Part shown: positions 1 to 64,000 of the stretch, in pieces | Position numbering within the stretch: the first letter of the stretch is position 1 | How the letters are laid out: every line of letters starts with the position of its first letter | Assembly: GCF_040822115.1 (NCBI RefSeq) | Contig: NZ_CP162004.1 | Coordinates: 2,418,001 to 2,482,000, forward strand | DNA from: Flavobacterium sp. WC2421 | GTDB lineage: Bacteria; Bacteroidota; Bacteroidia; Flavobacteriales; Flavobacteriaceae | Length of the DNA stretch: 64,000 nucleotides | Direction: 5' to 3' | Notes under the pieces: generated by a model | The model's input: the letters and a program-made list of their open reading frames with translations, nothing else | The model's database searches: none | Told to the model about the DNA's origin: nothing | Position numbers and translations under genes: made by a program

Positions 1-3000
1 TGCTTCCTCATATTTATCTAAAAGCATTTTTGTTTCAATTAGATACTTGGTATCTTTCAAGTGTTCTTTATCCTTGAAAATAGCTCTAAAGTCATCTTTA
101 TTTTCATTTACTTCAAACAATACACACAAAATTTCAGAAAATGCTTCACAGAATGCCGGCGTATCTTTTAATTGTTCCAGATTTAGATTTGAATCTGCAC
201 CAATATAAAAAACATGTTTATCATTATTTATAAATTCATTAGGAAGTAACGCCTTAGAATCACTACCATTAATTGTATAATCTAGTGACGAAACAATTTT
301 GATTGAACAATTTTTGATTGCATTTACAGCGGTATTAGTTAATTCTATGATCTTAATATTATTTAAGCGATAGGTTATTAAATAGGGTTTAATTTTATCG
401 AACCAAGCATTGAATTCTTCTACTTTTGTATGGTATAAAATATTTTTTTCTTGTATTTCGATATTAATGTCTTTAAACGTTTTAATACCAAAATATTCAG
501 CCAATTGTTTTTCACCGCTTCGTTTAGGAAAATCAAATATCCAGAAATCTTCGATGATTTTAGAAGGTAGCGTTGTATTGTCGCTGTAATAAACTTCTTG
601 TGTAGGTTTGTATTCTCTTTTATCGTTTTTTACTGCTAGTAAATGCGTTTGTTTTTTTAATAATTGATAATCTATTTCTTTATTGTTTCTAAAATAGCTA
701 AATGCTTGTTGGTATACTTTACGTGCATTTTTGGACTCAATATTTTTTGCTTTTAAACTGTCCAGAAGCATATACACTGCTTCATTAGTTAGATCGTTAA
801 AGGACATTTTTGCTCCTAACTTTTTTAGCGTATCCATGACGGTAGTGTCAGCTATACCCAATTCTACAAATGTTGAATGTTTTGGATTAACTGATTTTAA
901 ACCTAAAAAGTCGGCATACTCAAAATCCACAAATACATTTTCAAATACTTTAGCTTTAGTTATTTGATAAAGAAAGTAGGAAGGTTTTGAAACAATTGGT
1001 CGTGTTATGTTACCATAAGAATAGGTGAATGTTTCATTATTGATTTCATAATCTATTTTAGCAAGTAGTTTTTTATCTAGTATTATCCAAGCTATTACTT
1101 TTTCAAGATTCATTTTTTTTGAGATTAAATCATCAAAAAAATCAACTTGTTCTACTTCATATTTTATTGTGGTATAAAATTCTGGTGCTCCAATTTTTAT
1201 TAAAACGAATTTAGAAAAAGCATCAAAACCACCCCATTGATTAACTGTTTGTATGTTTTTTTTAAGTTTAGAATATTTAATTACACCTAACCATAAAAAA
1301 AAACTATCCAAGTAATCTGCACTTTGATGTTCAATATCTAAATTCCAAAATTCATTTCCAATAAGGTAATTATTATCTTCAAAAATACCTTCGAATAAGT
1401 TTTCAGTTATTTTACCATATTGGTATTCATTACCCAAAAAAACATCTGAACATAACACTAAATTACCATTTCTATTTATAACTTGAATGTTGTCTACGGT
1501 TGTCTTTTCACCGTCTTTTTTTTGTTTGAATATTTGGAATAATGAATTGATAAATGGTTTTACCAATTCTTGCGCATTAGATGCATCCTCTTCAACTTTA
1601 TTATTAAATGCTCGAGTAATATTTCTAACGACATCGGTTATATCATTCGAACCAAAATTTACAATAGTAGAAATAATTTTCTTTAAAGCCCTAGATTTAT
1701 GTTCGGTAGGATTAGCTCTACCTTTTTCAATTTCATCATTAAATGCATTTTCTAATTTAGAATAAAAAGCAGCATCAATAAATGCAATTTTTACATAATC
1801 CTGAATTTGGTATGAGTCTGTGTCTGCTTTTTTTAGGATATAGGTTTCAAAATCACTAGAAACAGGTTTTTCTTTATCGTCTAATAAAAGGGGTAAATAA
1901 TAACCGTGAAGATCTTTAAATGTATCTGCAGTCAAAAGCTTAATTAATTTAACCCTTTCGTCAATGCTCACTATTTTGTGTGTAACGATTTCGAATATTG
2001 ATTTCCATTCTTCCAGTGTATATTTAGAAGTAATTTTGTACTTTATTGCTGTTCTATTTGAATGAACAGGCAATAATAAATCTGGAAAATATATTTCTAG
2101 TTTATTTTCTATAACCCATTCAGAAAAATCATTCCCATAAAATTTCACCTCATTTATTTTTTTGTAAAACCCATTAACTGTAGGGTAAATAGCTAATTCG
2201 GATTTGGCACTTTCAATATTTTGAAAAAAAGCGTCTAATAGCAAGTTTTCACTTTTTCCATCTACTGTTAAGAAGTCTAAGGCTCTCCAATCGGGATTGT
2301 CTTTGTTTACAATTTCGGTACTGGCAATTTCCTTAAGTGATTCTGCAATTTGAATTAATATATAGTCATTGTCATCACTTTTGTTTAAATGATTACGAGA
2401 TGGATCTAAGTCGAATGTGGCGTGGATTAAATACGGTAAATGCGTTGCCACCTGGGTTGGGAAATACGTTGCAAAGCGCGTTTCTTTATCACTTAAATCG
2501 TTTTGCCAAGCAATTTTGTATTTATAAAATTTTTCTAAGTTGTTGGGTAAATTTAGCTCTCCACTATCAAAAAGGTTCCAGGTGATATAATTAACGGTTA
2601 ATGTTCTATCTACTTTGTCTCTTGAAGGTGTAAGGACTAATTCTTTGTCAATAGAACCAGCACCAGCAATTTGGATATTGGTTGTATGATTAAGAAACAG
2701 TAACACCTCAGGAGTAATGGTTTTTAGTTGTTCGAGAATTTTACCTTCTTCGTCTTTTTTGTATTTAAGTTCTACAATTGTTTCCCAAACTTGAGTTTCA
2801 ATATTTTCTTTAAAATCGGGTATAGCTAACACTGCAAATGGTACATCACCTATAGGTAAATCTTTTTCATTCTCAATGATTTGCTTACGTGCGTTACTAT
2901 CAGGAATTAATTGTTCGAATTGTTTTCTAGCAATTTCTTTAGAAAACTCTAAAACACATTCTTTGGTTTTGATTTTAACAACTTCAACCCAATTTAATAT

Positions 3001-3345
3001 AGAACGAAATCCTAACCCTTTGTTACCTATAAAATCTCTTTTGTTTTTTGGACTATTATTGGCCAACATTAAAGAACCTAATCCTTTTATGTCAAAAGGA
3101 ATTCCATTATTCGCAATAGTTAAAATGGTGTTTTCTGTATCTAAATGTAAAAGCACTTTATCTGTTTGGGCATCATCGGCATTTTGTAACATTTCCAATA
3201 ATTGACGACCATTATAAGCTTCTGTCAATCCTTTTTCACCACGATAATCACTAGTTATTCTGCTTGGGCTTTTATACGTGTTGTAATTTTCATCAATTAA
3301 TTGTTTGATGTTTATGATATTTAAATCTAAATTAGTTTTAATCAT
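1..3345 (-). CDS. GHKL (Hsp90/sacsin-like) ATPase, 3' end outside window
   Basis: The frame is open from an ATG at 3345 to the left edge; at least 1115 residues are visible and the C-terminus is missing from the window. I checked the frame at the start, near 2341 and at the edge, and saw no stop. It carries the GHKL N-box (LLEMLQNADD, about residues 47-56), an ANNGIPF segment near 79 in place of DxGxG, and GNKGLGFRSI near 107 as the ATP-lid glycine motif. This is the Hsp90/MutL/sacsin-type nucleotide-binding fold. I recognise no domain after it. It is the last visible gene of the seven-gene defence-like operon, 27 bp after the helicase gene. Related GHKL ATPases are known beside bacterial restriction systems; a role as an ATP-driven clamp or sensor is inference. 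Confidence 0.85.
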   Translation of the reverse strand, partial: MIKTNLDLNIINIKQLIDENYNTYKSPSRITSDYRGEKGLTEAYNGRQLLEMLQNADDAQTDKVLLHLDTENTILTIANNGIPFDIKGLGSLMLANNSPKNKRDFIGNKGLGFRSILNWVEVVKIKTKECVLEFSKEIARKQFEQLIPDSNARKQIIENEKDLPIGDVPFAVLAIPDFKENIETQVWETIVELKYKKDEEGKILEQLKTITPEVLLFLNHTTNIQIAGAGSIDKELVLTPSRDKVDRTLTVNYITWNLFDSGELNLPNNLEKFYKYKIAWQNDLSDKETRFATYFPTQVATHLPYLIHATFDLDPSRNHLNKSDDNDYILIQIAESLKEIASTEIVNKDNPDWRALDFLTVDGKSENLLLDAFFQNIESAKSELAIYPTVNGFYKKINEVKFYGNDFSEWVIENKLEIYFPDLLLPVHSNRTAIKYKITSKYTLEEWKSIFEIVTHKIVSIDERVKLIKLLTADTFKDLHGYYLPLLLDDKEKPVSSDFETYILKKADTDSYQIQDYVKIAFIDAAFYSKLENAFNDEIEKGRANPTEHKSRALKKIISTIVNFGSNDITDVVRNITRAFNNKVEEDASNAQELVKPFINSLFQIFKQKKDGEKTTVDNIQVINRNGNLVLCSDVFLGNEYQYGKITENLFEGIFEDNNYLIGNEFWNLDIEHQSADYLDSFFLWLGVIKYSKLKKNIQTVNQWGGFDAFSKFVLIKIGAPEFYTTIKYEVEQVDFFDDLISKKMNLEKVIAWIILDKKLLAKIDYEINNETFTYSYGNITRPIVSKPSYFLYQITKAKVFENVFVDFEYADFLGLKSVNPKHSTFVELGIADTTVMDTLKKLGAKMSFNDLTNEAVYMLLDSLKAKNIESKNARKVYQQAFSYFRNNKEIDYQLLKKQTHLLAVKNDKREYKPTQEVYYSDNTTLPSKIIEDFWIFDFPKRSGEKQLAEYFGIKTFKDINIEIQEKNILYHTKVEEFNAWFDKIKPYLITYRLNNIKIIELTNTAVNAIKNCSIKIVSSLDYTINGSDSKALLPNEFINNDKHVFYIGADSNLNLEQLKDTPAFCEAFSEILCVLFEVNENKDDFRAIFKDKEHLKDTKYLIETKMLLDKYEEA

Positions 3346-3372
3346 TTCTATGTAATATATATTATTTGATGG

Positions 3373-5169
3373 TTAAGCAATAATGTCCTTTGATAATCTT
3401 TTTACAAACACTTCCTTAAACCTTACACTCACATCATTACAGCTTTTAATAAACTGTTTTGTTTCTATTGAAGCAGCACTAGCTAGATCAATGTGCTCAT
3501 AGGTAATTATCAAAGTTCCTTTTGTAGCGCGGCTTGTCGCTACATTAAATAGGTTCTCATTTAAGTCGAAAGGAGGGAGATTAAGGGGTAAATATAAAAT
3601 GGTTAAATCGGAAGTTAATCCCTGAATTTTGTGCACGGTGCTTATCGTAATATTCTTGTAATCATGCGAAAGTTTACTGTATTGTGTATACAAACTTGAT
3701 TCAACATCCTTATAAGGTGTTAAGACTGCAATTTCAAATTTAGGATTGTTTTCCAAGATCTCTTTTGATAATTGACAAATGAAATTTAGCAACTCTTTTT
3801 CTGTAAAACCAGATTTGGAAGTTGATAGTTTAGCAATAGTTACTCCACCGTTATTGTGAAATAGGGAATTATACATTGATTTAAAATCAGTTTTACCTTC
3901 TATATCTGAAATGCTTTCAAGAATATTATTATAATACATACCAGTTAATCTTGAAGCGTCAGATGTTAATCTTCTTGTTTTAGTTAAACGATATGAAAGT
4001 TCACTGTTATTAAAAGCATAGGTTTGAAGCCCATTAATGACCCCTTCAATTTTAGGATGTATTAATTTTGCATCTTCTGTTTTTTTTGCAATTGGTGTAA
4101 GCTGTTTATGGTCACCAATTATTATTACTTTTGATGCTATAGTGCTAAACATGCCAATTGTTGCTAAAAAAGCCTGTGATGCTTCTTCAATTATCATTAA
4201 GTCAAATCGCTCACCATCTTCTATTAGTTTCGCTTGTTTTTGTGCTAATTTATAATAAGTAGATAAAAGAAGTTCTCCTCGATGTGGTAAAAACGATTCT
4301 GCTTTTCGGAGCTTGGGTATTTCTTTTTGTTCATCTCCTGTTAGGTTAGTCTTGTATACTTTACCATAATTTAGGGGGCTGTATAAACCGTTTTTTGATG
4401 CAATCTCCATTAAAGCTTTATTGGTTAGGGCCGTTATGCAAATTGATTTACCTTTATTTAGGTAATAATCGCATAGTTCGGCAGCTAAATAGGATTTACC
4501 CGTACCAGGAGGACCTTGTATTAATGTTGTTTTCTGTTTGTCAACTAATTTAATGACTTGTGATGTAATGTTATTTGCATTGTCCAGATTCGTTGGTTGC
4601 CACATTTCCTCACAAACCGCTAAATTTAAGTTTAGTATCTCATCTTCGTCCTTCGTTGCCACATACTCCTTCAACTTGATTAAATAATCAACCGGAGGGT
4701 CTGTTTCTGCGATTACAATCAATGGATGTATTTTATTATTTAAATATTTTTCTTTTATGATATTTAACAAACCCACTTCGAAACCTGAAACAATAATGTA
4801 GGACCAGTTTTCTTCTGTTTTCCAATAAGAAACAGTATAAATATCTGCGTTAATACCGGAGTAATATCGTGGTTGCATTGACTCTCGAAAAGTTTTATAA
4901 GAGTAGTTCCATAACAGGGGATTTGGAGAAGAGTCTGCTCCTACAAGTCCTAAGAAGTAAGGTTGCTTTATTCGTGGAACCTGGCCTTCTTTAAACCGTA
5001 ATATAATATTACCTTGATTTTCTTGAATACCCCAAATTCTTCCAATGAATACTCTTTTTTCTTGTATGAGATTATTCATTGCTGTATCAGCATATCTGCG
5101 CCATTCATCTTCTTCGGCTTTGATTTGCTGTTCATAGAACTTGATATGTTTTTCTTGTGAAATTTTCAT
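3373..5169 (-). CDS. UPF1-like superfamily 1 helicase/ATPase
   Basis: The protein has 598 residues with a full SF1 motor: Walker A GPPGTGKS near 221, Walker B/motif II IIEEASQA near 328 (DE replaced by EE, as in many UPF1/DNA2-like helicases), motif III GDHKQLTPI near 356, motif V-like TVHKIQGLTSD near 511, and motif VI NVATSRATKG near 545. The N-terminal 200 residues look like a regulatory or binding domain without a recognisable nuclease motif. It sits 3 bp after the large GHKL ATPase gene and 27 bp before the second one, so it is surely co-transcribed. In a defence setting a UPF1-like motor would translocate on nucleic acid; its substrate cannot be read from sequence. Confidence 0.9.
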   Translation of the reverse strand: MKISQEKHIKFYEQQIKAEEDEWRRYADTAMNNLIQEKRVFIGRIWGIQENQGNIILRFKEGQVPRIKQPYFLGLVGADSSPNPLLWNYSYKTFRESMQPRYYSGINADIYTVSYWKTEENWSYIIVSGFEVGLLNIIKEKYLNNKIHPLIVIAETDPPVDYLIKLKEYVATKDEDEILNLNLAVCEEMWQPTNLDNANNITSQVIKLVDKQKTTLIQGPPGTGKSYLAAELCDYYLNKGKSICITALTNKALMEIASKNGLYSPLNYGKVYKTNLTGDEQKEIPKLRKAESFLPHRGELLLSTYYKLAQKQAKLIEDGERFDLMIIEEASQAFLATIGMFSTIASKVIIIGDHKQLTPIAKKTEDAKLIHPKIEGVINGLQTYAFNNSELSYRLTKTRRLTSDASRLTGMYYNNILESISDIEGKTDFKSMYNSLFHNNGGVTIAKLSTSKSGFTEKELLNFICQLSKEILENNPKFEIAVLTPYKDVESSLYTQYSKLSHDYKNITISTVHKIQGLTSDLTILYLPLNLPPFDLNENLFNVATSRATKGTLIITYEHIDLASAASIETKQFIKSCNDVSVRFKEVFVKRLSKDIIA

Positions 5170-5172
5170 TGG

Positions 5173-8100
5173 TTAATATTCTGAGTCTTCATAAGTATTT
5201 ACATTTTCGTAATCAGGAGTGTTTTCATTTTCTCTTATTCCTCCACCAAAAATGGAGTTATAGTCTCTATTTTCTTTCATTTTAAAAATAAGCAATACTT
5301 TATTCTTATCGAAAGTACCATTTAAAATAGAGTCCGTATTTGTTGCAGTAGAATTTGCTGCCACTCTAAAAACCTGAAAGTTTGTATCACTAACATTTAA
5401 AAGCTCTTGCTTATTATTGAATAAATGATGGTTTTGTTCCCTCTTACCAGTCGAAACAAAAAGCTTAATATCATCAGAGGCTAATCTTTCCCAGGCATTT
5501 GCAGTAAGATATAATAAACCTGTTTTAGCTGAACGCCCCATAACAGTATAATTCTCAGTTTTATCAGATGAATATACAGGACTTAGTTGAGAATATATAT
5601 GAGAATCTTTTAAGTTGTTTTCTGCTTCTGTAACGTCGAAACCATTTTTTGCTAGATAAATAAGAGCAGATATTAAAGCAGCTATATTCAAATCTTTATG
5701 AAAATTTTTAGGTATTTCATCTCCAAAAAGTCTATTTAGTGCCTCTGTTTCTTCGTCTGTATATTCTACATCAAATTCTTTTTTCTTTTTCTTTTCGATA
5801 TACCTTTGTCGTTCTGCTCCCAAAGATCTCAAGATACTTAGATCTAATACACCGGTGAATGATAAAAAAAGATATTCTATATTATTTTCAATTACATAAT
5901 ATATTCCATTTATATATGCGACGAATTTATCTTCAACGGTCTTTATAATCGATTCATTATATTTTATTACGTAAGGTAGGTGAGAACCCTTGTATATTAC
6001 TATTTTGTATTTATCTTTCAACTCCCATTCTAGATAGTAATCTTCATCAAACGGATAGGAATTGTTTTGTAATTTTATGATGTCAGCCTCGCTTACAAAT
6101 TTCTGTACTACGATTTTCCAAGAAATACGGTATGTTGGAGGAACTACATCATCTGTAACCTTATTTTCGCCTGTTAAACTCGAAAAGATATCTTGCTTGT
6201 ATTCGCCCCAACCTTCGTGAATTAAATGAAGTATTGCATTTTCTTGTAACTGAATTAATGTATAATTATCAACATTTAAAATTGTTATCGATGGGAATGG
6301 TAATCCAATAACAGGAATTTTTTTGTTCTCCAATTTTTTATACAGTGGCTGTAAAATTTCTTTTTTTAGTACTAAGTTATTTTTTGTTTGCTGCTCTGAA
6401 AGCCAAGTTAGCGTGTTTATCAAAAGGAAATTATTTTCAATACTTTCCCTGTTTAAATTAATAACTTCCAGATCAGATTCTTTTATTGCTTTACGAAACA
6501 AGACAACTGGTTTTGAATCATCATTTATCCCCAACAGTTTTATATATGTTAATTTATTTTCCGGATCTGATGTATTGACCCAATCTAAAAGCCAAAGTGG
6601 AGGTTTTTCTGACTCAATAGCATATTCTTCGTTTAGAATATAATTAGTTGGGTTAAAATCAGGTATAACATTATGTTTAATAAATCCAATATAGTTATCC
6701 TCATTCAAGCATATATCAAGAAATTCACAAATGTCTTTTTCATATTGTGGTTGATTTGTTAGCCCATTTACTGAAAATGGAATTTTGTCTTTAAATACTT
6801 CTTCAGCAGGGTAATGTGATTTGTAAAAAGAAAGAAAGAAAGTTTGGATGGGGTTGTAATATGCTGGTTTTAATAAGCATAGTTCATTATAAATGATTTT
6901 TACTGATTTACCTTGAGCTTTAAACAGTATTATAAGGTTTCTATCATCTTTAAAATTAATAAATCTATTAATTATATCAGTTACAGAGTAAACCTTGTCT
7001 TTATAAGATTTTAATATTTCCTTGAGCTTAATATTAAGTTCAATTGTTTTACCTTCTTTTTGATATAACCGAACATCATCTGAAATAGCTTTTTCTAACA
7101 ATGGAATGTCATCAATGGTTATTTTTTCACGAAATGATTTGAGTTTTTCTTCATCAGCAACTACATTTAGGACAGCCAGTTTAATTATTTTAAATTCGTC
7201 CGATTCTGAATTATACGTCTTGGTTGTGTCAATATTAAAGGTTTCCAATAATGATAAATAGTGCAAACTTAATTCAGCATTGTTTGCTTTATAAATAAAC
7301 TTGGCAAAAGATGGAATTGCCATTCCATTTTCGAATCCATATTTTAATAAATCAGTACCTTGTAATAAGCCTATTTTTTTTCTATCTTCAGCATAAACCT
7401 CCGTTGGTAGTAATACCAACTTTGTATTTAAAGATGAAGATTCGATAAAGGTCACTAAATCCTGATTATCTGTGTAATATTGTACTATTGCTGAGGGAGC
7501 AATAGTGTATTGCTCTGCTGTTTTTATAATAGAAAACTTTGTGAAAAAAGTCTTTTCCCCTTCTGATTGCAACCAATCCAGAAAATGATTTATTGGCAGT
7601 ACATCAAATGTACTGGGTTTACTAAATGTAGTAGAAATATTGACTGCCTTGCTTCCCAATCCGAAAGGCACTTTTAATTGCATAGCAGCATAATGAGGTA
7701 AAACTTCAGTAGAAAGAGTCTCAATGGCTGCTTTCACACTTACATAGCTTTCTGCTGATAATTTAGCCATACTATCAGGCCAATAAACAGTCGTAGGCAG
7801 AACAAATGAATTAGTACCTAGTGTGAAAACCCAAGGAATTTGCGAAAAGTCTATTTTGCTCTCTTCGGGTTTTTCTTTGTAGAGTTTAAAAATGTAAGTA
7901 TAAAAATCCTCTATGTTTTCTGTATTAATGCCCGTAATAATTTCATTGAAAGTAGCAAGGTTGCAGAATACTTTTTCTAAAACATCTTCCTGTTTTAGTA
8001 GGTTCTTTTTAAATACTTCAGATAAGGCATTCTGTTCTTTTTGGTCGATTACAAAGTTGGACAACCAAATCGGGATATTGACACAAGTATTTGAAATCAA

Positions 8101-10539
8101 TGAGTTGAGGGGGTTTAAAACGCCTCCCATTTTTTTTGATTCAAATAAAGCCAATGACTTTGCATATCTAGCTGCACCAACATCAAATAAACCTTCCAAA
8201 AAAGTTAATAGAGCATTCTTTTCCTCGGCAGTTAATTTACCCAATCCTTTTGCTGCAGCAATATGCTCGTATAATTTTAAATCCGTTTTTAAGTATGAAT
8301 CCTGAGTTAAAATAGCTGCATAAATATGCTTGTAATCATCAGCATTACTATAAAATTCGGATAGTTTAAACCCTATTTTTACAAGTAAACTTTCAATGCT
8401 TTTCGTTTTACTTGTTTTAAAAATAAAATCGGCAACATTCAATGCTTCATTTAGTGATAGCAACTCATTACCTATTCTAATAAATGGTAATGCTAGAATC
8501 CAATTTGAATCAGTATAATTTTTTTTACAGAAGTTGTCCAGCCATTTTAAAAAGGATAAGTAATTGTCCTGTTTTAAATTTTGAATAGCAATTGAAAGTA
8601 ATTCTTTGTTTTCGTCTGCATTTAGTACTTCAATTAATTCATCTGAATTAAATTTTTCAATTTCCAAATAATCATATAGTAGATAATGGGAATTAATCTC
8701 ACTATTTGGTAAATGTTTTTCAGTATTAGCGATAGAATAGAAAAATTCTGAACCTAATAAATTTGAAATACCCGTTGTATCTATTACAATTTCTGATATT
8801 TTGCAAAGTGAGTCCTTATCATTTATAATAAAATCTACCTCATCAATTGATTTTCTGTAAGTTGAATTGTATTTTTCAATTAGCATTCTGATTGTAAAGT
8901 CATCAGGAAGCATTTCTTTTAGTAATAATGATAAATATTCGGGTTGCTTTATCTTTGTTTTGATGCAATCTTCCGCAATTTCTTTTAACCATCTTAAATG
9001 ATTAAAAGCTATTTTAGAAATAATATATTCATTCCATTCATTATCTCCTTGCAATGACTCTCTGTCGGCGGATGGAACGAAATCAGCATTTATTAAAAAT
9101 GGTAATGAAATTCTCATTTCCTTCATCGGTAAAAAAGTATAAAAGCTTGAGAATGATTTACCAGAAATATAGTTTGGTTCCGCTTTTATTATTCCGTTTA
9201 CTACTGGTGCGGCAAATGTTATTGAAGTTTCATCAAAAGCTGCTAATTTTGGAGGAATAGATTCTAGTGGCTTTTCACCTTCTATATCAGAGCTGAAGTA
9301 ATGTGATATTTCTCCATATTCATTTTCCTTTTGTCTTTTAAAAATAATTACTCCTTCTTCTGCGAGTGCTTCATCATTTACTTTAATGTCATCTATTTCT
9401 TTTTTAAAGTAGGTTAGTTTTGTATTAATTCCAACCTGTGCAATTCTTTCAATTATTACTGGATTTTCGCCTGATTTTCGAATTGTAATTGCATTCTTAA
9501 AAGATTTGAATGTATTCACGTGTCTCAAAAATAACATAAAATGAGGACTATCAGCAAAATTTGCAACTGCTTCAAGATACTCTTCCACTTTTTCTCTTCC
9601 AAATTTAATAGCAAAACCAACATTATTATTATAAGTTGCCAATCTTGAGTTTTCTAAAGATTTTGGAAGCTCTTCAGACCATACAGGAATTAATTGCCAA
9701 GGGATGTCAGTATTCCCGTTAAATGATTTTCTTTGTTTGGCATATTTTAGTTTGTCTTCATCCAACAATAGTGGATAATCAATATATCTTTTCTTGCCAA
9801 AATAAAAAGAATCAAAATTTTTATAGGCAGGATGATTTCTTTTGAAAACAAATAGAAAACCACCTGATTTTATTAATACTTCTTCACTATCCGTAAAAAC
9901 CGATTTGAAACCAATTCCCTTGTAACCTGTTTTTTTTCTGTCATTACGTTTTGTGCTTTCTGCAGCACTTGTTATTGCTTCGACATCATCTTGATTAAAA
10001 GGTAATCCATTATGCATTATGAGTAAATAATCGTAGTATGCATCAATATGGAAACTAACTTCATTCCCTGCAGGTGTATCATCAGCATTTTGCAATAATT
10101 CAAAAATCATTCGCTGTTTTGAAGAATATAGACCCTTGCCAATTTCTCTCATTAAATTAGCAATCATTTTATTGGCTTCAGGATTATCAAGCCTTTCATA
10201 ACGAAGTCTTACAATTTCTTGATAAGGGTCTATGCTAATTTCAATAGGAGGCGAAATTTTATGGTCAATCACAACTACCACTTCTTTTTTTGACTGTTCA
10301 ACAGGTATATAAATACTAAATTCATAGAATTTATTTGCTTCAAAAAACGTATTTTCTTTTCCAGTAAATAGCTGAAGTCTATCACCATCCTCGCGAAGCA
10401 AAAGATTTCCCTCTTCTTTGGATAAAATATCACCAACAACTAAAAAACCATTTTCTGTAGGTATACATTTACCATAGAATCTATTAGTTCTTATGTTATT
10501 ATTTTTTAAATATTCTTCTATTCGTTGTTTAGCTGTCAT
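5173..10539 (-). CDS. Giant sacsin-like GHKL ATPase
   Basis: The protein has 1788 residues. Near residue 143 it has the N-box ELLQNADD, near 176 HNGLPF and near 208 GYKGIGFKSVF, the ordered GHKL ATPase motifs in the spacing typical of sacsin/Hsp90-type N-terminal domains. The next roughly 1350 residues are mixed alpha/beta and give me no confident domain. The last 200 residues contain a segment (GLLYLTANAWERLA) that faintly resembles the end of DUF3883/NOV_C domains but lacks a clear ExK; I treat this as a guess. It lies 16 bp after the PD-(D/E)XK gene and 3 bp before the helicase gene. Its size, and the presence of two GHKL ATPases in one operon, are unusual. Role inferred: the large ATP-gated scaffold of a nucleic-acid-targeting complex. 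Confidence 0.88.
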   Translation of the reverse strand: MTAKQRIEEYLKNNNIRTNRFYGKCIPTENGFLVVGDILSKEEGNLLLREDGDRLQLFTGKENTFFEANKFYEFSIYIPVEQSKKEVVVVIDHKISPPIEISIDPYQEIVRLRYERLDNPEANKMIANLMREIGKGLYSSKQRMIFELLQNADDTPAGNEVSFHIDAYYDYLLIMHNGLPFNQDDVEAITSAAESTKRNDRKKTGYKGIGFKSVFTDSEEVLIKSGGFLFVFKRNHPAYKNFDSFYFGKKRYIDYPLLLDEDKLKYAKQRKSFNGNTDIPWQLIPVWSEELPKSLENSRLATYNNNVGFAIKFGREKVEEYLEAVANFADSPHFMLFLRHVNTFKSFKNAITIRKSGENPVIIERIAQVGINTKLTYFKKEIDDIKVNDEALAEEGVIIFKRQKENEYGEISHYFSSDIEGEKPLESIPPKLAAFDETSITFAAPVVNGIIKAEPNYISGKSFSSFYTFLPMKEMRISLPFLINADFVPSADRESLQGDNEWNEYIISKIAFNHLRWLKEIAEDCIKTKIKQPEYLSLLLKEMLPDDFTIRMLIEKYNSTYRKSIDEVDFIINDKDSLCKISEIVIDTTGISNLLGSEFFYSIANTEKHLPNSEINSHYLLYDYLEIEKFNSDELIEVLNADENKELLSIAIQNLKQDNYLSFLKWLDNFCKKNYTDSNWILALPFIRIGNELLSLNEALNVADFIFKTSKTKSIESLLVKIGFKLSEFYSNADDYKHIYAAILTQDSYLKTDLKLYEHIAAAKGLGKLTAEEKNALLTFLEGLFDVGAARYAKSLALFESKKMGGVLNPLNSLISNTCVNIPIWLSNFVIDQKEQNALSEVFKKNLLKQEDVLEKVFCNLATFNEIITGINTENIEDFYTYIFKLYKEKPEESKIDFSQIPWVFTLGTNSFVLPTTVYWPDSMAKLSAESYVSVKAAIETLSTEVLPHYAAMQLKVPFGLGSKAVNISTTFSKPSTFDVLPINHFLDWLQSEGEKTFFTKFSIIKTAEQYTIAPSAIVQYYTDNQDLVTFIESSSLNTKLVLLPTEVYAEDRKKIGLLQGTDLLKYGFENGMAIPSFAKFIYKANNAELSLHYLSLLETFNIDTTKTYNSESDEFKIIKLAVLNVVADEEKLKSFREKITIDDIPLLEKAISDDVRLYQKEGKTIELNIKLKEILKSYKDKVYSVTDIINRFINFKDDRNLIILFKAQGKSVKIIYNELCLLKPAYYNPIQTFFLSFYKSHYPAEEVFKDKIPFSVNGLTNQPQYEKDICEFLDICLNEDNYIGFIKHNVIPDFNPTNYILNEEYAIESEKPPLWLLDWVNTSDPENKLTYIKLLGINDDSKPVVLFRKAIKESDLEVINLNRESIENNFLLINTLTWLSEQQTKNNLVLKKEILQPLYKKLENKKIPVIGLPFPSITILNVDNYTLIQLQENAILHLIHEGWGEYKQDIFSSLTGENKVTDDVVPPTYRISWKIVVQKFVSEADIIKLQNNSYPFDEDYYLEWELKDKYKIVIYKGSHLPYVIKYNESIIKTVEDKFVAYINGIYYVIENNIEYLFLSFTGVLDLSILRSLGAERQRYIEKKKKKEFDVEYTDEETEALNRLFGDEIPKNFHKDLNIAALISALIYLAKNGFDVTEAENNLKDSHIYSQLSPVYSSDKTENYTVMGRSAKTGLLYLTANAWERLASDDIKLFVSTGKREQNHHLFNNKQELLNVSDTNFQVFRVAANSTATNTDSILNGTFDKNKVLLIFKMKENRDYNSIFGGGIRENENTPDYENVNTYEDSEY

Positions 10540-10555
10540 TATTGAAATGCAATAT

Positions 10556-11266
10556 TTATATTATGGACTGTTCGTAAAATTCAATCAATTGTTCTTTATC
10601 CCAAATGATTTCATCTTGGTAAAAAACACAAACAAATAAGTTTTCAGGACAAGGTTTAGTTTCATCCGAAAGATGTTTCCCTAAATAATGTTTTGCTAAT
10701 TCAAAGATTTTTTTGTCTTTACATCCAACTACTGCTAGAAACGCAATATTATCATTGTTACTTTCCTTATACTTTTCAATTCTAATGTTTTCCAGTTTGG
10801 CTGGAATAAGTTTATCTCTTAACTTTAAATAATCTTCTTGTCCAAATTGATTTGCTTTCTGTATATCTCGAATAAACTTTAATTCAATTGCTATGCAAGG
10901 TCCATCATAAGCAAATCCTTTACTTGTATATTGTTCGAAAAGTTCAATATTTTTAACTTCCATTTTACTTGGATCACCAATAGTAATATCTACTTCAAAA
11001 CCTGATTTTTTATCTATTTTAAACCACGTAACTTGAGAATGCACGTAACTTGTTTTAAGTTCAGAACTTCTTTGAGTATTAAAAATAGTGTCATTTTTAC
11101 AGCGATGATAGTCTTTCAATCCTTCTTCTTGAAGTAGTTTATTAAAAGTATGACATTCTAAATCGCCTTCTGTTAAAAGCATTCCTCTATTTTGTTTGTA
11201 TTCCTTTTGAAGCTTGTTTATTGCTTTTTCGACAGCTTTCATCCAAGTTAATGTAGGTTCAATCAT
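10556..11266 (-). CDS. Putative PD-(D/E)XK nuclease-like protein
   Basis: The protein has 236 residues. An acidic residue near 35 (TEGDLE), the beta-hairpin GFEVDITIGD near 90 and CIAIELKF near 127 follow the E...D...ExK order of the PD-(D/E)XK fold, so the catalytic D and ELK are visible directly. I do not recognise the exact family. It begins 3 bp after the HNH gene and is part of the large operon. A standalone nuclease beside an HNH nuclease and a DNA methylase suggests an effector that cuts unmodified or invading DNA (inference). It could instead be a non-cleaving DNA-binding member of the fold. Confidence 0.72.
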   Translation of the reverse strand: MIEPTLTWMKAVEKAINKLQKEYKQNRGMLLTEGDLECHTFNKLLQEEGLKDYHRCKNDTIFNTQRSSELKTSYVHSQVTWFKIDKKSGFEVDITIGDPSKMEVKNIELFEQYTSKGFAYDGPCIAIELKFIRDIQKANQFGQEDYLKLRDKLIPAKLENIRIEKYKESNNDNIAFLAVVGCKDKKIFELAKHYLGKHLSDETKPCPENLFVCVFYQDEIIWDKEQLIEFYEQSII

Positions 11267-11269
11267 AAC

Positions 11270-12022
11270 TTATCTCTCTAAATTTTCTTTAATAATTCCT
11301 TTCAACTCCTCGATACTCAATAGTTCTTTTCCTCGGTGTAACATTCTGTGGCAATTGGCACAAACTGGTCGTAAATCTTCTACGCTGGTTTTTCTTGCGC
11401 CTTCGGCAATAGGGTAGAGGTGGTGCATCTCTATAAATCCTTCGCCGTGGGAACCGTATGTTTTTGCAAAATCAAAATCACAAACAGCGCAATTGGTACC
11501 GTGATGTTCTTTGGCCAATGCTACTATTTTTTTGTTTCTATACTTTACTTCTTTATAGATTTGATACAAGAAACCTTCGTCTAAAAGTTGCTGATTGGAT
11601 TTTACTTTCGGCACAAATTTATCCTGTTCATTTAGCAATGATTTATGGACTAATAGTTCAAATCGTTTGCTGGCTTTTTGGTCTCGTTCAAACTTTTCGA
11701 GTATTGGATATTTATCTGCTTTTTTTGCCCAATTTATAAAAGCATTCAGAATTGTTTCTCTTGAGTTTTTATCCTTTATATCTAATACATTGATGAAGCC
11801 CAAACTGTACAATCGTTGTTTGGCCGTTCCTCCATGGTCATGATATTCGCCATCTGCACCCACACTTTTGCCGAATGTCCAATGTTTTAAATTGGGTGTG
11901 GCAATGTAGTTTTTTGCTGCTGACAATTCTTTTTTCCATTGGTCACCTTGCTCAATAATAAAATTACTATTTGTCTTGATGGCTTTGTAAATAGCTTTGT
12001 TTATTGTATCAATTTCTGTCAT
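11270..12022 (-). CDS. HNH endonuclease
   Basis: The protein has 250 residues with a C-terminal HNH domain: CAVCDFDF near residue 178, EMHHLYPI near 198 and PVCANCHRMLHRG near 220-232. These supply the zinc-knuckle cysteine pairs and the catalytic His-Asn-His set. The N-terminal 140 residues form an alpha-helical domain I cannot name; similar extensions in HNH restriction enzymes recognise DNA. It lies 3 bp after the methyltransferase gene and 3 bp before the PD-(D/E)XK-like gene. Methylase, HNH and helicases in one operon strongly suggest restriction. All HNH residues appear intact. Confidence 0.9.
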   Translation of the reverse strand: MTEIDTINKAIYKAIKTNSNFIIEQGDQWKKELSAAKNYIATPNLKHWTFGKSVGADGEYHDHGGTAKQRLYSLGFINVLDIKDKNSRETILNAFINWAKKADKYPILEKFERDQKASKRFELLVHKSLLNEQDKFVPKVKSNQQLLDEGFLYQIYKEVKYRNKKIVALAKEHHGTNCAVCDFDFAKTYGSHGEGFIEMHHLYPIAEGARKTSVEDLRPVCANCHRMLHRGKELLSIEELKGIIKENLER

Positions 12023-12025
12023 ACC

Positions 12026-15000
12026 CTAATTTTTAAATAACTCTTCAAAATGTTCCCAAGCCACTTTATAATCTGCAACTCTGTCACATTTATCAAAAGG
12101 CGCGTAATAGGTCATTTTTTGCCCTTTGTAGAGTTCACTTTTTATAGTATGTTCGTAGTTTTGACCTGCTTTTAGTTCTTTAATCGTGTCCCAAACCGGA
12201 CGGTCTAGACCAACACCCGTTAAGCCTTTACTACAGGTAAATACAATATTCCCTTTGGTGTCGTACCAAGTGTCGTCTTCGTTTTGTTGCAGTACCGGGA
12301 ATTGTACGTTGTAAATTAAGCTTAACTCCTCTAGCGTTAAATCCAACGCCATAGCGGTAATTACATCTATTTCTACTAATGCTTGGCGACGTTCAAACCA
12401 GTTGCGTAAAGGTGTGCTCCATTGCCATTCTTGGGTTAAGGTGTCAAACGGTTTTAAGCGAGTATCGTTTTTACTCCATTGGTCTTGAACAAAACTATCT
12501 TGCCAATTGTCTTGCCATAATGGTGCATAATACTTGTTCAAGCAATTGAGCTGTAAGGTGCGATTGAAAATTTGATCAATATATATGTTGTTTATTGCAA
12601 TAGGGAAAGTTTTTAATGTCTCATCATATAAATTATTTTTTCCTGTAATTTTAATATAAAAATCATAGACTATTGATGAAGCTAATGCACATAAAATAAT
12701 TACTTCACTTTCTTTTTCTGTAACTACAGAAATAATACTGTTTACATGAGAAACATTTGGAGTGATTAAAGCAGATTGTAATGTTCTTTCACCAGGCTGG
12801 TTTAGCATTTTTCCAAAGATGACTCTATACTTAGCATACCAGTTAAACCCACTACCAATTTCTTTAATTTTAGACAAATTATTTGGTAAATAATTTGTCC
12901 TAGGACGATAATTGATTGGAATTTCAAGATGATCTATATTATCATAGTCAGATCTCAGTTTACAGGCTTTCTTAGGGCATTTATAAAATGGATTTCCTAG
13001 ATAAAAATGTGGTCCACTCATTACAAAATCTACATCTTTATCTTCAAGGTATTTAGTTTCTCTTTTAATAATTTCGTCTTTAACCGCATTTGTTTCGTTC
13101 AAACCATCAGTTGAAAAATACTTAACATCACCTAATCTTTTTCTTGAAAAAGATAATTTTTCATAAACATCAATCAACTGTTTTGAGTAAGTGCTCACAA
13201 AAACAGATTCATTCCATACTGGTCTATCTTCAAATAAACTATTAATTAATCTGATTTCTTTTTCTGTTATGAACATTAAACGATTTCTATTTGAAGATAC
13301 ATTCCATTCAAAGCTATTATTCTTCTTAACTTTGATTCCTTTTGGTGTACTTAAATCATTACTAATAAAACAACCATCTATTGTGTTAGGTAGCAATAAC
13401 TCACTAATAGCAAAAAAACCTATAGCTGATTTATTCCCTGAATATACATTTATACTAAAAAACATTTGATCATGAACTTCAGCAAATAACTTCAATCCAT
13501 TACGAAAGTGAAAGTGATATTTGAGATGATAATAGATTTCTTTTCTTAAATTACCTGCTCTTGGATCATCAAATATTCCTTCAGGATGAACTAATCCTAT
13601 AAAACCATTTTTATTACTTAATAATAAAGAATTTGAAACGATACATTTATATAAATTATTTCTTTGACCAATTAATAATGGATAATTTTGTTCTGCTCCA
13701 ATAAAAGATTTTGTTGAATCAGCCCAAATGAACTCATTTATATAAAGTGATTTTAACCAATCATCATTATCCAAGATTGATTCTGATTTTTTTTTAATTT
13801 GTGGTGCAGAATAATCTCTTATAGATATTTCTGGGTTTTTTTCAGAGAGAACTCCAGCTTCATCAAGTTCAATATTTACCCAGGGAGGGTTACCAGCAAT
13901 CAAATCAAAACCACCACGTTCCCAAAACACTTCCAAAAACTCCAGTTGCGGGTGAAAGAAAAAGTATTGTTTGGCGAGTTGGCTTACCAAAACCAGTCGT
14001 TGGTTTTTGTCAAACAAGTCTTGTTGCTGGGTGCTGTCCACAACTACATCGGTAAAAGCTTGGTTTTCGGCAGCAGAGGTTCCAGGTTCCAATACCATAC
14101 TCATTTGCACACCAGTTTCAAACATGTTTTGTTGTCCTCGACGGTCTTCCATACCTTCAACAGCTTTATTTACATTTAGTTTCAGGATTTCTTCAATATC
14201 TTGCCAATATTGCCTACGGTTGGGTATAGTAGCTGCTTCACGCACATCCCAAAACCACAAACTACACCAATAGTCCATCACCATTTTTAGTTTAAAATAA
14301 GGTGCGTTGTGGCGGTTGCGCTGGTCGGCCAGGCGTTCTTTTTCGTCATAGCTACGCATTTCGGCCGTAAGCTGCTGTACCGGTACGCCAAAAATATGTT
14401 GTTTGGTTGCAGTGGCTTGGTTAATGGAGCGTTGAAATTTGTAATAGTCGATAAGCAGTTCGTCTATTTTGTTGCTGATTTTTTTAAGAATTTCCACTTC
14501 TGATTTGGTGAGTTGTTTGCACCATTCTGCCTTCCATTTGGAAACCGCTTTGCTTTCGGCTTCATAATCGACTTTCAGCATTTTAATTCCTGCCGAAGCC
14601 AACATGTTCTTATCAGGCAACAAGAAATGATAAATTTCATCAGCTTTGCGATCGTGGTTTATCTTGACGTAATTGGTAGAAGGTTTGAATTCCAATAGGC
14701 GAGGGGCCTTGTTCCACCATTCTTTTTTAACTGGAACTCTTTTGCTTTTCCCTTTGCTGTCTTTAATTAATTCGTATTCTTCTTCAACATCTTTGGCGGC
14801 ATAGACTTTTAACCATGCTCCCACCACGGCATTACCCACTGCTAAACGGTTGCTAAAGAAAGGGGTTTCCATATCTTTATGAATCACGTTGAGCCACAAA
14901 GAAAGTTTACCCAATTCAATCGCTGTAGGGTTTAAATCGACTCCGTAGGTATTGTTAGTAGCAATATAGGCTTTTACACGTTGTAGCTCTTCCAGGTATT

Positions 15001-16867
15001 TATCGGGAGCCACACGCCATTCTTTTCTTCCACTATCGCGAAGTTCTTTTTGACGATAAGTGAGATAGGCATCAGCGACCTGATTGATCATTTCGTTGTG
15101 AAAAGCAGCGGCACCCATAGCTGGTTCCAAAAGCTTTAGATCTAGTAGTTCTATGGCTTTCATTTCGCCTTTTTCCAGCTTTTCCAAGATGGGTTTTAGG
15201 GTGTATTTTACGGTAGATTTTGTCAGTACCTCAGGCGTATAGTAAGAAGCTGATTTTTGACGGTCACGACCACTCAGGCGATACACAAAAGCACCTTTTT
15301 TGGTAATGATATCCTGATCAACACTGTCTTTGAGGATTTCATTTTCTTTGAAATCGTCACGGCGCGAACGAGGTACCATATAAGTGCCTTCTTTAGGTTT
15401 ACCCGCTTTGTGGACTTCAATATAATCCTGTTCCGCATAGAAACCACGAAACGCCAATAAACTTTCGTACACGCTTCCCAATTGGTTAATACCTAGATTG
15501 GCATACGATATACGGCCACGGGTTTTGTTCTTTTGTTGCTTAGAAAGGGACAATTGACAAATGATGTCTTGCCAGGTTTTATTTCTAAATTTTACTTTGT
15601 GTAAATGATAAAGTTTACGGTCATCAAAAATAGGGGAGTCGATATGACGTACCCTAAAGCTTTTGTTGTTCCCATTTTCACTTTCACGATAGCCGGAGCT
15701 TAAAACATAAAATAATTTACTCAGTGATTCATGAAAGAAATAGCCATTGATACTGCTTTCAGAGTATAATGGCACTTGTTCCAGGTCGCGCAGCATCTCA
15801 AGTGAATAGCCTTTGTTGTAAATAGAGTCATTGCTAGGCAAGATATCTAAATCTTCGCGGCTTTCGGCATAGAAAATAAAGAGTAAACGGTAAATGAAGC
15901 GCAAACAATCGTCTTTGATTTCTTGCTCGAAGGTATCGTCGGTTTCATCAAGGTTTTCTTTTATTTGTACTTTGTTGTGATGGTACCAAATGGCCTCGTT
16001 TGCCAAGGCTTCCACCGCATTGATGATTCCTTCCTTTAGATCTTTGGTAACTTCATAAGCACTTTTATGGCTGTCTTCATCCAATTGATCTAGTAAGACC
16101 ATATTACTGTCTGGTGCCAAAGTTTCTTTACCTAAAAGGAAATAGAACAGTGCATAGTAATTGGCATTCCTGTTGGCTGTGGCTTCTGTGAAAAGTTCCT
16201 CCAAATCAATTTCCAAATAACTACCACGGAACCATTTCTCCTGCTCTAGAAGAAACACTACGTTTCCAGCCAAAAGCATGATGTATTTTGGGCGGTTGTG
16301 TTGTTCTAAAAGGAACAATTCAGAAATTGCTTTATTGATAATTACAGGCGAAATAGTTACTCCTGCTGGCGTAGTAAAAACCCTGTCCCATTGACTGCGG
16401 TGATAACGTTGTGGTGGAGAAGCCAATTCCTCTTCGGCTACATTGTACTGTTGTTCAAACAAGCCATCTGGTTCTGTGTCGTCTTCTCTGATCAAGGCCT
16501 GCATTTCCATAATCATCAGGTGCGGTTGGACACCACGATAGAGTATATGACGCACAGGAATTACATCCTTTTCTGTCAGATGGAACAAATTTTTGTATTG
16601 ATGGTGATCGCCGTCATATCCTAGCACGTTTAAAAGATAGGAATGAAACTTATGGGTTTCTTCAATTTTATCTTTGGTACGTAATTTGCCTTCAATGAAT
16701 AGTTGTTTGAAACGGTAAAAACGGTCTTTTAAAGGCGTGATTTTTTTATTGAATTCTTTGATATCTTCTGCAGCATATCCTGTTTTAGATAGCACTTTGG
16801 AAGTGAAATCTTCATCAAAATAATTGGAAGAGAAATAATCACCGGTATTTTTTAGAAATTTAAGCAT
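12026..16867 (-). CDS. Giant N6-adenine DNA methyltransferase (Eco57I/PglX-like)
   Basis: The protein has 1613 residues. SAM-binding motif I is LEPAMGAAAF near 580 (consensus DPAxGSGxF), followed by GVDLNPTAIELGKLSLW near 643, and the catalytic motif IV is AGNPPW near 990. The gap of about 400 residues between motifs I and IV is large and implies an inserted domain. The C-terminal half after NPPW resembles the target-recognition part of type IIG and BREX PglX enzymes. The first 550 residues have no nuclease motif I trust. It starts 8 bp after the SNF2 gene. Expected role: methylation of adenine in host DNA, marking self. Its size exceeds typical PglX (about 1200 residues). Confidence 0.9.
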   Translation of the reverse strand: MLKFLKNTGDYFSSNYFDEDFTSKVLSKTGYAAEDIKEFNKKITPLKDRFYRFKQLFIEGKLRTKDKIEETHKFHSYLLNVLGYDGDHHQYKNLFHLTEKDVIPVRHILYRGVQPHLMIMEMQALIREDDTEPDGLFEQQYNVAEEELASPPQRYHRSQWDRVFTTPAGVTISPVIINKAISELFLLEQHNRPKYIMLLAGNVVFLLEQEKWFRGSYLEIDLEELFTEATANRNANYYALFYFLLGKETLAPDSNMVLLDQLDEDSHKSAYEVTKDLKEGIINAVEALANEAIWYHHNKVQIKENLDETDDTFEQEIKDDCLRFIYRLLFIFYAESREDLDILPSNDSIYNKGYSLEMLRDLEQVPLYSESSINGYFFHESLSKLFYVLSSGYRESENGNNKSFRVRHIDSPIFDDRKLYHLHKVKFRNKTWQDIICQLSLSKQQKNKTRGRISYANLGINQLGSVYESLLAFRGFYAEQDYIEVHKAGKPKEGTYMVPRSRRDDFKENEILKDSVDQDIITKKGAFVYRLSGRDRQKSASYYTPEVLTKSTVKYTLKPILEKLEKGEMKAIELLDLKLLEPAMGAAAFHNEMINQVADAYLTYRQKELRDSGRKEWRVAPDKYLEELQRVKAYIATNNTYGVDLNPTAIELGKLSLWLNVIHKDMETPFFSNRLAVGNAVVGAWLKVYAAKDVEEEYELIKDSKGKSKRVPVKKEWWNKAPRLLEFKPSTNYVKINHDRKADEIYHFLLPDKNMLASAGIKMLKVDYEAESKAVSKWKAEWCKQLTKSEVEILKKISNKIDELLIDYYKFQRSINQATATKQHIFGVPVQQLTAEMRSYDEKERLADQRNRHNAPYFKLKMVMDYWCSLWFWDVREAATIPNRRQYWQDIEEILKLNVNKAVEGMEDRRGQQNMFETGVQMSMVLEPGTSAAENQAFTDVVVDSTQQQDLFDKNQRLVLVSQLAKQYFFFHPQLEFLEVFWERGGFDLIAGNPPWVNIELDEAGVLSEKNPEISIRDYSAPQIKKKSESILDNDDWLKSLYINEFIWADSTKSFIGAEQNYPLLIGQRNNLYKCIVSNSLLLSNKNGFIGLVHPEGIFDDPRAGNLRKEIYYHLKYHFHFRNGLKLFAEVHDQMFFSINVYSGNKSAIGFFAISELLLPNTIDGCFISNDLSTPKGIKVKKNNSFEWNVSSNRNRLMFITEKEIRLINSLFEDRPVWNESVFVSTYSKQLIDVYEKLSFSRKRLGDVKYFSTDGLNETNAVKDEIIKRETKYLEDKDVDFVMSGPHFYLGNPFYKCPKKACKLRSDYDNIDHLEIPINYRPRTNYLPNNLSKIKEIGSGFNWYAKYRVIFGKMLNQPGERTLQSALITPNVSHVNSIISVVTEKESEVIILCALASSIVYDFYIKITGKNNLYDETLKTFPIAINNIYIDQIFNRTLQLNCLNKYYAPLWQDNWQDSFVQDQWSKNDTRLKPFDTLTQEWQWSTPLRNWFERRQALVEIDVITAMALDLTLEELSLIYNVQFPVLQQNEDDTWYDTKGNIVFTCSKGLTGVGLDRPVWDTIKELKAGQNYEHTIKSELYKGQKMTYYAPFDKCDRVADYKVAWEHFEELFKN

Positions 16868-16875
16868 GGATTTGA

Positions 16876-19758
16876 TTATGAATTATAAAAAACGGCAATT
16901 ACTTTTAAATAAGGTTCCCCCTGTAAAGAGGTTAAATCTTTAAAGTACTGGCTTGAACTGCTCAAAATAGTTTCGATTTCGCGTTGTTTGTTGTCTTTCA
17001 TTTTAGCCCAATAATTGCCGACATTTTTTTCATTAAAATCGATTTCTAATTGTTCGATGGCAGCGGAATGCCAGTTTTCTATCTTGGTTTGGTAAGCGCT
17101 CATTTTACTTTCCATGTTTCCTTCTAACACTTGTTGTTCCTCTTGCATATGACTATGAGCCCATTCTACAGCATCGGGTAAAATGCTTTGCAGGTTCGCA
17201 ATATGCTGCTCTGTGATGGTCTCAGTAAACATTTTTTCTGTTAGCTTAAATTCAGAAATAAACTGATTTAAATCGAGAGTTTTTCTATGAATTGTTCCAT
17301 CGTCATTTAACCCCACTACATAGAAATCGGATAAAATAGGCTGTCCTAAATTATTAGCAATTTGTCCTTGAAAAATGTACCAAGCCGTTTGAGCTGGAAA
17401 GATTTTAGACTTGGCTACCAAAGCCACATCTTTGTCTACGCTTGCTTCTAACTTAGTCATATAATACCGAACTACTGGATGCAAATCATAGAGCACTTGA
17501 AATTCAGCCCAAGCCCCTTTTTTCTTCCTAGCATCTTCAATGGATTTTTGAACTAAATCTTTATCCAATGATAATTTGTATAAACCACCGATGGCAGGTT
17601 TTGATTCTGGCGGTAGGTCGAATAGTATTTGGTTTAGGTCTTTGGTGTTAACTATTTCTATATAATCTTCACTTACTTCAACCTCTTTGTGTTTTAGTTG
17701 TTGGGCAGAATCTAATTGCTCGAATAACGCTTGGTAATATTTAAAATCAGAAGAGTAGATTGAGGTTGGCTGTTCATAAGGATCGTCTGTTACCACAACT
17801 TCTGTTTTGTCATCGTCACTGCCAAAAAGCGTAGAGAAATCAAAATCTTTCATGGCTTTATCAGTAGTGTCTAAGAAATTTTCATTTTGAGTTAAAAAAG
17901 CTTTTTCAATAAATTTCTCTTCCTTATCTGTATCGTACAACTTCATTACAGAACCTGCATCTCCTAATGTTTTATAAACTTCTTCTTCTTTCTTAGTCAA
18001 ACGATCAACGATGTGTAAATCAGTTTTCAATCCTTCAATATCCGATTCGGCAATGATGTAATGAATAAATGGTGTTTTCTTTTGACCATAACGATCAATA
18101 CGACCGTTGCGTTGTTCAAGAGTAATCAGTGACCAAGGAATATCGTAATTGAACATTCGGTTACAGAAGTAATGAAGGTTTACCCCCTGAGAACCTGCAT
18201 CAGAACATAGCAGTATTTTTACAGCACTATCCTGTTTCCCAAAATCTTCAATAATATTTTGTTGCTCACTATCAGATAGGCCGCCATGAAAATAAGCAAT
18301 GGCTTCATCGCTAATTTTAAAATCATTTTTCAGATTTCCTTTAAGGTATTCCAAAGTGTTTATTCGCTCTGCAAAAATCACATAACGGTCGTCTTGTTTT
18401 TTTCCAGACCAACCTAAACCTAAAAGGGTTTCTTTTAGTTTTTTATATTTAGTATCTGATTTGCTAGATATAATTTTTTCAAGTTTTACTTTTAAGGTTT
18501 GTAGGATTTCCACATTATCCTCAAAACTAGAATCGGAACTGTTTTTAACTTTGACTTTTTCTAATCTTCGTTTTACACTTTCTAAAGCTGCTAAAGGTGA
18601 AGACATAAATGCTTTGAATAATCCTATAGAGAATAGAAAGTCATTTTTTGATTTTTGTTCTTTACCTTCCTTTATTTTCTCAATAGCTTTGAATTTGAGC
18701 TCTTGTTGGTATTGCAAAAAATCAATTTCATCGGCACTTAATGTAGCAGAAACTCGCTCTATTTTTCGTTCTTGAAAATTGGCTCTAACGGTTTCGTCTA
18801 CAATATCATTTTTAAATCTACGCACATAGTAAGGTGCTACATGGCTTTTGTCGTATTCCCCGCTCTTGGGAATAGCTGTTGGCTCAATCATGTTAATCAG
18901 GTTGGCAAAATTTTCTTTTTTACCATTATGTGGTGTCGCTGAGGTAAGTATTAACGACTCACATTTTTTGGCAATGAATTGCGCTAAATCTCCTTTTTGG
19001 CTTCTATCATTGGCCACAGTATGACATTCGTCAATGACCACCACATCCCATCTTGATTTTTCTAAATAATGTCTGAACTTAGCATTTTGTTTCAATGTGT
19101 CAATTGAAATTATAGTTTTATCATAGTATTCAAAAGGGTTTTTATTGGCAGGTAATTGTGATTTTATCTTAGCAATTCCATCCGAGTCTAAACGTACTAA
19201 TGGAATGGCAAAACGGTTCCACAATTCTTGTTGGAATTGTGCTAATATTGATTTTGGAGCCAATACCATAATCCGTTTTCCTTTACCTCTTTTGATCATT
19301 TCTGCTAAGAAGATACCCACTTCTATCGTTTTTCCTAATCCAACACCATCAGCGATTAATAGACGAGGTCTTGGCAGTTGGAGTGCTTTTAGGGTAGGAG
19401 TCAATTGGTATTCTGCTGCATTGATAGCGGCTTTAGTAGCAATTGTTATTTTATCTGAAAATATAGCCGAGTTCCGTATTTGGGTTTCCAGAAATAATTT
19501 TGTTTTTCTGTAACCACTATCAGTATCCGGAATAAGTGTTGTAAAGTTAGGATCAATGGGCTTTATGTCGGTATCTAAATTGGTATCAAAAGAAAATCGT
19601 TTTCCTTTTACCAATTCACTAATACCTTCGGCTTCCAGTAACTGTGAACCATCATGATTTGTGTTCGTCCCCGTGACAATAAAATCTTCTCCTCTGGTAG
19701 ATATTCTTTGTCCTATGGTTAGATTGTAGTTTTGAAGGGCTGCTTGGTCTAAATTCAT
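16876..19758 (-). CDS. SNF2/RapA-type helicase, first gene of operon
   Basis: The protein has 960 residues. Motif I is DGVGLGKTIE near 139, motif II DECH near 241, motif III TSATPHNG near 272, and motif VI RNGRIDRYGQ near 551, all diagnostic of Snf2/RapA superfamily 2 translocases. The C-terminal 300 residues are helical and partly coiled-coil-like, with no PLD nuclease HKD motif seen. It is the promoter-proximal gene, with a palindrome 43 bp upstream. Pairing of a SNF2 helicase with an adenine methylase is the hallmark of DISARM class 1 (drmD, drmMI), but drmA, drmB and drmC are not present in the window. The start at 19758 is the first ATG after the upstream non-coding region. Confidence 0.92.
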   Translation of the reverse strand: MNLDQAALQNYNLTIGQRISTRGEDFIVTGTNTNHDGSQLLEAEGISELVKGKRFSFDTNLDTDIKPIDPNFTTLIPDTDSGYRKTKLFLETQIRNSAIFSDKITIATKAAINAAEYQLTPTLKALQLPRPRLLIADGVGLGKTIEVGIFLAEMIKRGKGKRIMVLAPKSILAQFQQELWNRFAIPLVRLDSDGIAKIKSQLPANKNPFEYYDKTIISIDTLKQNAKFRHYLEKSRWDVVVIDECHTVANDRSQKGDLAQFIAKKCESLILTSATPHNGKKENFANLINMIEPTAIPKSGEYDKSHVAPYYVRRFKNDIVDETVRANFQERKIERVSATLSADEIDFLQYQQELKFKAIEKIKEGKEQKSKNDFLFSIGLFKAFMSSPLAALESVKRRLEKVKVKNSSDSSFEDNVEILQTLKVKLEKIISSKSDTKYKKLKETLLGLGWSGKKQDDRYVIFAERINTLEYLKGNLKNDFKISDEAIAYFHGGLSDSEQQNIIEDFGKQDSAVKILLCSDAGSQGVNLHYFCNRMFNYDIPWSLITLEQRNGRIDRYGQKKTPFIHYIIAESDIEGLKTDLHIVDRLTKKEEEVYKTLGDAGSVMKLYDTDKEEKFIEKAFLTQNENFLDTTDKAMKDFDFSTLFGSDDDKTEVVVTDDPYEQPTSIYSSDFKYYQALFEQLDSAQQLKHKEVEVSEDYIEIVNTKDLNQILFDLPPESKPAIGGLYKLSLDKDLVQKSIEDARKKKGAWAEFQVLYDLHPVVRYYMTKLEASVDKDVALVAKSKIFPAQTAWYIFQGQIANNLGQPILSDFYVVGLNDDGTIHRKTLDLNQFISEFKLTEKMFTETITEQHIANLQSILPDAVEWAHSHMQEEQQVLEGNMESKMSAYQTKIENWHSAAIEQLEIDFNEKNVGNYWAKMKDNKQREIETILSSSSQYFKDLTSLQGEPYLKVIAVFYNS

Positions 19759-20139
19759 TTAGTGCTATATTGCTTATTTTGGTTTGATTGCAATTAGAAT
19801 ATTTACATTGCGTCAATATGTAAATCTAATTTTTTTTAGCAGATAAACCTATTCAAATAATGAACTGGTAATAATGTTATTTTAAAATATTCTATTGGTA
19901 CTTCTACCATTTATTAATCAAAATCAAAAGTATTGATTGTGTTCTGATTATTTTTACGGTTTCCCACATTTGTAGAGTTTAAGTCCTTGTTTAGTGGTTC
20001 ATTTTAGTAGAATTTATATCAAATTATAGTCCTTTAGTTGTATTTGTGTAAATGAACGATATTTTGTAGGATTTTACTATACCCACTTTTAGTGATATTT
20101 AATTTTATTAGCATATTTTTCGTGTCTAGTCATAAACTG
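19759..20139. other. Intergenic region upstream of the defence operon
   Basis: These 381 bp hold no credible gene. The part next to the SNF2 start carries a palindrome at 19801-19825 and probably the operon promoter. The remainder is very AT-rich, with no hairpin terminator for the gene arriving from the right that I can identify. Confidence 0.6.
19801..19825 (-). promoter_or_regulatory. Imperfect palindrome, possible operator of the defence operon
   Basis: ATTTACATTG and CAATATGTAAAT form an inverted repeat (arms ATTTACAT-TG versus ATTTACATATTG) around CGT. It ends 43 bp upstream of the SNF2 start codon. Read on the minus strand its centre contains TTGACG, a -35/-33-like element, so a bound repressor would block the promoter. 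No regulator gene is visible next to it. Operator function is inference. Confidence 0.4.
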
Positions 20140-20775
20140 TTATTTTTTAGCAATTTGTTTTAGATTGAAGCTGTCTAAAACCTCTTGCATTTCATGTAAA
20201 TGTATCAATACCATTTCCTGTTCAAAGCTTTGTGACAATTGAAGCAAATGTAATGGATCAAACAAAATTGGACTTAGAGAAAATTTTTCCAAAATAAAGA
20301 ATATTGCCTGATCAAGTGTTTTGTTACTGCAGAGGATAGTGTTGTTTTTGAGATGGATGTGAATGGTCTGTTTTTTACCATGTTCCTCCAAATTAATTGG
20401 AATGAATTTTACCTGATATTCTTTGAGATTGATATCCTGAATAATGAAAGGAGTGTCTAGTTTGTTTATCCTTTTTTCAATGGTTTCTTTTGAGTCTATA
20501 AAGGCCGTGAATCTCCATGTTTTTAATACTGGAGCATTGTCCGCCAGGTCAATAACTTGTTTGAATAATTTGTGATTGCCATTGGAGGTAATTATGAATT
20601 CGAATTGATCCGTTGAGCTTTTTGGAAAAACGATGATAAAGTCTAATTTCCTGCAATAGTAGTTGAGGTTTTGTTTGATCCAATAGCAGATTGTTTCTTG
20701 ATTTTCAGCCGAATGATTTAGAAGATTTTTGATGATATGGTGGTTGTCGAGGAACCAGTTCCAGAAGTTTTTCAT
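20140..20775 (-). CDS. Unknown 211-aa protein of element core 1
   Basis: I do not recognise a named family. It starts with an aromatic-rich segment (NFWNWFLDN) and has a conserved core (FIITSNGNHKLF, then DNAPVLKTWRFTAF). The paralogue at 46948-47589 shares this architecture (FWNWFQDN, LIITANGNPDYF, DNAPQLRNWKFTAF). There are no membrane segments and no signal peptide. It is the last gene of the element core in both copies, always just before cargo. The divergence between the copies with the core retained argues for a functional gene. Confidence 0.8.
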   Translation of the reverse strand: MKNFWNWFLDNHHIIKNLLNHSAENQETICYWIKQNLNYYCRKLDFIIVFPKSSTDQFEFIITSNGNHKLFKQVIDLADNAPVLKTWRFTAFIDSKETIEKRINKLDTPFIIQDINLKEYQVKFIPINLEEHGKKQTIHIHLKNNTILCSNKTLDQAIFFILEKFSLSPILFDPLHLLQLSQSFEQEMVLIHLHEMQEVLDSFNLKQIAKK

Positions 20776-20830
20776 AGTTAATTAGTGGTAAGTAGTGAAT
20801 AGTGAAAAGGTGTTGGGTTTTGGTGAATGG

Positions 20831-20857
20831 TGTCCCTCGACTGCGCTCGGGATGACA
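20831..20857. repeat. REP-like palindrome, copy 1
   Basis: A short palindromic element (CCCTCGACTGCGCTCGGGA core) lies between the 211-aa gene and the ATPase gene. It belongs to the same family as the elements at 21565, 27506 and 48601, with a consensus near CCTTCGACTCCGCTCAGG. Confidence 0.75.
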
Positions 20858-20864
20858 GTTTGGG

Positions 20865-21524
20865 TTAGCGTTTGTCATTTGATTTTATATTAAAACTGAT
20901 GAGGTTAAACATATTCCTCATTCTAGAACGGAGTCGATTGCCGTAAAGCATTTCTATTTCGGAGGCGGATAGGTTAGAGGTGAGGTGGGTAATGGAGTTA
21001 TTTTCTACAAATTGCTCATAACGACTGATCAATACCTCAGCCATTACATTGCAATCGTTTCCGAAATGTTTTATTTGTTGTTCGGCACCCAAATCATCAA
21101 AGCAATAGCCGGAAAGGCGGGATTGGAAATTTTGTTTTAGGGTGTATTTGTTGATGGCGTCAAAACCATTTTTGGCAAATTCGAAGGATAGTTCCCGGCA
21201 GGTTTTAATTTTATAATCGGACAAAGGATTTGCAAAAGGTCTTATGAGGTGCATTATTGAGGTTTTCCCGCATCCAATTGGACCAGACAATAAAATACCT
21301 TTTGAAAGATCGATTTGTTCTTTTAAAGCTGTGTTTTGGTCTTTGATCATGTAGATTATTAATTTGTAAATTGTTGGAATATCGAGGATGTTTATTTTAA
21401 AGGATTGACCGTAATGGGTTTTACCTTGGGATTCGACAAATGCTATGCATTTGTTGAAATCATAAACTTTGTGGCCATTTTGAATTTCGAAAGTGTCGGT
21501 TATTAATTTACAATGGTTCGGCAT
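20865..21524 (-). CDS. DnaC/IstB-like AAA ATPase (helicase-loader type)
   Basis: Walker A is SGPIGCGKTS and Walker B is YCFDDLGAEQ. A sensor segment (HLTSNLSASEIE) and a terminal arginine cluster (GNRLRSRMRNMF) follow, as in DnaC/IstB-type helicase loaders. I place the start at 21524 (MPNHCK), giving 219 aa, because the paralogue at 47691-48353 begins with the matching MTNHCK. In both copies this ATG overlaps the stop of the preceding gene by 17 nt, which suggests translational coupling. A longer frame to 21575 would include REP-derived sequence and is not conserved. Likely role: replication of the excised element, with the preceding initiator-like protein. Confidence 0.82.
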   Translation of the reverse strand: MPNHCKLITDTFEIQNGHKVYDFNKCIAFVESQGKTHYGQSFKINILDIPTIYKLIIYMIKDQNTALKEQIDLSKGILLSGPIGCGKTSIMHLIRPFANPLSDYKIKTCRELSFEFAKNGFDAINKYTLKQNFQSRLSGYCFDDLGAEQQIKHFGNDCNVMAEVLISRYEQFVENNSITHLTSNLSASEIEMLYGNRLRSRMRNMFNLISFNIKSNDKR

Positions 21525-22458
21525 AATTCTTATAGTTTGAAATTTGCAGGTGATTGGGTTTTGGTCCTTCGCCAAGCTCAGGATGGCGGTTTGATTTTGT
21601 TTGGAATTTGTTTTGGTTCATTATCCAGTTTCTTGCTGAAGCTTTCCAATCTTTCATTTTAGTTTTTCCGCCTACTAACCATCCAATGCTAGAATAGTAA
21701 TTGAAAAACTTGTTGGCTTCTGTTTCAGAACTTTCTTTAAAAGCGAAATACTCCAGTATCATTTCAACAGAAGGGATGATTCCGTTTTTGTTTGCTTCTT
21801 CTTTTTTGGCGCAACTTTTTTCTTTTTCTTGAATTTCTTCAAGAGCTGTATTTGAATTTTTAGAATTTAAAATTTCAGATTTGCTATATATATCTTTGTT
21901 TATATTGTTTGTATATGTTTTATTATTATATATATATACCTGTTCATCAACCTGTTCAATATGCTGTTCATTTTTTAGCCTGGTTTTATTTTGAACGGGT
22001 TGTCCGTTTTGCTTTTGGTTTATATTTAATTTTAAAGTGTTAATTTTTAATGTATTATGGTTATTTACTTTGTCAACAACTTGTTCGCTTTTTGAATTGG
22101 TCAAATTTTGAACGGGTTTGTTTTTTGAACTAGTAAGGGGTTCAAATTTTGGTCTGTTATTTAAGTCGTCAGAGAAATTTACCATAATGACATTAGAACA
22201 GGAATGTGGGTTGAATGTGGGTAGATATTCCATAAAACCAAGTGCTTGCAATTCTTTCATACACTTATGATAGGTTGCTTTGGAATTTATTTTGCTGGCT
22301 TTCATAATTTCTTCGCGTGAAATACCAGTTGGATTTTTGAACCTGTTGACGTTCCAACATTGAAAGAGTGCCAAATAGAGCGAAATGTGTGTTGGATTTA
22401 TTGCGTTTTCATTATTGATTTTATTGAAAAATCCGGTGAGGTGTTTGATGTAATTCAT
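21508..22458 (-). CDS. Replication-initiator-like winged-helix protein
   Basis: The protein has 316 residues. The first 110 form a predicted winged-helix domain (ISREEIMKASKINSKATYHK), nearly identical to the copy at 48337-49257. A long low-complexity Asn/Lys/Gln linker follows, then a conserved C-terminal block (MILEYFAFKESS, GWLVGGKTKMKDWK) like that of DnaD-type primosomal proteins. The segment NRHPELGEGP near the C-terminus is encoded by a REP-like palindrome (21565-21587) and is absent from the paralogue. Gene order (initiator then ATPase loader, overlapping) resembles small plasmid or phage replication modules. The exact family is not recognised. Confidence 0.82.
   Translation of the reverse strand: MNYIKHLTGFFNKINNENAINPTHISLYLALFQCWNVNRFKNPTGISREEIMKASKINSKATYHKCMKELQALGFMEYLPTFNPHSCSNVIMVNFSDDLNNRPKFEPLTSSKNKPVQNLTNSKSEQVVDKVNNHNTLKINTLKLNINQKQNGQPVQNKTRLKNEQHIEQVDEQVYIYNNKTYTNNINKDIYSKSEILNSKNSNTALEEIQEKEKSCAKKEEANKNGIIPSVEMILEYFAFKESSETEANKFFNYYSSIGWLVGGKTKMKDWKASARNWIMNQNKFQTKSNRHPELGEGPKPNHLQISNYKNYAEPL
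21565..21587. repeat. REP-like palindrome inside a coding sequence, copy 2
   Basis: The element TCCTTCGCCAAGCTCAGGA plus flank lies within the 3' part of the initiator-like gene and encodes the peptide RHPELGEG on the minus strand. It keeps the reading frame open. The paralogous gene has no such insert at the matching place. Confidence 0.75.
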
Positions 22459-22557
22459 TGTCTGAGTATTAAGATGGTTGTATTAAGAATTAAGACTTTT
22501 ATTTTGCAGTCGCAGACTTCACAAGTTCCGTTGCAGTTGTTATCGGTTGTTTTCATC

Positions 22558-22860
22558 TTATTTATCGAGCATTTTTTTTAAGTCGTCGTATTTGTAATAG
22601 AGGATGCCACCGATACGGTTGAAGTTTAGTGTTCCGTTGATGCGAAGATTCTGTAATGTGCCTGGAGAAATTTTCAAGAGCTTTCGTACTTCGGAAGATT
22701 TGAGCCATTGGGCAGGTTGTTCTGCTGCTGGCATAGCTGATTGAATTTCGTGCAGTAGCGCATTGCCAAAGTTGAGGAGATCTCTTTTTGTCACTACTTG
22801 GTGGTTTAACAACTCAAAGTTGTCGATTTCCGGGAAGAGTTTTTTTGGATGTAAGTTCAT
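22558..22860 (-). CDS. MerR/excisionase-type HTH protein
   Basis: About 100 residues. The C-terminal half (WLKSSEVRKLLKISPGTLQNLR, shown in part) is a typical Bacteroidota helix-turn-helix of the excisionase class, ending in an RIGGILYYKYDD wing. I place the start at MNLHPKK (22860); an in-frame ATG at 22890 would add ten residues. The paralogue is at 49327-49617. It lies between the RteC gene and the replication genes. Likely roles are recombination directionality or control of the replication genes; the palindromic repeats upstream (22917-23100) are candidate binding sites. Confidence 0.85.
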   Translation of the reverse strand: MNLHPKKLFPEIDNFELLNHQVVTKRDLLNFGNALLHEIQSAMPAAEQPAQWLKSSEVRKLLKISPGTLQNLRINGTLNFNRIGGILYYKYDDLKKMLDK

Positions 22861-22916
22861 AATGAAAGTGTTTGATTTGTTATAGTACAAAACAACTTCA
22901 TTTGATTCTTTTTTAA

Positions 22917-23100
22917 ACCCAAGGTGTACCCAAGTTGGGTTGTATTTTCCTTAAAAAAGTATGTAATCCCTTTATTTACGGGGTTTGTTTTTCAAACTTT
23001 AACATAAATGGTTAATTTCTCCGTTTTTAATTTGTTGGAAGTCTCAATGAAAATATGGGCTTGACGAAGGAAACCTAAGTTGAACCCAAGTTGGGTTCTA
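22917..23100 (-). repeat. Pair of iteron-like repeats upstream of the HTH gene
   Basis: The palindrome ACCCAAGTTGGGT occurs at about 22928-22940 and again at about 23086-23098. On the minus strand each is followed by a related half-site (CACCTTGGG; CAACTTAGG). The units are about 27 bp long and 157 bp apart. They lie between the RteC terminator and the HTH gene, where operators or replication iterons would be expected. Confidence 0.55.
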
Positions 23101-23127
23101 AATTCTTACAAAAGGAATTTTAGTGAT

Positions 23128-23153
23128 AAAAAAACCAAGTCGAAGACTTGGTT
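23128..23153 (-). terminator. Rho-independent terminator after the RteC-like gene
   Basis: AACCAAGTC and GACTTGGTT form a perfect 9-bp stem with a GAA loop. On the minus strand it is followed by seven T, just 8 bp after the RteC stop codon. Confidence 0.85.
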
Positions 23154-23161
23154 ATGAAAGG

Positions 23162-24001
23162 TTAAAAATCCTCCCCTCTAAATTTATTGTTTGCGACATC
23201 AGAGAGATTTTGAAGAAATATTGCGTTAAGGGGATATCTCTTTTTGATGTCTTGCAGACATCGATAAAGCGCTTTTTCATCTAAATCAATATTAAATGCA
23301 TTGCTAAACCCTCTAGCAATTTCTTTTATGTCAATGTTGCCGCCATTCAACATTTTTTTATAATATAAACCATAGATCATCTCTGCAAATTCCACTTTAG
23401 TCCCTGTCCAAGTAATTTTGTTATTCGTTGGATTGTATTTTGTTTTGATATTACCATTCAACTCATCCAGCTTGTTTTCTAAATGACCGGATAACATATC
23501 GTTTGCTATAATAGTTGCTACATTAAAATCATGTGAGGTGCTAAGCTTTGAATCGTAATTAATAAGATAACAATCGTACTTGAAGATATCTTTGTAACTG
23601 CGTCTTACAAAAAGATCTTCATCTCTGACTGATGTTCTCGAACGATAGTATCCATAAAAGTCTTTATTGTTTACAACATATTTATGAATTCTGGTCAGTG
23701 ATTCCTCGTAATGCTTTCTTTTATGTTTTTTGTTTGGAGGTAATGAAGTTTCTACTTTTAACAACTCTTTATAGAACAGCAGTTTTGAAACCATTCTTGG
23801 TTTTAATTCTTTGAAAAAATAGATTTCTTCTTGTAAGGTTTTAAAAACATGTTTTTTTAGCCATTTGAAAATTTCCTTTAATTTATTTTCAATGTATTGT
23901 ATTATTTCTATTGCAATAACCAAAATGTCATCCGAAGTGTTTCTAAGGCTTTCATATTCTTTTTCAAATTCGGTAAAATAGCTGATATAATTGAGTTCCA
24001 T
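23162..24001 (-). CDS. RteC-like regulator
   Basis: About 279 residues from the ATG at 24001; a TTG nine bases upstream would add three residues but lies at the edge of a hairpin. The overall pattern matches RteC-family proteins: helical N-terminus, a middle with YYRSRTSVRDEDLFV, and a C-terminal block (KITWTGTKVEFAEMIYGLY, then NIDIKEIARGFSNAF). RteC activates excision genes in CTnDOT-type conjugative transposons. The paralogue at 50009-50842 shares the block KVLLWTAPKTALTELIYALY. A perfect 16-bp inverted repeat sits directly upstream of the start, suggesting hairpin or operator control. Confidence 0.85.
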   Translation of the reverse strand: MELNYISYFTEFEKEYESLRNTSDDILVIAIEIIQYIENKLKEIFKWLKKHVFKTLQEEIYFFKELKPRMVSKLLFYKELLKVETSLPPNKKHKRKHYEESLTRIHKYVVNNKDFYGYYRSRTSVRDEDLFVRRSYKDIFKYDCYLINYDSKLSTSHDFNVATIIANDMLSGHLENKLDELNGNIKTKYNPTNNKITWTGTKVEFAEMIYGLYYKKMLNGGNIDIKEIARGFSNAFNIDLDEKALYRCLQDIKKRYPLNAIFLQNLSDVANNKFRGEDF

Positions 24002-24003
24002 AA

Positions 24004-24052
24004 AATACAAAATGGTTTAAATTGAGAGTATCAAAATAAACCATTTTGTATT
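24004..24052 (-). promoter_or_regulatory. Perfect 16-bp inverted repeat upstream of the RteC-like start codon
   Basis: AATACAAAATGGTTTA (24004-24019) and its exact reverse complement (24037-24052) flank a 17-nt loop. The repeat ends two bases from the ATG at 24001, so an RNA hairpin would cover the translation start. It has no T-run, so it is not a terminator. It could equally be a protein operator. The second RteC copy lacks it. Confidence 0.65.
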
Positions 24053-24100
24053 GATAATATGTCATACTATTCGCTATAAAGTTATTAACAGCACCTAAGC

Positions 24101-25348
24101 CTAACGAATGCTTAACTTTTTATCGTTTAGTGCCTTGGAAGCGAATTTTGATTTTAAAATCATCATATCCTCACTGATTTTTTTGTCCAAGATTTTAGCG
24201 TAGTGCTGCGTGGTTTTAAGGCTGGTGTGCCCCAACATTTTGCTGACTGTTTCCAATGGAACGCCGTTAGAAAGTGTTATGGTTGTGGCAAAAGTGTGGC
24301 GGGCAATATGAAAGGTCAAATCTTTTTTGATTTCGCATACATCAGCAATTTCTTTGAGATAGGCATTCATTTTTTGATTACTTAAAATAGGGAGGAGGCG
24401 TTTCTCGTTTTTGCAAACCGGATAATCTGCATATTTGTCGATGATATCTTTTGCCGTTGGCAATAATGGAATTTTAGAAGCGGTATCGGTTTTTTGGCGG
24501 TTCTTGAAAATCCATTTATCACCATCTATTCCTAAGGAAATATTATCCAGTGTTAATTGTTTGACATCTATGTAAGCCAAGCCTGTAAAGCAGCTAAAAA
24601 CGAATATGTCGCGAACGAGTTCCAATCGCTCGGAAACAAATTCTTTGTTCATCATTTGCTCTATTTCAGTCTCAGATAGGAACTCTCGAACTACTTCTTT
24701 GACTTTTGCTTTGTAATTGGCGAAAGGATCCTTGTTGAGCCATCCATTGGCCAAACACTGGTTGATGATTTTGTGGAAGTTCTTGATGTACTTTACAGCA
24801 GTGTTATTAGCGCATTTTCGTTCGCTACGTAGATAGAATTCATATTCCATGATAAATGCATGATCAATTTTTTCGATATTGATATCCGTCAGATTGTATT
24901 TCCAGAAAATAAAATTTTTGGTGTGCTTCAACGAGGTTTCGTAGCGTTCCAAAGTTCCAGCTGCATAGTCCTGCCCAACCAGTTCTTTGATTTTGCGATT
25001 GTGTTCCAGGAAAATGGGGATTAACATTCGTTCCCGTTCTTTTTTGCCGGATAACTCATTCCTGTAGGAGTCAAAGGTTATTGGGATGTCTTTTTTGATT
25101 AAATTTTTCTCCACATTTAAAATCTTTGATTTTAAATTGTCAAGATGTCCATTGATTGAACGAGCTTCTTCCGAAGTCCCTCTCATTTTAGACATTTCGG
25201 AGTGCCATTTGTCGGGGTCTACAAATTTGCCAGTGCTGTTGTCCAGTCGTCTGCCATTGACTGTAATTCTTTGAAAAATTGGAGCCAAACCTTGAGCATT
25301 GACTTTGGCTCTTTTTAAATAAAAAAGGATTGAAATTGTTGTGTCCAT
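24101..25348 (-). CDS. CTnDOT-type tyrosine recombinase (integrase)
   Basis: 415 residues. It has an N-terminal Arm-type and SAM-like domain, then a catalytic domain with HIARH (HxxR) near 349, LGHTSLKTTQHY with the nucleophilic Tyr near 383, and the beta-hairpin Lys region RQKTD. The box I segment reads FTGLAYIDV near 255, so the first catalytic Arg of most tyrosine recombinases (TGLR) is Ala here; IntDOT also lacks this Arg. It is the outermost gene of element core 1, transcribed leftwards, with a candidate promoter at 25442. It should integrate and excise the element. Confidence 0.93.
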   Translation of the reverse strand: MDTTISILFYLKRAKVNAQGLAPIFQRITVNGRRLDNSTGKFVDPDKWHSEMSKMRGTSEEARSINGHLDNLKSKILNVEKNLIKKDIPITFDSYRNELSGKKERERMLIPIFLEHNRKIKELVGQDYAAGTLERYETSLKHTKNFIFWKYNLTDINIEKIDHAFIMEYEFYLRSERKCANNTAVKYIKNFHKIINQCLANGWLNKDPFANYKAKVKEVVREFLSETEIEQMMNKEFVSERLELVRDIFVFSCFTGLAYIDVKQLTLDNISLGIDGDKWIFKNRQKTDTASKIPLLPTAKDIIDKYADYPVCKNEKRLLPILSNQKMNAYLKEIADVCEIKKDLTFHIARHTFATTITLSNGVPLETVSKMLGHTSLKTTQHYAKILDKKISEDMMILKSKFASKALNDKKLSIR

Positions 25349-25441
25349 AATTGGTAACCTTTAAGTTAATAGAAATTTAGAAAAACTATCAACTCAAAAC
25401 AAGATGTTCAATGAATGAACCTCTTATTTTAAAAGGGTTTA

Positions 25442-25449
25442 CAAAGGTA
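25442..25449 (-). promoter_or_regulatory. Candidate -7 element of the integrase promoter
   Basis: On the minus strand the sequence reads TACCTTTG, an exact match to the Bacteroidota -7 consensus TAnnTTTG, about 95 bp upstream of the integrase start. No clear -33 TTG is found at the expected distance, so support is partial. Confidence 0.35.
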
Positions 25450-25496
25450 GGGGCACAATGTTTTTGAAATTTTAAAGTGCACCGAATTGTACCCCT
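25449..25496. repeat. Imperfect inverted repeat upstream of the integrase
   Basis: AGGGGCACAAT (25449-25459) and ATTGTACCCCT (25486-25496) pair at 10 of 11 positions with a 26-nt spacer. It overlaps the candidate integrase promoter. It could be an operator or an arm-type binding site for the integrase or HTH protein. Confidence 0.45.
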
Positions 25497-25540
25497 TTAG
25501 AATGAGAAACTATGAATAATTTGGATAGGGAGTAAATTAA

Positions 25541-25574
25541 AAAACCCTCTAAATCATACGATTTAAAGGGTTTT
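25541..25574. terminator. Bidirectional hairpin terminator
   Basis: AAAACCCT and AGGGTTTT enclose AAATC and GATTT around an ATAC loop. A run of A precedes it and a run of T follows, so it can terminate on either strand. Confidence 0.75.
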
Positions 25575-25595
25575 AGTTGGTTTTTTGAAATAACC

Positions 25596-25615
25596 AGCGG
25601 AGAAAGAGGGAGTTG
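25596..25615 (-). other. tRNA-3'-end-like sequence, possible attachment-site core
   Basis: AGCGGAGAAAGAGGGAG on the plus strand is the reverse complement of a typical tRNA acceptor/T-arm end (CTCCCTCTTTCTCCGCT). No T-loop or other tRNA part follows on the 5' side. It is 20 bp from a terminator, as would follow a real tRNA, and 250 bp from the integrase start. It could be an att core or scar; no second copy was seen in the window. Confidence 0.4.
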
Positions 25616-25839
25616 TTTGTTTTTCTAAAGCGCCGTAAAATAAGGCTTCGCAAAGCTTTTATTTTAAGTGACACCTCAACTGACACCTCTCAATATGTTA
25701 GCAAATTGTTCTAAATTCCAATTACCAAATATAAGTGTTTTTTTGCTGGAATTAATGATTAATTGTCATAATTTGAACTGGTTAACCATTTTTTTTAAAC
25801 AGGCATTGGTTCAAAATTTAGTTACCTAAAATATAATTT

Positions 25840-26043
25840 CTACCCAATTATCAAAGGTTCAACTTGTTCAATTTTTAAGCTGGTATATTGGCAAAACTCC
25901 TCGACAGATACAAACTCATTTTGGAGCTTGTTGAGCTCCTTTCTTATTTTTTGAAGTAGTCTAATACTTTGGCGATAACTCTTTCCGGTTATGCGTTGTA
26001 TATCCTTAGGGTATATACATAATCTATTGTTTTTGGCTCTCAT
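25840..26043 (-). CDS. Small putative DNA-binding protein (67 aa)
   Basis: 67 basic residues, with an HTH-like segment (IYPKDIQRITGKSYRQSIRL) and a C-terminal acidic stretch (SVEEFCQYTSLKIEQV). It stands alone on the minus strand between the integrase junction and the plus-strand cassette. I do not recognise a named family. Small proteins of this style accompany mobile elements in flavobacteria. Expression is uncertain because no promoter was identified. Confidence 0.55.
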   Translation of the reverse strand: MRAKNNRLCIYPKDIQRITGKSYRQSIRLLQKIRKELNKLQNEFVSVEEFCQYTSLKIEQVEPLIIG

Positions 26044-26353
26044 ACTCTATCTATGACTTTGATTGGGCTTTGCCTAGCTTGAAACCTATATGGTTCAAGT
26101 TCTGGCATTCCATAAAAATAGTAAATAATTCCTTTGGTTTAGAAGCGGAAATCTACTCCCGTCAATGTTGGTTGTAAAAGGGTATTTAGGTCATTTTATG
26201 CCATTTGTGTCACAAAGTGACATATGGGATAGGGGAGTCTTTTTTATGTGATTTAATTGGCTAAAATTTGTTTCATAATCAATCGAAAAGTGTTGCAACA
26301 GGATGATGATTGAAAGAGTTTTAATTGAATAATTAATCTAAATTTTAGGAATT
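26044..26353. other. Intergenic, divergent promoter region
   Basis: 310 bp without an ORF, lying between the small minus-strand gene and the plus-strand MARQKG gene, so it should hold both promoters. I saw GTGTCACAAAGTGACAT near 26207-26223, a short palindrome that might be an operator. No exact TAnnTTTG was found on the plus strand. Confidence 0.45.
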
Positions 26354-27109
26354 ATGGCAAGACAGAAAGGCATAATTAAATTGAAGGGTACTATCGGAGA
26401 TATTACCTTTTACAAAACCAAAGATGGGCATTTGGCCCGTGAAAAAGGTGGTGTTGATGCGAGCAGAATTAAAAGTGATCCTGCATTTCAAAGAACCCGT
26501 GAAAACGGGGCCGAATTTGGAAGGGCAGGTAAAGCCGGTAAAACGCTCAGAACAGCTTTGAGAACTTTGCTTATTAATTCTGCTGATAGTAGAATGGTGA
26601 GCCGTTTAACCCAGTCTATGGTCAAAGTGATTCAAGCGGATTTAGTGAACGACAGAGGGTTGCGTAATGTAATTGATGGAGAAGCGGAATTGCTTGTGGG
26701 TTTTGATTTTAATATCACTGGAAAATTAGGGACTACTTTATTTGTTCCTTTTGTAGGTACAATTGATAGAGTGGCTGGTGAGATTTCGGTTGCGGTGGAT
26801 CCTTTTGTACCTGCCAATATGATTGCTGCTCCAGGTGGAACAACTCACTATAAAATTATTTCAGCGGGAGCCGAAATTAATTTTGAGGCGGAAACTTTCG
26901 TTGTTTCTAGTTCTGAAACAGTCATCCAACCGTGGGATTCAACTCCAGTAGTAGCCATTAATCAATTGAATGCAGTGACTCCAAACAGTGTAAGTCCGTT
27001 GTTTTTAGCTTTAGGTCTGGAGTTTTATCAGGAGGTAAATGGAAAAATGTATCCATTGAAAAATGGGGCTTACAATCCGTTGTCATTGGTACAGGTAAGC
27101 GGTCTGTAA
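26354..27109 (+). CDS. Conserved Bacteroidota protein, MARQKG family (251 aa)
   Basis: 251 residues. The N-terminus MARQKGIIKLKGTIGDITFY is followed by a basic, helix-rich segment (residues 30-90), then beta-rich sequence. I recall such proteins as conserved hypotheticals near DUF5675 genes in Bacteroidota but know no function. It is first in a plus-strand cassette and is followed after 1 bp by the DUF5675 gene. There is no signal peptide. The architecture (basic N-terminus, beta-rich C-terminus) would suit a structural or particle protein, which is speculation. Confidence 0.8.
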   Translation: MARQKGIIKLKGTIGDITFYKTKDGHLAREKGGVDASRIKSDPAFQRTRENGAEFGRAGKAGKTLRTALRTLLINSADSRMVSRLTQSMVKVIQADLVNDRGLRNVIDGEAELLVGFDFNITGKLGTTLFVPFVGTIDRVAGEISVAVDPFVPANMIAAPGGTTHYKIISAGAEINFEAETFVVSSSETVIQPWDSTPVVAINQLNAVTPNSVSPLFLALGLEFYQEVNGKMYPLKNGAYNPLSLVQVSGL

Positions 27110-27110
27110 G

Positions 27111-27536
27111 ATGGTTTTAGTGTTGAATAGAAGCTATTTTCCCGAGGGAACACAAGGATTTTTGGAATGGAACGGCACTTTAGTTTGTTATACCATCGAG
27201 TTGCCTTGGTTGCAAAACCAACAACGAGTTTCTTGTATTCCCGAAGGAGAATACGTTTTACAGAAGCGTTTTAGCCCAAAATTCAAATGGCATTTGCATT
27301 TAAAAAATGTTCCAGGTCGAGATTTTATATTAATCCATCCTGCTAATGATGCTAAAAAAGAACTGTTGGGCTGTATCGCTCCCGTAACGATACAAACCGG
27401 AATAGGGAAGGGCAGCGGCTCTCGAATAGCGTTGGAGAAGTTGAAAGCTCTTGTTTATAAAGCTTTGGCAAACAACGAAGAAGTGAAAATAAAGATCCAA
27501 TCTAATCCTTCGACTCCGCTCAGGATGGCAAGGTAA
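27111..27536 (+). CDS. DUF5675-like protein (141 aa)
   Basis: 141 residues. The sequence (CYTIELPW, IPEGEYVLQKRFSPKFKWHLHL in part, DFILIHPAND, LGCIAPV) matches the DUF5675 family as I know it; members keep a His/Asn/Asp set and resemble small hydrolase or L,D-transpeptidase-like beta folds. The last residues (NPSTPLRMAR) are encoded by a REP-like palindrome at 27506-27530, so the natural C-terminus has been replaced or extended. It lies 1 bp after the MARQKG gene and before two small membrane proteins, an arrangement reminiscent of lysis cassettes. Confidence 0.8.
   Translation: MVLVLNRSYFPEGTQGFLEWNGTLVCYTIELPWLQNQQRVSCIPEGEYVLQKRFSPKFKWHLHLKNVPGRDFILIHPANDAKKELLGCIAPVTIQTGIGKGSGSRIALEKLKALVYKALANNEEVKIKIQSNPSTPLRMAR
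27506..27530. repeat. REP-like palindrome forming the end of an ORF, copy 3
   Basis: TCCTTCGACTCCGCTCAGGA plus flank lies in frame at the 3' end of the DUF5675-like gene and encodes PSTPLRM. It belongs to the same family as the copies at 20831, 21565 and 48601. Confidence 0.75.
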
Positions 27537-27551
27537 AAAAGTAAAGTAATT

Positions 27552-27830
27552 ATGAATATAGTTGAACGTGCGAAAGCACCAACCCCAAAGTTTTTTAAGG
27601 TTTTGAGAAGTATTGGAATGGCCCTATTGGCTATCAGCGGGATTATAATTGCGGCTCCGGTAGTTTTACCTGTAGCCGTTGTCAGTATTGCCGGATATGC
27701 AGCCCTTGCGGGAGGTGTTATTTCGGTAATCAGTCAAATTACGGTTGATGATGAGGCAAACCGAGAGCGGTCCATAGTGAACCGGTTGAAAAAAGACAAT
27801 CAAAATTTACCCCGAGATGGAATCAAATAA
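27552..27830 (+). CDS. Small membrane protein (92 aa)
   Basis: 92 residues with a short basic N-terminus, then two closely spaced hydrophobic segments (about residues 20-43 and 45-65, rich in Ala/Gly/Val/Ile) and a charged C-terminal tail (DDEANRERS). This is a holin-like topology, but no family is recognised. It overlaps the next small ORF by 14 nt, implying translational coupling. It is third in the plus-strand cassette. Confidence 0.7.
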   Translation: MNIVERAKAPTPKFFKVLRSIGMALLAISGIIIAAPVVLPVAVVSIAGYAALAGGVISVISQITVDDEANRERSIVNRLKKDNQNLPRDGIK

Positions 27831-27993
27831 CAGCTTGCAAATCGGAACCGCATCCGGAACTTTATTAAGTGTGATGCCAAATATTGTTTCTGAAGATATT
27901 CTAAAAACGATTATCTTAGCGGTAATTGGAGCTATTATTAGTTTCATTATTTCGCTCCTTTTAAAAGGATTGACAAAATTTAAAAAGAAATAA
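27817..27993 (+). CDS. Small single-pass membrane protein (58 aa)
   Basis: 58 residues starting at the ATG at 27817 inside the end of the 92-aa gene. It has one hydrophobic helix near residues 30-51 (TIILAVIGAIISFIISLLL) and ends in KGLTKFKKK, so the tail should be cytoplasmic. It overlaps the upstream gene and is followed by a strong terminator at 28035, which supports it as the last gene of the cassette. Function unknown; holin- or spanin-like roles are only guesses. Confidence 0.65.
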   Translation: MESNNSLQIGTASGTLLSVMPNIVSEDILKTIILAVIGAIISFIISLLLKGLTKFKKK

Positions 27994-28034
27994 TTCGGGT
28001 TTGGATTGGTAACCTTTTCCCGAATTTACATGAG

Positions 28035-28063
28035 AGCCTGATCGAGAGATCAGGCTTTTTTTT
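28035..28063 (+). terminator. Rho-independent terminator of the plus-strand cassette
   Basis: AGCCTGATC and GATCAGGCT form a perfect 9-bp stem with a GAGA loop, followed by eight T, 42 bp after the last stop codon. Confidence 0.9.
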
Positions 28064-28064
28064 G

Positions 28065-28484
28065 TTATTTACAATACCTCAATAATATCACTCTTTTCAT
28101 TTCACTGATAAGGACAATATTCTTCTTTAATTGGTCCTCTTTTTGTTCCAATAACCTCAACGCCTGGATTTGTTTTTTATGCAGTTCGTGTTCTTGTAGC
28201 ATTTCGTTAACTTTTGACATAAAATCCTTTTTAAAATCAGCAATTCTTAAAAATGGAATTACGGACCCCAATAATGATTGGTGCCAGAATTTTGCTTTCC
28301 ATAAACTATAAGCTAACCAATACACTGTTTCGGCATCTTCATCGTTTTGAAATAGGATTACAAAGCTATTGGTAAATGGTTCTTTTTGAGGCTTGCCACT
28401 GTTCATTCCTTTGTTCAGAATAAAGATTTGGTTTGCTCTGTAAACAGCATTTTTTTGGTGTGTTTTGATGATGAAATTCGGCAT
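28065..28484 (-). CDS. DUF6943-like protein (139 aa)
   Basis: 139 residues, MPNFIIKTHQKNAVYRANQ onwards, with a globular domain containing PFTNSFVILFQND and VYWLAYSLWKAKFW, then a helical C-terminus. I recall this as the DUF6943 family found on Bacteroidota mobile elements; that name is from memory. No catalytic motif is visible. It is isolated, convergent with the plus-strand cassette, and next to the GC-richer gene-free region. Confidence 0.65.
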   Translation of the reverse strand: MPNFIIKTHQKNAVYRANQIFILNKGMNSGKPQKEPFTNSFVILFQNDEDAETVYWLAYSLWKAKFWHQSLLGSVIPFLRIADFKKDFMSKVNEMLQEHELHKKQIQALRLLEQKEDQLKKNIVLISEMKRVILLRYCK

Positions 28485-29540
28485 AGCGCTTTGGTGTTAA
28501 AGATTCGACCTTAATTTTTCGGAAAAGAAAAAAGAGAAAAAAAGAAAGCCGTTATAACAGCAGAAATGACGAACGAAAATGGAGGGAAGAATGACCGACT
28601 GAAAGTGAGGAATGAATGCTATTCTTGCTGGATTTTTTTCTTTTTCTTTTCAGAAAAATGCACTATCGTACTGGTTGATGTTTCTCAGGGGAGTTCTTGA
28701 AGAAACGGCAATTAACACCCCCAAGCACCGCAAGGAGCAAAAAAAGTGGTGCCCCTTTTGAGGGCAAGGAATTTTTTTTTGCGGATGAGGAGCGCCGTGG
28801 CGGGGTTGCGGCAATCGAACAGCCACCATAGACGCGAGAGTTGAGCGGAGGTACGGAGCGAAACGTAGCGGCTATGAGCGTGAAACGGCGGGTAAAAAAT
28901 AGAAGACAACCGCCTTTGTGGCGGTGTACCTTGATTAAGGGCAAAGCTACCGAGCCAACTGATAATTGATAGTGGATAATTGATAATTGAAAATGGAGGC
29001 TTCTAAGATAACGCAAGTGAGGTAAGCGGAGCCAAGCCCGATGGCTGTGCGAAGGAGCAACCGCTGAAAAAACGGAGGGCTGCAGACATAATATGGCTGG
29101 AATGCAGTGAAACGTACCCGCGGCGGCGGGGGAGTGTAACGAAATGAAGCGGTATTGTGGATGCATAAGCCCGACCGAACGTAGGAAGTGAACGTGTGAA
29201 GATGAGGAACAAGCAGTGCAAAAAAAAAACAGCTGCTTATTTTCAAGCTGCTGTTTTTATTGTGACTGCGCCGTGCCTGTGGAACGGAGGGAAACCTGAA
29301 TATTAAATTGAAATAATAAATAGACTATTTACCAAAAGGGCTCTTATGAAAATGGCGGGTTGACCGACTGGAACAGCCGAACGGAACAAAGGGAACGACC
29401 GAAGAGAGACCTCTTGATTGCTCGTGATGTTGATTTCCTAAATTGTCTTATGAAATAGGATTCAATCATTCTTATAAATTCCAATGGTGGATTAATGATC
29501 CTAATTTGTTCTAGGTTTTCTACCCACCTTTTCTACCCAC
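28485..29540. other. GC-richer 1-kb region without a credible gene, possibly structured RNA or oriT
   Basis: The stretch from about 28690 to 29220 is visibly richer in G and purines on the plus strand than its surroundings. It has many short hairpins (for example ACCGCC-TTTGTG-GCGGT near 28910, CGCC-GT-GGCG near 28790) and GAAA-type loops. Several overlapping minus-strand ORFs exist but show shifting frames, odd composition and no conserved motif. TGACCGACTG occurs at both sides (28592-28601 and 29361-29370), and a GATAATTGA repeat cluster lies at 28959-28992. Confidence 0.45.
29221..29258. terminator. Terminator-like hairpin in the gene-free region
   Basis: AAAAACA (29225-29231) pairs with TGTTTTT (29252-29258), with inner GC and GCTT/AAGC pairs. 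On the minus strand a T-run of nine follows the stem, and on the plus strand five T close it, so it may end transcripts from either side. Confidence 0.65.
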
Positions 29541-30920
29541 CTACGGTAATTTGAACTTGATCATCCATTCACCACCTTTTGCGCCACCTTCTCTTTCCAG
29601 TAAGCCTAATTCTTTTAGCGCTTCTATGTTGTTGTCAATAGCAGTGCCACTTAAGCCGATATTTGATTCGAGTTTCTTTTTTGAGATTTTACTGTTGTAA
29701 TGAATAGCCTTTAATATTTCTATTCTGTTTTCGGATAGTTTTTCTACCCACTTATCTACCCACTTATCGAAATCAAATGGTCTTCGGAATGTTACTGTAA
29801 ACATTCCATCAATATTAAATTCTGGTGGAGTTAATCCTTCTTCAAGCATCAAGTCTCTCATTCTGCTAATACCAGAACCTATTTGTTCCACCATTCGCAT
29901 TCTTTCGAATAACCCAAAAATTAGAGGATTACGGCTTAAGCTTCTTTTACCAAATTCATTTCGGGGAATAGCACTAACTAATCCGCCAGGATTACTAATT
30001 TCTACACGATCATCAAACAATTCTATTGTAATTCTACCGCCTTTATCATAGTAATCACGATGTGCTAATGAGTTTATGATTGCTTCCTTGAAAACAGTTT
30101 CCGGAATTTCCCATAACTCTTTTCTTGGTTTGGAACCTTCTCCCTCAATTTCATAGCGGATATCAAGTTTAGAGTGAAGCCAATACATGCTTTTTAGAAA
30201 TTGTTGATACAGTGCACCGGTCATTATTTTATCATCAATAATGTACCTTTTGTCTGTTCCGTCAAATGCGATACATCGTATAACTGCTTTTTCAAAAAAG
30301 TGTTCCGGTTCTTTGGCAAAGAATAACACCCCGCCATTTTTTAAATATCCTTCTTTTGTAGTTAATCTCAAATTGCGGAATATTTGTTCATCAGAAATAG
30401 TGTTGTTTAATCCTGCCTCTGTTCTAAATACGGCTATATTGTCTTTGTCAAGGTCAGTTACTATGTTTACTTCTGTGCATGGCGCTTCGTCAAAATAAAT
30501 TCTGTCCGCTTGTTGAAAAAAGTCTCTCATTTCTTCGACAGTAGTTAGCTTTTGTGAATTTGGACCTTGTCGTACATAAATTGCACCCGACAAAACATAA
30601 GGTTTGTTTGCACCCGATGGCACTTCAATGGCCGTAATTTGTTTACCTTCTATTTCAATACTATAGGTTTCACATTGTAGCGATGGAGATATTTCGTTTA
30701 TTGAGTTTTGAATTGCAGAACGTTTTGCATTGTCAATAGTTACTCCTTGTATTAAATTATTATCATCTACACCAATAAGAACTACACCACCGGAGGCATT
30801 TGCAAAAGCACATACCTCTTCTGTAATATCTTTTACCTTGCTAGGGAGACTTACTTTGAATTCTGCATTATATCCTTCTCCTGAGCTTATGATTGATTGT
30901 ATCTCTTTGACTGACAGCAT
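29541..30920 (-). CDS. AlbA-2/Schlafen-type ATP-binding regulator
   Basis: 459 residues. The N-terminal AlbA_2 (Schlafen-AlbA) domain is at 1-125 (EFKVSLPSK, CAFANASGGVVLIGVDD, IYVRQGPNS). A HATPase_c_4-type domain follows at about 260-370 (SLAHRDYYDKGGRITIELFD in part, EISNPGGL). The C-terminus is a winged helix (KISKKKLESNIGLSGTAID in part). These proteins are usually annotated as RecG-like transcriptional regulators and often accompany defence genes. It lies 8 bp after the STAND NTPase gene, so it is part of that operon. Regulator or effector-modulator roles are both possible. Confidence 0.85.
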   Translation of the reverse strand: MLSVKEIQSIISSGEGYNAEFKVSLPSKVKDITEEVCAFANASGGVVLIGVDDNNLIQGVTIDNAKRSAIQNSINEISPSLQCETYSIEIEGKQITAIEVPSGANKPYVLSGAIYVRQGPNSQKLTTVEEMRDFFQQADRIYFDEAPCTEVNIVTDLDKDNIAVFRTEAGLNNTISDEQIFRNLRLTTKEGYLKNGGVLFFAKEPEHFFEKAVIRCIAFDGTDKRYIIDDKIMTGALYQQFLKSMYWLHSKLDIRYEIEGEGSKPRKELWEIPETVFKEAIINSLAHRDYYDKGGRITIELFDDRVEISNPGGLVSAIPRNEFGKRSLSRNPLIFGLFERMRMVEQIGSGISRMRDLMLEEGLTPPEFNIDGMFTVTFRRPFDFDKWVDKWVEKLSENRIEILKAIHYNSKISKKKLESNIGLSGTAIDNNIEALKELGLLEREGGAKGGEWMIKFKLP

Positions 30921-30928
30921 ATTTTTTA

Positions 30929-33900
30929 TTATTTTAAAGAATCAATTGCTTTGTTCGACGACAATCTTAAATGTTCGAGTTTAAGCATTTCGTCAAAAAT
31001 AACTAATACTTGCTCAATCTGTTTCTTATTGTCTTTAAAATTATTATTTAAACTACTATAAATAGAAAGTACCAATTGAACCGGTTCGGTATCATAATGT
31101 CCTCTATTTTGAATGTTTGGAACCCTGTTAAATTTCATGCTTTTTACTAATTCTAAACATTCAATAGGGTAGTCTTTTGTATTCTTCAATAGATATTGTA
31201 AAAAATATCTGGGATCTTTCCGGAACAGATCAGATTTTGCATAAACTTTCATAAAAGAAAATAAAACGTTAAAGTTTGAAGAATTAAACTTTCGAAGTAT
31301 TAAACCTGAATATGAACTAGCAAAATCATCTTCTTTTTCATCAAGAAATTGAAATAATATTTCGATACATTTATTGTCTAATATACCATCTTTAAATAAA
31401 TTTTTTTCAGCAATATGTATTGACTTTAATCTGGCAGTTTTGCTTTTCGAAATTAATCTATTATAATATTCTTTCTTCTTATCATAGCCTAGGAGCCAGC
31501 TATGAACAATTAAAACACTACCATTATTATGTAATTCTTCATTATCAATAATTTTATTGAATAACGGTTTCATTTCCTGATAAAATTCATTCTTTAAATA
31601 ACTGGCCGCCAGAAAAGAATTTTTTAAAAGCGTTAGGTCATCAGTATCTGTTAATTTGATGAAAATTTTAAAAGTTCTATCTAAATCTAAGTGATTCAAA
31701 TAAGCCAATTCAAATAAAACTGCCACCCTTACTGAAAGCTGCGGGTCATTTATTACTTGTTCAGCTGTACTGAAAATGATTTCCTTAAACCCCGGATTGT
31801 AGGAACACTTTATTAGTTTATGGATGGCAGCACCTCTAACAGAATTTAAACTATCGTGTAAAGGATCATTCGGATTAAGAGGCTTTTCTGGATTTGGATG
31901 ATTTAAAGCCAAATTAGCTAAATAATTTAATATTTCTAAATCGACAGCCTTATTCCCAATGAAATAATCCACATTCCAAACAGAATAAAGAGTGTTAGTT
32001 TGGTTAAGATTTCCATTTATGAGTTTTAAATAAAATTTCTTTACTTTTAAAACATCATATTTTGCCTTTATTAAACCAGATATACCTGAAAATAAATAAT
32101 CTATTGATATATTTTCAGTTTCAAATAATTCGATAATTAATGGATAAAACCTATCGGCATCATTACTTACCTCTTCTTCAAAAGACCTAGAATGCTCTAA
32201 TTTCCCCCCTTTTGAGTTGCCACTAAATCTATCTTTTTGATAATCATCCCCAAATACTAAAATACTATTTTTCCAATCTGCATTGTTCATTTTCTTGTAA
32301 GCTTTACTAGAAAGAGGAGGCCCAATACAACTCCAACTAACATTACTTCCATCTAACTGTTTTTCATTAACTTCGCCAAACTTCCTTTCTAATTCTTGAT
32401 GTGCTTTTTTTAATATTGGAATATCATAAACTTCTTCTTTTGGCAAAGCATCAATAAATAAATATTTTTTTTTACCATAAAAACTAAGTGCAGGTTTTCT
32501 TTTATTGTTTGCATCGGTATAGAAATAAAAATCAGCGGGGTGTTTTATCGATAATAGAATTTGAGAAATTTTAATTTTATCTTCTGCAGAATAGATATAA
32601 AAACTTTTGCTAATAAGATTTCTTAGATATAACTGAAATTTATCATCAATTCCATTAAATCCATTTTTTACATATATAATATTAATAAGTTCAAGGATTT
32701 CATTTTTATATAATAATGGGATTTCGGATAATCCCAAAATCAAAATTTTAAGATGCGATACAGAATTTGATTTTGAATTTTCTTTAAAAAAAGCTTTTAA
32801 ATATTTCTTATCCCTTGCTTTAGATTTGATATATTCAGTTAATAAATTCTCTATAAAATCATCGGCATTTTCCTTAATATCACTTTCAAATAATTCTGAA
32901 AATTTAGAACTTTCATATAAGGGGCTATTAATTTCATCGTGGCTACCGGTATACTTAGTATCCTCAATAATTTCATCAAATATCATAAAGAAGAAGATGA
33001 AAGTTTCATCAGGATTCAATTCATTCATCTTTTCAAACAAGCTTACTTGGTCATGACTGAAGTTAATTGTAAAAGAATTTTCGTCGAAGCATTTTAAAAT
33101 AATTGGCTTAAGCTTTTCAAAAACATACTCTGGATGTTTTTTGAAAATCTTTTCTAAAATCTGATAATGCCAGAAATCATCTTTCTTTTTATCAGATTGA
33201 CTAAAAGGAAAATAAGTGTCAAATAGCTTAAGTAATTTGCTGTTTTCCCATTCTTCAACATTCGTTAGAAATCTATTTATAAAATATTGTTTTTCAGAAA
33301 AATCAGGAACTTTATCAAAATAATCCATAATGATATCTAAGCCTTTATGTGTATTATTTATATAAAGTCGCAAAATTAAATTTAATCTGATGTCCTTTTG
33401 TTTTGCATAATTGTATTTTGGAGCATTTTCAGGGTTAATAATTTTTTTGGTTATTAAGTTTTCATGGAGATTGTTTTTCCATTTTTTCTCATAAGTGAAA
33501 TATGTTAATGGTATATTTTTATTGAGTATAAACGCTAGCCATCCTTTTGAGAAAATTGAACTAATAAAAATTTCGGTATATTTAAAATTGGTTAAAATTA
33601 GTTTTGAAACAATCATTTTCTCCTCTTCAGAAGGATTGTTTACCTCTCCTAAACTTGTAATTACTAATGTCTTTATATGGAATCTATATCTTGAAGATTT
33701 TATTAATTTGCTTATTGTATTAGAATATTCTTTGGGATTAAATTCTCTGTAATATTCGACAACCATTTTTACAGTTGATCTTACATACAAGCTTTGATTA
33801 TTTTCTTGAATGTATTTTTCTAAAGATTTTCTGTTTTCTACAAATTGTCTGGAAAACGTATAATCATAAAATGTTTGATGGAAGAATTGCAATTCATCAT

Positions 33901-35371
33901 TATTTTCGACAAGTAAATGATTGCTCTTTAAATAATTAATTTCCTGGAAATTTTCATTGTCAAATATATTCTTAATTGTGATTTGCTGATCTTCATACAT
34001 TTTATCAGCAATCTTATATAAAATTGATTTTAAATCTAATCCCTGTTTACTAGATATTAATTGTTTCCATAGCGAATCATATAAATCCTTCAAGGAAGTT
34101 AATGAATCAAGATTTAATTTTTGCTTATTAGGTAATTTGCAAAATATATCCAGATGATTAGGGACAGTCAATAACTCTAAAAGCTCTTCAGAAGTATTAT
34201 TAATTCCATACTTTGATAAAACCTCTTTGACTTTTTCTTTCGAAATTGATGTTATTTTAACTTTTGAATATTTGTCTGATTTATATATGCTTAACTCTGC
34301 ATCATAATTTAAATCATAACTTCTAGTAGATATAATTATTCTTATGTTTTTATGATATGATAGATCAGCAATTAATCTATTATAAGTTTGAATATATTCC
34401 CTGTTTGAAGAAAGAGATTGAGAAAGGGCATCTAGTTGGTCAACAATAATGACTAAATTTTTATTTTTATCATTATATAGTTTTGCTATAGCTTCTATTG
34501 AAATATTTTCTTTTTGAAATATCTTTTTTTCTAACTCAATTCTATCAGCAGCAAAGTATTTGTCTGCTTTTATTCCCAAAACATCTATTTCATCTTTTTT
34601 AAGTTTTAATAATAAGTCTTTTAGAACAACTGTTTTTCCATATCCTTTTTCGCCCTCTAGTATAAAAACATTTTTTTCATTAACTTTTAAAACATTTTTT
34701 ATCCAATTATAAATTTTTGGGGTTTCTTCTCTTTCAATGTGCGTTTCAATATTTTCTCCAAAAAAATGCGGTGCGCTTTCAAGATAAAAATTTGCTTTTT
34801 CCAATTCAATTTTAGCATCTTCAAAGGAAATTATATTAAAAGCTTTATTGCTGATATCATCAATTTTTTTATCAATTGTATCTAATTTTAAAGAGTCTTC
34901 TAATTTAAATACTTGATTGAAAAGTTTATGTTCTTTAAATAAATCGATTAAATCATTACCGTCCTTTAAATTAATAAATTCATGATCTAAAGAATAAGTT
35001 AATTTTGTTTTATCTACCCAATTACTCCACCATATGCTTTGTTTTAAATCAAGAATTCTTGGAATACAAAGAATCCATTCTTTCATTTCATAATCACTCG
35101 ATATAATTGCTGTTTTGAATGATTCTCTAATTTGCTGTTGTTGTGAATTGCCAAACTCCTCCAGAAAGAATTTACATTGAATTACTATAATAGGTTCGAT
35201 GCCAATCTCACCAATAAAAACATCAATACCACCATCTCCTTGTGAAACTTTTACAGTTTTTACATTTTTGTTTGGATAAATAGTATTAAAAAGTGTAGCA
35301 CAATCTTTCTCAAATGCAGCTCTAGCTCCTTCAATATTTGTATTTCTAACTTTGTAGTCTTGCCAATCCAT
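30929..35371 (-). CDS. Avs-like STAND NTPase with N-terminal PD-(D/E)XK nuclease
   Basis: 1480 residues. The N-terminus holds a PD-(D/E)XK (Mrr/Cap4-type) nuclease: GDGGIDVFIG near 44 and IVIQCKFF near 65 give the D...QxK signature. A P-loop NTPase domain follows with Walker A GEKGYGKT near 240, Walker B LVIIVDQLDAL near 305 and ISTRS. The remaining roughly 900 residues are alpha-helical repeats suited to sensing. This order is that of antiviral STAND (Avs) proteins, which recognise phage proteins and degrade DNA. It sits between a type IIG restriction-modification gene (12 bp upstream) and the AlbA gene (8 bp downstream). Which Avs type it is cannot be told by eye. Confidence 0.85.
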   Translation of the reverse strand: MDWQDYKVRNTNIEGARAAFEKDCATLFNTIYPNKNVKTVKVSQGDGGIDVFIGEIGIEPIIVIQCKFFLEEFGNSQQQQIRESFKTAIISSDYEMKEWILCIPRILDLKQSIWWSNWVDKTKLTYSLDHEFINLKDGNDLIDLFKEHKLFNQVFKLEDSLKLDTIDKKIDDISNKAFNIISFEDAKIELEKANFYLESAPHFFGENIETHIEREETPKIYNWIKNVLKVNEKNVFILEGEKGYGKTVVLKDLLLKLKKDEIDVLGIKADKYFAADRIELEKKIFQKENISIEAIAKLYNDKNKNLVIIVDQLDALSQSLSSNREYIQTYNRLIADLSYHKNIRIIISTRSYDLNYDAELSIYKSDKYSKVKITSISKEKVKEVLSKYGINNTSEELLELLTVPNHLDIFCKLPNKQKLNLDSLTSLKDLYDSLWKQLISSKQGLDLKSILYKIADKMYEDQQITIKNIFDNENFQEINYLKSNHLLVENNDELQFFHQTFYDYTFSRQFVENRKSLEKYIQENNQSLYVRSTVKMVVEYYREFNPKEYSNTISKLIKSSRYRFHIKTLVITSLGEVNNPSEEEKMIVSKLILTNFKYTEIFISSIFSKGWLAFILNKNIPLTYFTYEKKWKNNLHENLITKKIINPENAPKYNYAKQKDIRLNLILRLYINNTHKGLDIIMDYFDKVPDFSEKQYFINRFLTNVEEWENSKLLKLFDTYFPFSQSDKKKDDFWHYQILEKIFKKHPEYVFEKLKPIILKCFDENSFTINFSHDQVSLFEKMNELNPDETFIFFFMIFDEIIEDTKYTGSHDEINSPLYESSKFSELFESDIKENADDFIENLLTEYIKSKARDKKYLKAFFKENSKSNSVSHLKILILGLSEIPLLYKNEILELINIIYVKNGFNGIDDKFQLYLRNLISKSFYIYSAEDKIKISQILLSIKHPADFYFYTDANNKRKPALSFYGKKKYLFIDALPKEEVYDIPILKKAHQELERKFGEVNEKQLDGSNVSWSCIGPPLSSKAYKKMNNADWKNSILVFGDDYQKDRFSGNSKGGKLEHSRSFEEEVSNDADRFYPLIIELFETENISIDYLFSGISGLIKAKYDVLKVKKFYLKLINGNLNQTNTLYSVWNVDYFIGNKAVDLEILNYLANLALNHPNPEKPLNPNDPLHDSLNSVRGAAIHKLIKCSYNPGFKEIIFSTAEQVINDPQLSVRVAVLFELAYLNHLDLDRTFKIFIKLTDTDDLTLLKNSFLAASYLKNEFYQEMKPLFNKIIDNEELHNNGSVLIVHSWLLGYDKKKEYYNRLISKSKTARLKSIHIAEKNLFKDGILDNKCIEILFQFLDEKEDDFASSYSGLILRKFNSSNFNVLFSFMKVYAKSDLFRKDPRYFLQYLLKNTKDYPIECLELVKSMKFNRVPNIQNRGHYDTEPVQLVLSIYSSLNNNFKDNKKQIEQVLVIFDEMLKLEHLRLSSNKAIDSLK

Positions 35372-35383
35372 GGTTTACTATAC

Positions 35384-38300
35384 TTAATTACTTTCCACAA
35401 TCTCTATCTCTTCCTCACTCAAACCATACAACTCATACACCATTTTATCAATAGCTTTTTCGGTTGTTTCTATTTGTGATTTGAGGTTTTGGGCTTTGGT
35501 TTTGTTTTCTTCAAATAGATCCAGCCATTCAAACTCGTCTTTTTTCGTGAGGGGAGTTTGTCCAGCTGTTTTAATCGCTTTGTTGAGTTCTGTGATGAAA
35601 TCAGCAAATGATAATTCGCTCCAGTTTTCAAGTTTTTTTGAATTTAAATTTAAAATATTGAATTTTGAATTAAGAAAACTTAAAAACTTAACTCTAGATT
35701 GTTCTTCTTTTAAGTTTATTTCTAATAATTTATCAATATTTGTTGAAATCAAATTTTCATTAATTAATATTGGAATTGGAAGCCATTCAATATTTATTTT
35801 TTTAACTTGAGGATAAACTTTACCTCCTTCGTCTAACTTCCAAGAGTATAAATATTTAAATAATTTTGAATTTAAAATCCCAAGTAAAAATTTCAAAGTA
35901 GCAACTTTATCATTTGCTTCAATTTTTAAATTTAAAGTGTGTAAAGTGTCAAGTGAGTAATAATTATCATTATCAAAAACTCCTATTATATGACTTGCAG
36001 TTTGTCTAATTAATATTTTTGGCTCATTAAAGTCTCTTTCATCTCTTGCCCAATGTAGACAATACCAAGGCAAATTGCCTTGTGCAGTTTCTCTTTTTTC
36101 AGACAACTTATTTTTAAATTGTTCTAATAATACCGATATCTTATTTTGAGTGTCTAGGTCAGTCTTTTTTGTAGAGTATAAGATATAGTCGTCATCAAAA
36201 AGAATTTTATTTCTGTGTATTGATTTCCCTTTTAATACTTTTTTAAAAATAGTTTCTGGTATTCCATTTTCAATAAAATAGTTTTTCTTTCCAATAAAAA
36301 AATCATTTCCTCCAGTTGTTATTCCTTGAGTTATTTTTAAAATATCACTTAATTTATGAGGACAATTTTTTATAAGCTTTTTAATATCAAAATTCCCAGT
36401 TGATTTTAAAATGAATCCATTTGAACTTAAGTTTTCGGAACTTAATAAAGGTATAATTGAACTCTCTAAAGATGTTATTTTCTCTTTTATATTTATTCCT
36501 CTAAAGTTTTCATCTTGGGCTTTAAATTTTGTTAAAATAATGATTGCAGTATCTACAATTGCATCTTCAAAAACATTTGTAAGACTAATTAACTGTTCTA
36601 TATTATTTCCTTTTAAGAGCAGCTTTCTTAAGCTTGAAAATTGAGCGTAATCTATAAACGTATTAGGTGTTATATAACATAGTTTTCCTTCTGACTTAAT
36701 TAAGTTTAAAGCTACTTCAAAAAACATAATGTACATATCAAATGTCCCCGAAAATGAGGCTTCGAATTTTTTAAGTAAATATGTTTTTTCGGTTGAATTA
36801 AAGTAATCACCATAAGGCGGATTCCCAATAATCACATCAAAACCTCCTTTGGCAAATACTTCTGGGAATTGTTCCTTCCAGTTGAAAGCTTTTTCACCCG
36901 CAATGGCTTTGCTGTCAATAAGCGAGTTACCGCATTTAATGTTGTTGTTTAAGCTCGTGAGTTTTCGTTTGGGTTGGGCAGTACGCAACCACAAAGAGAG
37001 TTTTGCAATTTCTATGCTTTCTTCGTTGAGGTCGACCCCATAGATGTTGTGTTCCAGGATTTGGTTTTCGATATCGGGAAAGACAAAGAAACCTCCAAAG
37101 AGTTGTTTGTTGAGTTCGTCTAGGTAGGCGTGTTCCTTGATCAAGAAATCTAAGGCTTGGTTCAGGAAAGCTCCCGAGCCACAAGCTGGGTCACAGATAG
37201 TGAGTTCCAATAGCCATTCTCGGTAATCCTTGAGTTGGTTGTCCAGTTTTATGATGGTGGTGGTTTGACGGTTCTTGCGGCCTTTGGCGTATTCTTCGTC
37301 AATTATTCCTAGTTCTTGTTTTTTCTCAGTACAAAGTTTACCAATGGTGTTGTCGACTATGTATTTGGTAATGTATTTCGGGGTGTAGAAAACACCGTCT
37401 TTCTTGCGTTTGGTTTTTTGTTTGTCAAAATCGGTTCCTTCAATTTCGGCATTTACACTTTCGATTTCATTAAGTGAATGTTCGAAAATGTGCCCCAGAA
37501 TGTTGACATCTACCTGACTTTCGAAATCATAAGTAGAAAGTTTTAAGGTATGGCGGTAGAGTAGTTCATTGTCTATGATCACGGCATCGAGAATCGCATC
37601 GGGTTGGAAGAGTCCACCGTTATAAGCAAAGATTTCTTCTTTCTTGTCGGTGCCTTTTCGACCTGTATCGAGATAGCCAAAGTATTGTTTGTAGCGATCG
37701 TAAAGTGGCATTTCGACATCCAAATCAGCCAAAGCTTTCCATTCTTTTAGCACGGTATTGATGGAGTTTGGAGCCAATAATCCTCGGTCTTCTGCAAAGA
37801 GGATAAACAGAAAACGGTCAATCAATTTTTGTGATTTTTGGAAAAGAATCAGTTTAGTAGTCTTTTCGGGTAAATCATTAAGTAAGATGTTAGATCGATT
37901 TTGTTTGACTAAATCCCGGTACAATTCGCGTTTGAATACGGAATAATCCCCATAGAATTTTTTAGTAATATTTTCTTCTTCTACTACTGAAGCTTCTTTT
38001 ATGCTGAGTGGTCTGTTAGCCAAGATATTTTCTTTGGCCAGACAGAGGTAGAAGATTTCAAATGCGGCGTGGGTTAGGGTAAATAAGTTGAATTCTTCAT
38101 AGTCTACGGCATTGTTGATGTAGAACCTCAACTTCTCGAAATTGGAGGTAATGACATAGATACAGCCTGTTTGGTTGGCTTTGTAATCAAAGGCTTGTTG
38201 GCGGATGCTTTCGAGGTCTTTGGTGTTGGTTCCCTTAAGTTCAATTACTGCTAGGGCATTTCCGTCTTTGAGGATGGCGCCGTCCACTTTTTTGGCTCCC

Positions 38301-38545
38301 TTTATGTTTTTAAGTTCCGTTGTCAGGTTGAAGCTTGGTGCTGGATTGAGTGTATAACCCAAAATATCCACAAACAATTCGCGTAAAAATCCTTCCTGGA
38401 ATTGCTCTTCCTTACTGTTTCGAATGTTTTCTTGAATAACAGCGTTGTGAAAATACCTAGTGTATTTTTTATAGGCTTTCTGGACTAGAGCAGTATCTTG
38501 TTGACTCAAATATTTTTTGAGTACGGAGGGCTGAAATAATGACAT
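35384..38545 (-). CDS. Type IIG restriction enzyme/N6-adenine methyltransferase
   Basis: 1053 residues in one chain. The N-terminal nuclease domain has VDGAIL and AVIELKG near 85-101, the D...ExK of PD-(D/E)XK enzymes. The methyltransferase has motif I DPACGSGAF near 453, GVDLNEESIEIAKLSLW near 505 and the catalytic GNPPYGDYF near 573. The C-terminal half is a TaqI/Eco57I-like target-recognition region. No separate specificity subunit is needed in this class. It is the first gene of a three-gene defence operon with the STAND NTPase and AlbA regulator. All key residues appear intact. Confidence 0.92.
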   Translation of the reverse strand: MSLFQPSVLKKYLSQQDTALVQKAYKKYTRYFHNAVIQENIRNSKEEQFQEGFLRELFVDILGYTLNPAPSFNLTTELKNIKGAKKVDGAILKDGNALAVIELKGTNTKDLESIRQQAFDYKANQTGCIYVITSNFEKLRFYINNAVDYEEFNLFTLTHAAFEIFYLCLAKENILANRPLSIKEASVVEEENITKKFYGDYSVFKRELYRDLVKQNRSNILLNDLPEKTTKLILFQKSQKLIDRFLFILFAEDRGLLAPNSINTVLKEWKALADLDVEMPLYDRYKQYFGYLDTGRKGTDKKEEIFAYNGGLFQPDAILDAVIIDNELLYRHTLKLSTYDFESQVDVNILGHIFEHSLNEIESVNAEIEGTDFDKQKTKRKKDGVFYTPKYITKYIVDNTIGKLCTEKKQELGIIDEEYAKGRKNRQTTTIIKLDNQLKDYREWLLELTICDPACGSGAFLNQALDFLIKEHAYLDELNKQLFGGFFVFPDIENQILEHNIYGVDLNEESIEIAKLSLWLRTAQPKRKLTSLNNNIKCGNSLIDSKAIAGEKAFNWKEQFPEVFAKGGFDVIIGNPPYGDYFNSTEKTYLLKKFEASFSGTFDMYIMFFEVALNLIKSEGKLCYITPNTFIDYAQFSSLRKLLLKGNNIEQLISLTNVFEDAIVDTAIIILTKFKAQDENFRGINIKEKITSLESSIIPLLSSENLSSNGFILKSTGNFDIKKLIKNCPHKLSDILKITQGITTGGNDFFIGKKNYFIENGIPETIFKKVLKGKSIHRNKILFDDDYILYSTKKTDLDTQNKISVLLEQFKNKLSEKRETAQGNLPWYCLHWARDERDFNEPKILIRQTASHIIGVFDNDNYYSLDTLHTLNLKIEANDKVATLKFLLGILNSKLFKYLYSWKLDEGGKVYPQVKKINIEWLPIPILINENLISTNIDKLLEINLKEEQSRVKFLSFLNSKFNILNLNSKKLENWSELSFADFITELNKAIKTAGQTPLTKKDEFEWLDLFEENKTKAQNLKSQIETTEKAIDKMVYELYGLSEEEIEIVESN

Positions 38546-38642
38546 TGGTAACGCTTTTGTTAGCTTACTAATGTAAGAATTTATTTTAGGATAAAGTAGG
38601 ACGTCTGGAATGAGTTCTTAACAGAGTTATGCTATGCGTTTA

Positions 38643-38688
38643 TTCAAAAAAAGGATGCTTGTATTTACAACAAACATCCTTTTTTGAA
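38643..38688. terminator. Hairpin terminator after the metal-efflux operon
   Basis: TTCAAAAAAAGGATG pairs with CATCCTTTTTTGAA, with a further TTGT/ACAA pairing inside. On the minus strand a T7 run follows the stem, 19 bp after the P-type ATPase stop. Confidence 0.85.
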
Positions 38689-38706
38689 TTAAATAACTAA
38701 CTTAAT

Positions 38707-40725
38707 TTAAAACTTCATTCGCTGTATTCTTACAGCGTTTAAAATAGCCAATAAAGCCACTCCAACATCAGCAAAAACGGCTTCCCACATAGTAGCTAAA
38801 CCACTAGCACCAAGTACCAAAACAATTGCTTTTACGGCAAACGCTAAACCAATGTTTTGATACACGATTTGTTTGGTTTTTTTACCGATATTTATGGCTG
38901 TAAAAATCTTTGTAGGCTGGTCGTTTTGAATAACGATGTCAGCAGTTTCGATAGTGGCATCACTTCCTAAGCCACCCATTGCAATTCCGGCATCGGCAAG
39001 GGCAACGACAGGGGCATCATTAACACCATCGCCTACAAAGGCTATTTTTAGGTTTTGGGATATTAGTCCTTCAACTTTTTCAACTTTGTTTTCGGGCAAC
39101 AAATCGCCATAGGCTTGATCAATATTTAATTCTTTGGCAACAGCATCAACAACGGCTTGTTTATCGCCTGAAAGCATTACAGTTTTGATATTTAACTTGT
39201 GTAAACTTTCGATAGCTTCTTTAGCATCTTCTTTAATTTCATCGGCAATTAAAAAGTATCCCGCATATTTTTGATTGATTGCTATAACGATTATTGTAAA
39301 TGGCGTATTTTCGATTTCGGTATCATAACTAATGTTGAATTTCTTCATCAGTTTTATATTTCCTGCCAAGATTTCGTTTCCATCCACTTTTCCTTTAAGT
39401 CCGTGTCCTGCAATTTCTTCTACATCAGTAACGGTTGTATTTTTTTCTGACCCTTTGGCATATTCGATAATGGCAGTTCCGACCGGATGGGTAGATTTGG
39501 TTTCGAGTGCTGCTGTATATTTTACTAAATCATCTTCAGAAATACCTACTGCTACTACTTTTTGAACTTTAAAAACGCCCTTGGTCAATGTTCCTGTTTT
39601 GTCCATAACGACTACTTTAATAGTTGCCATTATATCAAGAAAATTGGATCCTTTGAACAAAATTCCGTTTTTGCTTGCTGCTCCAATACCACCAAAATAA
39701 CCTAATGGAATGGAAATAACCAATGCACAAGGACAGGAGATAACTAAGAAAATTAATGCCCTGTACAACCAATCGTTGAAATTATAGTTTTCGACAAATA
39801 GCATTGGGAGTAAACAAATTCCGATTGCCAATACTACAACTATTGGCGTATATATTTTGGCGAATTTTCTAATGAATAATTCGGTTGGTGCTTTTTTAGC
39901 CGTAGCATCCTGAACCATTTGTAATATTTGGGACAATTTGCTGTCTGTGTATGCTGTGGTAACTTCGACGAGTACAACTTTGTTCAGATTAATCATACCT
40001 GCAAGTACAATTTCTCCTTTTTGTTTGGTATCCGGTTTACTTTCTCCTGTTAAAGCTGCTGTATTTAATGACGCATTGTCTGAAAGTAATTTTCCGTCTA
40101 AAGCTAGTTTTTCACCAGGTCTTAATTGGATAATTTCTCCAATAGTAATTTCTGATGCTTTTTTAGAAATTGTATTTTCCCCTTCCATTACCGTTGCTGT
40201 GTCGGGTCTTTGATCTAACAGCGATTTGATGTTCTTTTTAGCTCTTTGAACTGCCAATGTTTGAAAAATTTCGCCAATAGCATAAAATAACATTACTGCA
40301 ACACCTTCTGCATATTCGCCAATGGCAAAAGCTCCAATGGTAGCAATTCCCATTAGAAAAAACTCTGAAAATATTTCTCCTTTCCGGATACTTTCATACG
40401 CTTCTTTCAGTACTGGGTAACCTACTAATAAGTAGGCTATTAAGTACCAGGATAAGCTTACGTAACCAACAAACCAGGTTGGTGTAAAATAGTTGTCTAA
40501 ACCTATTGCAACAATTAAAAATATAAAACTTATGATTGCAGGCAAGAACATTTGAAATGTAGTGCGGTCGTCTCCTGAATGGTCGTGTCCATCATCATCA
40601 GCATGTTCAGATTTATAGTCAACGGTGCAACATCCCGCTTGATTATTTGTTTTACGATTTATTTTTTCTTCAAGTGTGCAACAAAGCTGCTTGCCGTTTG
40701 CATCATATTTGTGATTATGTTCCAT
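38707..40725 (-). CDS. P1B-type heavy-metal ATPase (Zn/Cd/Pb class)
   Basis: 672 residues. The translocation motif SCPCALV is near 331, the phosphorylation site DKTGTLTKG near 374, the HP motif THPVG is in the nucleotide domain, and GDGVNDAP is near 565. Eight hydrophobic segments fit the P1B topology. The N-terminal 60 residues are rich in Cys and His (HNHKYDANGKQLCC, GCC, HADDDGHDHSGDD), a soluble metal-binding tail replacing the usual HMA domain. It is last in the efflux operon, 18 bp after the adaptor gene. CPC plus the fold suggests Zn/Cd/Pb export. Symbols cadA or zntA would fit, but the substrate is not proven. Confidence 0.92.
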   Translation of the reverse strand: MEHNHKYDANGKQLCCTLEEKINRKTNNQAGCCTVDYKSEHADDDGHDHSGDDRTTFQMFLPAIISFIFLIVAIGLDNYFTPTWFVGYVSLSWYLIAYLLVGYPVLKEAYESIRKGEIFSEFFLMGIATIGAFAIGEYAEGVAVMLFYAIGEIFQTLAVQRAKKNIKSLLDQRPDTATVMEGENTISKKASEITIGEIIQLRPGEKLALDGKLLSDNASLNTAALTGESKPDTKQKGEIVLAGMINLNKVVLVEVTTAYTDSKLSQILQMVQDATAKKAPTELFIRKFAKIYTPIVVVLAIGICLLPMLFVENYNFNDWLYRALIFLVISCPCALVISIPLGYFGGIGAASKNGILFKGSNFLDIMATIKVVVMDKTGTLTKGVFKVQKVVAVGISEDDLVKYTAALETKSTHPVGTAIIEYAKGSEKNTTVTDVEEIAGHGLKGKVDGNEILAGNIKLMKKFNISYDTEIENTPFTIIVIAINQKYAGYFLIADEIKEDAKEAIESLHKLNIKTVMLSGDKQAVVDAVAKELNIDQAYGDLLPENKVEKVEGLISQNLKIAFVGDGVNDAPVVALADAGIAMGGLGSDATIETADIVIQNDQPTKIFTAINIGKKTKQIVYQNIGLAFAVKAIVLVLGASGLATMWEAVFADVGVALLAILNAVRIQRMKF

Positions 40726-40743
40726 TTTTAGAGTGATTAAAGT

Positions 40744-41970
40744 TTATTCTTCTCCTTTATTAGTCAATTTTGCATTTACAAAAAAGGCACCTTTGGTCAC
40801 AATCTTTGCATTTGCAGGTATGTCTTTTACTAATGTTATAGCCGTGTAACCCATATTGGAAACACCTTTTGCAACTTCAATTTTTTCAAAGTTGACATTT
40901 TTCGCTTCGTTTTCCTTTTTTACTTCAACATCTTCGGGTTTTTCCTCTGCTGCCTGTTTGTTAGTAACAACAAAAATATAGTCTTTGCCATCTGTACTGA
41001 CTATAGCCTCGTTTGGAATTGCAGTTGTTGTAACATCATTTAGACTTACAATGGCCGTTATGTTCATTCCGTCTATTAATCCTGATTTATTGCCTTGAAC
41101 GGTGGCGTGTACAGGAATACTTTTGCTGTCATTCTCAAATGCTGCACCTATTGAATATACCTTAGCGTTGTAGTCTTGTCCCGAATTATTGGTAATTCTA
41201 AAATGAATAATTTGGCCTACTTTTAGCATTGGTAAATCTTTTTCAAACACATTTAAATCCAAATGCAATTGTGAGTTATCTACAATTTCGGCAACTGGTG
41301 AAGAGACATCAACATAACTTCCAATTTTAGAAAACACATTACTAATTGTGCCACTTATTGGACTTGTTACGGATAATGACGAACGTAAATTACTATTATT
41401 TAAATTATTAGGATTGATTCCCATTAATTGGATTTGTTGTTGTAAAGAGGCTCTGCGAGTTCGCATTGATTTTAGTTCCGCATTAGCACTCTGGTAATTT
41501 TTTAATGCTCCTGCATTTCCTTCGTTAAGCTCTTTTTGTCGTACTACTTCTTGTTCGGCAAAGATTATTTTACTGGAAGTGCTTAAATATTCTTCTTGTA
41601 ATTGTATAAATTGTGGATTAGCGATTGTAGCGATTAGTTGTCCTTTTTTTACATAATCACCTAATTGTACATTTATGGTTTTTATAACGCCACCATACAA
41701 CGAAGTTGCATTGGCTTTGTTATTGTTAGGCACTCGCAATGCCCCATTGGCTTGGAGTGTAGCTGTTAATTGTTTTTGTTCAATTGTTCCGTATTGTATA
41801 CCCACCGTTTTAATTTGCTCGGCAGTGAGCGAGGCAATTGAAGGGGCGGCTTCTTCCGTTGTTGCTTTTTGTTCTTCTTGAGGTTTAGTTTCAGTTTTGC
41901 CGCAAGAAATTAGAACGAGACAAGAGGCAATTAACAAAAGATAATTCTTATATGTTTTTAAAGATTTCAT
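40744..41970 (-). CDS. RND efflux periplasmic adaptor (CusB/CzcB family), lipoprotein
   Basis: 408 residues. The N-terminus is a lipoprotein signal (LLLIASCLVLISCGK; lipid Cys near 23). Then come a barrel-sandwich domain (NVQLGDYVKKGQLIATI in part), a coiled-coil hairpin around residues 120-180, and the second half of the lipoyl fold (SVTSPISGTISNV). It bridges the inner-membrane pump and the outer-membrane channel in the periplasm. It lies 11 bp after the CusA-TolC fusion gene. Metal specificity is inferred from the operon. Confidence 0.9.
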   Translation of the reverse strand: MKSLKTYKNYLLLIASCLVLISCGKTETKPQEEQKATTEEAAPSIASLTAEQIKTVGIQYGTIEQKQLTATLQANGALRVPNNNKANATSLYGGVIKTINVQLGDYVKKGQLIATIANPQFIQLQEEYLSTSSKIIFAEQEVVRQKELNEGNAGALKNYQSANAELKSMRTRRASLQQQIQLMGINPNNLNNSNLRSSLSVTSPISGTISNVFSKIGSYVDVSSPVAEIVDNSQLHLDLNVFEKDLPMLKVGQIIHFRITNNSGQDYNAKVYSIGAAFENDSKSIPVHATVQGNKSGLIDGMNITAIVSLNDVTTTAIPNEAIVSTDGKDYIFVVTNKQAAEEKPEDVEVKKENEAKNVNFEKIEVAKGVSNMGYTAITLVKDIPANAKIVTKGAFFVNAKLTNKGEE

Positions 41971-41981
41971 TTTTTTTTATT

Positions 41982-44900
41982 TTATTTATTTGTGAAATAA
42001 TTGTAATCAATAATGGCTTGGTTGTACGCATTTAGATTGTCTAAATAATTTTTTCGTATTTCTATTGCTTGGCTTAAATATAATGAAAAATCAGCGTAAC
42101 TTATTTCTCCTGCACGATAGGACTGATCAGCGGCTTTTATAATTTCATCAGCTTGTTGTAAACCCGAAGTTTCGTAAAATTGTAAACCCGAAATGCTTTT
42201 TTCTACTTCAGTCTGGTGTTGCATTAAAGAAGATTTTAGAATTTGCGTTTGATATTGCAACTTTTGTTCTTGTACTTCTTTTTCGGTTTTAGCCGCTCTT
42301 ATTTTATTTTTATTGGCTCCAGTACCAAAAATCGGAAATGAAGTTCCAAAAGAAAAACCACTTAAAGGGTCATCTACGCCATAGAGTTTTTGTGAAAAAA
42401 CCCGACCAGAAAACTCTGGCAAGCGATTGCTTTTTTGGATTGCAATTTCACTATTGGCAATCACTACATTTTGCTGTAATAAAAGAAGATTCGGATGGGT
42501 TTCGGATGTGTTTGGTAATCCATAGTCTAGTTTTTCCAACGAATTAGAAAGTGGCAAAATGGCTTCTGTACTATTGAGTAATTGCATTAAAAGCTGCTGC
42601 TGCACTACTATTTCTTTTTGAAGTTGCGTGATGTTGGTTTCAATTTCATTTAATTTTACATTGGCCGAAATTTTTTCGATACCGGCACTCTCTCCTGTCT
42701 TTACTTTTACAATAGTCGTTTTTAACAGTCCAATATAAATAGTGTCTAATCGCTGGTATAAAGCGGCTTTATCTTGTAAATACCACATTTGATAATATAC
42801 AGAACGAATGTTTTTTTTCAATTCTGCATCGATTACTTCTTTGTTGAATTCATAATATTTGGTTTGTTCTCGATAAAAGTTTTTCTTGGCTTGATTTACT
42901 TGTGGCAAAAAGAAACTTTGTTGCAAACCAATTTTCCAAACGCCTATTTTATCCGAAGGACGCAAATCTTCATTTTCTACAAAAATGCCTGTTTTAGGAA
43001 ATTCCTTGTTTCCTTTTATCAATAGCTGATTTTTTGAGATTTGCGACTGGTTGATACTGTATTGTAAATTATCTTTTAGACCTAGATTCAAAACTTCATC
43101 AATGGATTTTCGTGATTGTGCTTGACCATTAGTAAATGAAAGAAACAATCCAATAACTAAAATAGTTACAATTGATTTCACTTTTGGTTTTCTTTTTAAA
43201 TTCATTTTTGTGTTGAATATAATGTAAAGCAAAGGCAATACAAATAAGGTTAAAAACGTAGCTGAAAGTAATCCTCCAATTACGACAGTTGCTAATGGTT
43301 TTTGTACTTCGGCACCTGCACTATGTGATAATGCCATTGGTAAAAACCCCAACGAAGCTACGGTAGCCGTCATCAAGACAGGTCGCAATCGTATTTTTGT
43401 TCCTTCGATAACTCGTTTTATAACATCATCCCACCCTTCTTTTTCGAGTTGGTTGAATGTGCCGACCAGTACAATTCCGTTTAATACGGCTACTCCAAAC
43501 AAAGCAATAAAACCAATTCCGGCCGAAATACTAAAAGGCATTCCACGAAGAAGTAATGCAAATACGCCTCCTATAGCACTCATTGGAATTGCAGTAAAGA
43601 TTAAACTGGCTTGTTTCATTGAATTGAAAGTAAAATACAAAAGCATAAAAATTAGCAGTAGCGATACTGGTACAGCGATCATCAAACGATTGGATGCTTT
43701 TTGTAAATTTTCAAATGTTCCTCCATAGGTAAAATAATAGCCCGAAGGCAATTTTACTTCTGTAGCTAATTTGCCTTGAATTTCATGTACGATACTTTTT
43801 ACATCTCTATCCTGTACATTAAAACCAACAACAATTCTACGTTTCCCTTCTTCTCGGCTTATTTGTGCCGGACCCAATTTAAAATCCACTTTCGCCACTT
43901 GTGATAAAGGAATCTGGCTTCCATTAGCTATTGGTATCAATAGATTACTTACATCATCGATACTTCTTCTTGAGGCGCTATCTAATCGTACCACTAGATC
44001 AAATTTTCGTTCGTCTTCATAAACTACCCCTGCTGCTTTTCCCGCAAAGGCGGTACTCACGATACTGTTGATATCCTCAATATTTAAACCATAATTTGCA
44101 ATACGTAAGCGGTCGTATTCAATATTGATTTGAGGTAATCCATCTACTTGTTCTACTTGAGGAGCAGAAACGCCTTGTACGTTTGTGATTACACTTTTTA
44201 CTTTTTGTGCATATACGGAGAGACTATCCAAGTTTTCTCCAAATATCTTTATCGCAACATCTTGTTTAATTCCTGTCATTAATTCATTGAAACGCATTTG
44301 AATAGGTTGACTTTTTTCGATAAAAACCCCTGGAATCACGCTTAATTTTTCTTCAATAGCGTCACCCAATTCATCATAGGATCTGCCTGATTTCCATTCG
44401 TCTTGCGGTTTCAGAATTATCATCATATCAGTCGCTCCGGGTGGCATTGGATCTGTAGGTACTTCTCCAGCGCCAGTTTTACCAACTACAATTTTTACTT
44501 CATCGAATTGTTTTACAATTCTTGCGCCTTGCATCGAGGTTTCGATACTTTGGGATAAAGAGGTTTCAATCGGCATTTTAAATTCAAATGCATAATCTCC
44601 TTCGGCTAATGTGGGAATAAATTCACCTCCCATTTTGCTGAAAATAAAAAGTGTGACCAATAACAAAGCGACAGTAATACTAACGACTTTGTATTTTATA
44701 GCAATAAATTTCTCTAAAAGAGGTTGGTATTTACTGTACAAGAAATCCATCATTTTATCTGAAAATGTCTTTTTATGGCTGATCTGTTTCGGCAAAAACA
44801 AGGCACTCATCATAGGGATGTAGGTTAATGAAAGTATCATTGCACCAATAATTGCAAAGGAAACCGTTTTTGCCATCGGACCAAACATCTTTCCTTCAAT

Positions 44901-46304
44901 ACCTACTAAAGACAGGATAGGAAAGTACACTATCATAATGATGATTTGACCAAAGGCAGCGCTACTCATCATTTTTTTAGCACTGTTTTCAACCGCAACA
45001 TCCATTTGGATTTGAGTGAGTTTCGTTTTGCTTTTATTGTGTTCCAGGAAATACAGAGAGGCTTCCACAATAATTACGGCTCCATCTACAATTAAGCCGA
45101 AATCAATTGCGCCCAAACTCATTAAGTTTGCACTTACTCCAAAAACTTTCATCAATCCCAATGCAAATAACATTGAAAGCGGTATAGCAGAAGCTACAAT
45201 CAGTCCAGCTCGAAGGTTTCCGAGAAACAAAACCAATACAAAAATCACAATTAAGGCACCTTCAACTAGGTTCTTTTCTACTGTAGAAATGGCGCGGTTT
45301 ACAAAAGTACTTCTATCTATAAACGGTTCAACGATGACATCATCAGGTAATGATTTTTGAATGATTGCCATTTTGTCTTTTACCCTTTGTACTACTTCAT
45401 TACTATTAGCTCCTTTAAGCATCATCACAATACCACCTACGGCATCCACTTTTCCGTTATAGGTCATTGCTCCATAGCGAACAGCACTACCAAATTTCAC
45501 TTCTGCAACATCTTTTATGAAAATAGGGACGCTGTTTGGATTACTTTTAACAACAATATTTTCTACGTCTTCCAAGGAAGTAACTAGACCTACGCCACGA
45601 ATAAAATAGGCTGTTGGTTTTTTGTCAATATAAGCCCCACCTGTATTTTGATTATTTTTTTCTAAAGCCGTAAAAATTTCGGGAATCGTTACCCCCATTG
45701 CCCTTAAACGATTAGGGTTAACGGCAACTTCATATTGTTTTAGTTTGCCACCAAAACTATTTATTTCGGCAATTCCCGGAGTTCCTAGGAGTTGTCTCGC
45801 TACTATCCAGTCTTGCATGGTACGCAAATCCATAGCGGAGTATTTCTTTTCGCTACCTTTTTTTGGGTGTAGAATGTATTGATATATTTCGCCAAGCCCT
45901 GTGCTTACCGGACCTAATTCAGGTGTTCCGATGCCTTGAGGTATTTGGCTAACAGCTCCTTTTAGTCGTTCACTAATGAGTTGTCGTGCAAAATAAATAT
46001 TGACATCATCATCAAAAACTACTGTGATTACCGATAAACCAAAACGGGAAATACTTCTGGTTTCTTCTAAATCAGGAAGATTTGCAATACTTTGTTCTAT
46101 TGGAAACGTTACTAACTGTTCTACTTCTTGTCCTGCCAAAGTAGGGCAAAGCGTAATGATTTGTACCTGATTGTTTGTAATATCTGGTACTGCATCGATG
46201 GGCAATTTGGATGCACTCCAAACTCCCCAAATAATGAGGAATAAAGTCATCAAACCAATGATGAATTTATTATTTATACTAAAATGGATGATTTTGTCTA
46301 ACAC
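41982..46304 (-). CDS. CusA/CzcA heavy-metal RND pump fused to a TolC/CzcC-like channel
   Basis: 1440 residues. Residues 1-1030 are a complete HME-type RND pump (start INNKFIIGLMTLFLIIWGV in part; proton-relay and TM segments such as GAIDFGLIVDGAVIIVEA in part). Residues about 1050-1440 form an outer-membrane efflux protein domain with two long coiled-coil repeats. At the junction is a signal-peptide-like segment (SIVTILVIGLFLSF, then NGQAQ) preceded by MNLKRKPK at residue 1034. CusA-TolC fusions are known in Bacteroidota. The retained signal suggests post-translational cleavage or internal initiation at 43205 (inference). It is upstream of the adaptor and ATPase genes in one operon. Confidence 0.92.
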   Translation of the reverse strand: MLDKIIHFSINNKFIIGLMTLFLIIWGVWSASKLPIDAVPDITNNQVQIITLCPTLAGQEVEQLVTFPIEQSIANLPDLEETRSISRFGLSVITVVFDDDVNIYFARQLISERLKGAVSQIPQGIGTPELGPVSTGLGEIYQYILHPKKGSEKKYSAMDLRTMQDWIVARQLLGTPGIAEINSFGGKLKQYEVAVNPNRLRAMGVTIPEIFTALEKNNQNTGGAYIDKKPTAYFIRGVGLVTSLEDVENIVVKSNPNSVPIFIKDVAEVKFGSAVRYGAMTYNGKVDAVGGIVMMLKGANSNEVVQRVKDKMAIIQKSLPDDVIVEPFIDRSTFVNRAISTVEKNLVEGALIVIFVLVLFLGNLRAGLIVASAIPLSMLFALGLMKVFGVSANLMSLGAIDFGLIVDGAVIIVEASLYFLEHNKSKTKLTQIQMDVAVENSAKKMMSSAAFGQIIIMIVYFPILSLVGIEGKMFGPMAKTVSFAIIGAMILSLTYIPMMSALFLPKQISHKKTFSDKMMDFLYSKYQPLLEKFIAIKYKVVSITVALLLVTLFIFSKMGGEFIPTLAEGDYAFEFKMPIETSLSQSIETSMQGARIVKQFDEVKIVVGKTGAGEVPTDPMPPGATDMMIILKPQDEWKSGRSYDELGDAIEEKLSVIPGVFIEKSQPIQMRFNELMTGIKQDVAIKIFGENLDSLSVYAQKVKSVITNVQGVSAPQVEQVDGLPQINIEYDRLRIANYGLNIEDINSIVSTAFAGKAAGVVYEDERKFDLVVRLDSASRRSIDDVSNLLIPIANGSQIPLSQVAKVDFKLGPAQISREEGKRRIVVGFNVQDRDVKSIVHEIQGKLATEVKLPSGYYFTYGGTFENLQKASNRLMIAVPVSLLLIFMLLYFTFNSMKQASLIFTAIPMSAIGGVFALLLRGMPFSISAGIGFIALFGVAVLNGIVLVGTFNQLEKEGWDDVIKRVIEGTKIRLRPVLMTATVASLGFLPMALSHSAGAEVQKPLATVVIGGLLSATFLTLFVLPLLYIIFNTKMNLKRKPKVKSIVTILVIGLFLSFTNGQAQSRKSIDEVLNLGLKDNLQYSINQSQISKNQLLIKGNKEFPKTGIFVENEDLRPSDKIGVWKIGLQQSFFLPQVNQAKKNFYREQTKYYEFNKEVIDAELKKNIRSVYYQMWYLQDKAALYQRLDTIYIGLLKTTIVKVKTGESAGIEKISANVKLNEIETNITQLQKEIVVQQQLLMQLLNSTEAILPLSNSLEKLDYGLPNTSETHPNLLLLQQNVVIANSEIAIQKSNRLPEFSGRVFSQKLYGVDDPLSGFSFGTSFPIFGTGANKNKIRAAKTEKEVQEQKLQYQTQILKSSLMQHQTEVEKSISGLQFYETSGLQQADEIIKAADQSYRAGEISYADFSLYLSQAIEIRKNYLDNLNAYNQAIIDYNYFTNK

Positions 46305-46451
46305 TATTGTAAAGGATTAATGTTTAATATTGATTTATAAATCACAGCATTTGAATTTATCAAATACGGTAAAGTAATTAATGAAAAAGACTAGTTCGAT
46401 TAATGTACAAGTCATTAATCGCTATTCATTTAATCATTAATAAAAAAAAAA

Positions 46452-46769
46452 TTAAACATTAATTTGTGGCGGTTGCCAAATACTTCCGAAGAAATTGGAA
46501 GTGAAAATTGATTTGTATTCTGGTACTTTTTTGTCAATTATTGTTTTGACAGAAAAGAGATTATATACATAAATTGAATTGTAATCGAAGCCTTGGCAAC
46601 CACAGCAGCTACAAATACATAAAGGTGAGCAAGCATCTTTATCTTGATGTTGGCTTGACTGCATACTAATTGTTGCTTTATTATATGAAGTTACTGTTTC
46701 CATATCTGCGCAAGGCATACAGGAAAGAATCAGAATAATAATTGATAATATGGCGTTTGTAAGTTTCAA
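46452..46769 (-). CDS. DUF6660-like small Cys-rich exported protein
   Basis: 105 residues. A signal peptide (AILSIIILILSCMPCAD) is followed by a Cys cluster (CSPLCICSCCGC) and a C-terminal SIWQPPQI motif. I recall this as the DUF6660 family that heads metal-efflux operons in flavobacteria. The Cys cluster suggests periplasmic metal binding or sensing. It is 147 bp upstream of the CusA-TolC fusion gene on the same strand. Confidence 0.78.
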   Translation of the reverse strand: MKLTNAILSIIILILSCMPCADMETVTSYNKATISMQSSQHQDKDACSPLCICSCCGCQGFDYNSIYVYNLFSVKTIIDKKVPEYKSIFTSNFFGSIWQPPQINV

Positions 46770-46947
46770 GATTGTAAAAGTAATAATAAAATTTATAAAT
46801 TTTAGATTTATCTATTTTGATTTGCTTAAGATTTAATATAGTAAGGCCAAATCCTTGTGTCAATTTGTTCGTGGAAAGCGGTACAAAAATTATTAATCTT
46901 ACGGTATTCATCAATTGCAAAAGTGAAAAATTAGAAATGAAAATTAG

Positions 46948-47589
46948 TTATTTTTTTGCTTTTTTCAACAAATTTAAATCATAACTATACAATTGAGAAT
47001 CATACAAATATACTATTCCGTCTTCATTGTCATCCGTTTGTGCCAATTGAACAAAATTAACGTTTTTCTTCATTGAATAATGTTCTAATACATCTGTAAT
47101 AATAAAAATTGCTTGTTCCAAAGTTTTATTGCTGCAATGTAAAGTGTAATTGTTTAGATATACAATGAGATCCAGTTTTGATTTTTCATCATCATAATCC
47201 AGAGCTAAAAATTTGAGGTCACTTGTTTTTAAAATAATATCCTGGAAAATATAAGGTTTATCAAGATCATTCATAATTTCCTCAATTCTTTCGGTTGGCT
47301 GGATGAAGGCGGTGAATTTCCAGTTTCTTAATTGTGGAGCATTATCGACTAAATTAATTACTGGGCTGAAATAATCAGGGTTACCATTGGCGGTTATAAT
47401 GAGTTCGGATTTTGTATTACCCTTTTTTGGAAAAACAATCAGAAAGTCAATTTCCTTGCAATAGTAGCTGAGGTTTTTGCTTATCCAAAAACTGATGTGT
47501 TTTTGGTTTAAAGGGGTTTCGTTGATAAGGTTTTTGATGGTTTGATTGTTGTCTTGGAACCAGTTCCAGAAGGTGTTGATTTTTCTCAT
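46948..47589 (-). CDS. Unknown 213-aa protein of element core 2
   Basis: Paralogue of the gene at 20140-20775, with the conserved FWNWFQDN start, LIVFPKKGN, LIITANGNPDYF, DNAPQLRNWKFTAF and CSNKTLEQAIF segments. It has no signal peptide or membrane helix. I know no function for this family. It is last in the core-2 gene set and about 180 bp from the DUF6660 gene. Confidence 0.8.
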   Translation of the reverse strand: MRKINTFWNWFQDNNQTIKNLINETPLNQKHISFWISKNLSYYCKEIDFLIVFPKKGNTKSELIITANGNPDYFSPVINLVDNAPQLRNWKFTAFIQPTERIEEIMNDLDKPYIFQDIILKTSDLKFLALDYDDEKSKLDLIVYLNNYTLHCSNKTLEQAIFIITDVLEHYSMKKNVNFVQLAQTDDNEDGIVYLYDSQLYSYDLNLLKKAKK

Positions 47590-47690
47590 GATGAAAAAGT
47601 TTAAAGTTTAAGATTTGAAAAGTTTAAAGTTGGTTTTCGATACCAATTTTTACTCAAAGTGATGCCATTGCTTCGATCCTCGCAATGAAT

Positions 47691-48353
47691 TTATCTTTTG
47701 TCTGTGGTGTTTTTATCGAATGTGATTAGGTTAAACATGGCTCTCATTCTGGAGCGGAGGCGGTTGCCGTAGTTGTTTTCGATTTCGGAGGCGGAAAGAT
47801 TAGTGGTAATGTGCGTGACAGATTTGTTTTCGACAAACTGTTCGTAGCGGCTGATCAGTACCTCAGCCATGACGTTGCAGTCGTTACCGAAGTGCTTGAT
47901 TTGCTGTTCAGCACCCAAATCGTCAAAGCAATAACCCGTTAGTCGCGATTGATTGACTTGCTTTAACGTGTAGCAATTGATGGCCTCAAAGCCATTTTTG
48001 GCAAATTCAAAGGAGACTTCCCTGCATGTTTTGATTTTATAGTCGGAGCTTTGATATGCAAAAGGTCGTATTAGATGCATTAGCGACGTTTTTCCGCAAC
48101 CAATTGCTCCAGAGACCAGAATACCTTTTGACAGATCGATTTTTAGTTTTAAGGCTGTTTTCTCGTCTTGAATCATATAAATCAACAATTTGTAGATGGT
48201 AGGATAATCCGCTTCGCTAATTTGAAATGAATTTCCGTAGGTCGTTTTTCCTTCGTTTTCGAGGTATAGTAGACATTTTTGAAAATTATATACTTTGAAA
48301 CCTTTATGTATGACGAAGGTTTCACGGACGGATGATTTACAATGGTTCGTCAT
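47691..48353 (-). CDS. DnaC/IstB-like AAA ATPase, core 2 copy
   Basis: Walker A is SGAIGCGKTS and Walker B is YCFDDLGAEQ, with the same GNRLRSRMRAMF arginine cluster as the core 1 copy. I place the start at MTNHCK (48353), which overlaps the end of the initiator-like gene by 17 nt as in core 1. The longer frame to 48422 has no conserved sequence. Helicase loading for element replication is the likely job, based on family and neighbours. Confidence 0.82.
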   Translation of the reverse strand: MTNHCKSSVRETFVIHKGFKVYNFQKCLLYLENEGKTTYGNSFQISEADYPTIYKLLIYMIQDEKTALKLKIDLSKGILVSGAIGCGKTSLMHLIRPFAYQSSDYKIKTCREVSFEFAKNGFEAINCYTLKQVNQSRLTGYCFDDLGAEQQIKHFGNDCNVMAEVLISRYEQFVENKSVTHITTNLSASEIENNYGNRLRSRMRAMFNLITFDKNTTDKR

Positions 48354-49257
48354 AGTTTTTTTGTGTTGCCGTGTGCAGGTGCATCGGTTTTGGTTGGGAA
48401 TTGTAATCGGATTGTGGAGCATTTACAGCAAACTTAGCAGTGTTGAGCATCCAGTTTCGTGCTGCTGCTTTCCAATCTTTCATTTTTGTTTTTCCGCCTA
48501 CGAGCCAACCGATGCTAGAGTAGTAGTTGAAAAACTTGTTGGCTTCCGTTAAGGAACTTTCCTTGAAAGAGAAGTATTCCAGTATCATTTCGAGTGAAGG
48601 CTTCTCGACTTCGCTCGAAGTGACAATTTTGTGCAAACTGTTTTCGGTTTGATTTTCAGTGATAGTGTCAAAAATTAAATCGAGTTCAATCGGTTTTTCT
48701 TTTTTCACGCAACTTTTTTCTTTCTCCTTTTTTTCTTTAGGATTTATTAATGGATTCAAATTTTGAACAAGTTGATTTATTGAATTTTTTTTTATATCTA
48801 TTTTTATATTGTTTAAAATGTTTTTAGATGTTTGTTTTTTATTATATATATATACCTGTTCATTTACCTGTTCAATGACTTGTTCATTTTTTGTTTTGGT
48901 CAAATTGTGAACGGGTTCATTTTTTGAATGGGTTGGTATAGCTAATTTTGAGTTTGTTTTTACTTCTTCAGAGAAATTTGTCATAATGATGTTGGAACAG
49001 GAATGGGGGTTAAATGTTGGGTTGTATACCATAAATCCTAAGAGCTCCAACTCTTTCATGCACTTGTGATAGGTCGCTTTTGAATTGATCTTGCTGGCTT
49101 TCATAATCTCTTCCCGCGATATGCCTGTTGGGTTCTTAAACCTATTCACGTTCCAACATTGGAAAAGTGCTAAATAGAGCGAAATGTGGGTTGGATTTAG
49201 GTTGGTTTCATAACTGATTTTATTGAAAAAACCAGTGAGGTGTTTGATGTAGTTCAT
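48337..49257 (-). CDS. Replication-initiator-like winged-helix protein, core 2 copy
   Basis: 306 residues. The N-terminal 110 residues are almost identical to the core 1 copy. The Asn/Lys/Gln linker diverges, and the C-terminal block (MILEYFSFKESS, GWLVGGKTKMKDWK) is conserved again. The segment IVTSSEVEK just before that block is encoded by a REP-like palindrome (48601-48626) and is absent from the core 1 copy, which has its own REP insert elsewhere. The strong N-terminal conservation with a divergent linker suggests the DNA-binding domain is under selection or recently shared. Confidence 0.82.
   Translation of the reverse strand: MNYIKHLTGFFNKISYETNLNPTHISLYLALFQCWNVNRFKNPTGISREEIMKASKINSKATYHKCMKELELLGFMVYNPTFNPHSCSNIIMTNFSEEVKTNSKLAIPTHSKNEPVHNLTKTKNEQVIEQVNEQVYIYNKKQTSKNILNNIKIDIKKNSINQLVQNLNPLINPKEKKEKEKSCVKKEKPIELDLIFDTITENQTENSLHKIVTSSEVEKPSLEMILEYFSFKESSLTEANKFFNYYSSIGWLVGGKTKMKDWKAAARNWMLNTAKFAVNAPQSDYNSQPKPMHLHTATQKNYDEPL
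48601..48626. repeat. REP-like palindrome inside a coding sequence, copy 4
   Basis: CTTCTCGACTTCGCTCGAAG plus flank lies in frame within the core-2 initiator gene and encodes TSSEVEK on the minus strand. It is a divergent member of the family seen at 20831, 21565 and 27506. Confidence 0.65.
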
Positions 49258-49326
49258 TTTTTGAGAAGTACTAAGATTGAAGTATTAGGAATTAAGATCT
49301 CTGGGTCTGGATTATTGATTGATGAA

Positions 49327-49617
49327 TTATTTAAATAAATTGGGAATTGAGTTTACTTTGTTGCTTTCCAGTACTTTGTCAATGTCTTGATTGGCGTAAT
49401 AGATAGTGCCACCGATTTTGGTATAGGCAAGTGTTCCGTTGATGCGGAGGTTTTGGAGGGTTCCGGGAGAAATGTTTAGTAGTTTACGTACTTCTGTGGA
49501 TTTTAGCCACTTTTTGGTTTGCGTAGTAGTTTGCGATTGAAATATTTTTTTGATTTCCTCTAATAAATCAATTTTGAAGTCTCTAAGATCTTCGACTGTG
49601 ATAATTGTTGCTGCCAT
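49327..49617 (-). CDS. MerR/excisionase-type HTH protein, core 2 copy
   Basis: 96 residues. KWLKSTEVRKLLNISPGTLQ matches the HTH of the core 1 copy, followed by a wing (YTKIGGTIYYANQD). The N-terminus diverges. The start is the ATG at 49617, and a 10-bp inverted repeat lies 14 bp upstream. It is positioned between the RteC-like and initiator-like genes as in core 1. Confidence 0.85.
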   Translation of the reverse strand: MAATIITVEDLRDFKIDLLEEIKKIFQSQTTTQTKKWLKSTEVRKLLNISPGTLQNLRINGTLAYTKIGGTIYYANQDIDKVLESNKVNSIPNLFK

Positions 49618-49631
49618 TTGAAAGTAATTTG

Positions 49632-49667
49632 ATTTTGTATCTATTATGTTTTTTAGTGATACAAAAT
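49632..49667 (-). promoter_or_regulatory. Inverted repeat upstream of the HTH gene, possible operator
   Basis: ATTTTGTATC (49632-49641) and GATACAAAAT (49658-49667) form a perfect 10-bp inverted repeat with a 16-nt spacer, 14 bp upstream of the HTH start. Its ATACAAAAT core also occurs in the inverted repeat before the core 1 RteC gene (24004-24052), hinting at a shared regulator. Confidence 0.5.
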
Positions 49668-49830
49668 TGACTGCTTTTATTTGCTTTCTATCCCCATACG
49701 CTTCGTAGTACCGAAGAAATTTAACATTTCAATATTATTTAAAGCCTGTTTTGGGGGGTATTGGTATCTTCTAGCTGTTCTTTTTTTTAGCTGTTAAAGT
49801 TTATTATTTCCAGTTGCACTTTTTATAATG

Positions 49831-49857
49831 AAAAATGCCCCAATGTACTGGGGCATT
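49831..49857 (-). terminator. Rho-independent terminator downstream of the core 2 RteC-like gene
   Basis: AATGCCCCA and TGGGGCATT form a perfect 9-bp stem with an ATGTAC loop; five T follow on the minus strand. It lies about 150 bp after the RteC stop. Confidence 0.8.
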
Positions 49858-50008
49858 AATATCTCGATTGCTCTCGATATGACATGGAAACGAATACTAT
49901 TTATAAAGTTTAGAAATACTCGAAGTCCCATTACGTAAGGTGTAACAATCAATTCTAGGGCTGTATTTCTCTAGTGTATTTTTCGTACTACCGATTGGAT
50001 ACCGATTT

Positions 50009-50842
50009 TTAAAATTCGTCTTCTTTGTGGATTTTTTGTTGCAGGTTCATCATCAGTTCTTCCAGGAATTTTGTTTTGCTACTTTTACGGTCCTTAATCT
50101 CTGAATAGGTTTTATATATATTATCTATTTTAATATTGAAAAAATCTTCAAAAGAAGCCGCAATAGTATTTATATCGGCTCCCCCATGGTTCAACGCCCC
50201 ATTAGAGTATAAAGCATAGATTAATTCTGTTAGTGCTGTTTTGGGTGCTGTCCAAAGCAGTACTTTGTGTTTTTTTTCGTCAAATAGCATTGAGTTTCCA
50301 GCATTGAGTTTTTGCATTGCTTCGCGGATGTAATGAATGAAACGGTACATTGCCTTTATTTTCGCCCAGAGCATGTCATGTGAAGAGGAAAATTCGGGGT
50401 ATTGGTAATAATCCGTCATTGGAGTGAAAGGAAAACTATTACCTGGGTTTCTTGTGAAAAATTGATGATCAATATAGGTGTATCCTTGCTCCATATAATT
50501 AACAAAGTCCAGATTGCGAGAAAAGAACTTATTGATTTTTCGCATTTCCTTTTCGAAAAATTCTATTTGATAGGACGTGCCTGCTTTAGGTTTGCGGAGT
50601 TCGCAAGAACGCAGTTCTGTAAAATAGATAAGGTAACTCATTGGAAGGGGTTTGATATTTTTAAAAAAATCAATCTCGTCAGGTGTCGTTTCAAAATCGT
50701 TTTGCTCGACTTTCTCTTTCATGTCAGCTAGTGTTTTGTTACATAAATGAATACCATCAGTTGCTTTTTTAAGATGATTTTCGTCAGAATTAATTATCAA
50801 TTTAAGTTTTTCATCAAACTCTTCTACAGTAATTTTTAGCAT
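50009..50842 (-). CDS. RteC-like regulator, core 2 copy
   Basis: 277 residues. It shares with the core 1 protein the order of a helical N-terminus, an FFKNIKP segment, SSHD (core 1 has TSHD), a LLWTAPKTALTELIYALY block and the NIKID region. These fit the RteC family, whose CTnDOT member switches on excision. There is no integrase upstream here, and the start lacks the hairpin seen in core 1, so control must differ or be lost. The frame is intact. Confidence 0.82.
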   Translation of the reverse strand: MLKITVEEFDEKLKLIINSDENHLKKATDGIHLCNKTLADMKEKVEQNDFETTPDEIDFFKNIKPLPMSYLIYFTELRSCELRKPKAGTSYQIEFFEKEMRKINKFFSRNLDFVNYMEQGYTYIDHQFFTRNPGNSFPFTPMTDYYQYPEFSSSHDMLWAKIKAMYRFIHYIREAMQKLNAGNSMLFDEKKHKVLLWTAPKTALTELIYALYSNGALNHGGADINTIAASFEDFFNIKIDNIYKTYSEIKDRKSSKTKFLEELMMNLQQKIHKEDEF

Positions 50843-50867
50843 AGGTTTTTGGTTTATCCTTTCCCCA

Positions 50868-50885
50868 GCCCCTCCGAAGGAGGGG
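50868..50885. repeat. REP-like palindrome (CCCCTCC-GAA-GGAGGGG)
   Basis: A perfect 7-bp stem with a three-base loop, in a locally GC-rich patch (50863-50910) between the RteC-like gene and the BioF-like gene. It differs from the CCTTCGACT family and marks the right border of the island. Confidence 0.65.
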
Positions 50886-50963
50886 AGTGAGAAAAAGAGG
50901 AGGGGAAAATTGGATTGATTTTTGTTTTTTAGTTGTTTTGCAATAAGTTGAAAAACTCAAATT

Positions 50964-53411
50964 TTATTTAGTTTTTGAATGTGTTTTATCTTCGTTTTGA
51001 ATTGTACCCATTAATTCCATGGAAAAATTATCTCGGGCTTGAATATAGGCTACTTTTGGAATTATCGTGGCTCCCAGTTTTCTTTTCTCGAAAGTGGCGG
51101 ATACCCCAAAATCGATTTTACTTAAGTTTAAGTACCGAGCTCGTTTGATTGCCTGAAAAAGTAGTTGTCGGTAGAGTTGGAATTCTTTTGCATAGGAATA
51201 GTCCATTCCTATTAAAGCAGGAACATAGGTATGTTCTGTGTTTTTATAACAAAATAGAATTCCGATTAATGGGTTTGTGATTTCTTCTTTTTCTTTATTT
51301 TTGAGATATAACAATATAAATTCCCATTGCCGATTACTCTCCATTTTTTTAAATACGTCTATTGGATAGGTAAATGTATTTATAGCATGATTGTTATTTT
51401 TTACATTCTGATACAGATAATATGCTTGTTCTAATTCTTCATCTGATAATTGATCTTTTATTACAATATCGAAAGCTTGTTCAAAAGGTACTATCTCTTT
51501 AAAGAAATGCTTTCTGGAGCGGGAGGAAAGGGTCGCCGAAAATTCTTCGGTACTATTCCATTTACTATTTTGTATAATGCAGGTTTCCGGCATGCTTATT
51601 TTTAAGAAGCCTTGATTGTGAAAAATACGATTCAATTGTTGGTCTTCTTCGAAATCTCTTAAGACGAGCATGTCAGCATCTAATTTATGGTATACTAATT
51701 CCACTTGTTCCAGCAAAAGTACTATTGCTTCTTCTGCTAAGGGGTGTGTTTTATTGATGTAACAGTGATTGCCTTCTGTGAATAAGGAACCCATTCCCAA
51801 GACTTTTGAAGTCAGGTATAATGGATTTTGTTTTCTTTTTTCTTCTAGTTGAAGTGAAATCGATTCAGGTGCCAGCATATCGTCCTTCCAAAGTCCATAA
51901 GTAAAAAAAGTTGCTAGTATGGGAATTTCATTTTTGTCTTTTATTACATAATAATGAAATTCCCAATTATTTTCAGGGGACTTTGTATTTGAAAAAGCAT
52001 TTTCCAAAAAAGATAATCCTTCCCAGTCGAATGTGCTTTGTTTTCCTAAAAGGTTATTCCAGTTTTGCTTGTCTATTTTTTTTATGGATGTTTCGTACTG
52101 TACTATTAAGTTAGATTTTGGCTCTTCATTTTCTATTTGAGGCATTGTTTCAGGGATGCCAAATGCCTTTTTTACTTTGTGAAGGCTATTACCTGATTCT
52201 TCCAAGGCTTTAGGAAAATGGAATTCCATTGCTTCTACTAGTGCTTTTATTTCTTCTTTTTGATTGTGGCGGGAAAGGGTAATACGAATACCCGTGTTTT
52301 TGATTGGTACTGCGGGGTATATTGCGGGATTTACATAAAAACCTTCATTAAAGAGTCTTTGTACCATTTTATAAGCGGTCAACGGCATAGCGGTACCTAA
52401 GAAAAATACTGGTGAGTTATTCAGATCAATCATTGGAAGGGTGGTTTTTTCCAATAATGATTTGAAATATTCTATCTTTTCTGATAAATCGCACTGTAAG
52501 CTCGTGATTTCGGTCGAAAGATGAATGTCAGCCGAAGCAATTGCGGCTGCTACAGAAGCGGGTTCCAGTTGTGCAGAAAAAGTAAGTGGTCCACCAAAGT
52601 TTTTAATTTTTTCACGCAGTCGATTATCTGTGCAAAGTAAAGTCGCTCCACTGGCACCAAATGTTTTGCTCAAAGTACCGAACAGTAAAACATTGTCTGG
52701 TAAATTTTTTAAAACATCCAATACGTACCCAGTGCCATTTTTTCCTCTCCAGCTCATGCCATGTACATCATCAAAGTACAGGTGTAGCTGCGGGTATTTT
52801 TTACACAGTTCCATCAAATTAGGTATTGGAGCGAAATCGCCAAACATGGAATATACCCCATCAGCCATATACCATATTTTATTGCATCGTGTAGCGAGGT
52901 ATTTAATTTTATCTTCAAGCATATTCAAATTATTATGTCTAATCATTTCTACCGGGATGCCTCTTATTTTTAATAGTTGACAGGCATTTTGAACACTCCA
53001 ATGTACCTGGTGGTCTAAAATTACTCCGTCTTCATCTCTTACCACTGTTGGAATTACTGCCAAATGACCTAGTGTACTGTTTTTAGTTATTATAGGTGGG
53101 ATTCCATACATCGTTTCAATTTTTGATTCCAGCTCATTGTATAATGGATTGGAAATGTAAGTTTTGGATAGGGGGAATTGTGTACCATAATTTTGAATAG
53201 CTGCTATTGCTGCGTCTTTGAGCCGGATGTCTTGTTCTAGCCCCAAATACCCTGTCGTGCCAAAATGAAACATTTTTTGCCCTTTTATCTGTAGGGTACG
53301 TCCATTCAAAATTTGATCTTCAGCATAAAGGTGAAGTACGCCTTCTTTTTTTGCTCCAGCGATCACCTCATCGACGGTGTCAATGAAGCTGTTGTGTTTG
53401 ATTTTTGCCAT
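50964..53411 (-). CDS. Fusion of BioF-like PLP synthase and GNAT/FemAB-like acyltransferase
   Basis: 815 residues. Residues 1-430 are an alpha-oxoamine-synthase (BioF/KBL/SPT family) fold: MADGVYSMFGDFAPIP, YFDDVHGMSWRG, and the PLP lysine in TLSKTFGASG near 247. Residues 450-810 look like a FemAB/GNAT-type acyltransferase. The synthase part should condense an amino acid with an acyl-CoA/ACP; the second part may transfer an acyl group. Such fusions occur in Bacteroidota, but the product is unknown to me. It is divergent from the DUF7793-like gene, sharing the 53412-53668 region. Confidence 0.85.
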   Translation of the reverse strand: MAKIKHNSFIDTVDEVIAGAKKEGVLHLYAEDQILNGRTLQIKGQKMFHFGTTGYLGLEQDIRLKDAAIAAIQNYGTQFPLSKTYISNPLYNELESKIETMYGIPPIITKNSTLGHLAVIPTVVRDEDGVILDHQVHWSVQNACQLLKIRGIPVEMIRHNNLNMLEDKIKYLATRCNKIWYMADGVYSMFGDFAPIPNLMELCKKYPQLHLYFDDVHGMSWRGKNGTGYVLDVLKNLPDNVLLFGTLSKTFGASGATLLCTDNRLREKIKNFGGPLTFSAQLEPASVAAAIASADIHLSTEITSLQCDLSEKIEYFKSLLEKTTLPMIDLNNSPVFFLGTAMPLTAYKMVQRLFNEGFYVNPAIYPAVPIKNTGIRITLSRHNQKEEIKALVEAMEFHFPKALEESGNSLHKVKKAFGIPETMPQIENEEPKSNLIVQYETSIKKIDKQNWNNLLGKQSTFDWEGLSFLENAFSNTKSPENNWEFHYYVIKDKNEIPILATFFTYGLWKDDMLAPESISLQLEEKRKQNPLYLTSKVLGMGSLFTEGNHCYINKTHPLAEEAIVLLLEQVELVYHKLDADMLVLRDFEEDQQLNRIFHNQGFLKISMPETCIIQNSKWNSTEEFSATLSSRSRKHFFKEIVPFEQAFDIVIKDQLSDEELEQAYYLYQNVKNNNHAINTFTYPIDVFKKMESNRQWEFILLYLKNKEKEEITNPLIGILFCYKNTEHTYVPALIGMDYSYAKEFQLYRQLLFQAIKRARYLNLSKIDFGVSATFEKRKLGATIIPKVAYIQARDNFSMELMGTIQNEDKTHSKTK

Positions 53412-53530
53412 ATTATTTTGGTTTTAGTTGTTTAAAAATATAACCACCTGAATATCTCTTACAAGTTTGATATTTGTGGCGTAAAACTCTGAATAAAAAG
53501 CTAATGAGATTCAATGAATTATAAAAAAAT

Positions 53531-53560
53531 CCTTTTATGACAACAGATACTCCCGATTTG
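53531..53560 (+). promoter_or_regulatory. Conserved 30-bp element, copy 1
   Basis: CCTTTTATGACAA, three variable bases, then TACTCCCGATTTG. The same 30 bp recur at 55072-55101 with 26 of 30 positions identical. Copy 1 lies 108 bp upstream of the DUF7793-like gene, which precedes the AraC-type regulator gene. It is a candidate AraC-binding site, and could also affect the divergent BioF-like gene. Confidence 0.6.
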
Positions 53561-53668
53561 ATAACATTTGTGATTATTTGTATCAAATTGTGTGTGTTTA
53601 ATTTAAATTGTATTATTTTTAATATTTTTTTTGCTAAATTGTGGCGTTTTATTTAATTTTTTTAAAAA

Positions 53669-54046
53669 ATGATGCATACTTTTCAGGATAATGAATTTGC
53701 TCAATTTTGGATTCATAACGAGATTCTTTTCTTTAAATACAAGCCTAATGTTGTCATTAATTTAACAGCAGCCCAACGCATCGTTGGTGATCGAATTCAG
53801 TTACAAAATGAAATGGCTTATCCTATTTTTTGTGATATTAGAGGGATTGTAGATTCTGACAAAGCTGCAAGGGACTATTTGGCGCAATCGGGTTCTATTC
53901 TTACCAAGGCAGTAAGTCTGGTAGGGCACCAAAGTGTTTCCTTAAGTATGATCTCATTTTATCTCAAAATATGTAAGCCAAGTGTTCCGACTAAGATTTT
54001 TACTGATGAAGCAGCTGCTTTAGTTTTTTTGGAAAAGTATGTCTAG
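53669..54046 (+). CDS. DUF7793/STAS-like protein
   Basis: 125 residues with alternating beta and alpha elements resembling a STAS/SpoIIAA fold (YPIFCDIRGIVDSDKAARDY in part, then KAVSLVGHQ and VPTKIFTDEAAALVFLEKY in part). I recall such proteins as DUF7793 in Bacteroidota. It precedes the AraC-type regulator by 37 bp and probably works with it. Two adjacent ATG codons make the start ambiguous by one residue. No catalytic motif is visible. Confidence 0.75.
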   Translation: MMHTFQDNEFAQFWIHNEILFFKYKPNVVINLTAAQRIVGDRIQLQNEMAYPIFCDIRGIVDSDKAARDYLAQSGSILTKAVSLVGHQSVSLSMISFYLKICKPSVPTKIFTDEAAALVFLEKYV

Positions 54047-54083
54047 TGGGCGGATATTTATTTATGACTAATATTTACACATT

Positions 54084-54995
54084 ATGAATCAAGAAATTAA
54101 TCTGCAGCGTATGCGCAGTATGTCTCAAATGCTTCTTGAAATGGCAGGAGGTAATTTTAGTAATCGAATTCAAAGAACAGAAGAGGATGATGAACTAGAA
54201 GGATTAGTTGTGCTTATGAATATGGTTGCCGAGGAAATGAAGGAGTCTGTTTTTCACGCGGGTTTTATAAATCCTCATCATTCCTACAGGAATCTAGTTC
54301 AAAGTACTTTTATCTTAGATGAGTGTTTTGTCATTAAAAGTTATAATTCCGAAGCCTCTGTTTTATTAAACTTAACTCCTGATTTGTTATATGATACGTT
54401 ATTTAAGAATTTGTTATCCGAAGATTCATTGTGTTTTTGGAATCGTTTAGAAGAAGAAATATTGTTAGACCCTGACTATCATGCTACAGTGCAATTAATT
54501 TATATTGCGCAAAATAAATTATTAGTTCCTGTGTATTGTACTATTTCAAGGCTAATGAACTGCTCAAAAATTTTAATTAGTTTCGTAACTACCGTAGTAG
54601 AAGAAACTATTTCGAAATCTGCTATGATTACTCCAGAAAGTAAAGATCTACCGATTTTCTTAAGTAGACCTTCGGATATATTAATAATTCAAAATGTTTA
54701 TGATTATATTTTAGAACATTTGGATAGTCCGTTACCTTCTGTTAAGGAACTCTCTTATATTTTTGGTACGAATGAAAATAAATTAAAATACGGATTTAAG
54801 CAACTCTTTCGGACGAGCATCTACCAATTTTATATCATTGAGCGGTTGAAAAAAGCGCATCTTTTAATTCAGCAGACCAAAATTCCTTTAAAAAGTATTG
54901 CTACTATGACAGGCTTTAACACTTATCCTAATTTTTCGAAAGGTTTTAAAAAGCATTTTGGGTATACTCCGATGGATATTAAAAGAAAATTTTGA
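54084..54995 (+). CDS. AraC-family regulator with PAS-like sensor domain
   Basis: 303 residues. The C-terminal 100 residues are the double-HTH AraC domain (VKELSYIFGTNENKLKYGFK in part; IATMTGFNTYPNFSKGFKKH in part; GYTPMDIKRKF). Residues about 75-180 resemble a PAS fold (STFILDECFVIKSYNSEASV in part). The first 60 residues are helical (MSQMLLEMAGGNF). It lies between two copies of a 30-bp element (53531 and 55072), its likely targets (inference). It follows the STAS-like gene and precedes the MauE-like gene. Confidence 0.9.
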   Translation: MNQEINLQRMRSMSQMLLEMAGGNFSNRIQRTEEDDELEGLVVLMNMVAEEMKESVFHAGFINPHHSYRNLVQSTFILDECFVIKSYNSEASVLLNLTPDLLYDTLFKNLLSEDSLCFWNRLEEEILLDPDYHATVQLIYIAQNKLLVPVYCTISRLMNCSKILISFVTTVVEETISKSAMITPESKDLPIFLSRPSDILIIQNVYDYILEHLDSPLPSVKELSYIFGTNENKLKYGFKQLFRTSIYQFYIIERLKKAHLLIQQTKIPLKSIATMTGFNTYPNFSKGFKKHFGYTPMDIKRKF

Positions 54996-55071
54996 CAGCA
55001 GGAGGAAAGAGGAAAGAATAAAGAAAATAGAGAAAAGAATAAAGAGGAAAAAAGTATAATGTAGAAAAACT

Positions 55072-55101
55072 CCTTTTTTGACAAGTTATACTCCCGATTT
55101 G
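55072..55101 (+). promoter_or_regulatory. Conserved 30-bp element, copy 2
   Basis: CCTTTTTTGACAA, three variable bases, then TACTCCCGATTTG, 26/30 identical to 53531-53560. It lies 61 bp upstream of the ATG of the MauE-like gene and includes TTGACA, so it may overlap the promoter. Confidence 0.6.
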
Positions 55102-55162
55102 CTTCACTTTATTTATTTGTTTTTTGGAATTTTATATCGGATTAAATTTAAAGTTTAGCGAT

Positions 55163-56704
55163 ATGAAATTATCTTCCTCCACAGAAAGTATTATTGTCAA
55201 AGGTGTTAGCTTGCTGTATGCTGTATTGTTTGTTTACGCAGCAGTTAGTAAACTACTTGATTTTGAGAATTTTCAGGTTCAGCTAGGGCAATCACCCTTA
55301 CTAAGTGCTTTTGCGAGTTGGGTTTCATGGGCTGTCCCAATTATTGAATTGCTTATTTCCTTACTTCTGATTTTTCCAAAATATCGACTTATTGGATTCT
55401 TTTCCGCTTTTAGTTTGATGATTCTATTTACTACTTATATCATCATTATTTTAAATTTCAGTTCTTTTGTTCCCTGTTCCTGTGGGGGTATTCTTGAAAA
55501 GATGAATTGGACTCAACATCTTATTTTTAATATTGTTTTTGTTTTGTTAGCTTTAGTTGGGATTCTAATACTAGGGCAAAATGAAATAACGGCACAAGTC
55601 AAAAAATGGAAACCTATTTTTATAGCTCTTCCAATCGTATTTGTTTGCAGCATTTCCGTTGTGATTTTACTTTTTATAGTATCAGAAGATATTATTCATC
55701 ATCGCAACAATTTTATTCGTCGTTTTCCTCACCACCCAATATTAAAAACACATGAAAAGGATATTCATTTTAATTCTTATTATATAGCGGGAATAGCTGA
55801 TGGGAAAATATATTTAGGTAATATTACTGCCCCGTTAAATATACTTGTTTTAGATACAAGCTTGCAACATCAAGAGCGATTCGTGATACAGCTTAAAAAT
55901 GAAAATATTGCTTTTCGAAGAATTGCTCTAAAGGTTAAACCTCCTTATTTCTATGTTTTTGATGGAACAGTCCCAACTATTTTGAGTGGAAGTATCAAAG
56001 ATTGGAAAGCATCACAATTAATGAAAGGCAAAGCTTATTTTTCTTTATCTGAGCCCATTAATTCGAAAACTTTTGTTTTTCGAGCTGTAAGCAGTACAAT
56101 GCATAATTCTATTTTAGGACTTTTAAGGATTAGTGATACCATTCAAGTAAGATTAGCTCCTCATTTATTGCAAAAACAAATTGATGGACTTTTCGATACA
56201 GACGGGATGCTTTTGTATAACGAACAACTTCAGAAAGTTATTTATACCTACTATTATCGCAATCAATATCTTGTCATAGATACTAATTTAAAGCTGAATT
56301 ATATAGGACATACAATTGATACGACTAGTCGTGCTCGTATTAAAGTAGCTTACATTCATTCTAGAAATCAAAGCAAACTTTCAGCCCCTCCGTTATTAGT
56401 TAACAAAGGCACTTCAACTTATGGGAATTACCTTTTTGTGAATGCTGGTTTAATGGGATTGTATGAGCCGGAAGAAATGTGGCGAACTGCTTCTATTATT
56501 GATGTTTATGATTTTAGGCATAAACGTTATGATTTCAGCTTTTATATTAATAATGAAGAGCAACATAAGATGGAACATTTTCAGGTTGTGGATAATTTAG
56601 TAGTTGCATTAATCGGTCATAAAATTGTTACGTATCGTTTGTATAATAAAGGGTTTCATCCGGCAAATTTTAAATCAAAAATGGGAAATACAATAGGCCT
56701 ATAA
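55163..56704 (+). CDS. MauE/DoxX-like membrane protein with beta-propeller-like domain
   Basis: 513 residues from the ATG at 55163; an earlier TTG at 55124 is less likely. Five hydrophobic helices occupy residues 10-190, with VPCSCGG in the loop after the third, a MauE-type redox-linked Cys motif. Residues 200-513 are a periplasmic or surface beta-rich domain, possibly a propeller (repeating YFYVFDG, YYRNQYLVID, DNLVVALIGH). MauE proteins help form disulfides in partner proteins. The downstream DUF6520 peptide has four cysteines and could be its client (inference). Preceded by the 30-bp element. Confidence 0.82.
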   Translation: MKLSSSTESIIVKGVSLLYAVLFVYAAVSKLLDFENFQVQLGQSPLLSAFASWVSWAVPIIELLISLLLIFPKYRLIGFFSAFSLMILFTTYIIIILNFSSFVPCSCGGILEKMNWTQHLIFNIVFVLLALVGILILGQNEITAQVKKWKPIFIALPIVFVCSISVVILLFIVSEDIIHHRNNFIRRFPHHPILKTHEKDIHFNSYYIAGIADGKIYLGNITAPLNILVLDTSLQHQERFVIQLKNENIAFRRIALKVKPPYFYVFDGTVPTILSGSIKDWKASQLMKGKAYFSLSEPINSKTFVFRAVSSTMHNSILGLLRISDTIQVRLAPHLLQKQIDGLFDTDGMLLYNEQLQKVIYTYYYRNQYLVIDTNLKLNYIGHTIDTTSRARIKVAYIHSRNQSKLSAPPLLVNKGTSTYGNYLFVNAGLMGLYEPEEMWRTASIIDVYDFRHKRYDFSFYINNEEQHKMEHFQVVDNLVVALIGHKIVTYRLYNKGFHPANFKSKMGNTIGL

Positions 56705-56782
56705 AAACATACTGCGCGGTGTCAGGAAATCGATCGAAAACCTGTAAAAAAGAGTAGATCAAAAACTTTTAATTTAAATATT

Positions 56783-57049
56783 ATGAAAACACGTATTGTA
56801 CAAAAGGCGTTGCCTTTTGCAGCTATTGTTTTAGCAGTAGCAGGGGCTTTTGCAGCCAACATTTCCAGAACCAATGTCAGCACTTACGCTGATGTTAACG
56901 GACGAATTCCTTCCACTTGTGCCGAAACAAGTGTTGTTTGTTCGGATAATTTTAATCCACAAATGTGTACTAATGGTGCTCAACAGTTGTACAAACTAAA
57001 TGCAGCAGGTACAGCTTGTCCTCAGGCTCTTTACAAAAAGATTCAGTAG
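56783..57049 (+). CDS. DUF6520-like small exported Cys-containing protein
   Basis: 88 residues. A signal-like hydrophobic N-terminus (FAAIVLAVAGAFA) is followed by a short mature part with four Cys (STCAET, VVCSDN, QMCTNG, TACPQ). This matches the DUF6520 family as I recall it. The small, Cys-containing, exported nature and the MauE-like neighbour suggest a disulfide-bonded secreted peptide; its role is unknown. A strong terminator follows at 57085. Confidence 0.85.
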   Translation: MKTRIVQKALPFAAIVLAVAGAFAANISRTNVSTYADVNGRIPSTCAETSVVCSDNFNPQMCTNGAQQLYKLNAAGTACPQALYKKIQ

Positions 57050-57084
57050 GACTTCAACAACCCTATATTAATTAGGGGAAATGG

Positions 57085-57125
57085 CAATGCCGAACTTGAA
57101 AATTTCAGGTTCGGCATTGTTTTTT
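57085..57125 (+). terminator. Strong rho-independent terminator after the DUF6520-like gene
   Basis: CAATGCCGAAC (57085-57095) and GTTCGGCATTG (57109-57119) form an 11-bp stem that continues inward with TTGAAA/TTTCAG; T8 follows, 36 bp after the stop codon. Confidence 0.92.
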
Positions 57126-57174
57126 ACCCTCTCACAGACCATTCAATAGTAGGGAGTGAACAAGTGTACGTATC

Positions 57175-57304
57175 ATTTTCGTTTTACCCTGTCCCTAAAG
57201 GGAGTTGAAAATATTGCGCTTTATCTTTTTAAACTCCCTTTTTAGTTTTGACAAAGTGCATTGATTATTTTCGTTTTGCCCCGTCCCTAAAGGGAATCGA
57301 AAAT
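57175..57304. repeat. Two copies of a 38-bp REP-like palindrome
   Basis: Copies at 57175-57212 and 57267-57304 share 34 of 38 positions. Each begins ATTTTCGTTTT, has the central palindrome TCCCTAAAGGGA and ends GAAAAT, the reverse complement of its start. They fill the intergenic region (57050-57354) between the convergent DUF6520-like and S9 peptidase genes, where nothing else but the terminator is seen. Confidence 0.85.
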
Positions 57305-57354
57305 TTGGAGTTTTTCATAATAAAAGAGGAATTTAGTAAGTAGCAATCCGTTGT

Positions 57355-59979
57355 TTAGATTCTTTTTGTGGAAAAAGGGATTCCTTTAAGATACAAATCG
57401 AACCATTCTTTTACTCTTGTATCGAGGTCTATTTGTGATTCGGGTTTACCAATGGCATGGCCTTGGCCGGGATATACCAGAAACGTATGTGGTTTTTGCA
57501 GTCTTTGTAACGCTAAATGTAGTTCGATGCTTTGCGTCCAATTCACGTTAGGGTCTTGCTGGCCCGTCCAAATCAACACTGGTGTATTTATGGAGGAAGC
57601 GTGTGCTATAGGTGAGTTTTCAATATATCCTTTGTAATTGTCAAACAAAGAGGCACCCATTCGCAATTGTGCGGATTCATAGCGCCACATATGGGAGCGC
57701 TCGCCACTGGATTCCATACTTAAATAATTACTGACTAGATCTGTACAGGCGGCACCCACGACTGCTGTTGCAAACCTATTAGTTTGTGAAATAATATAAG
57801 CAGTCTCATATCCTCCAAAGGAACCGCCTATCAAACCAATGTGATTGGATTCTACGATGCCCTTCGCTAGAACAGTATCAATAGCTTCTTGTACGCATGA
57901 AACGGCAGATTGTCCTGGTGTTCCTACTTCATAGGCAATGTCTGGATAGAATACTAAATAGTCATCGAATGTATAATTAGTTGGATTAAACCCATCCGAA
58001 TTGTATTGTGTAGGATTAATATAGTGATGCATCATTCCCGATTGTCTTTCGTATAGGTGAACAATCATAGGATATTTTTTACTAGATTGAAAACCTGCAG
58101 GATAAAATAGTACTCCTTTCAAGGGTTGTCCTTTTTGGTTTGTATAAGAAATCAGTTCAGCATGTCCCCAGGAGAATTTATCCTGCTGCGGATTTGTTTT
58201 CAATACCAGCTGCTCTTTTTTCATGATTTTGCTCCAAAGCTGTAATTTTGGTGAACTCTCAAACGACTCTTCTTTATACAGATATTTTTCACTTTGCTTT
58301 GCCTTTTTCAGCATGCTGATTCTTGCCTTTTTATATACCATCACATTGCACTGACCATTGCTTTCCAAGTAATAATATCCTGAGGCTTTATTATCGCCCA
58401 AGGCTTCAAGTATCGTTCCTTTAGTAAAGTTAAAAGTACGGGTTGGTAAATTAGATGAGGTATTTATGATGTCATTTTCATTTTGGTAGATTCTGAAACG
58501 AATTTTTTGCTCCCGACCTTGGGTTAGTCTTTTGGCGTTTTCCCCATCTGGAGTTACTGTCCAAATATCATACTGGTCGTACACAATAAGCTTACCGTCC
58601 TGTGTCCAACCCGGACTACCATAAGGTGGCGTTGCTCCTGGCTGATCGAATTCCAAGTTATAAACGGCTGAGGGAATTAGTGTTGTAACATTGGTCTGTT
58701 TTTTCAATATAGGATCGTATATCCACCATTTTTTATCTTTAAAGTAATTGATATACCTGCCCTGTGGTGGTGCTCCTATATTTCCAATGGAATGGAGCTG
58801 TTTCTTTACTACTAAACTGCTTTTTCCTGTATTTAAATCGGTCAGGTAGAAGTCGGGTATTGCCTCAAATTCATATTGAGGTTCATATGCTTGATTATTA
58901 AATGTCAATGCATAGTTTTGATTCCCAGTTAACAATACGTTTGGCAAATCATCTGTTCCTATTTGGACTATTTTATTTTCCTCTGGCCACCATACTGCCA
59001 ATTTAGGAATATGGGAAGGGTCTAGCTGTTGACCATGATGTACGCCTGTTACAACACTACTCCATATTTGCACTATTTCGTTTTCTTCCTTTTGAGGAAC
59101 TGCAGCAGCTAGGTAAAAGAAGATTCGTTTGCCATCTTCTGAAATTTCAAGCGGCACGCGAGCAAAGGGAATTACAATATGTTTGTCTTTAAAGAAATCT
59201 GTCGACAATAATGGGTCTAAAACTACTATTTTAGGTTTTTGTTCTAATTGGGTTATGTAGTATAGCTTGTGGTTTTTTAGTTTAGCGGTCACGATATTAG
59301 ATTCCTGTAAAAAGGAGAGTACATCGCCTTTACTATTCCACGTAAGGTATTTAAAATCCCCTTCTTTTTCTTGAACTAATGTCGCACTATTAAAATTGGA
59401 ATTCATTCGAATCAGCTTCACTGTATTTTCTTTTGGTGTTACGTAGGCTAAAAGAGTACCATCCCCATTAAAACGATATTCTGAAACTCCATTGATCGTC
59501 TGTTCTTTACCCGTTTGTAAATGGAGTATGTGGAGAGACTCTTCCTTCTGTGATTCCTGTTTCGTTAGAACTACATATTTTCCTCCAGCTACAAACTCAT
59601 ATTTGGAAATGTTTTGAATCCATTGCAGTACACCCGATTTTAAGTTTAGTAATGCCATTCCTTTCTTTGAATCTTGCGCAATCCACCATTTACTGTCTGG
59701 ACTAAAAAGTCCATTTTCTGCTGTTGGAAAATACTTTTTCTTCGCAGTTTGTGTGTTTTGTACAAATAATGTGTCCTGTGCTGAATGATAATTCAGTTTG
59801 TAGCTTATCCAATTTCCATCTTCTGAAATTTTTTCATCTGAGAGGGTACTCCATAATGGATAGTCTGCGGGTTTAAGTTGCCTTTTTGAAAAGGATTGGC
59901 TCCAAGAAGAGCCAATCCCAAGTATCAAAAGGAGAAAAATCCAGTTCGTATTCCCTTTTAAATTCATCCTCTTATTCAT
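57355..59979 (-). CDS. S9 family prolyl-oligopeptidase-type peptidase
   Basis: 874 residues. A signal peptide (NWIFLLLILGIGSSWSQ) puts it in the periplasm or outside. The N-terminal 600 residues form the beta-propeller; the C-terminal alpha/beta-hydrolase domain has the nucleophile in GGSFGGYE near 716, Asp in TGQQDPN near 807 and His in GQGHAIG near 838. The catalytic triad is complete. It starts 1 bp after the SusD stop, so it is co-translated with SusCD and probably cleaves the peptides they import or the substrate they bind. Confidence 0.93.
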   Translation of the reverse strand: MNKRMNLKGNTNWIFLLLILGIGSSWSQSFSKRQLKPADYPLWSTLSDEKISEDGNWISYKLNYHSAQDTLFVQNTQTAKKKYFPTAENGLFSPDSKWWIAQDSKKGMALLNLKSGVLQWIQNISKYEFVAGGKYVVLTKQESQKEESLHILHLQTGKEQTINGVSEYRFNGDGTLLAYVTPKENTVKLIRMNSNFNSATLVQEKEGDFKYLTWNSKGDVLSFLQESNIVTAKLKNHKLYYITQLEQKPKIVVLDPLLSTDFFKDKHIVIPFARVPLEISEDGKRIFFYLAAAVPQKEENEIVQIWSSVVTGVHHGQQLDPSHIPKLAVWWPEENKIVQIGTDDLPNVLLTGNQNYALTFNNQAYEPQYEFEAIPDFYLTDLNTGKSSLVVKKQLHSIGNIGAPPQGRYINYFKDKKWWIYDPILKKQTNVTTLIPSAVYNLEFDQPGATPPYGSPGWTQDGKLIVYDQYDIWTVTPDGENAKRLTQGREQKIRFRIYQNENDIINTSSNLPTRTFNFTKGTILEALGDNKASGYYYLESNGQCNVMVYKKARISMLKKAKQSEKYLYKEESFESSPKLQLWSKIMKKEQLVLKTNPQQDKFSWGHAELISYTNQKGQPLKGVLFYPAGFQSSKKYPMIVHLYERQSGMMHHYINPTQYNSDGFNPTNYTFDDYLVFYPDIAYEVGTPGQSAVSCVQEAIDTVLAKGIVESNHIGLIGGSFGGYETAYIISQTNRFATAVVGAACTDLVSNYLSMESSGERSHMWRYESAQLRMGASLFDNYKGYIENSPIAHASSINTPVLIWTGQQDPNVNWTQSIELHLALQRLQKPHTFLVYPGQGHAIGKPESQIDLDTRVKEWFDLYLKGIPFSTKRI

Positions 59980-59980
59980 T

Positions 59981-61372
59981 TTAATATCCTGGATTTTGAT
60001 GTAGGTTTTTGTTCAGTAGTAATTCTGTTTGAGGAATGGGTAACCATTTATCGGTACTTTTCCATCCGGGCTTTAAAGGACTTAAAATCCCATCTGCTTG
60101 TTCTGTTCTTTTTAAGTCAAACCAGCGTTGCCCTAATTCAGTAAATAATTCGACCCTGCGTTCTTGTTGAATAGCCAGCAACACGTTTTGGGGAGTGTTG
60201 GCCGCCGTATCTGCTAATCCTGCTCGGTTTCGAATTAGGTTTAAATCAGCTAAAGCACCAATCCAATTATTTTGATGAGCCCTAGCTTCTGCACGGATGA
60301 GGTATTGTTCTTCTAATCGCAATATAATTGCAAATTCCTGAGAGCTTCCTGTATTGGCGATTTGTTTGTATTTGTATGAGTAGTACCATGTTTGTGTACC
60401 GTCCGTCACATTCCCCAACCAATGTTGCTTTCTTTGATCTCCAGTTTCGAATGCGTTTAGTAAATGGGTACTTATAACAGTAATTGGAGGAGGGCCGCTG
60501 CTAAAAATAAAAGTATGCGCATCATGCGTGTTCAGCCCCGAAATACCTGGGTGCAATTGCCAAATTGTTGAGGGATTTTCCTTTAGAAATACCTTATCTA
60601 GATCCGCTTCCAACTGGTATGTATTCGTATTAATTACTTGGGACGCTTCCTCTTCGGCTAGTTGCCACGCTCCTCTGTAAAGGTACACTCGTGCTAGTAC
60701 TGCTGTAGCTGTGCCTTTATTTGGCCGAATACGTTCTGCAGTACCATAACTGTCGTTTAATATGCTTTTAGATAGCATTAAGTCGGTTGTAATTTTATCA
60801 TATACTTCGTCTTCGGACATTCTCGAAACGGTGCTGTTCTTTTTATAATCCGTTGTATCGATGTAAGGAATATCTCCAAATAGATTTAATAAATAAAAGT
60901 GAATAAATGCTCTAAGAAACAAGCCTTCTCCTTTTAAGATATTACGCTCCTCTGTGGGAATTGTGGTTGATTTTTCAAGACCTTCTAAAAGTGCGTTTAT
61001 TGCATAAATTTGACTGTAACTGCTATTCCATAAAGAACTAACCATAGGATTTGAGGAGAGTACGGTATGATTGTAAAAGTCTTCTAAAGGCGCACTGGGA
61101 CTTCCATAATAGGTTAATTCATCCGAATAGTTTCCCAGTCCATTCGAAAGGCCATCTTGGTTTCCAGAAAGTATGCCGTTTTCTCTTAGTTGTGAATAGC
61201 AATTTGAAAGTGCTGCATTTGCTGTTGTAACATCTTCGAACACTGCAGTACCAGTAAGCTGTGATTGTGGCAAATCTACCTCCGTAAAACTTTCGCAGCC
61301 ATTCAGCCACAAGCAAAGGAGTACTATTAATGCTATTATTAGCATTGACTGTATTAATTTATAGTATTTCAT
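59981..61372 (-). CDS. SusD/RagB-family surface lipoprotein
   Basis: 463 residues. A lipoprotein signal (IVLLCLWLNGCESF; lipid Cys near 27) is followed by the SusD TPR-like fold (AIYAINALLEGLEKS, GEGLFLRAFIHFYLLNLFGD in part) and the C-terminal RWFDLKR and LPIPQTELLLN motifs. It captures substrate at the outer membrane for the SusC transporter next to it. The associated peptidase suggests a peptide or protein substrate, as with RagAB. Confidence 0.93.
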   Translation of the reverse strand: MKYYKLIQSMLIIALIVLLCLWLNGCESFTEVDLPQSQLTGTAVFEDVTTANAALSNCYSQLRENGILSGNQDGLSNGLGNYSDELTYYGSPSAPLEDFYNHTVLSSNPMVSSLWNSSYSQIYAINALLEGLEKSTTIPTEERNILKGEGLFLRAFIHFYLLNLFGDIPYIDTTDYKKNSTVSRMSEDEVYDKITTDLMLSKSILNDSYGTAERIRPNKGTATAVLARVYLYRGAWQLAEEEASQVINTNTYQLEADLDKVFLKENPSTIWQLHPGISGLNTHDAHTFIFSSGPPPITVISTHLLNAFETGDQRKQHWLGNVTDGTQTWYYSYKYKQIANTGSSQEFAIILRLEEQYLIRAEARAHQNNWIGALADLNLIRNRAGLADTAANTPQNVLLAIQQERRVELFTELGQRWFDLKRTEQADGILSPLKPGWKSTDKWLPIPQTELLLNKNLHQNPGY

Positions 61373-61392
61373 ATCGCAATATTTATTGATTT

Positions 61393-64000
61393 TTAAAAGC
61401 TAAGGTTTAGTCCAAAAGTAAATTGACGTAAAGGAGGGGAGTAGAAAGCGGATTGATTTTCAGGATCGGCACCTTTGTACTTGGTCCATGTGAGGAGGTT
61501 TTGTCCTTGTAAATAGATTTTTGCTGTCCCCCCTTTTGTAACTTCTTTTGGAATCGTATATGAAATACTGATGCTTTTCAATCGGATGTAGGAAGCATCA
61601 CTTATGGTTGCGTTACTGTTGCTGTATAAAAAATAGGCATCCAATGCTGCTGCATTAGCTCCTGTTGTATATTGCTGAATTTCGGCATCGGTACCATTTT
61701 GTGGCCAGTGATTCAAAACCGCTTGTGGCTGATTGGAGAAATCTCCTATCCAAGAAGCCGTGTATAAGTAATTACGCCCTTTTTGTTTTACGCCCTGAAA
61801 TAGAAAATCCAGTACCCAATTTTTATAGCTGAGTTGGTTGCCAAATCCTCCAAATAATTGAGGTGCTGTATCTTCAATCCATTGGCGGTCTTCTGGTCCC
61901 GTAATTTTTCCGTCACCATTGTAGTCCTCAAATTGATAAACACCTGTAACTGGATCAATTCCTGTGTAGTGGTATGTTTTTTGGATACTCAATGATTTAC
62001 CTATTACCAGCGAATTGGCGTAAGTAGACCCCTCTAAATCAGGGAATTCCAAGAGTTTGTTTTTAGGTAGGGTCAGGTTTAATGTAGTCGTCCAATTGAA
62101 CGCTGTCTTTCTAAAATTAACCGTTCGCAATTCCAGTTCTAAACCTGTATTTTGAACTGTTGCATTTAAATTAGCTTGTAAAGAAGAAAAACCTGTAGTT
62201 CCTGGTTGTGGCACACCCACAAGTTGATTAGAAGAACGGTTGCAAAAATAGGCTGTAGTTAAGAAAATACGATCGTTGAGAAAACCAAGGTCGATTGCGG
62301 CTTCCTTTTTTTTATTGGTTTCCCAACCAAAGGAAGGATTGAAAAGACGAGTAGGTTTTATCCCAATAGTACCATTGTAATTGTTGCCAGTAATCTCATA
62401 AGTGTCTAAGAATTGGTAATCACCAATCTGGTCATTTCCACTGGTACCATAACTGATGCGTAATTTTCCGAAACTTAAGAAACTATTATTATTTATGAAC
62501 GCCTCCTTTGAGAATATCCAGGCTGCACCTATAGCTCCGAAATTAGCAAAGCGATTGCCAGGGCCAAAACGACTGGAACCATCTCTTCTTCCTGTTAAGT
62601 TAATGATGTATTTACTTTTCCAATTGTAATTAATTCTACCAAAGAACGCTTGGTATTTGTAAATGGTCAACTGATCGTCAGTAATGGTCAAATAGGAAGC
62701 TGCAGCTATATTGTGCAGTAAACTGTTACTTGCAAAACCTGATCCGATTTGCGCCAATTGTTGCCCGGTTTGCTTCTGGAAAGTTGTGCCTGCCAATAGC
62801 ATTAATTCTGAATTGCCTACTGTTTTCTTCCAATTGATCTGAGGTTCAATAATCCAAGAGCTACGTTTGGCATTGTTTATAATAAGTGTGGAAACTTCAC
62901 TGCCCAGTCCATACGCTGGATTGTACATGGTAGAAGGAAATGTGCGGTTTTCGGAGATATGATAGTCTGTATACCCTAGATTTGTTTTTATTTCTAAGTT
63001 TTCCAATATGTTGTATGAAAGGACAGTATTAGCAATTAGGTTGGTAGTATTTGCTGCATATTTGCCTTCCAAATAGCTTAACGGATTGTTCCAAGTGCCA
63101 TTTTCCCAATTTAAGTTTCCTAGGGCATCGTATAGAGCTGGGGCATTTGGCGCTAGAATTGTAGCTTGGTACATCAAGTCGTTTGCGGGTAGGCTATTCT
63201 TATCAGTAGCATAGTCTGCTGTAAAGCTCATTTTAAAACGATTGTCAATCGAGCGATGCGTTAGGCTGTTGTGAAACGCTAATTTTTCATATTTTGCATC
63301 CCCAGGGAAAACGGTTGTTTCGTTACGGTAGGTGCCACTTAACAAAAATTGAGTTTCGGCATTTCCACCAGAGACCGTAGTTTGAATATTGTTCGTATTT
63401 GCAGTACCTCCCAGTAATTCTTTTTGCCAATTGGTGTAGCGGTTTTGATCCCAAGTACCATTTACATCATAGGCGTACCCTGGATAGTCTGTAATTCCGT
63501 CATTGGCAAAGGCTTCCCTACGCATGGATAAATATTGTGCTGTATTTAGTAAATTCATGGTACGAGTTAGTTTTCCAAAACTGGAATACGTATTCATATC
63601 GAATTTGGTTTTTCCTTGTTTTCCTTTTTTGGTCGTTATGAGCACGACACCGTTGGATCCTCTTGAACCGTAGATTGCAGTAGCATCAGCATCTTTTAGT
63701 ACTTCCATACTCTCAATATCTGATGGGTTAATATTGTTGAGAGGGCTTGCTGATCCTGCCAAAATATTGCCCGATGTCATTACTGAGCCTAATGATTGTG
63801 AACTGTAAGGTACCCCATCCACAATATATAGCGGTGCATTACCATCAGTGCGAATGCTGTTTATCCCTCTGATCTGTATGTCGAAACCACCACCAGGAGT
63901 TCCAGTGGCTTGTGTTATTGTTACGCCAGACATTCTTCCTTGCATTGCTGCTAACGGATTATTTATAGGTTGTTTTTCTATATCCTTTGCAGTGATTTTC
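61393..64000 (-). CDS. SusC/RagA TonB-dependent transporter, 5' end outside window
   Basis: The frame is open to the right edge; the in-frame ATG at 63945 is internal because the coding pattern (ITAKDIEKQPINNPLAA) continues upstream. The plug-domain signature (DADATAIYGSRGSNGVVLIT in part) is near the start of what is visible, and the barrel ends with the aromatic terminus TFGLNLSF. The missing part would hold the signal peptide, carboxypeptidase-like domain and TonB box. It is 20 bp upstream of SusD in one operon with the S9 peptidase. Confidence 0.93.
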   Translation of the reverse strand, partial: KITAKDIEKQPINNPLAAMQGRMSGVTITQATGTPGGGFDIQIRGINSIRTDGNAPLYIVDGVPYSSQSLGSVMTSGNILAGSASPLNNINPSDIESMEVLKDADATAIYGSRGSNGVVLITTKKGKQGKTKFDMNTYSSFGKLTRTMNLLNTAQYLSMRREAFANDGITDYPGYAYDVNGTWDQNRYTNWQKELLGGTANTNNIQTTVSGGNAETQFLLSGTYRNETTVFPGDAKYEKLAFHNSLTHRSIDNRFKMSFTADYATDKNSLPANDLMYQATILAPNAPALYDALGNLNWENGTWNNPLSYLEGKYAANTTNLIANTVLSYNILENLEIKTNLGYTDYHISENRTFPSTMYNPAYGLGSEVSTLIINNAKRSSWIIEPQINWKKTVGNSELMLLAGTTFQKQTGQQLAQIGSGFASNSLLHNIAAASYLTITDDQLTIYKYQAFFGRINYNWKSKYIINLTGRRDGSSRFGPGNRFANFGAIGAAWIFSKEAFINNNSFLSFGKLRISYGTSGNDQIGDYQFLDTYEITGNNYNGTIGIKPTRLFNPSFGWETNKKKEAAIDLGFLNDRIFLTTAYFCNRSSNQLVGVPQPGTTGFSSLQANLNATVQNTGLELELRTVNFRKTAFNWTTTLNLTLPKNKLLEFPDLEGSTYANSLVIGKSLSIQKTYHYTGIDPVTGVYQFEDYNGDGKITGPEDRQWIEDTAPQLFGGFGNQLSYKNWVLDFLFQGVKQKGRNYLYTASWIGDFSNQPQAVLNHWPQNGTDAEIQQYTTGANAAALDAYFLYSNSNATISDASYIRLKSISISYTIPKEVTKGGTAKIYLQGQNLLTWTKYKGADPENQSAFYSPPLRQFTFGLNLSF

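Follow-up and report, generated by a model that had tools for sequence, protein, structure and literature searches.

Among described anti-phage systems, the closest to the locus reported here is ARMADA. Bell et al. 2025 (PMC12458937) found that a four-gene E. coli ARMADA protects against phage without any insert, that all four genes are required, and that protection is lost in an ArmB NPPW mutant and partially lost in a SAM-motif mutant. The same paper gives a strict order for the ARMADA genes; its main text contains no word starting with methylat-, and the words Hsp90 and GHKL are likewise absent from it. In BREX, relevant passages of PMC11341690 and PMC11842806 describe PglX/BrxX as a methyltransferase combined with a specificity factor.

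That defence genes can be embedded in the operons of other defence systems is already known. Passages of three papers place TgvAB, which acts against phages with modified DNA, inside a type I R-M operon (PMC11411939), DarTG2 also inside a type I R-M operon (PMC12255303), and nucleases, proposed as backup immunity, inside BREX operons (PMC12839542). Defences embedded in other defence operons are also the subject of a 2024 preprint by Payne et al., as cited in PMC12255303. Our locus resembles these operons in carrying unrelated defence genes among the genes of a modification-based system, and the GmrSD, Schlafen, HNH and PD-(D/E)XK classes recur; it differs in having ARMADA as its host operon. 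The passages of the three papers make no mention of GHKL cargo, and a term search in the main text of the 2026 BREX survey (PMC12839542), as far as that text was available, returned no Hsp90, GHKL or sacsin. As far as our literature search shows, ARMADA as a host operon, a clade-wide cargo slot, a GHKL1-SF1 pair as mobile rider and the exchange of ArmB alleles are apparently unpublished. The locus is best explained, and in our view quite likely, as an ARMADA Type II operon with a cargo slot between armB and armC, in which a methylation-based core would distinguish self from non-self and the cargo would provide parallel or backup immunity.

Core genes and layout of the operon

The window, the whole 64,000-nucleotide stretch of DNA that was analysed, covers bases 2418001-2482000 within one 3.83-Mb contig of Flavobacterium sp. 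WC2421. The original prediction described, at one end of it, an operon of seven co-directional genes separated by 3-27 bp and ending at base 1. All seven ORFs are present on the minus strand, with measured gaps of 8, 3, 3, 16, 3 and 27 bp, and the predicted domains were found in their products: an SNF2/DrmD-like helicase, an Eco57I-type methylase, an HNH protein, two sacsin-type GHKL ATPases and a UPF1-like SF1 helicase. The operon does not end at base 1, however, and the seven-gene cluster is a fragment. Its last ORF, of at least 1115 aa within the window, belongs to GHKL2, which crosses the edge (1115 of 1562 residues lie inside) and extends a further 1344 bases to the left of base 1, to genome base 2416657. 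Two further genes follow, for a YprA-family helicase (armC) and a RelE-like/UvrD helicase (armD). The spacing from GHKL2 to armC is 103 bp, the end of armC nearest the window lies 1448 bases left of window base 1, and armC and armD overlap by 4 bp (Table 1). Upstream of the nine genes, a Bacteroidota consensus promoter pattern gave one mismatched match, before armD, at about chance level.

Table 1. Features of the operon, in window coordinates unless genome bases are given
Feature	Description	Position	Strand	Basis
armA	SNF2/RapA-type (BrxHII/DrmD-like) helicase, 960 aa	16876..19758	-	domain and PADLOC models
armB	PglX-like DNA methyltransferase, 1613 aa, NPPW at 993	12026..16867	-	
armB replaced segment	~aa 1000-1450, putative target-recognition (specificity) domain	12518..13870	-	
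armB-armC cargo slot	13,472 bp in total, genome base 2416554 to window base 12025	1..12025 (window part)		
cargo 1	HNH nuclease, 250 aa	11270..12022	-	Pfam HNH
cargo 2 (PDX)	PD-(D/E)XK-type nuclease, 236 aa	10556..11266	-	
cargo 3a (GHKL1)	sacsin-type GHKL ATPase, 1788 aa	5173..10539	-	Pfam SACS, NCBIfam P_loop_sacsin
cargo 3b (SF1)	SF1 helicase, UPF1/NAM7 group, 598 aa, Walker A GPPGTGKS at 219	3373..5169	-	
cargo 4 (GHKL2)	sacsin-type GHKL ATPase with C-terminal NOV_C, 1562 aa	1..3345 (window part)	-	
armC	YprA-family helicase, 2107 aa	genome 2410230-2416553, outside window	-	DEAD, Helicase_C, MrfA Zn-binding domain
armD	UvrD/GajB-like helicase, RelE-like N-terminus, 697 aa	genome 2408140-2410233, outside window	-	

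We compared the core proteins with those of an E. coli plasmid operon. Since the very residues that Bell et al. mutated are present in this operon (ArmA K136 and D236, ArmB G605 and N971, ArmC K110 and D234, ArmD K266 and D454), we take it as a member of the published ARMADA family. Alignment showed all eight residues (PMC12458937) to be kept in ArmA-D of WC2421: K143 and D243 in ArmA (35.6% identity over 931 aligned residues), G585 and N993 in ArmB (38.4% over 1531), K107 and D236 in ArmC (30.7% over 1992), and K263 and D450 in ArmD (35.0% over 688, end to end). The ArmD N-terminus is 40% identical to its E. coli counterpart; its RelE fold alone gave a weak match (1wmi, E 0.013), with spurious hits ranked better. 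ArmC is a single chain with an MZB (Zn-binding canopy) and helicase domains. Its C-terminus, a putative Vsr-type nuclease region, has seven residues invariant in 21/21 sequences, and neither Foldseek nor a profile search of PDB sequences gave a clear structural match there, nothing being significant. ArmB, searched against PDB sequences, had no match.

By this homology, the armA-armB-[insert]-armC-armD frame is ARMADA Type II, with its four core genes in the published order and the eight tested residues kept. It differs from described Type II in the 13.5 kb of cargo that separate armB from armC and in belonging to a separate, deeply split Bacteroidota ArmC group. The strict ARMADA order has no intervening genes; here A, B, C and D follow one another in that order, but with 13,472 bp separating B from C, and we therefore file the locus as a Type II variant. 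In an ArmC tree with midpoint root, built by a quick method, with long branches and containing no Druantia sequence, the WC2421 protein falls in a group of 15 Bacteroidota rows (SH-aLRT 100). Four of these rows (L074, L084, L089 and L130) were found through GHKL1, so only the remaining ones count as blind to cargo. The tree omitted L077 and L085, which have armC pieces only, as well as L082 and L132, which duplicate G997 and G984; G1213 and G1123, found after the tree was built, have ArmC proteins 86% and 68% identical to that of WC2421.

Other systems share single components with the locus. Druantia consists of DruE with type-specific partners such as DruH. The best PADLOC DruE model matches ArmC at 348 bits, and no other Druantia model is among the matches listed; the comparison with E. 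coli ArmC scores 806 bits, a different kind of score. The original prediction that DrmA- and Druantia-type markers are absent thus holds inside the window and fails at the adjoining helicase. BREX has the PglX-like methyltransferase in common with the locus, and neither PglZ nor BrxC is among the matches listed for the nine genes. Class 1 DISARM places its canopy in a separate DrmB protein, whereas here the Zn-binding canopy is fused into ArmC; DrmB and the PLD nuclease DrmC are also absent from the matches listed for the nine genes. PADLOC (2023 models) labels ArmB as type IIG R-M (PDLC03614, 1723.8 bits).

An undescribed seven-gene system, as first proposed, was rejected once the off-window genes armC and armD had been read: the frame is ARMADA, and novelty survives in part for the insert. 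Both armC and armD, and with them the helicase from which ARMADA takes its name, lie beyond the window edge and could not be seen in the first reading. The genes co-occur more than chance would give: the core order recurs in other genomes, and one genome shares most of the order of the insert. Their assignment to defence gains support from family, order and residue-level homology to the phage-blocking system of Bell et al. 2025 (PMC12458937).

Occupancy of the armB-armC slot

Five predicted defence genes, whose role in defence we infer, are lodged between armB and armC of WC2421. The HNH domain (residues 157-239) is nearest EcoKMcrA among solved structures (6ghc, E 1.9e-5). PDX has no Pfam match; its predicted fold (pLDDT 90.2) and the invariant residues D93, E128 and K130 fit a PD-(D/E)XK nuclease, in agreement with the first assignment, and Foldseek alone gave no significant match (best E 0.03). 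SF1 matches only part of PADLOC MkoA (88.7 bits, best stretch residues 311-550), unlike the full-length MkoA/MkoC architecture of Mokosh. GHKL2 matches the TmtA model of Tiamat over nearly its full length (PDLC03964, 1107.7 bits over 13-1523), but here lies inside ARMADA; its NOV_C residues D1446, E1462 and K1464 are present in 69/70 aligned rows, the remaining row being a gap. GHKL1 matches the PADLOC TmtA models only partially.

A reading of the GHKL1 C-terminus as a dead NOV_C nuclease was dropped (profile comparison probability 0.1).

We sought ArmC homologues blind to cargo in four overlapping samples. Counting the WC2421 genome each time, long ArmC matches were found in 10/395 genomes of the phylum, 5/395 of the class, 6/397 of the family and 3/398 of the genus; in the phylum sample 39/395 genomes were listed at E <=1e-20, and 29 with partial YprA matches were left out. 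Together the samples provided 20 other genomes, 17 of them with armB and armC on one contig. In the clade of WC2421 the slot was occupied in all 10 measurable loci, by 1.6-14 kb of DNA and eight different cargo sets. Outside the clade it was occupied in 1/7 loci, and the other 6/7 were empty (-4 to 62 bp).

The slot contents turn over between relatives. G142 carries AbiEi-AbiEii, and G1213, whose locus is 97% identical, has genes of the same lengths as this AbiE pair. Schlafen-AlbA occupies the slot of G738 and, with a 258-aa gene, that of G484; G505 has a weak PDX relative and two GmrSD genes, and G819 and G959 only a GHKL2 relative. GHKL1-SF1 is accompanied by a 125-aa gene in G997, by three small genes and GHKL2 in G984, and by PDX and GHKL2 in G1123. 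In the clade, cargo that can be recognised runs in the same direction as the core and consists of restriction, toxin-antitoxin, Schlafen or GHKL genes. Several small genes have no Pfam match: those of 122, 157 and 139 aa in Lutibacter, 257 aa in Cyclobacterium, 258 aa in G484, 241 aa in G505 and 166 aa in L077. On our own reading of their sequences, two of these Pfam-less proteins may be HEPN-like. Outside the clade, the one occupied slot is that of G344, where 24 kb include a pPIWI-RE gene and genes for secretion-tail and cohesin-type proteins. In G215, G395 and G535 the slot is cut by contig ends, armC being preceded by an SF1 gene in G395 and a DUF4407 gene in G535. The armA-armB junction is also occupied at some loci, by GmrSD and YhcG in Rudanella and by NOV_C and Fic in Cyclobacterium.

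DNA homology between WC2421 and G142 breaks off six bases short of the armB end and, on the other side of the slot, at the start codon of armC. Plasmid ARMADA operons of E. coli and Microvirga have no insert, and that of Nostoc has one short gene. The armB-armC junction is intact in 514/518 matching E. coli genomes, a comparison that detects inserts of more than ~800 bp.

Several further observations concern individual loci. The short slot gene of the Nostoc plasmid (L168:10376-10933) has a MoxR-type match, and just past the Microvirga operon the opposite strand encodes a DUF3883 protein (L169:18336-23090). In G997, G984 and G1123, ArmC is 107-116 residues shorter than in WC2421 and no ArmD was found directly downstream. 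Elsewhere in the window, a second co-directional set (29541-38545) encodes a Schlafen-AlbA protein (459 aa), an AAA/STAND protein of 1480 aa with an LmuA-like N-terminus and a type IIG restriction-methyltransferase of 1053 aa. Positions 20472-22458 and 46989-49257 match one same G142 stretch (69-79% and 79-89% DNA identity), and the 24.5 kb between them have no match in the compared G142 stretch. These 24.5 kb hold a tyrosine recombinase (24101-25348), an RteC regulator (23162-24010) and efflux genes (38707-46304; P-type ATPase, HlyD, and an RND pump with its outer-membrane part), and are probably an inserted mobile element.

The GHKL1-SF1 pair within and outside ARMADA

Scanning genome contigs with the single GHKL1 sequence detected no relative; a GHKL1 alignment found them, and we analysed the best 80 of 363 loci. 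An SF1 gene of this kind adjoins the GHKL1-like gene in 50/80, mostly -26 to +14 bp apart. Eight of these 50 pairs lie beside ARMADA genes. Both armB and armC flank the pair in seven; the eighth precedes armC on a contig that begins inside the insert, and the eight loci span five named families. R-M genes (type I, IIG or III) occur within 10 kb of 12/42 non-ARMADA pairs compared with 1/30 partnerless GHKL loci, counted with profiles; an earlier count, 11/42 vs 1/30, had used queries drawn from pair loci. Without the five query-source loci the figures are 7/37 vs 1/30 (Fisher p 0.066), and the R-M link is therefore only suggestive. In nine loci GHKL1-SF1 stands in co-directional runs with R-M genes.

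On a GHKL1 tree (FastTree, long branches; 77/81 rows kept, four of <1000 aa dropped, L082 entered by its first frame only), the ARMADA label requires 6 changes, 5 of them forced by well-supported branches. Exchange, gain or loss therefore happened more than once. Viral contigs gave five weak GHKL matches (29-42% identity, at most 405 query residues), and none of 12 plasmid records with GHKL1 matches covered 80% of the query.

Side observations on the pair come from three loci. In L073 (Sphingobacteriales), a Piwi-domain protein (7913-9973) lies directly upstream of GHKL1-SF1 beside a type III R-M set, and L075 has a protein of the same length at the matching place. In L082 (Mesoflavibacter), GHKL1 occupies two overlapping frames (1076 and 785 aa), which may reflect a broken or split gene or faulty assembly.

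The recurrence of the pair between armB and armC, together with the absence of any empty measurable slot in the clade, could also mean that the GHKL and SF1 proteins are obligatory subunits of an enlarged ARMADA, with all nine genes acting together. The order A-B-PDX-GHKL1-SF1-GHKL2-C indeed recurs in Flavobacterium sp. BFFFF2, and over seven ARMADA loci the identities of ArmC and GHKL1 correlate (r 0.53, p 0.018), those of ArmC and SF1 weakly (r 0.35, p 0.09). We nevertheless consider such a machine unlikely. Related operons keep all four core genes with AbiE (G142/G1213), GmrSD (G505) or Schlafen (G738) in the slot instead, and G984 and G997 have ArmC proteins 71% identical yet GHKL1 and SF1 proteins only 25% and 39% identical. 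Moreover, the E. coli operon of Bell et al. (PMC12458937) protects with its four genes only.

Less probable still is passenger DNA, that is, a junction merely tolerant of inserted genes that are functionally unrelated to ARMADA and to defence. The secretion-tail and cohesin-type proteins beside pPIWI-RE in G344, the small cargo genes lacking a Pfam match and the suggestive nature of the R-M link are what one could cite for it. Such indifference would not account for the defence character and common direction of the clade's recognisable cargo, nor for the nine R-M runs that contain GHKL1-SF1. A cargo slot carrying defence genes within an ARMADA operon remains our preferred reading.

Replacement of an ArmB segment and a proposed division of labour

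Operons otherwise near-identical differ in a ~450-aa ArmB segment that starts at NPPW, and this is also seen within E. coli. In G142 and G1213, ArmA and ArmD are 100% and ArmC 99.7% identical, and 18 kb of operon DNA are ~100% identical except for ~1.5 kb of armB at 62-81%. Similarly, the G819 and G959 proteins share 98.7% (ArmA), 99.2% (ArmC) and 99.9% (ArmD) identity, with 37-68% at ArmB aa 901-1500. Between WC2421 and G142, ArmB identity is 33-43% at aa 1001-1400 and 89-98% over most of the rest, with further dips to 68% at 701-800 and 78% at 1401-1500. In each pair, the drop starts at about NPPW and stops near aa 1450-1525.

E. coli genomes with a match show the same pattern. Identity reaches at least 95% for ArmC in 518/518 and for ArmB aa 1-900 in 510/515, and at least 90% for the ArmB C-terminal end in 515/519. 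Compared with one query allele, the segment is at least 99% identical in 34/501 and below 90% in 453/501; the bands 90-95%, 80-90% and 60-80% hold 14, 135 and 318 of the 501, and 347/501 matches cover 80% of the segment. Judged from these sequences, the replaced segment is probably an exchangeable specificity cassette, and by analogy with PglX-type enzymes it may read the methylation motif.

In the G819/G959 pair (L179, L180), the centre of GHKL2 (aa 401-900) is 46-78% identical, compared with 91-98% around it. That it differs along with the ArmB segment hints at a joint diversification of the sensors in cargo and core.

A DNA repair or chromosome-maintenance complex drawing on the same enzyme families, for which one may cite that YprA-family helicases also act in repair (Bell et al., PMC12458937), is highly improbable given the patchy distribution of ArmC (3/398 genomes of the genus sample), the replacement of the putative ArmB specificity segment and the fact that each of the four core genes has a homologue in an anti-phage system that has been tested.

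For ARMADA Type II with a cargo slot, we propose the following scheme. The exchangeable domain of ArmB (~aa 1000-1450) would read the motif at which this enzyme marks the DNA of the host; DNA lacking the mark would be attacked by three motors, ArmA, ArmC and ArmD, together with the nuclease-like C-terminal domain of ArmC. The slot genes (HNH, PD-(D/E)XK, GHKL1-SF1 and the GHKL2-nuclease of the Tiamat family) are probably co-transcribed with the core. Their products would most likely provide immunity in parallel with the core or as a backup to it, for example towards modified DNA or if the core were blocked, and GHKL1 may be an Hsp90-like ATP switch on the SF1 motor.

A broader proposal can be put forward tentatively, as a possibility that falls somewhat short of even likelihood: that GHKL1 and SF1 form a two-gene defence module, as yet without a name, that docks into methylation-based systems (ARMADA and type I/II/III R-M), that Bacteroidota ARMADA is built around a dedicated slot, and that its target is changed by replacement of the ArmB segment.

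The locus illustrates that a composite system can be hidden by the edge of a window or contig and by models of the 2023 era, in which ArmB is labelled type IIG and GHKL2 Tiamat. The cargo slot provides a guilt-by-embedding source of candidate defence genes, GHKL1-SF1 foremost among them. Natural operon pairs that differ in little beyond their ArmB segment, together with hundreds of E. coli genomes in which this segment is diverse, make self/foreign discrimination by ARMADA directly testable.
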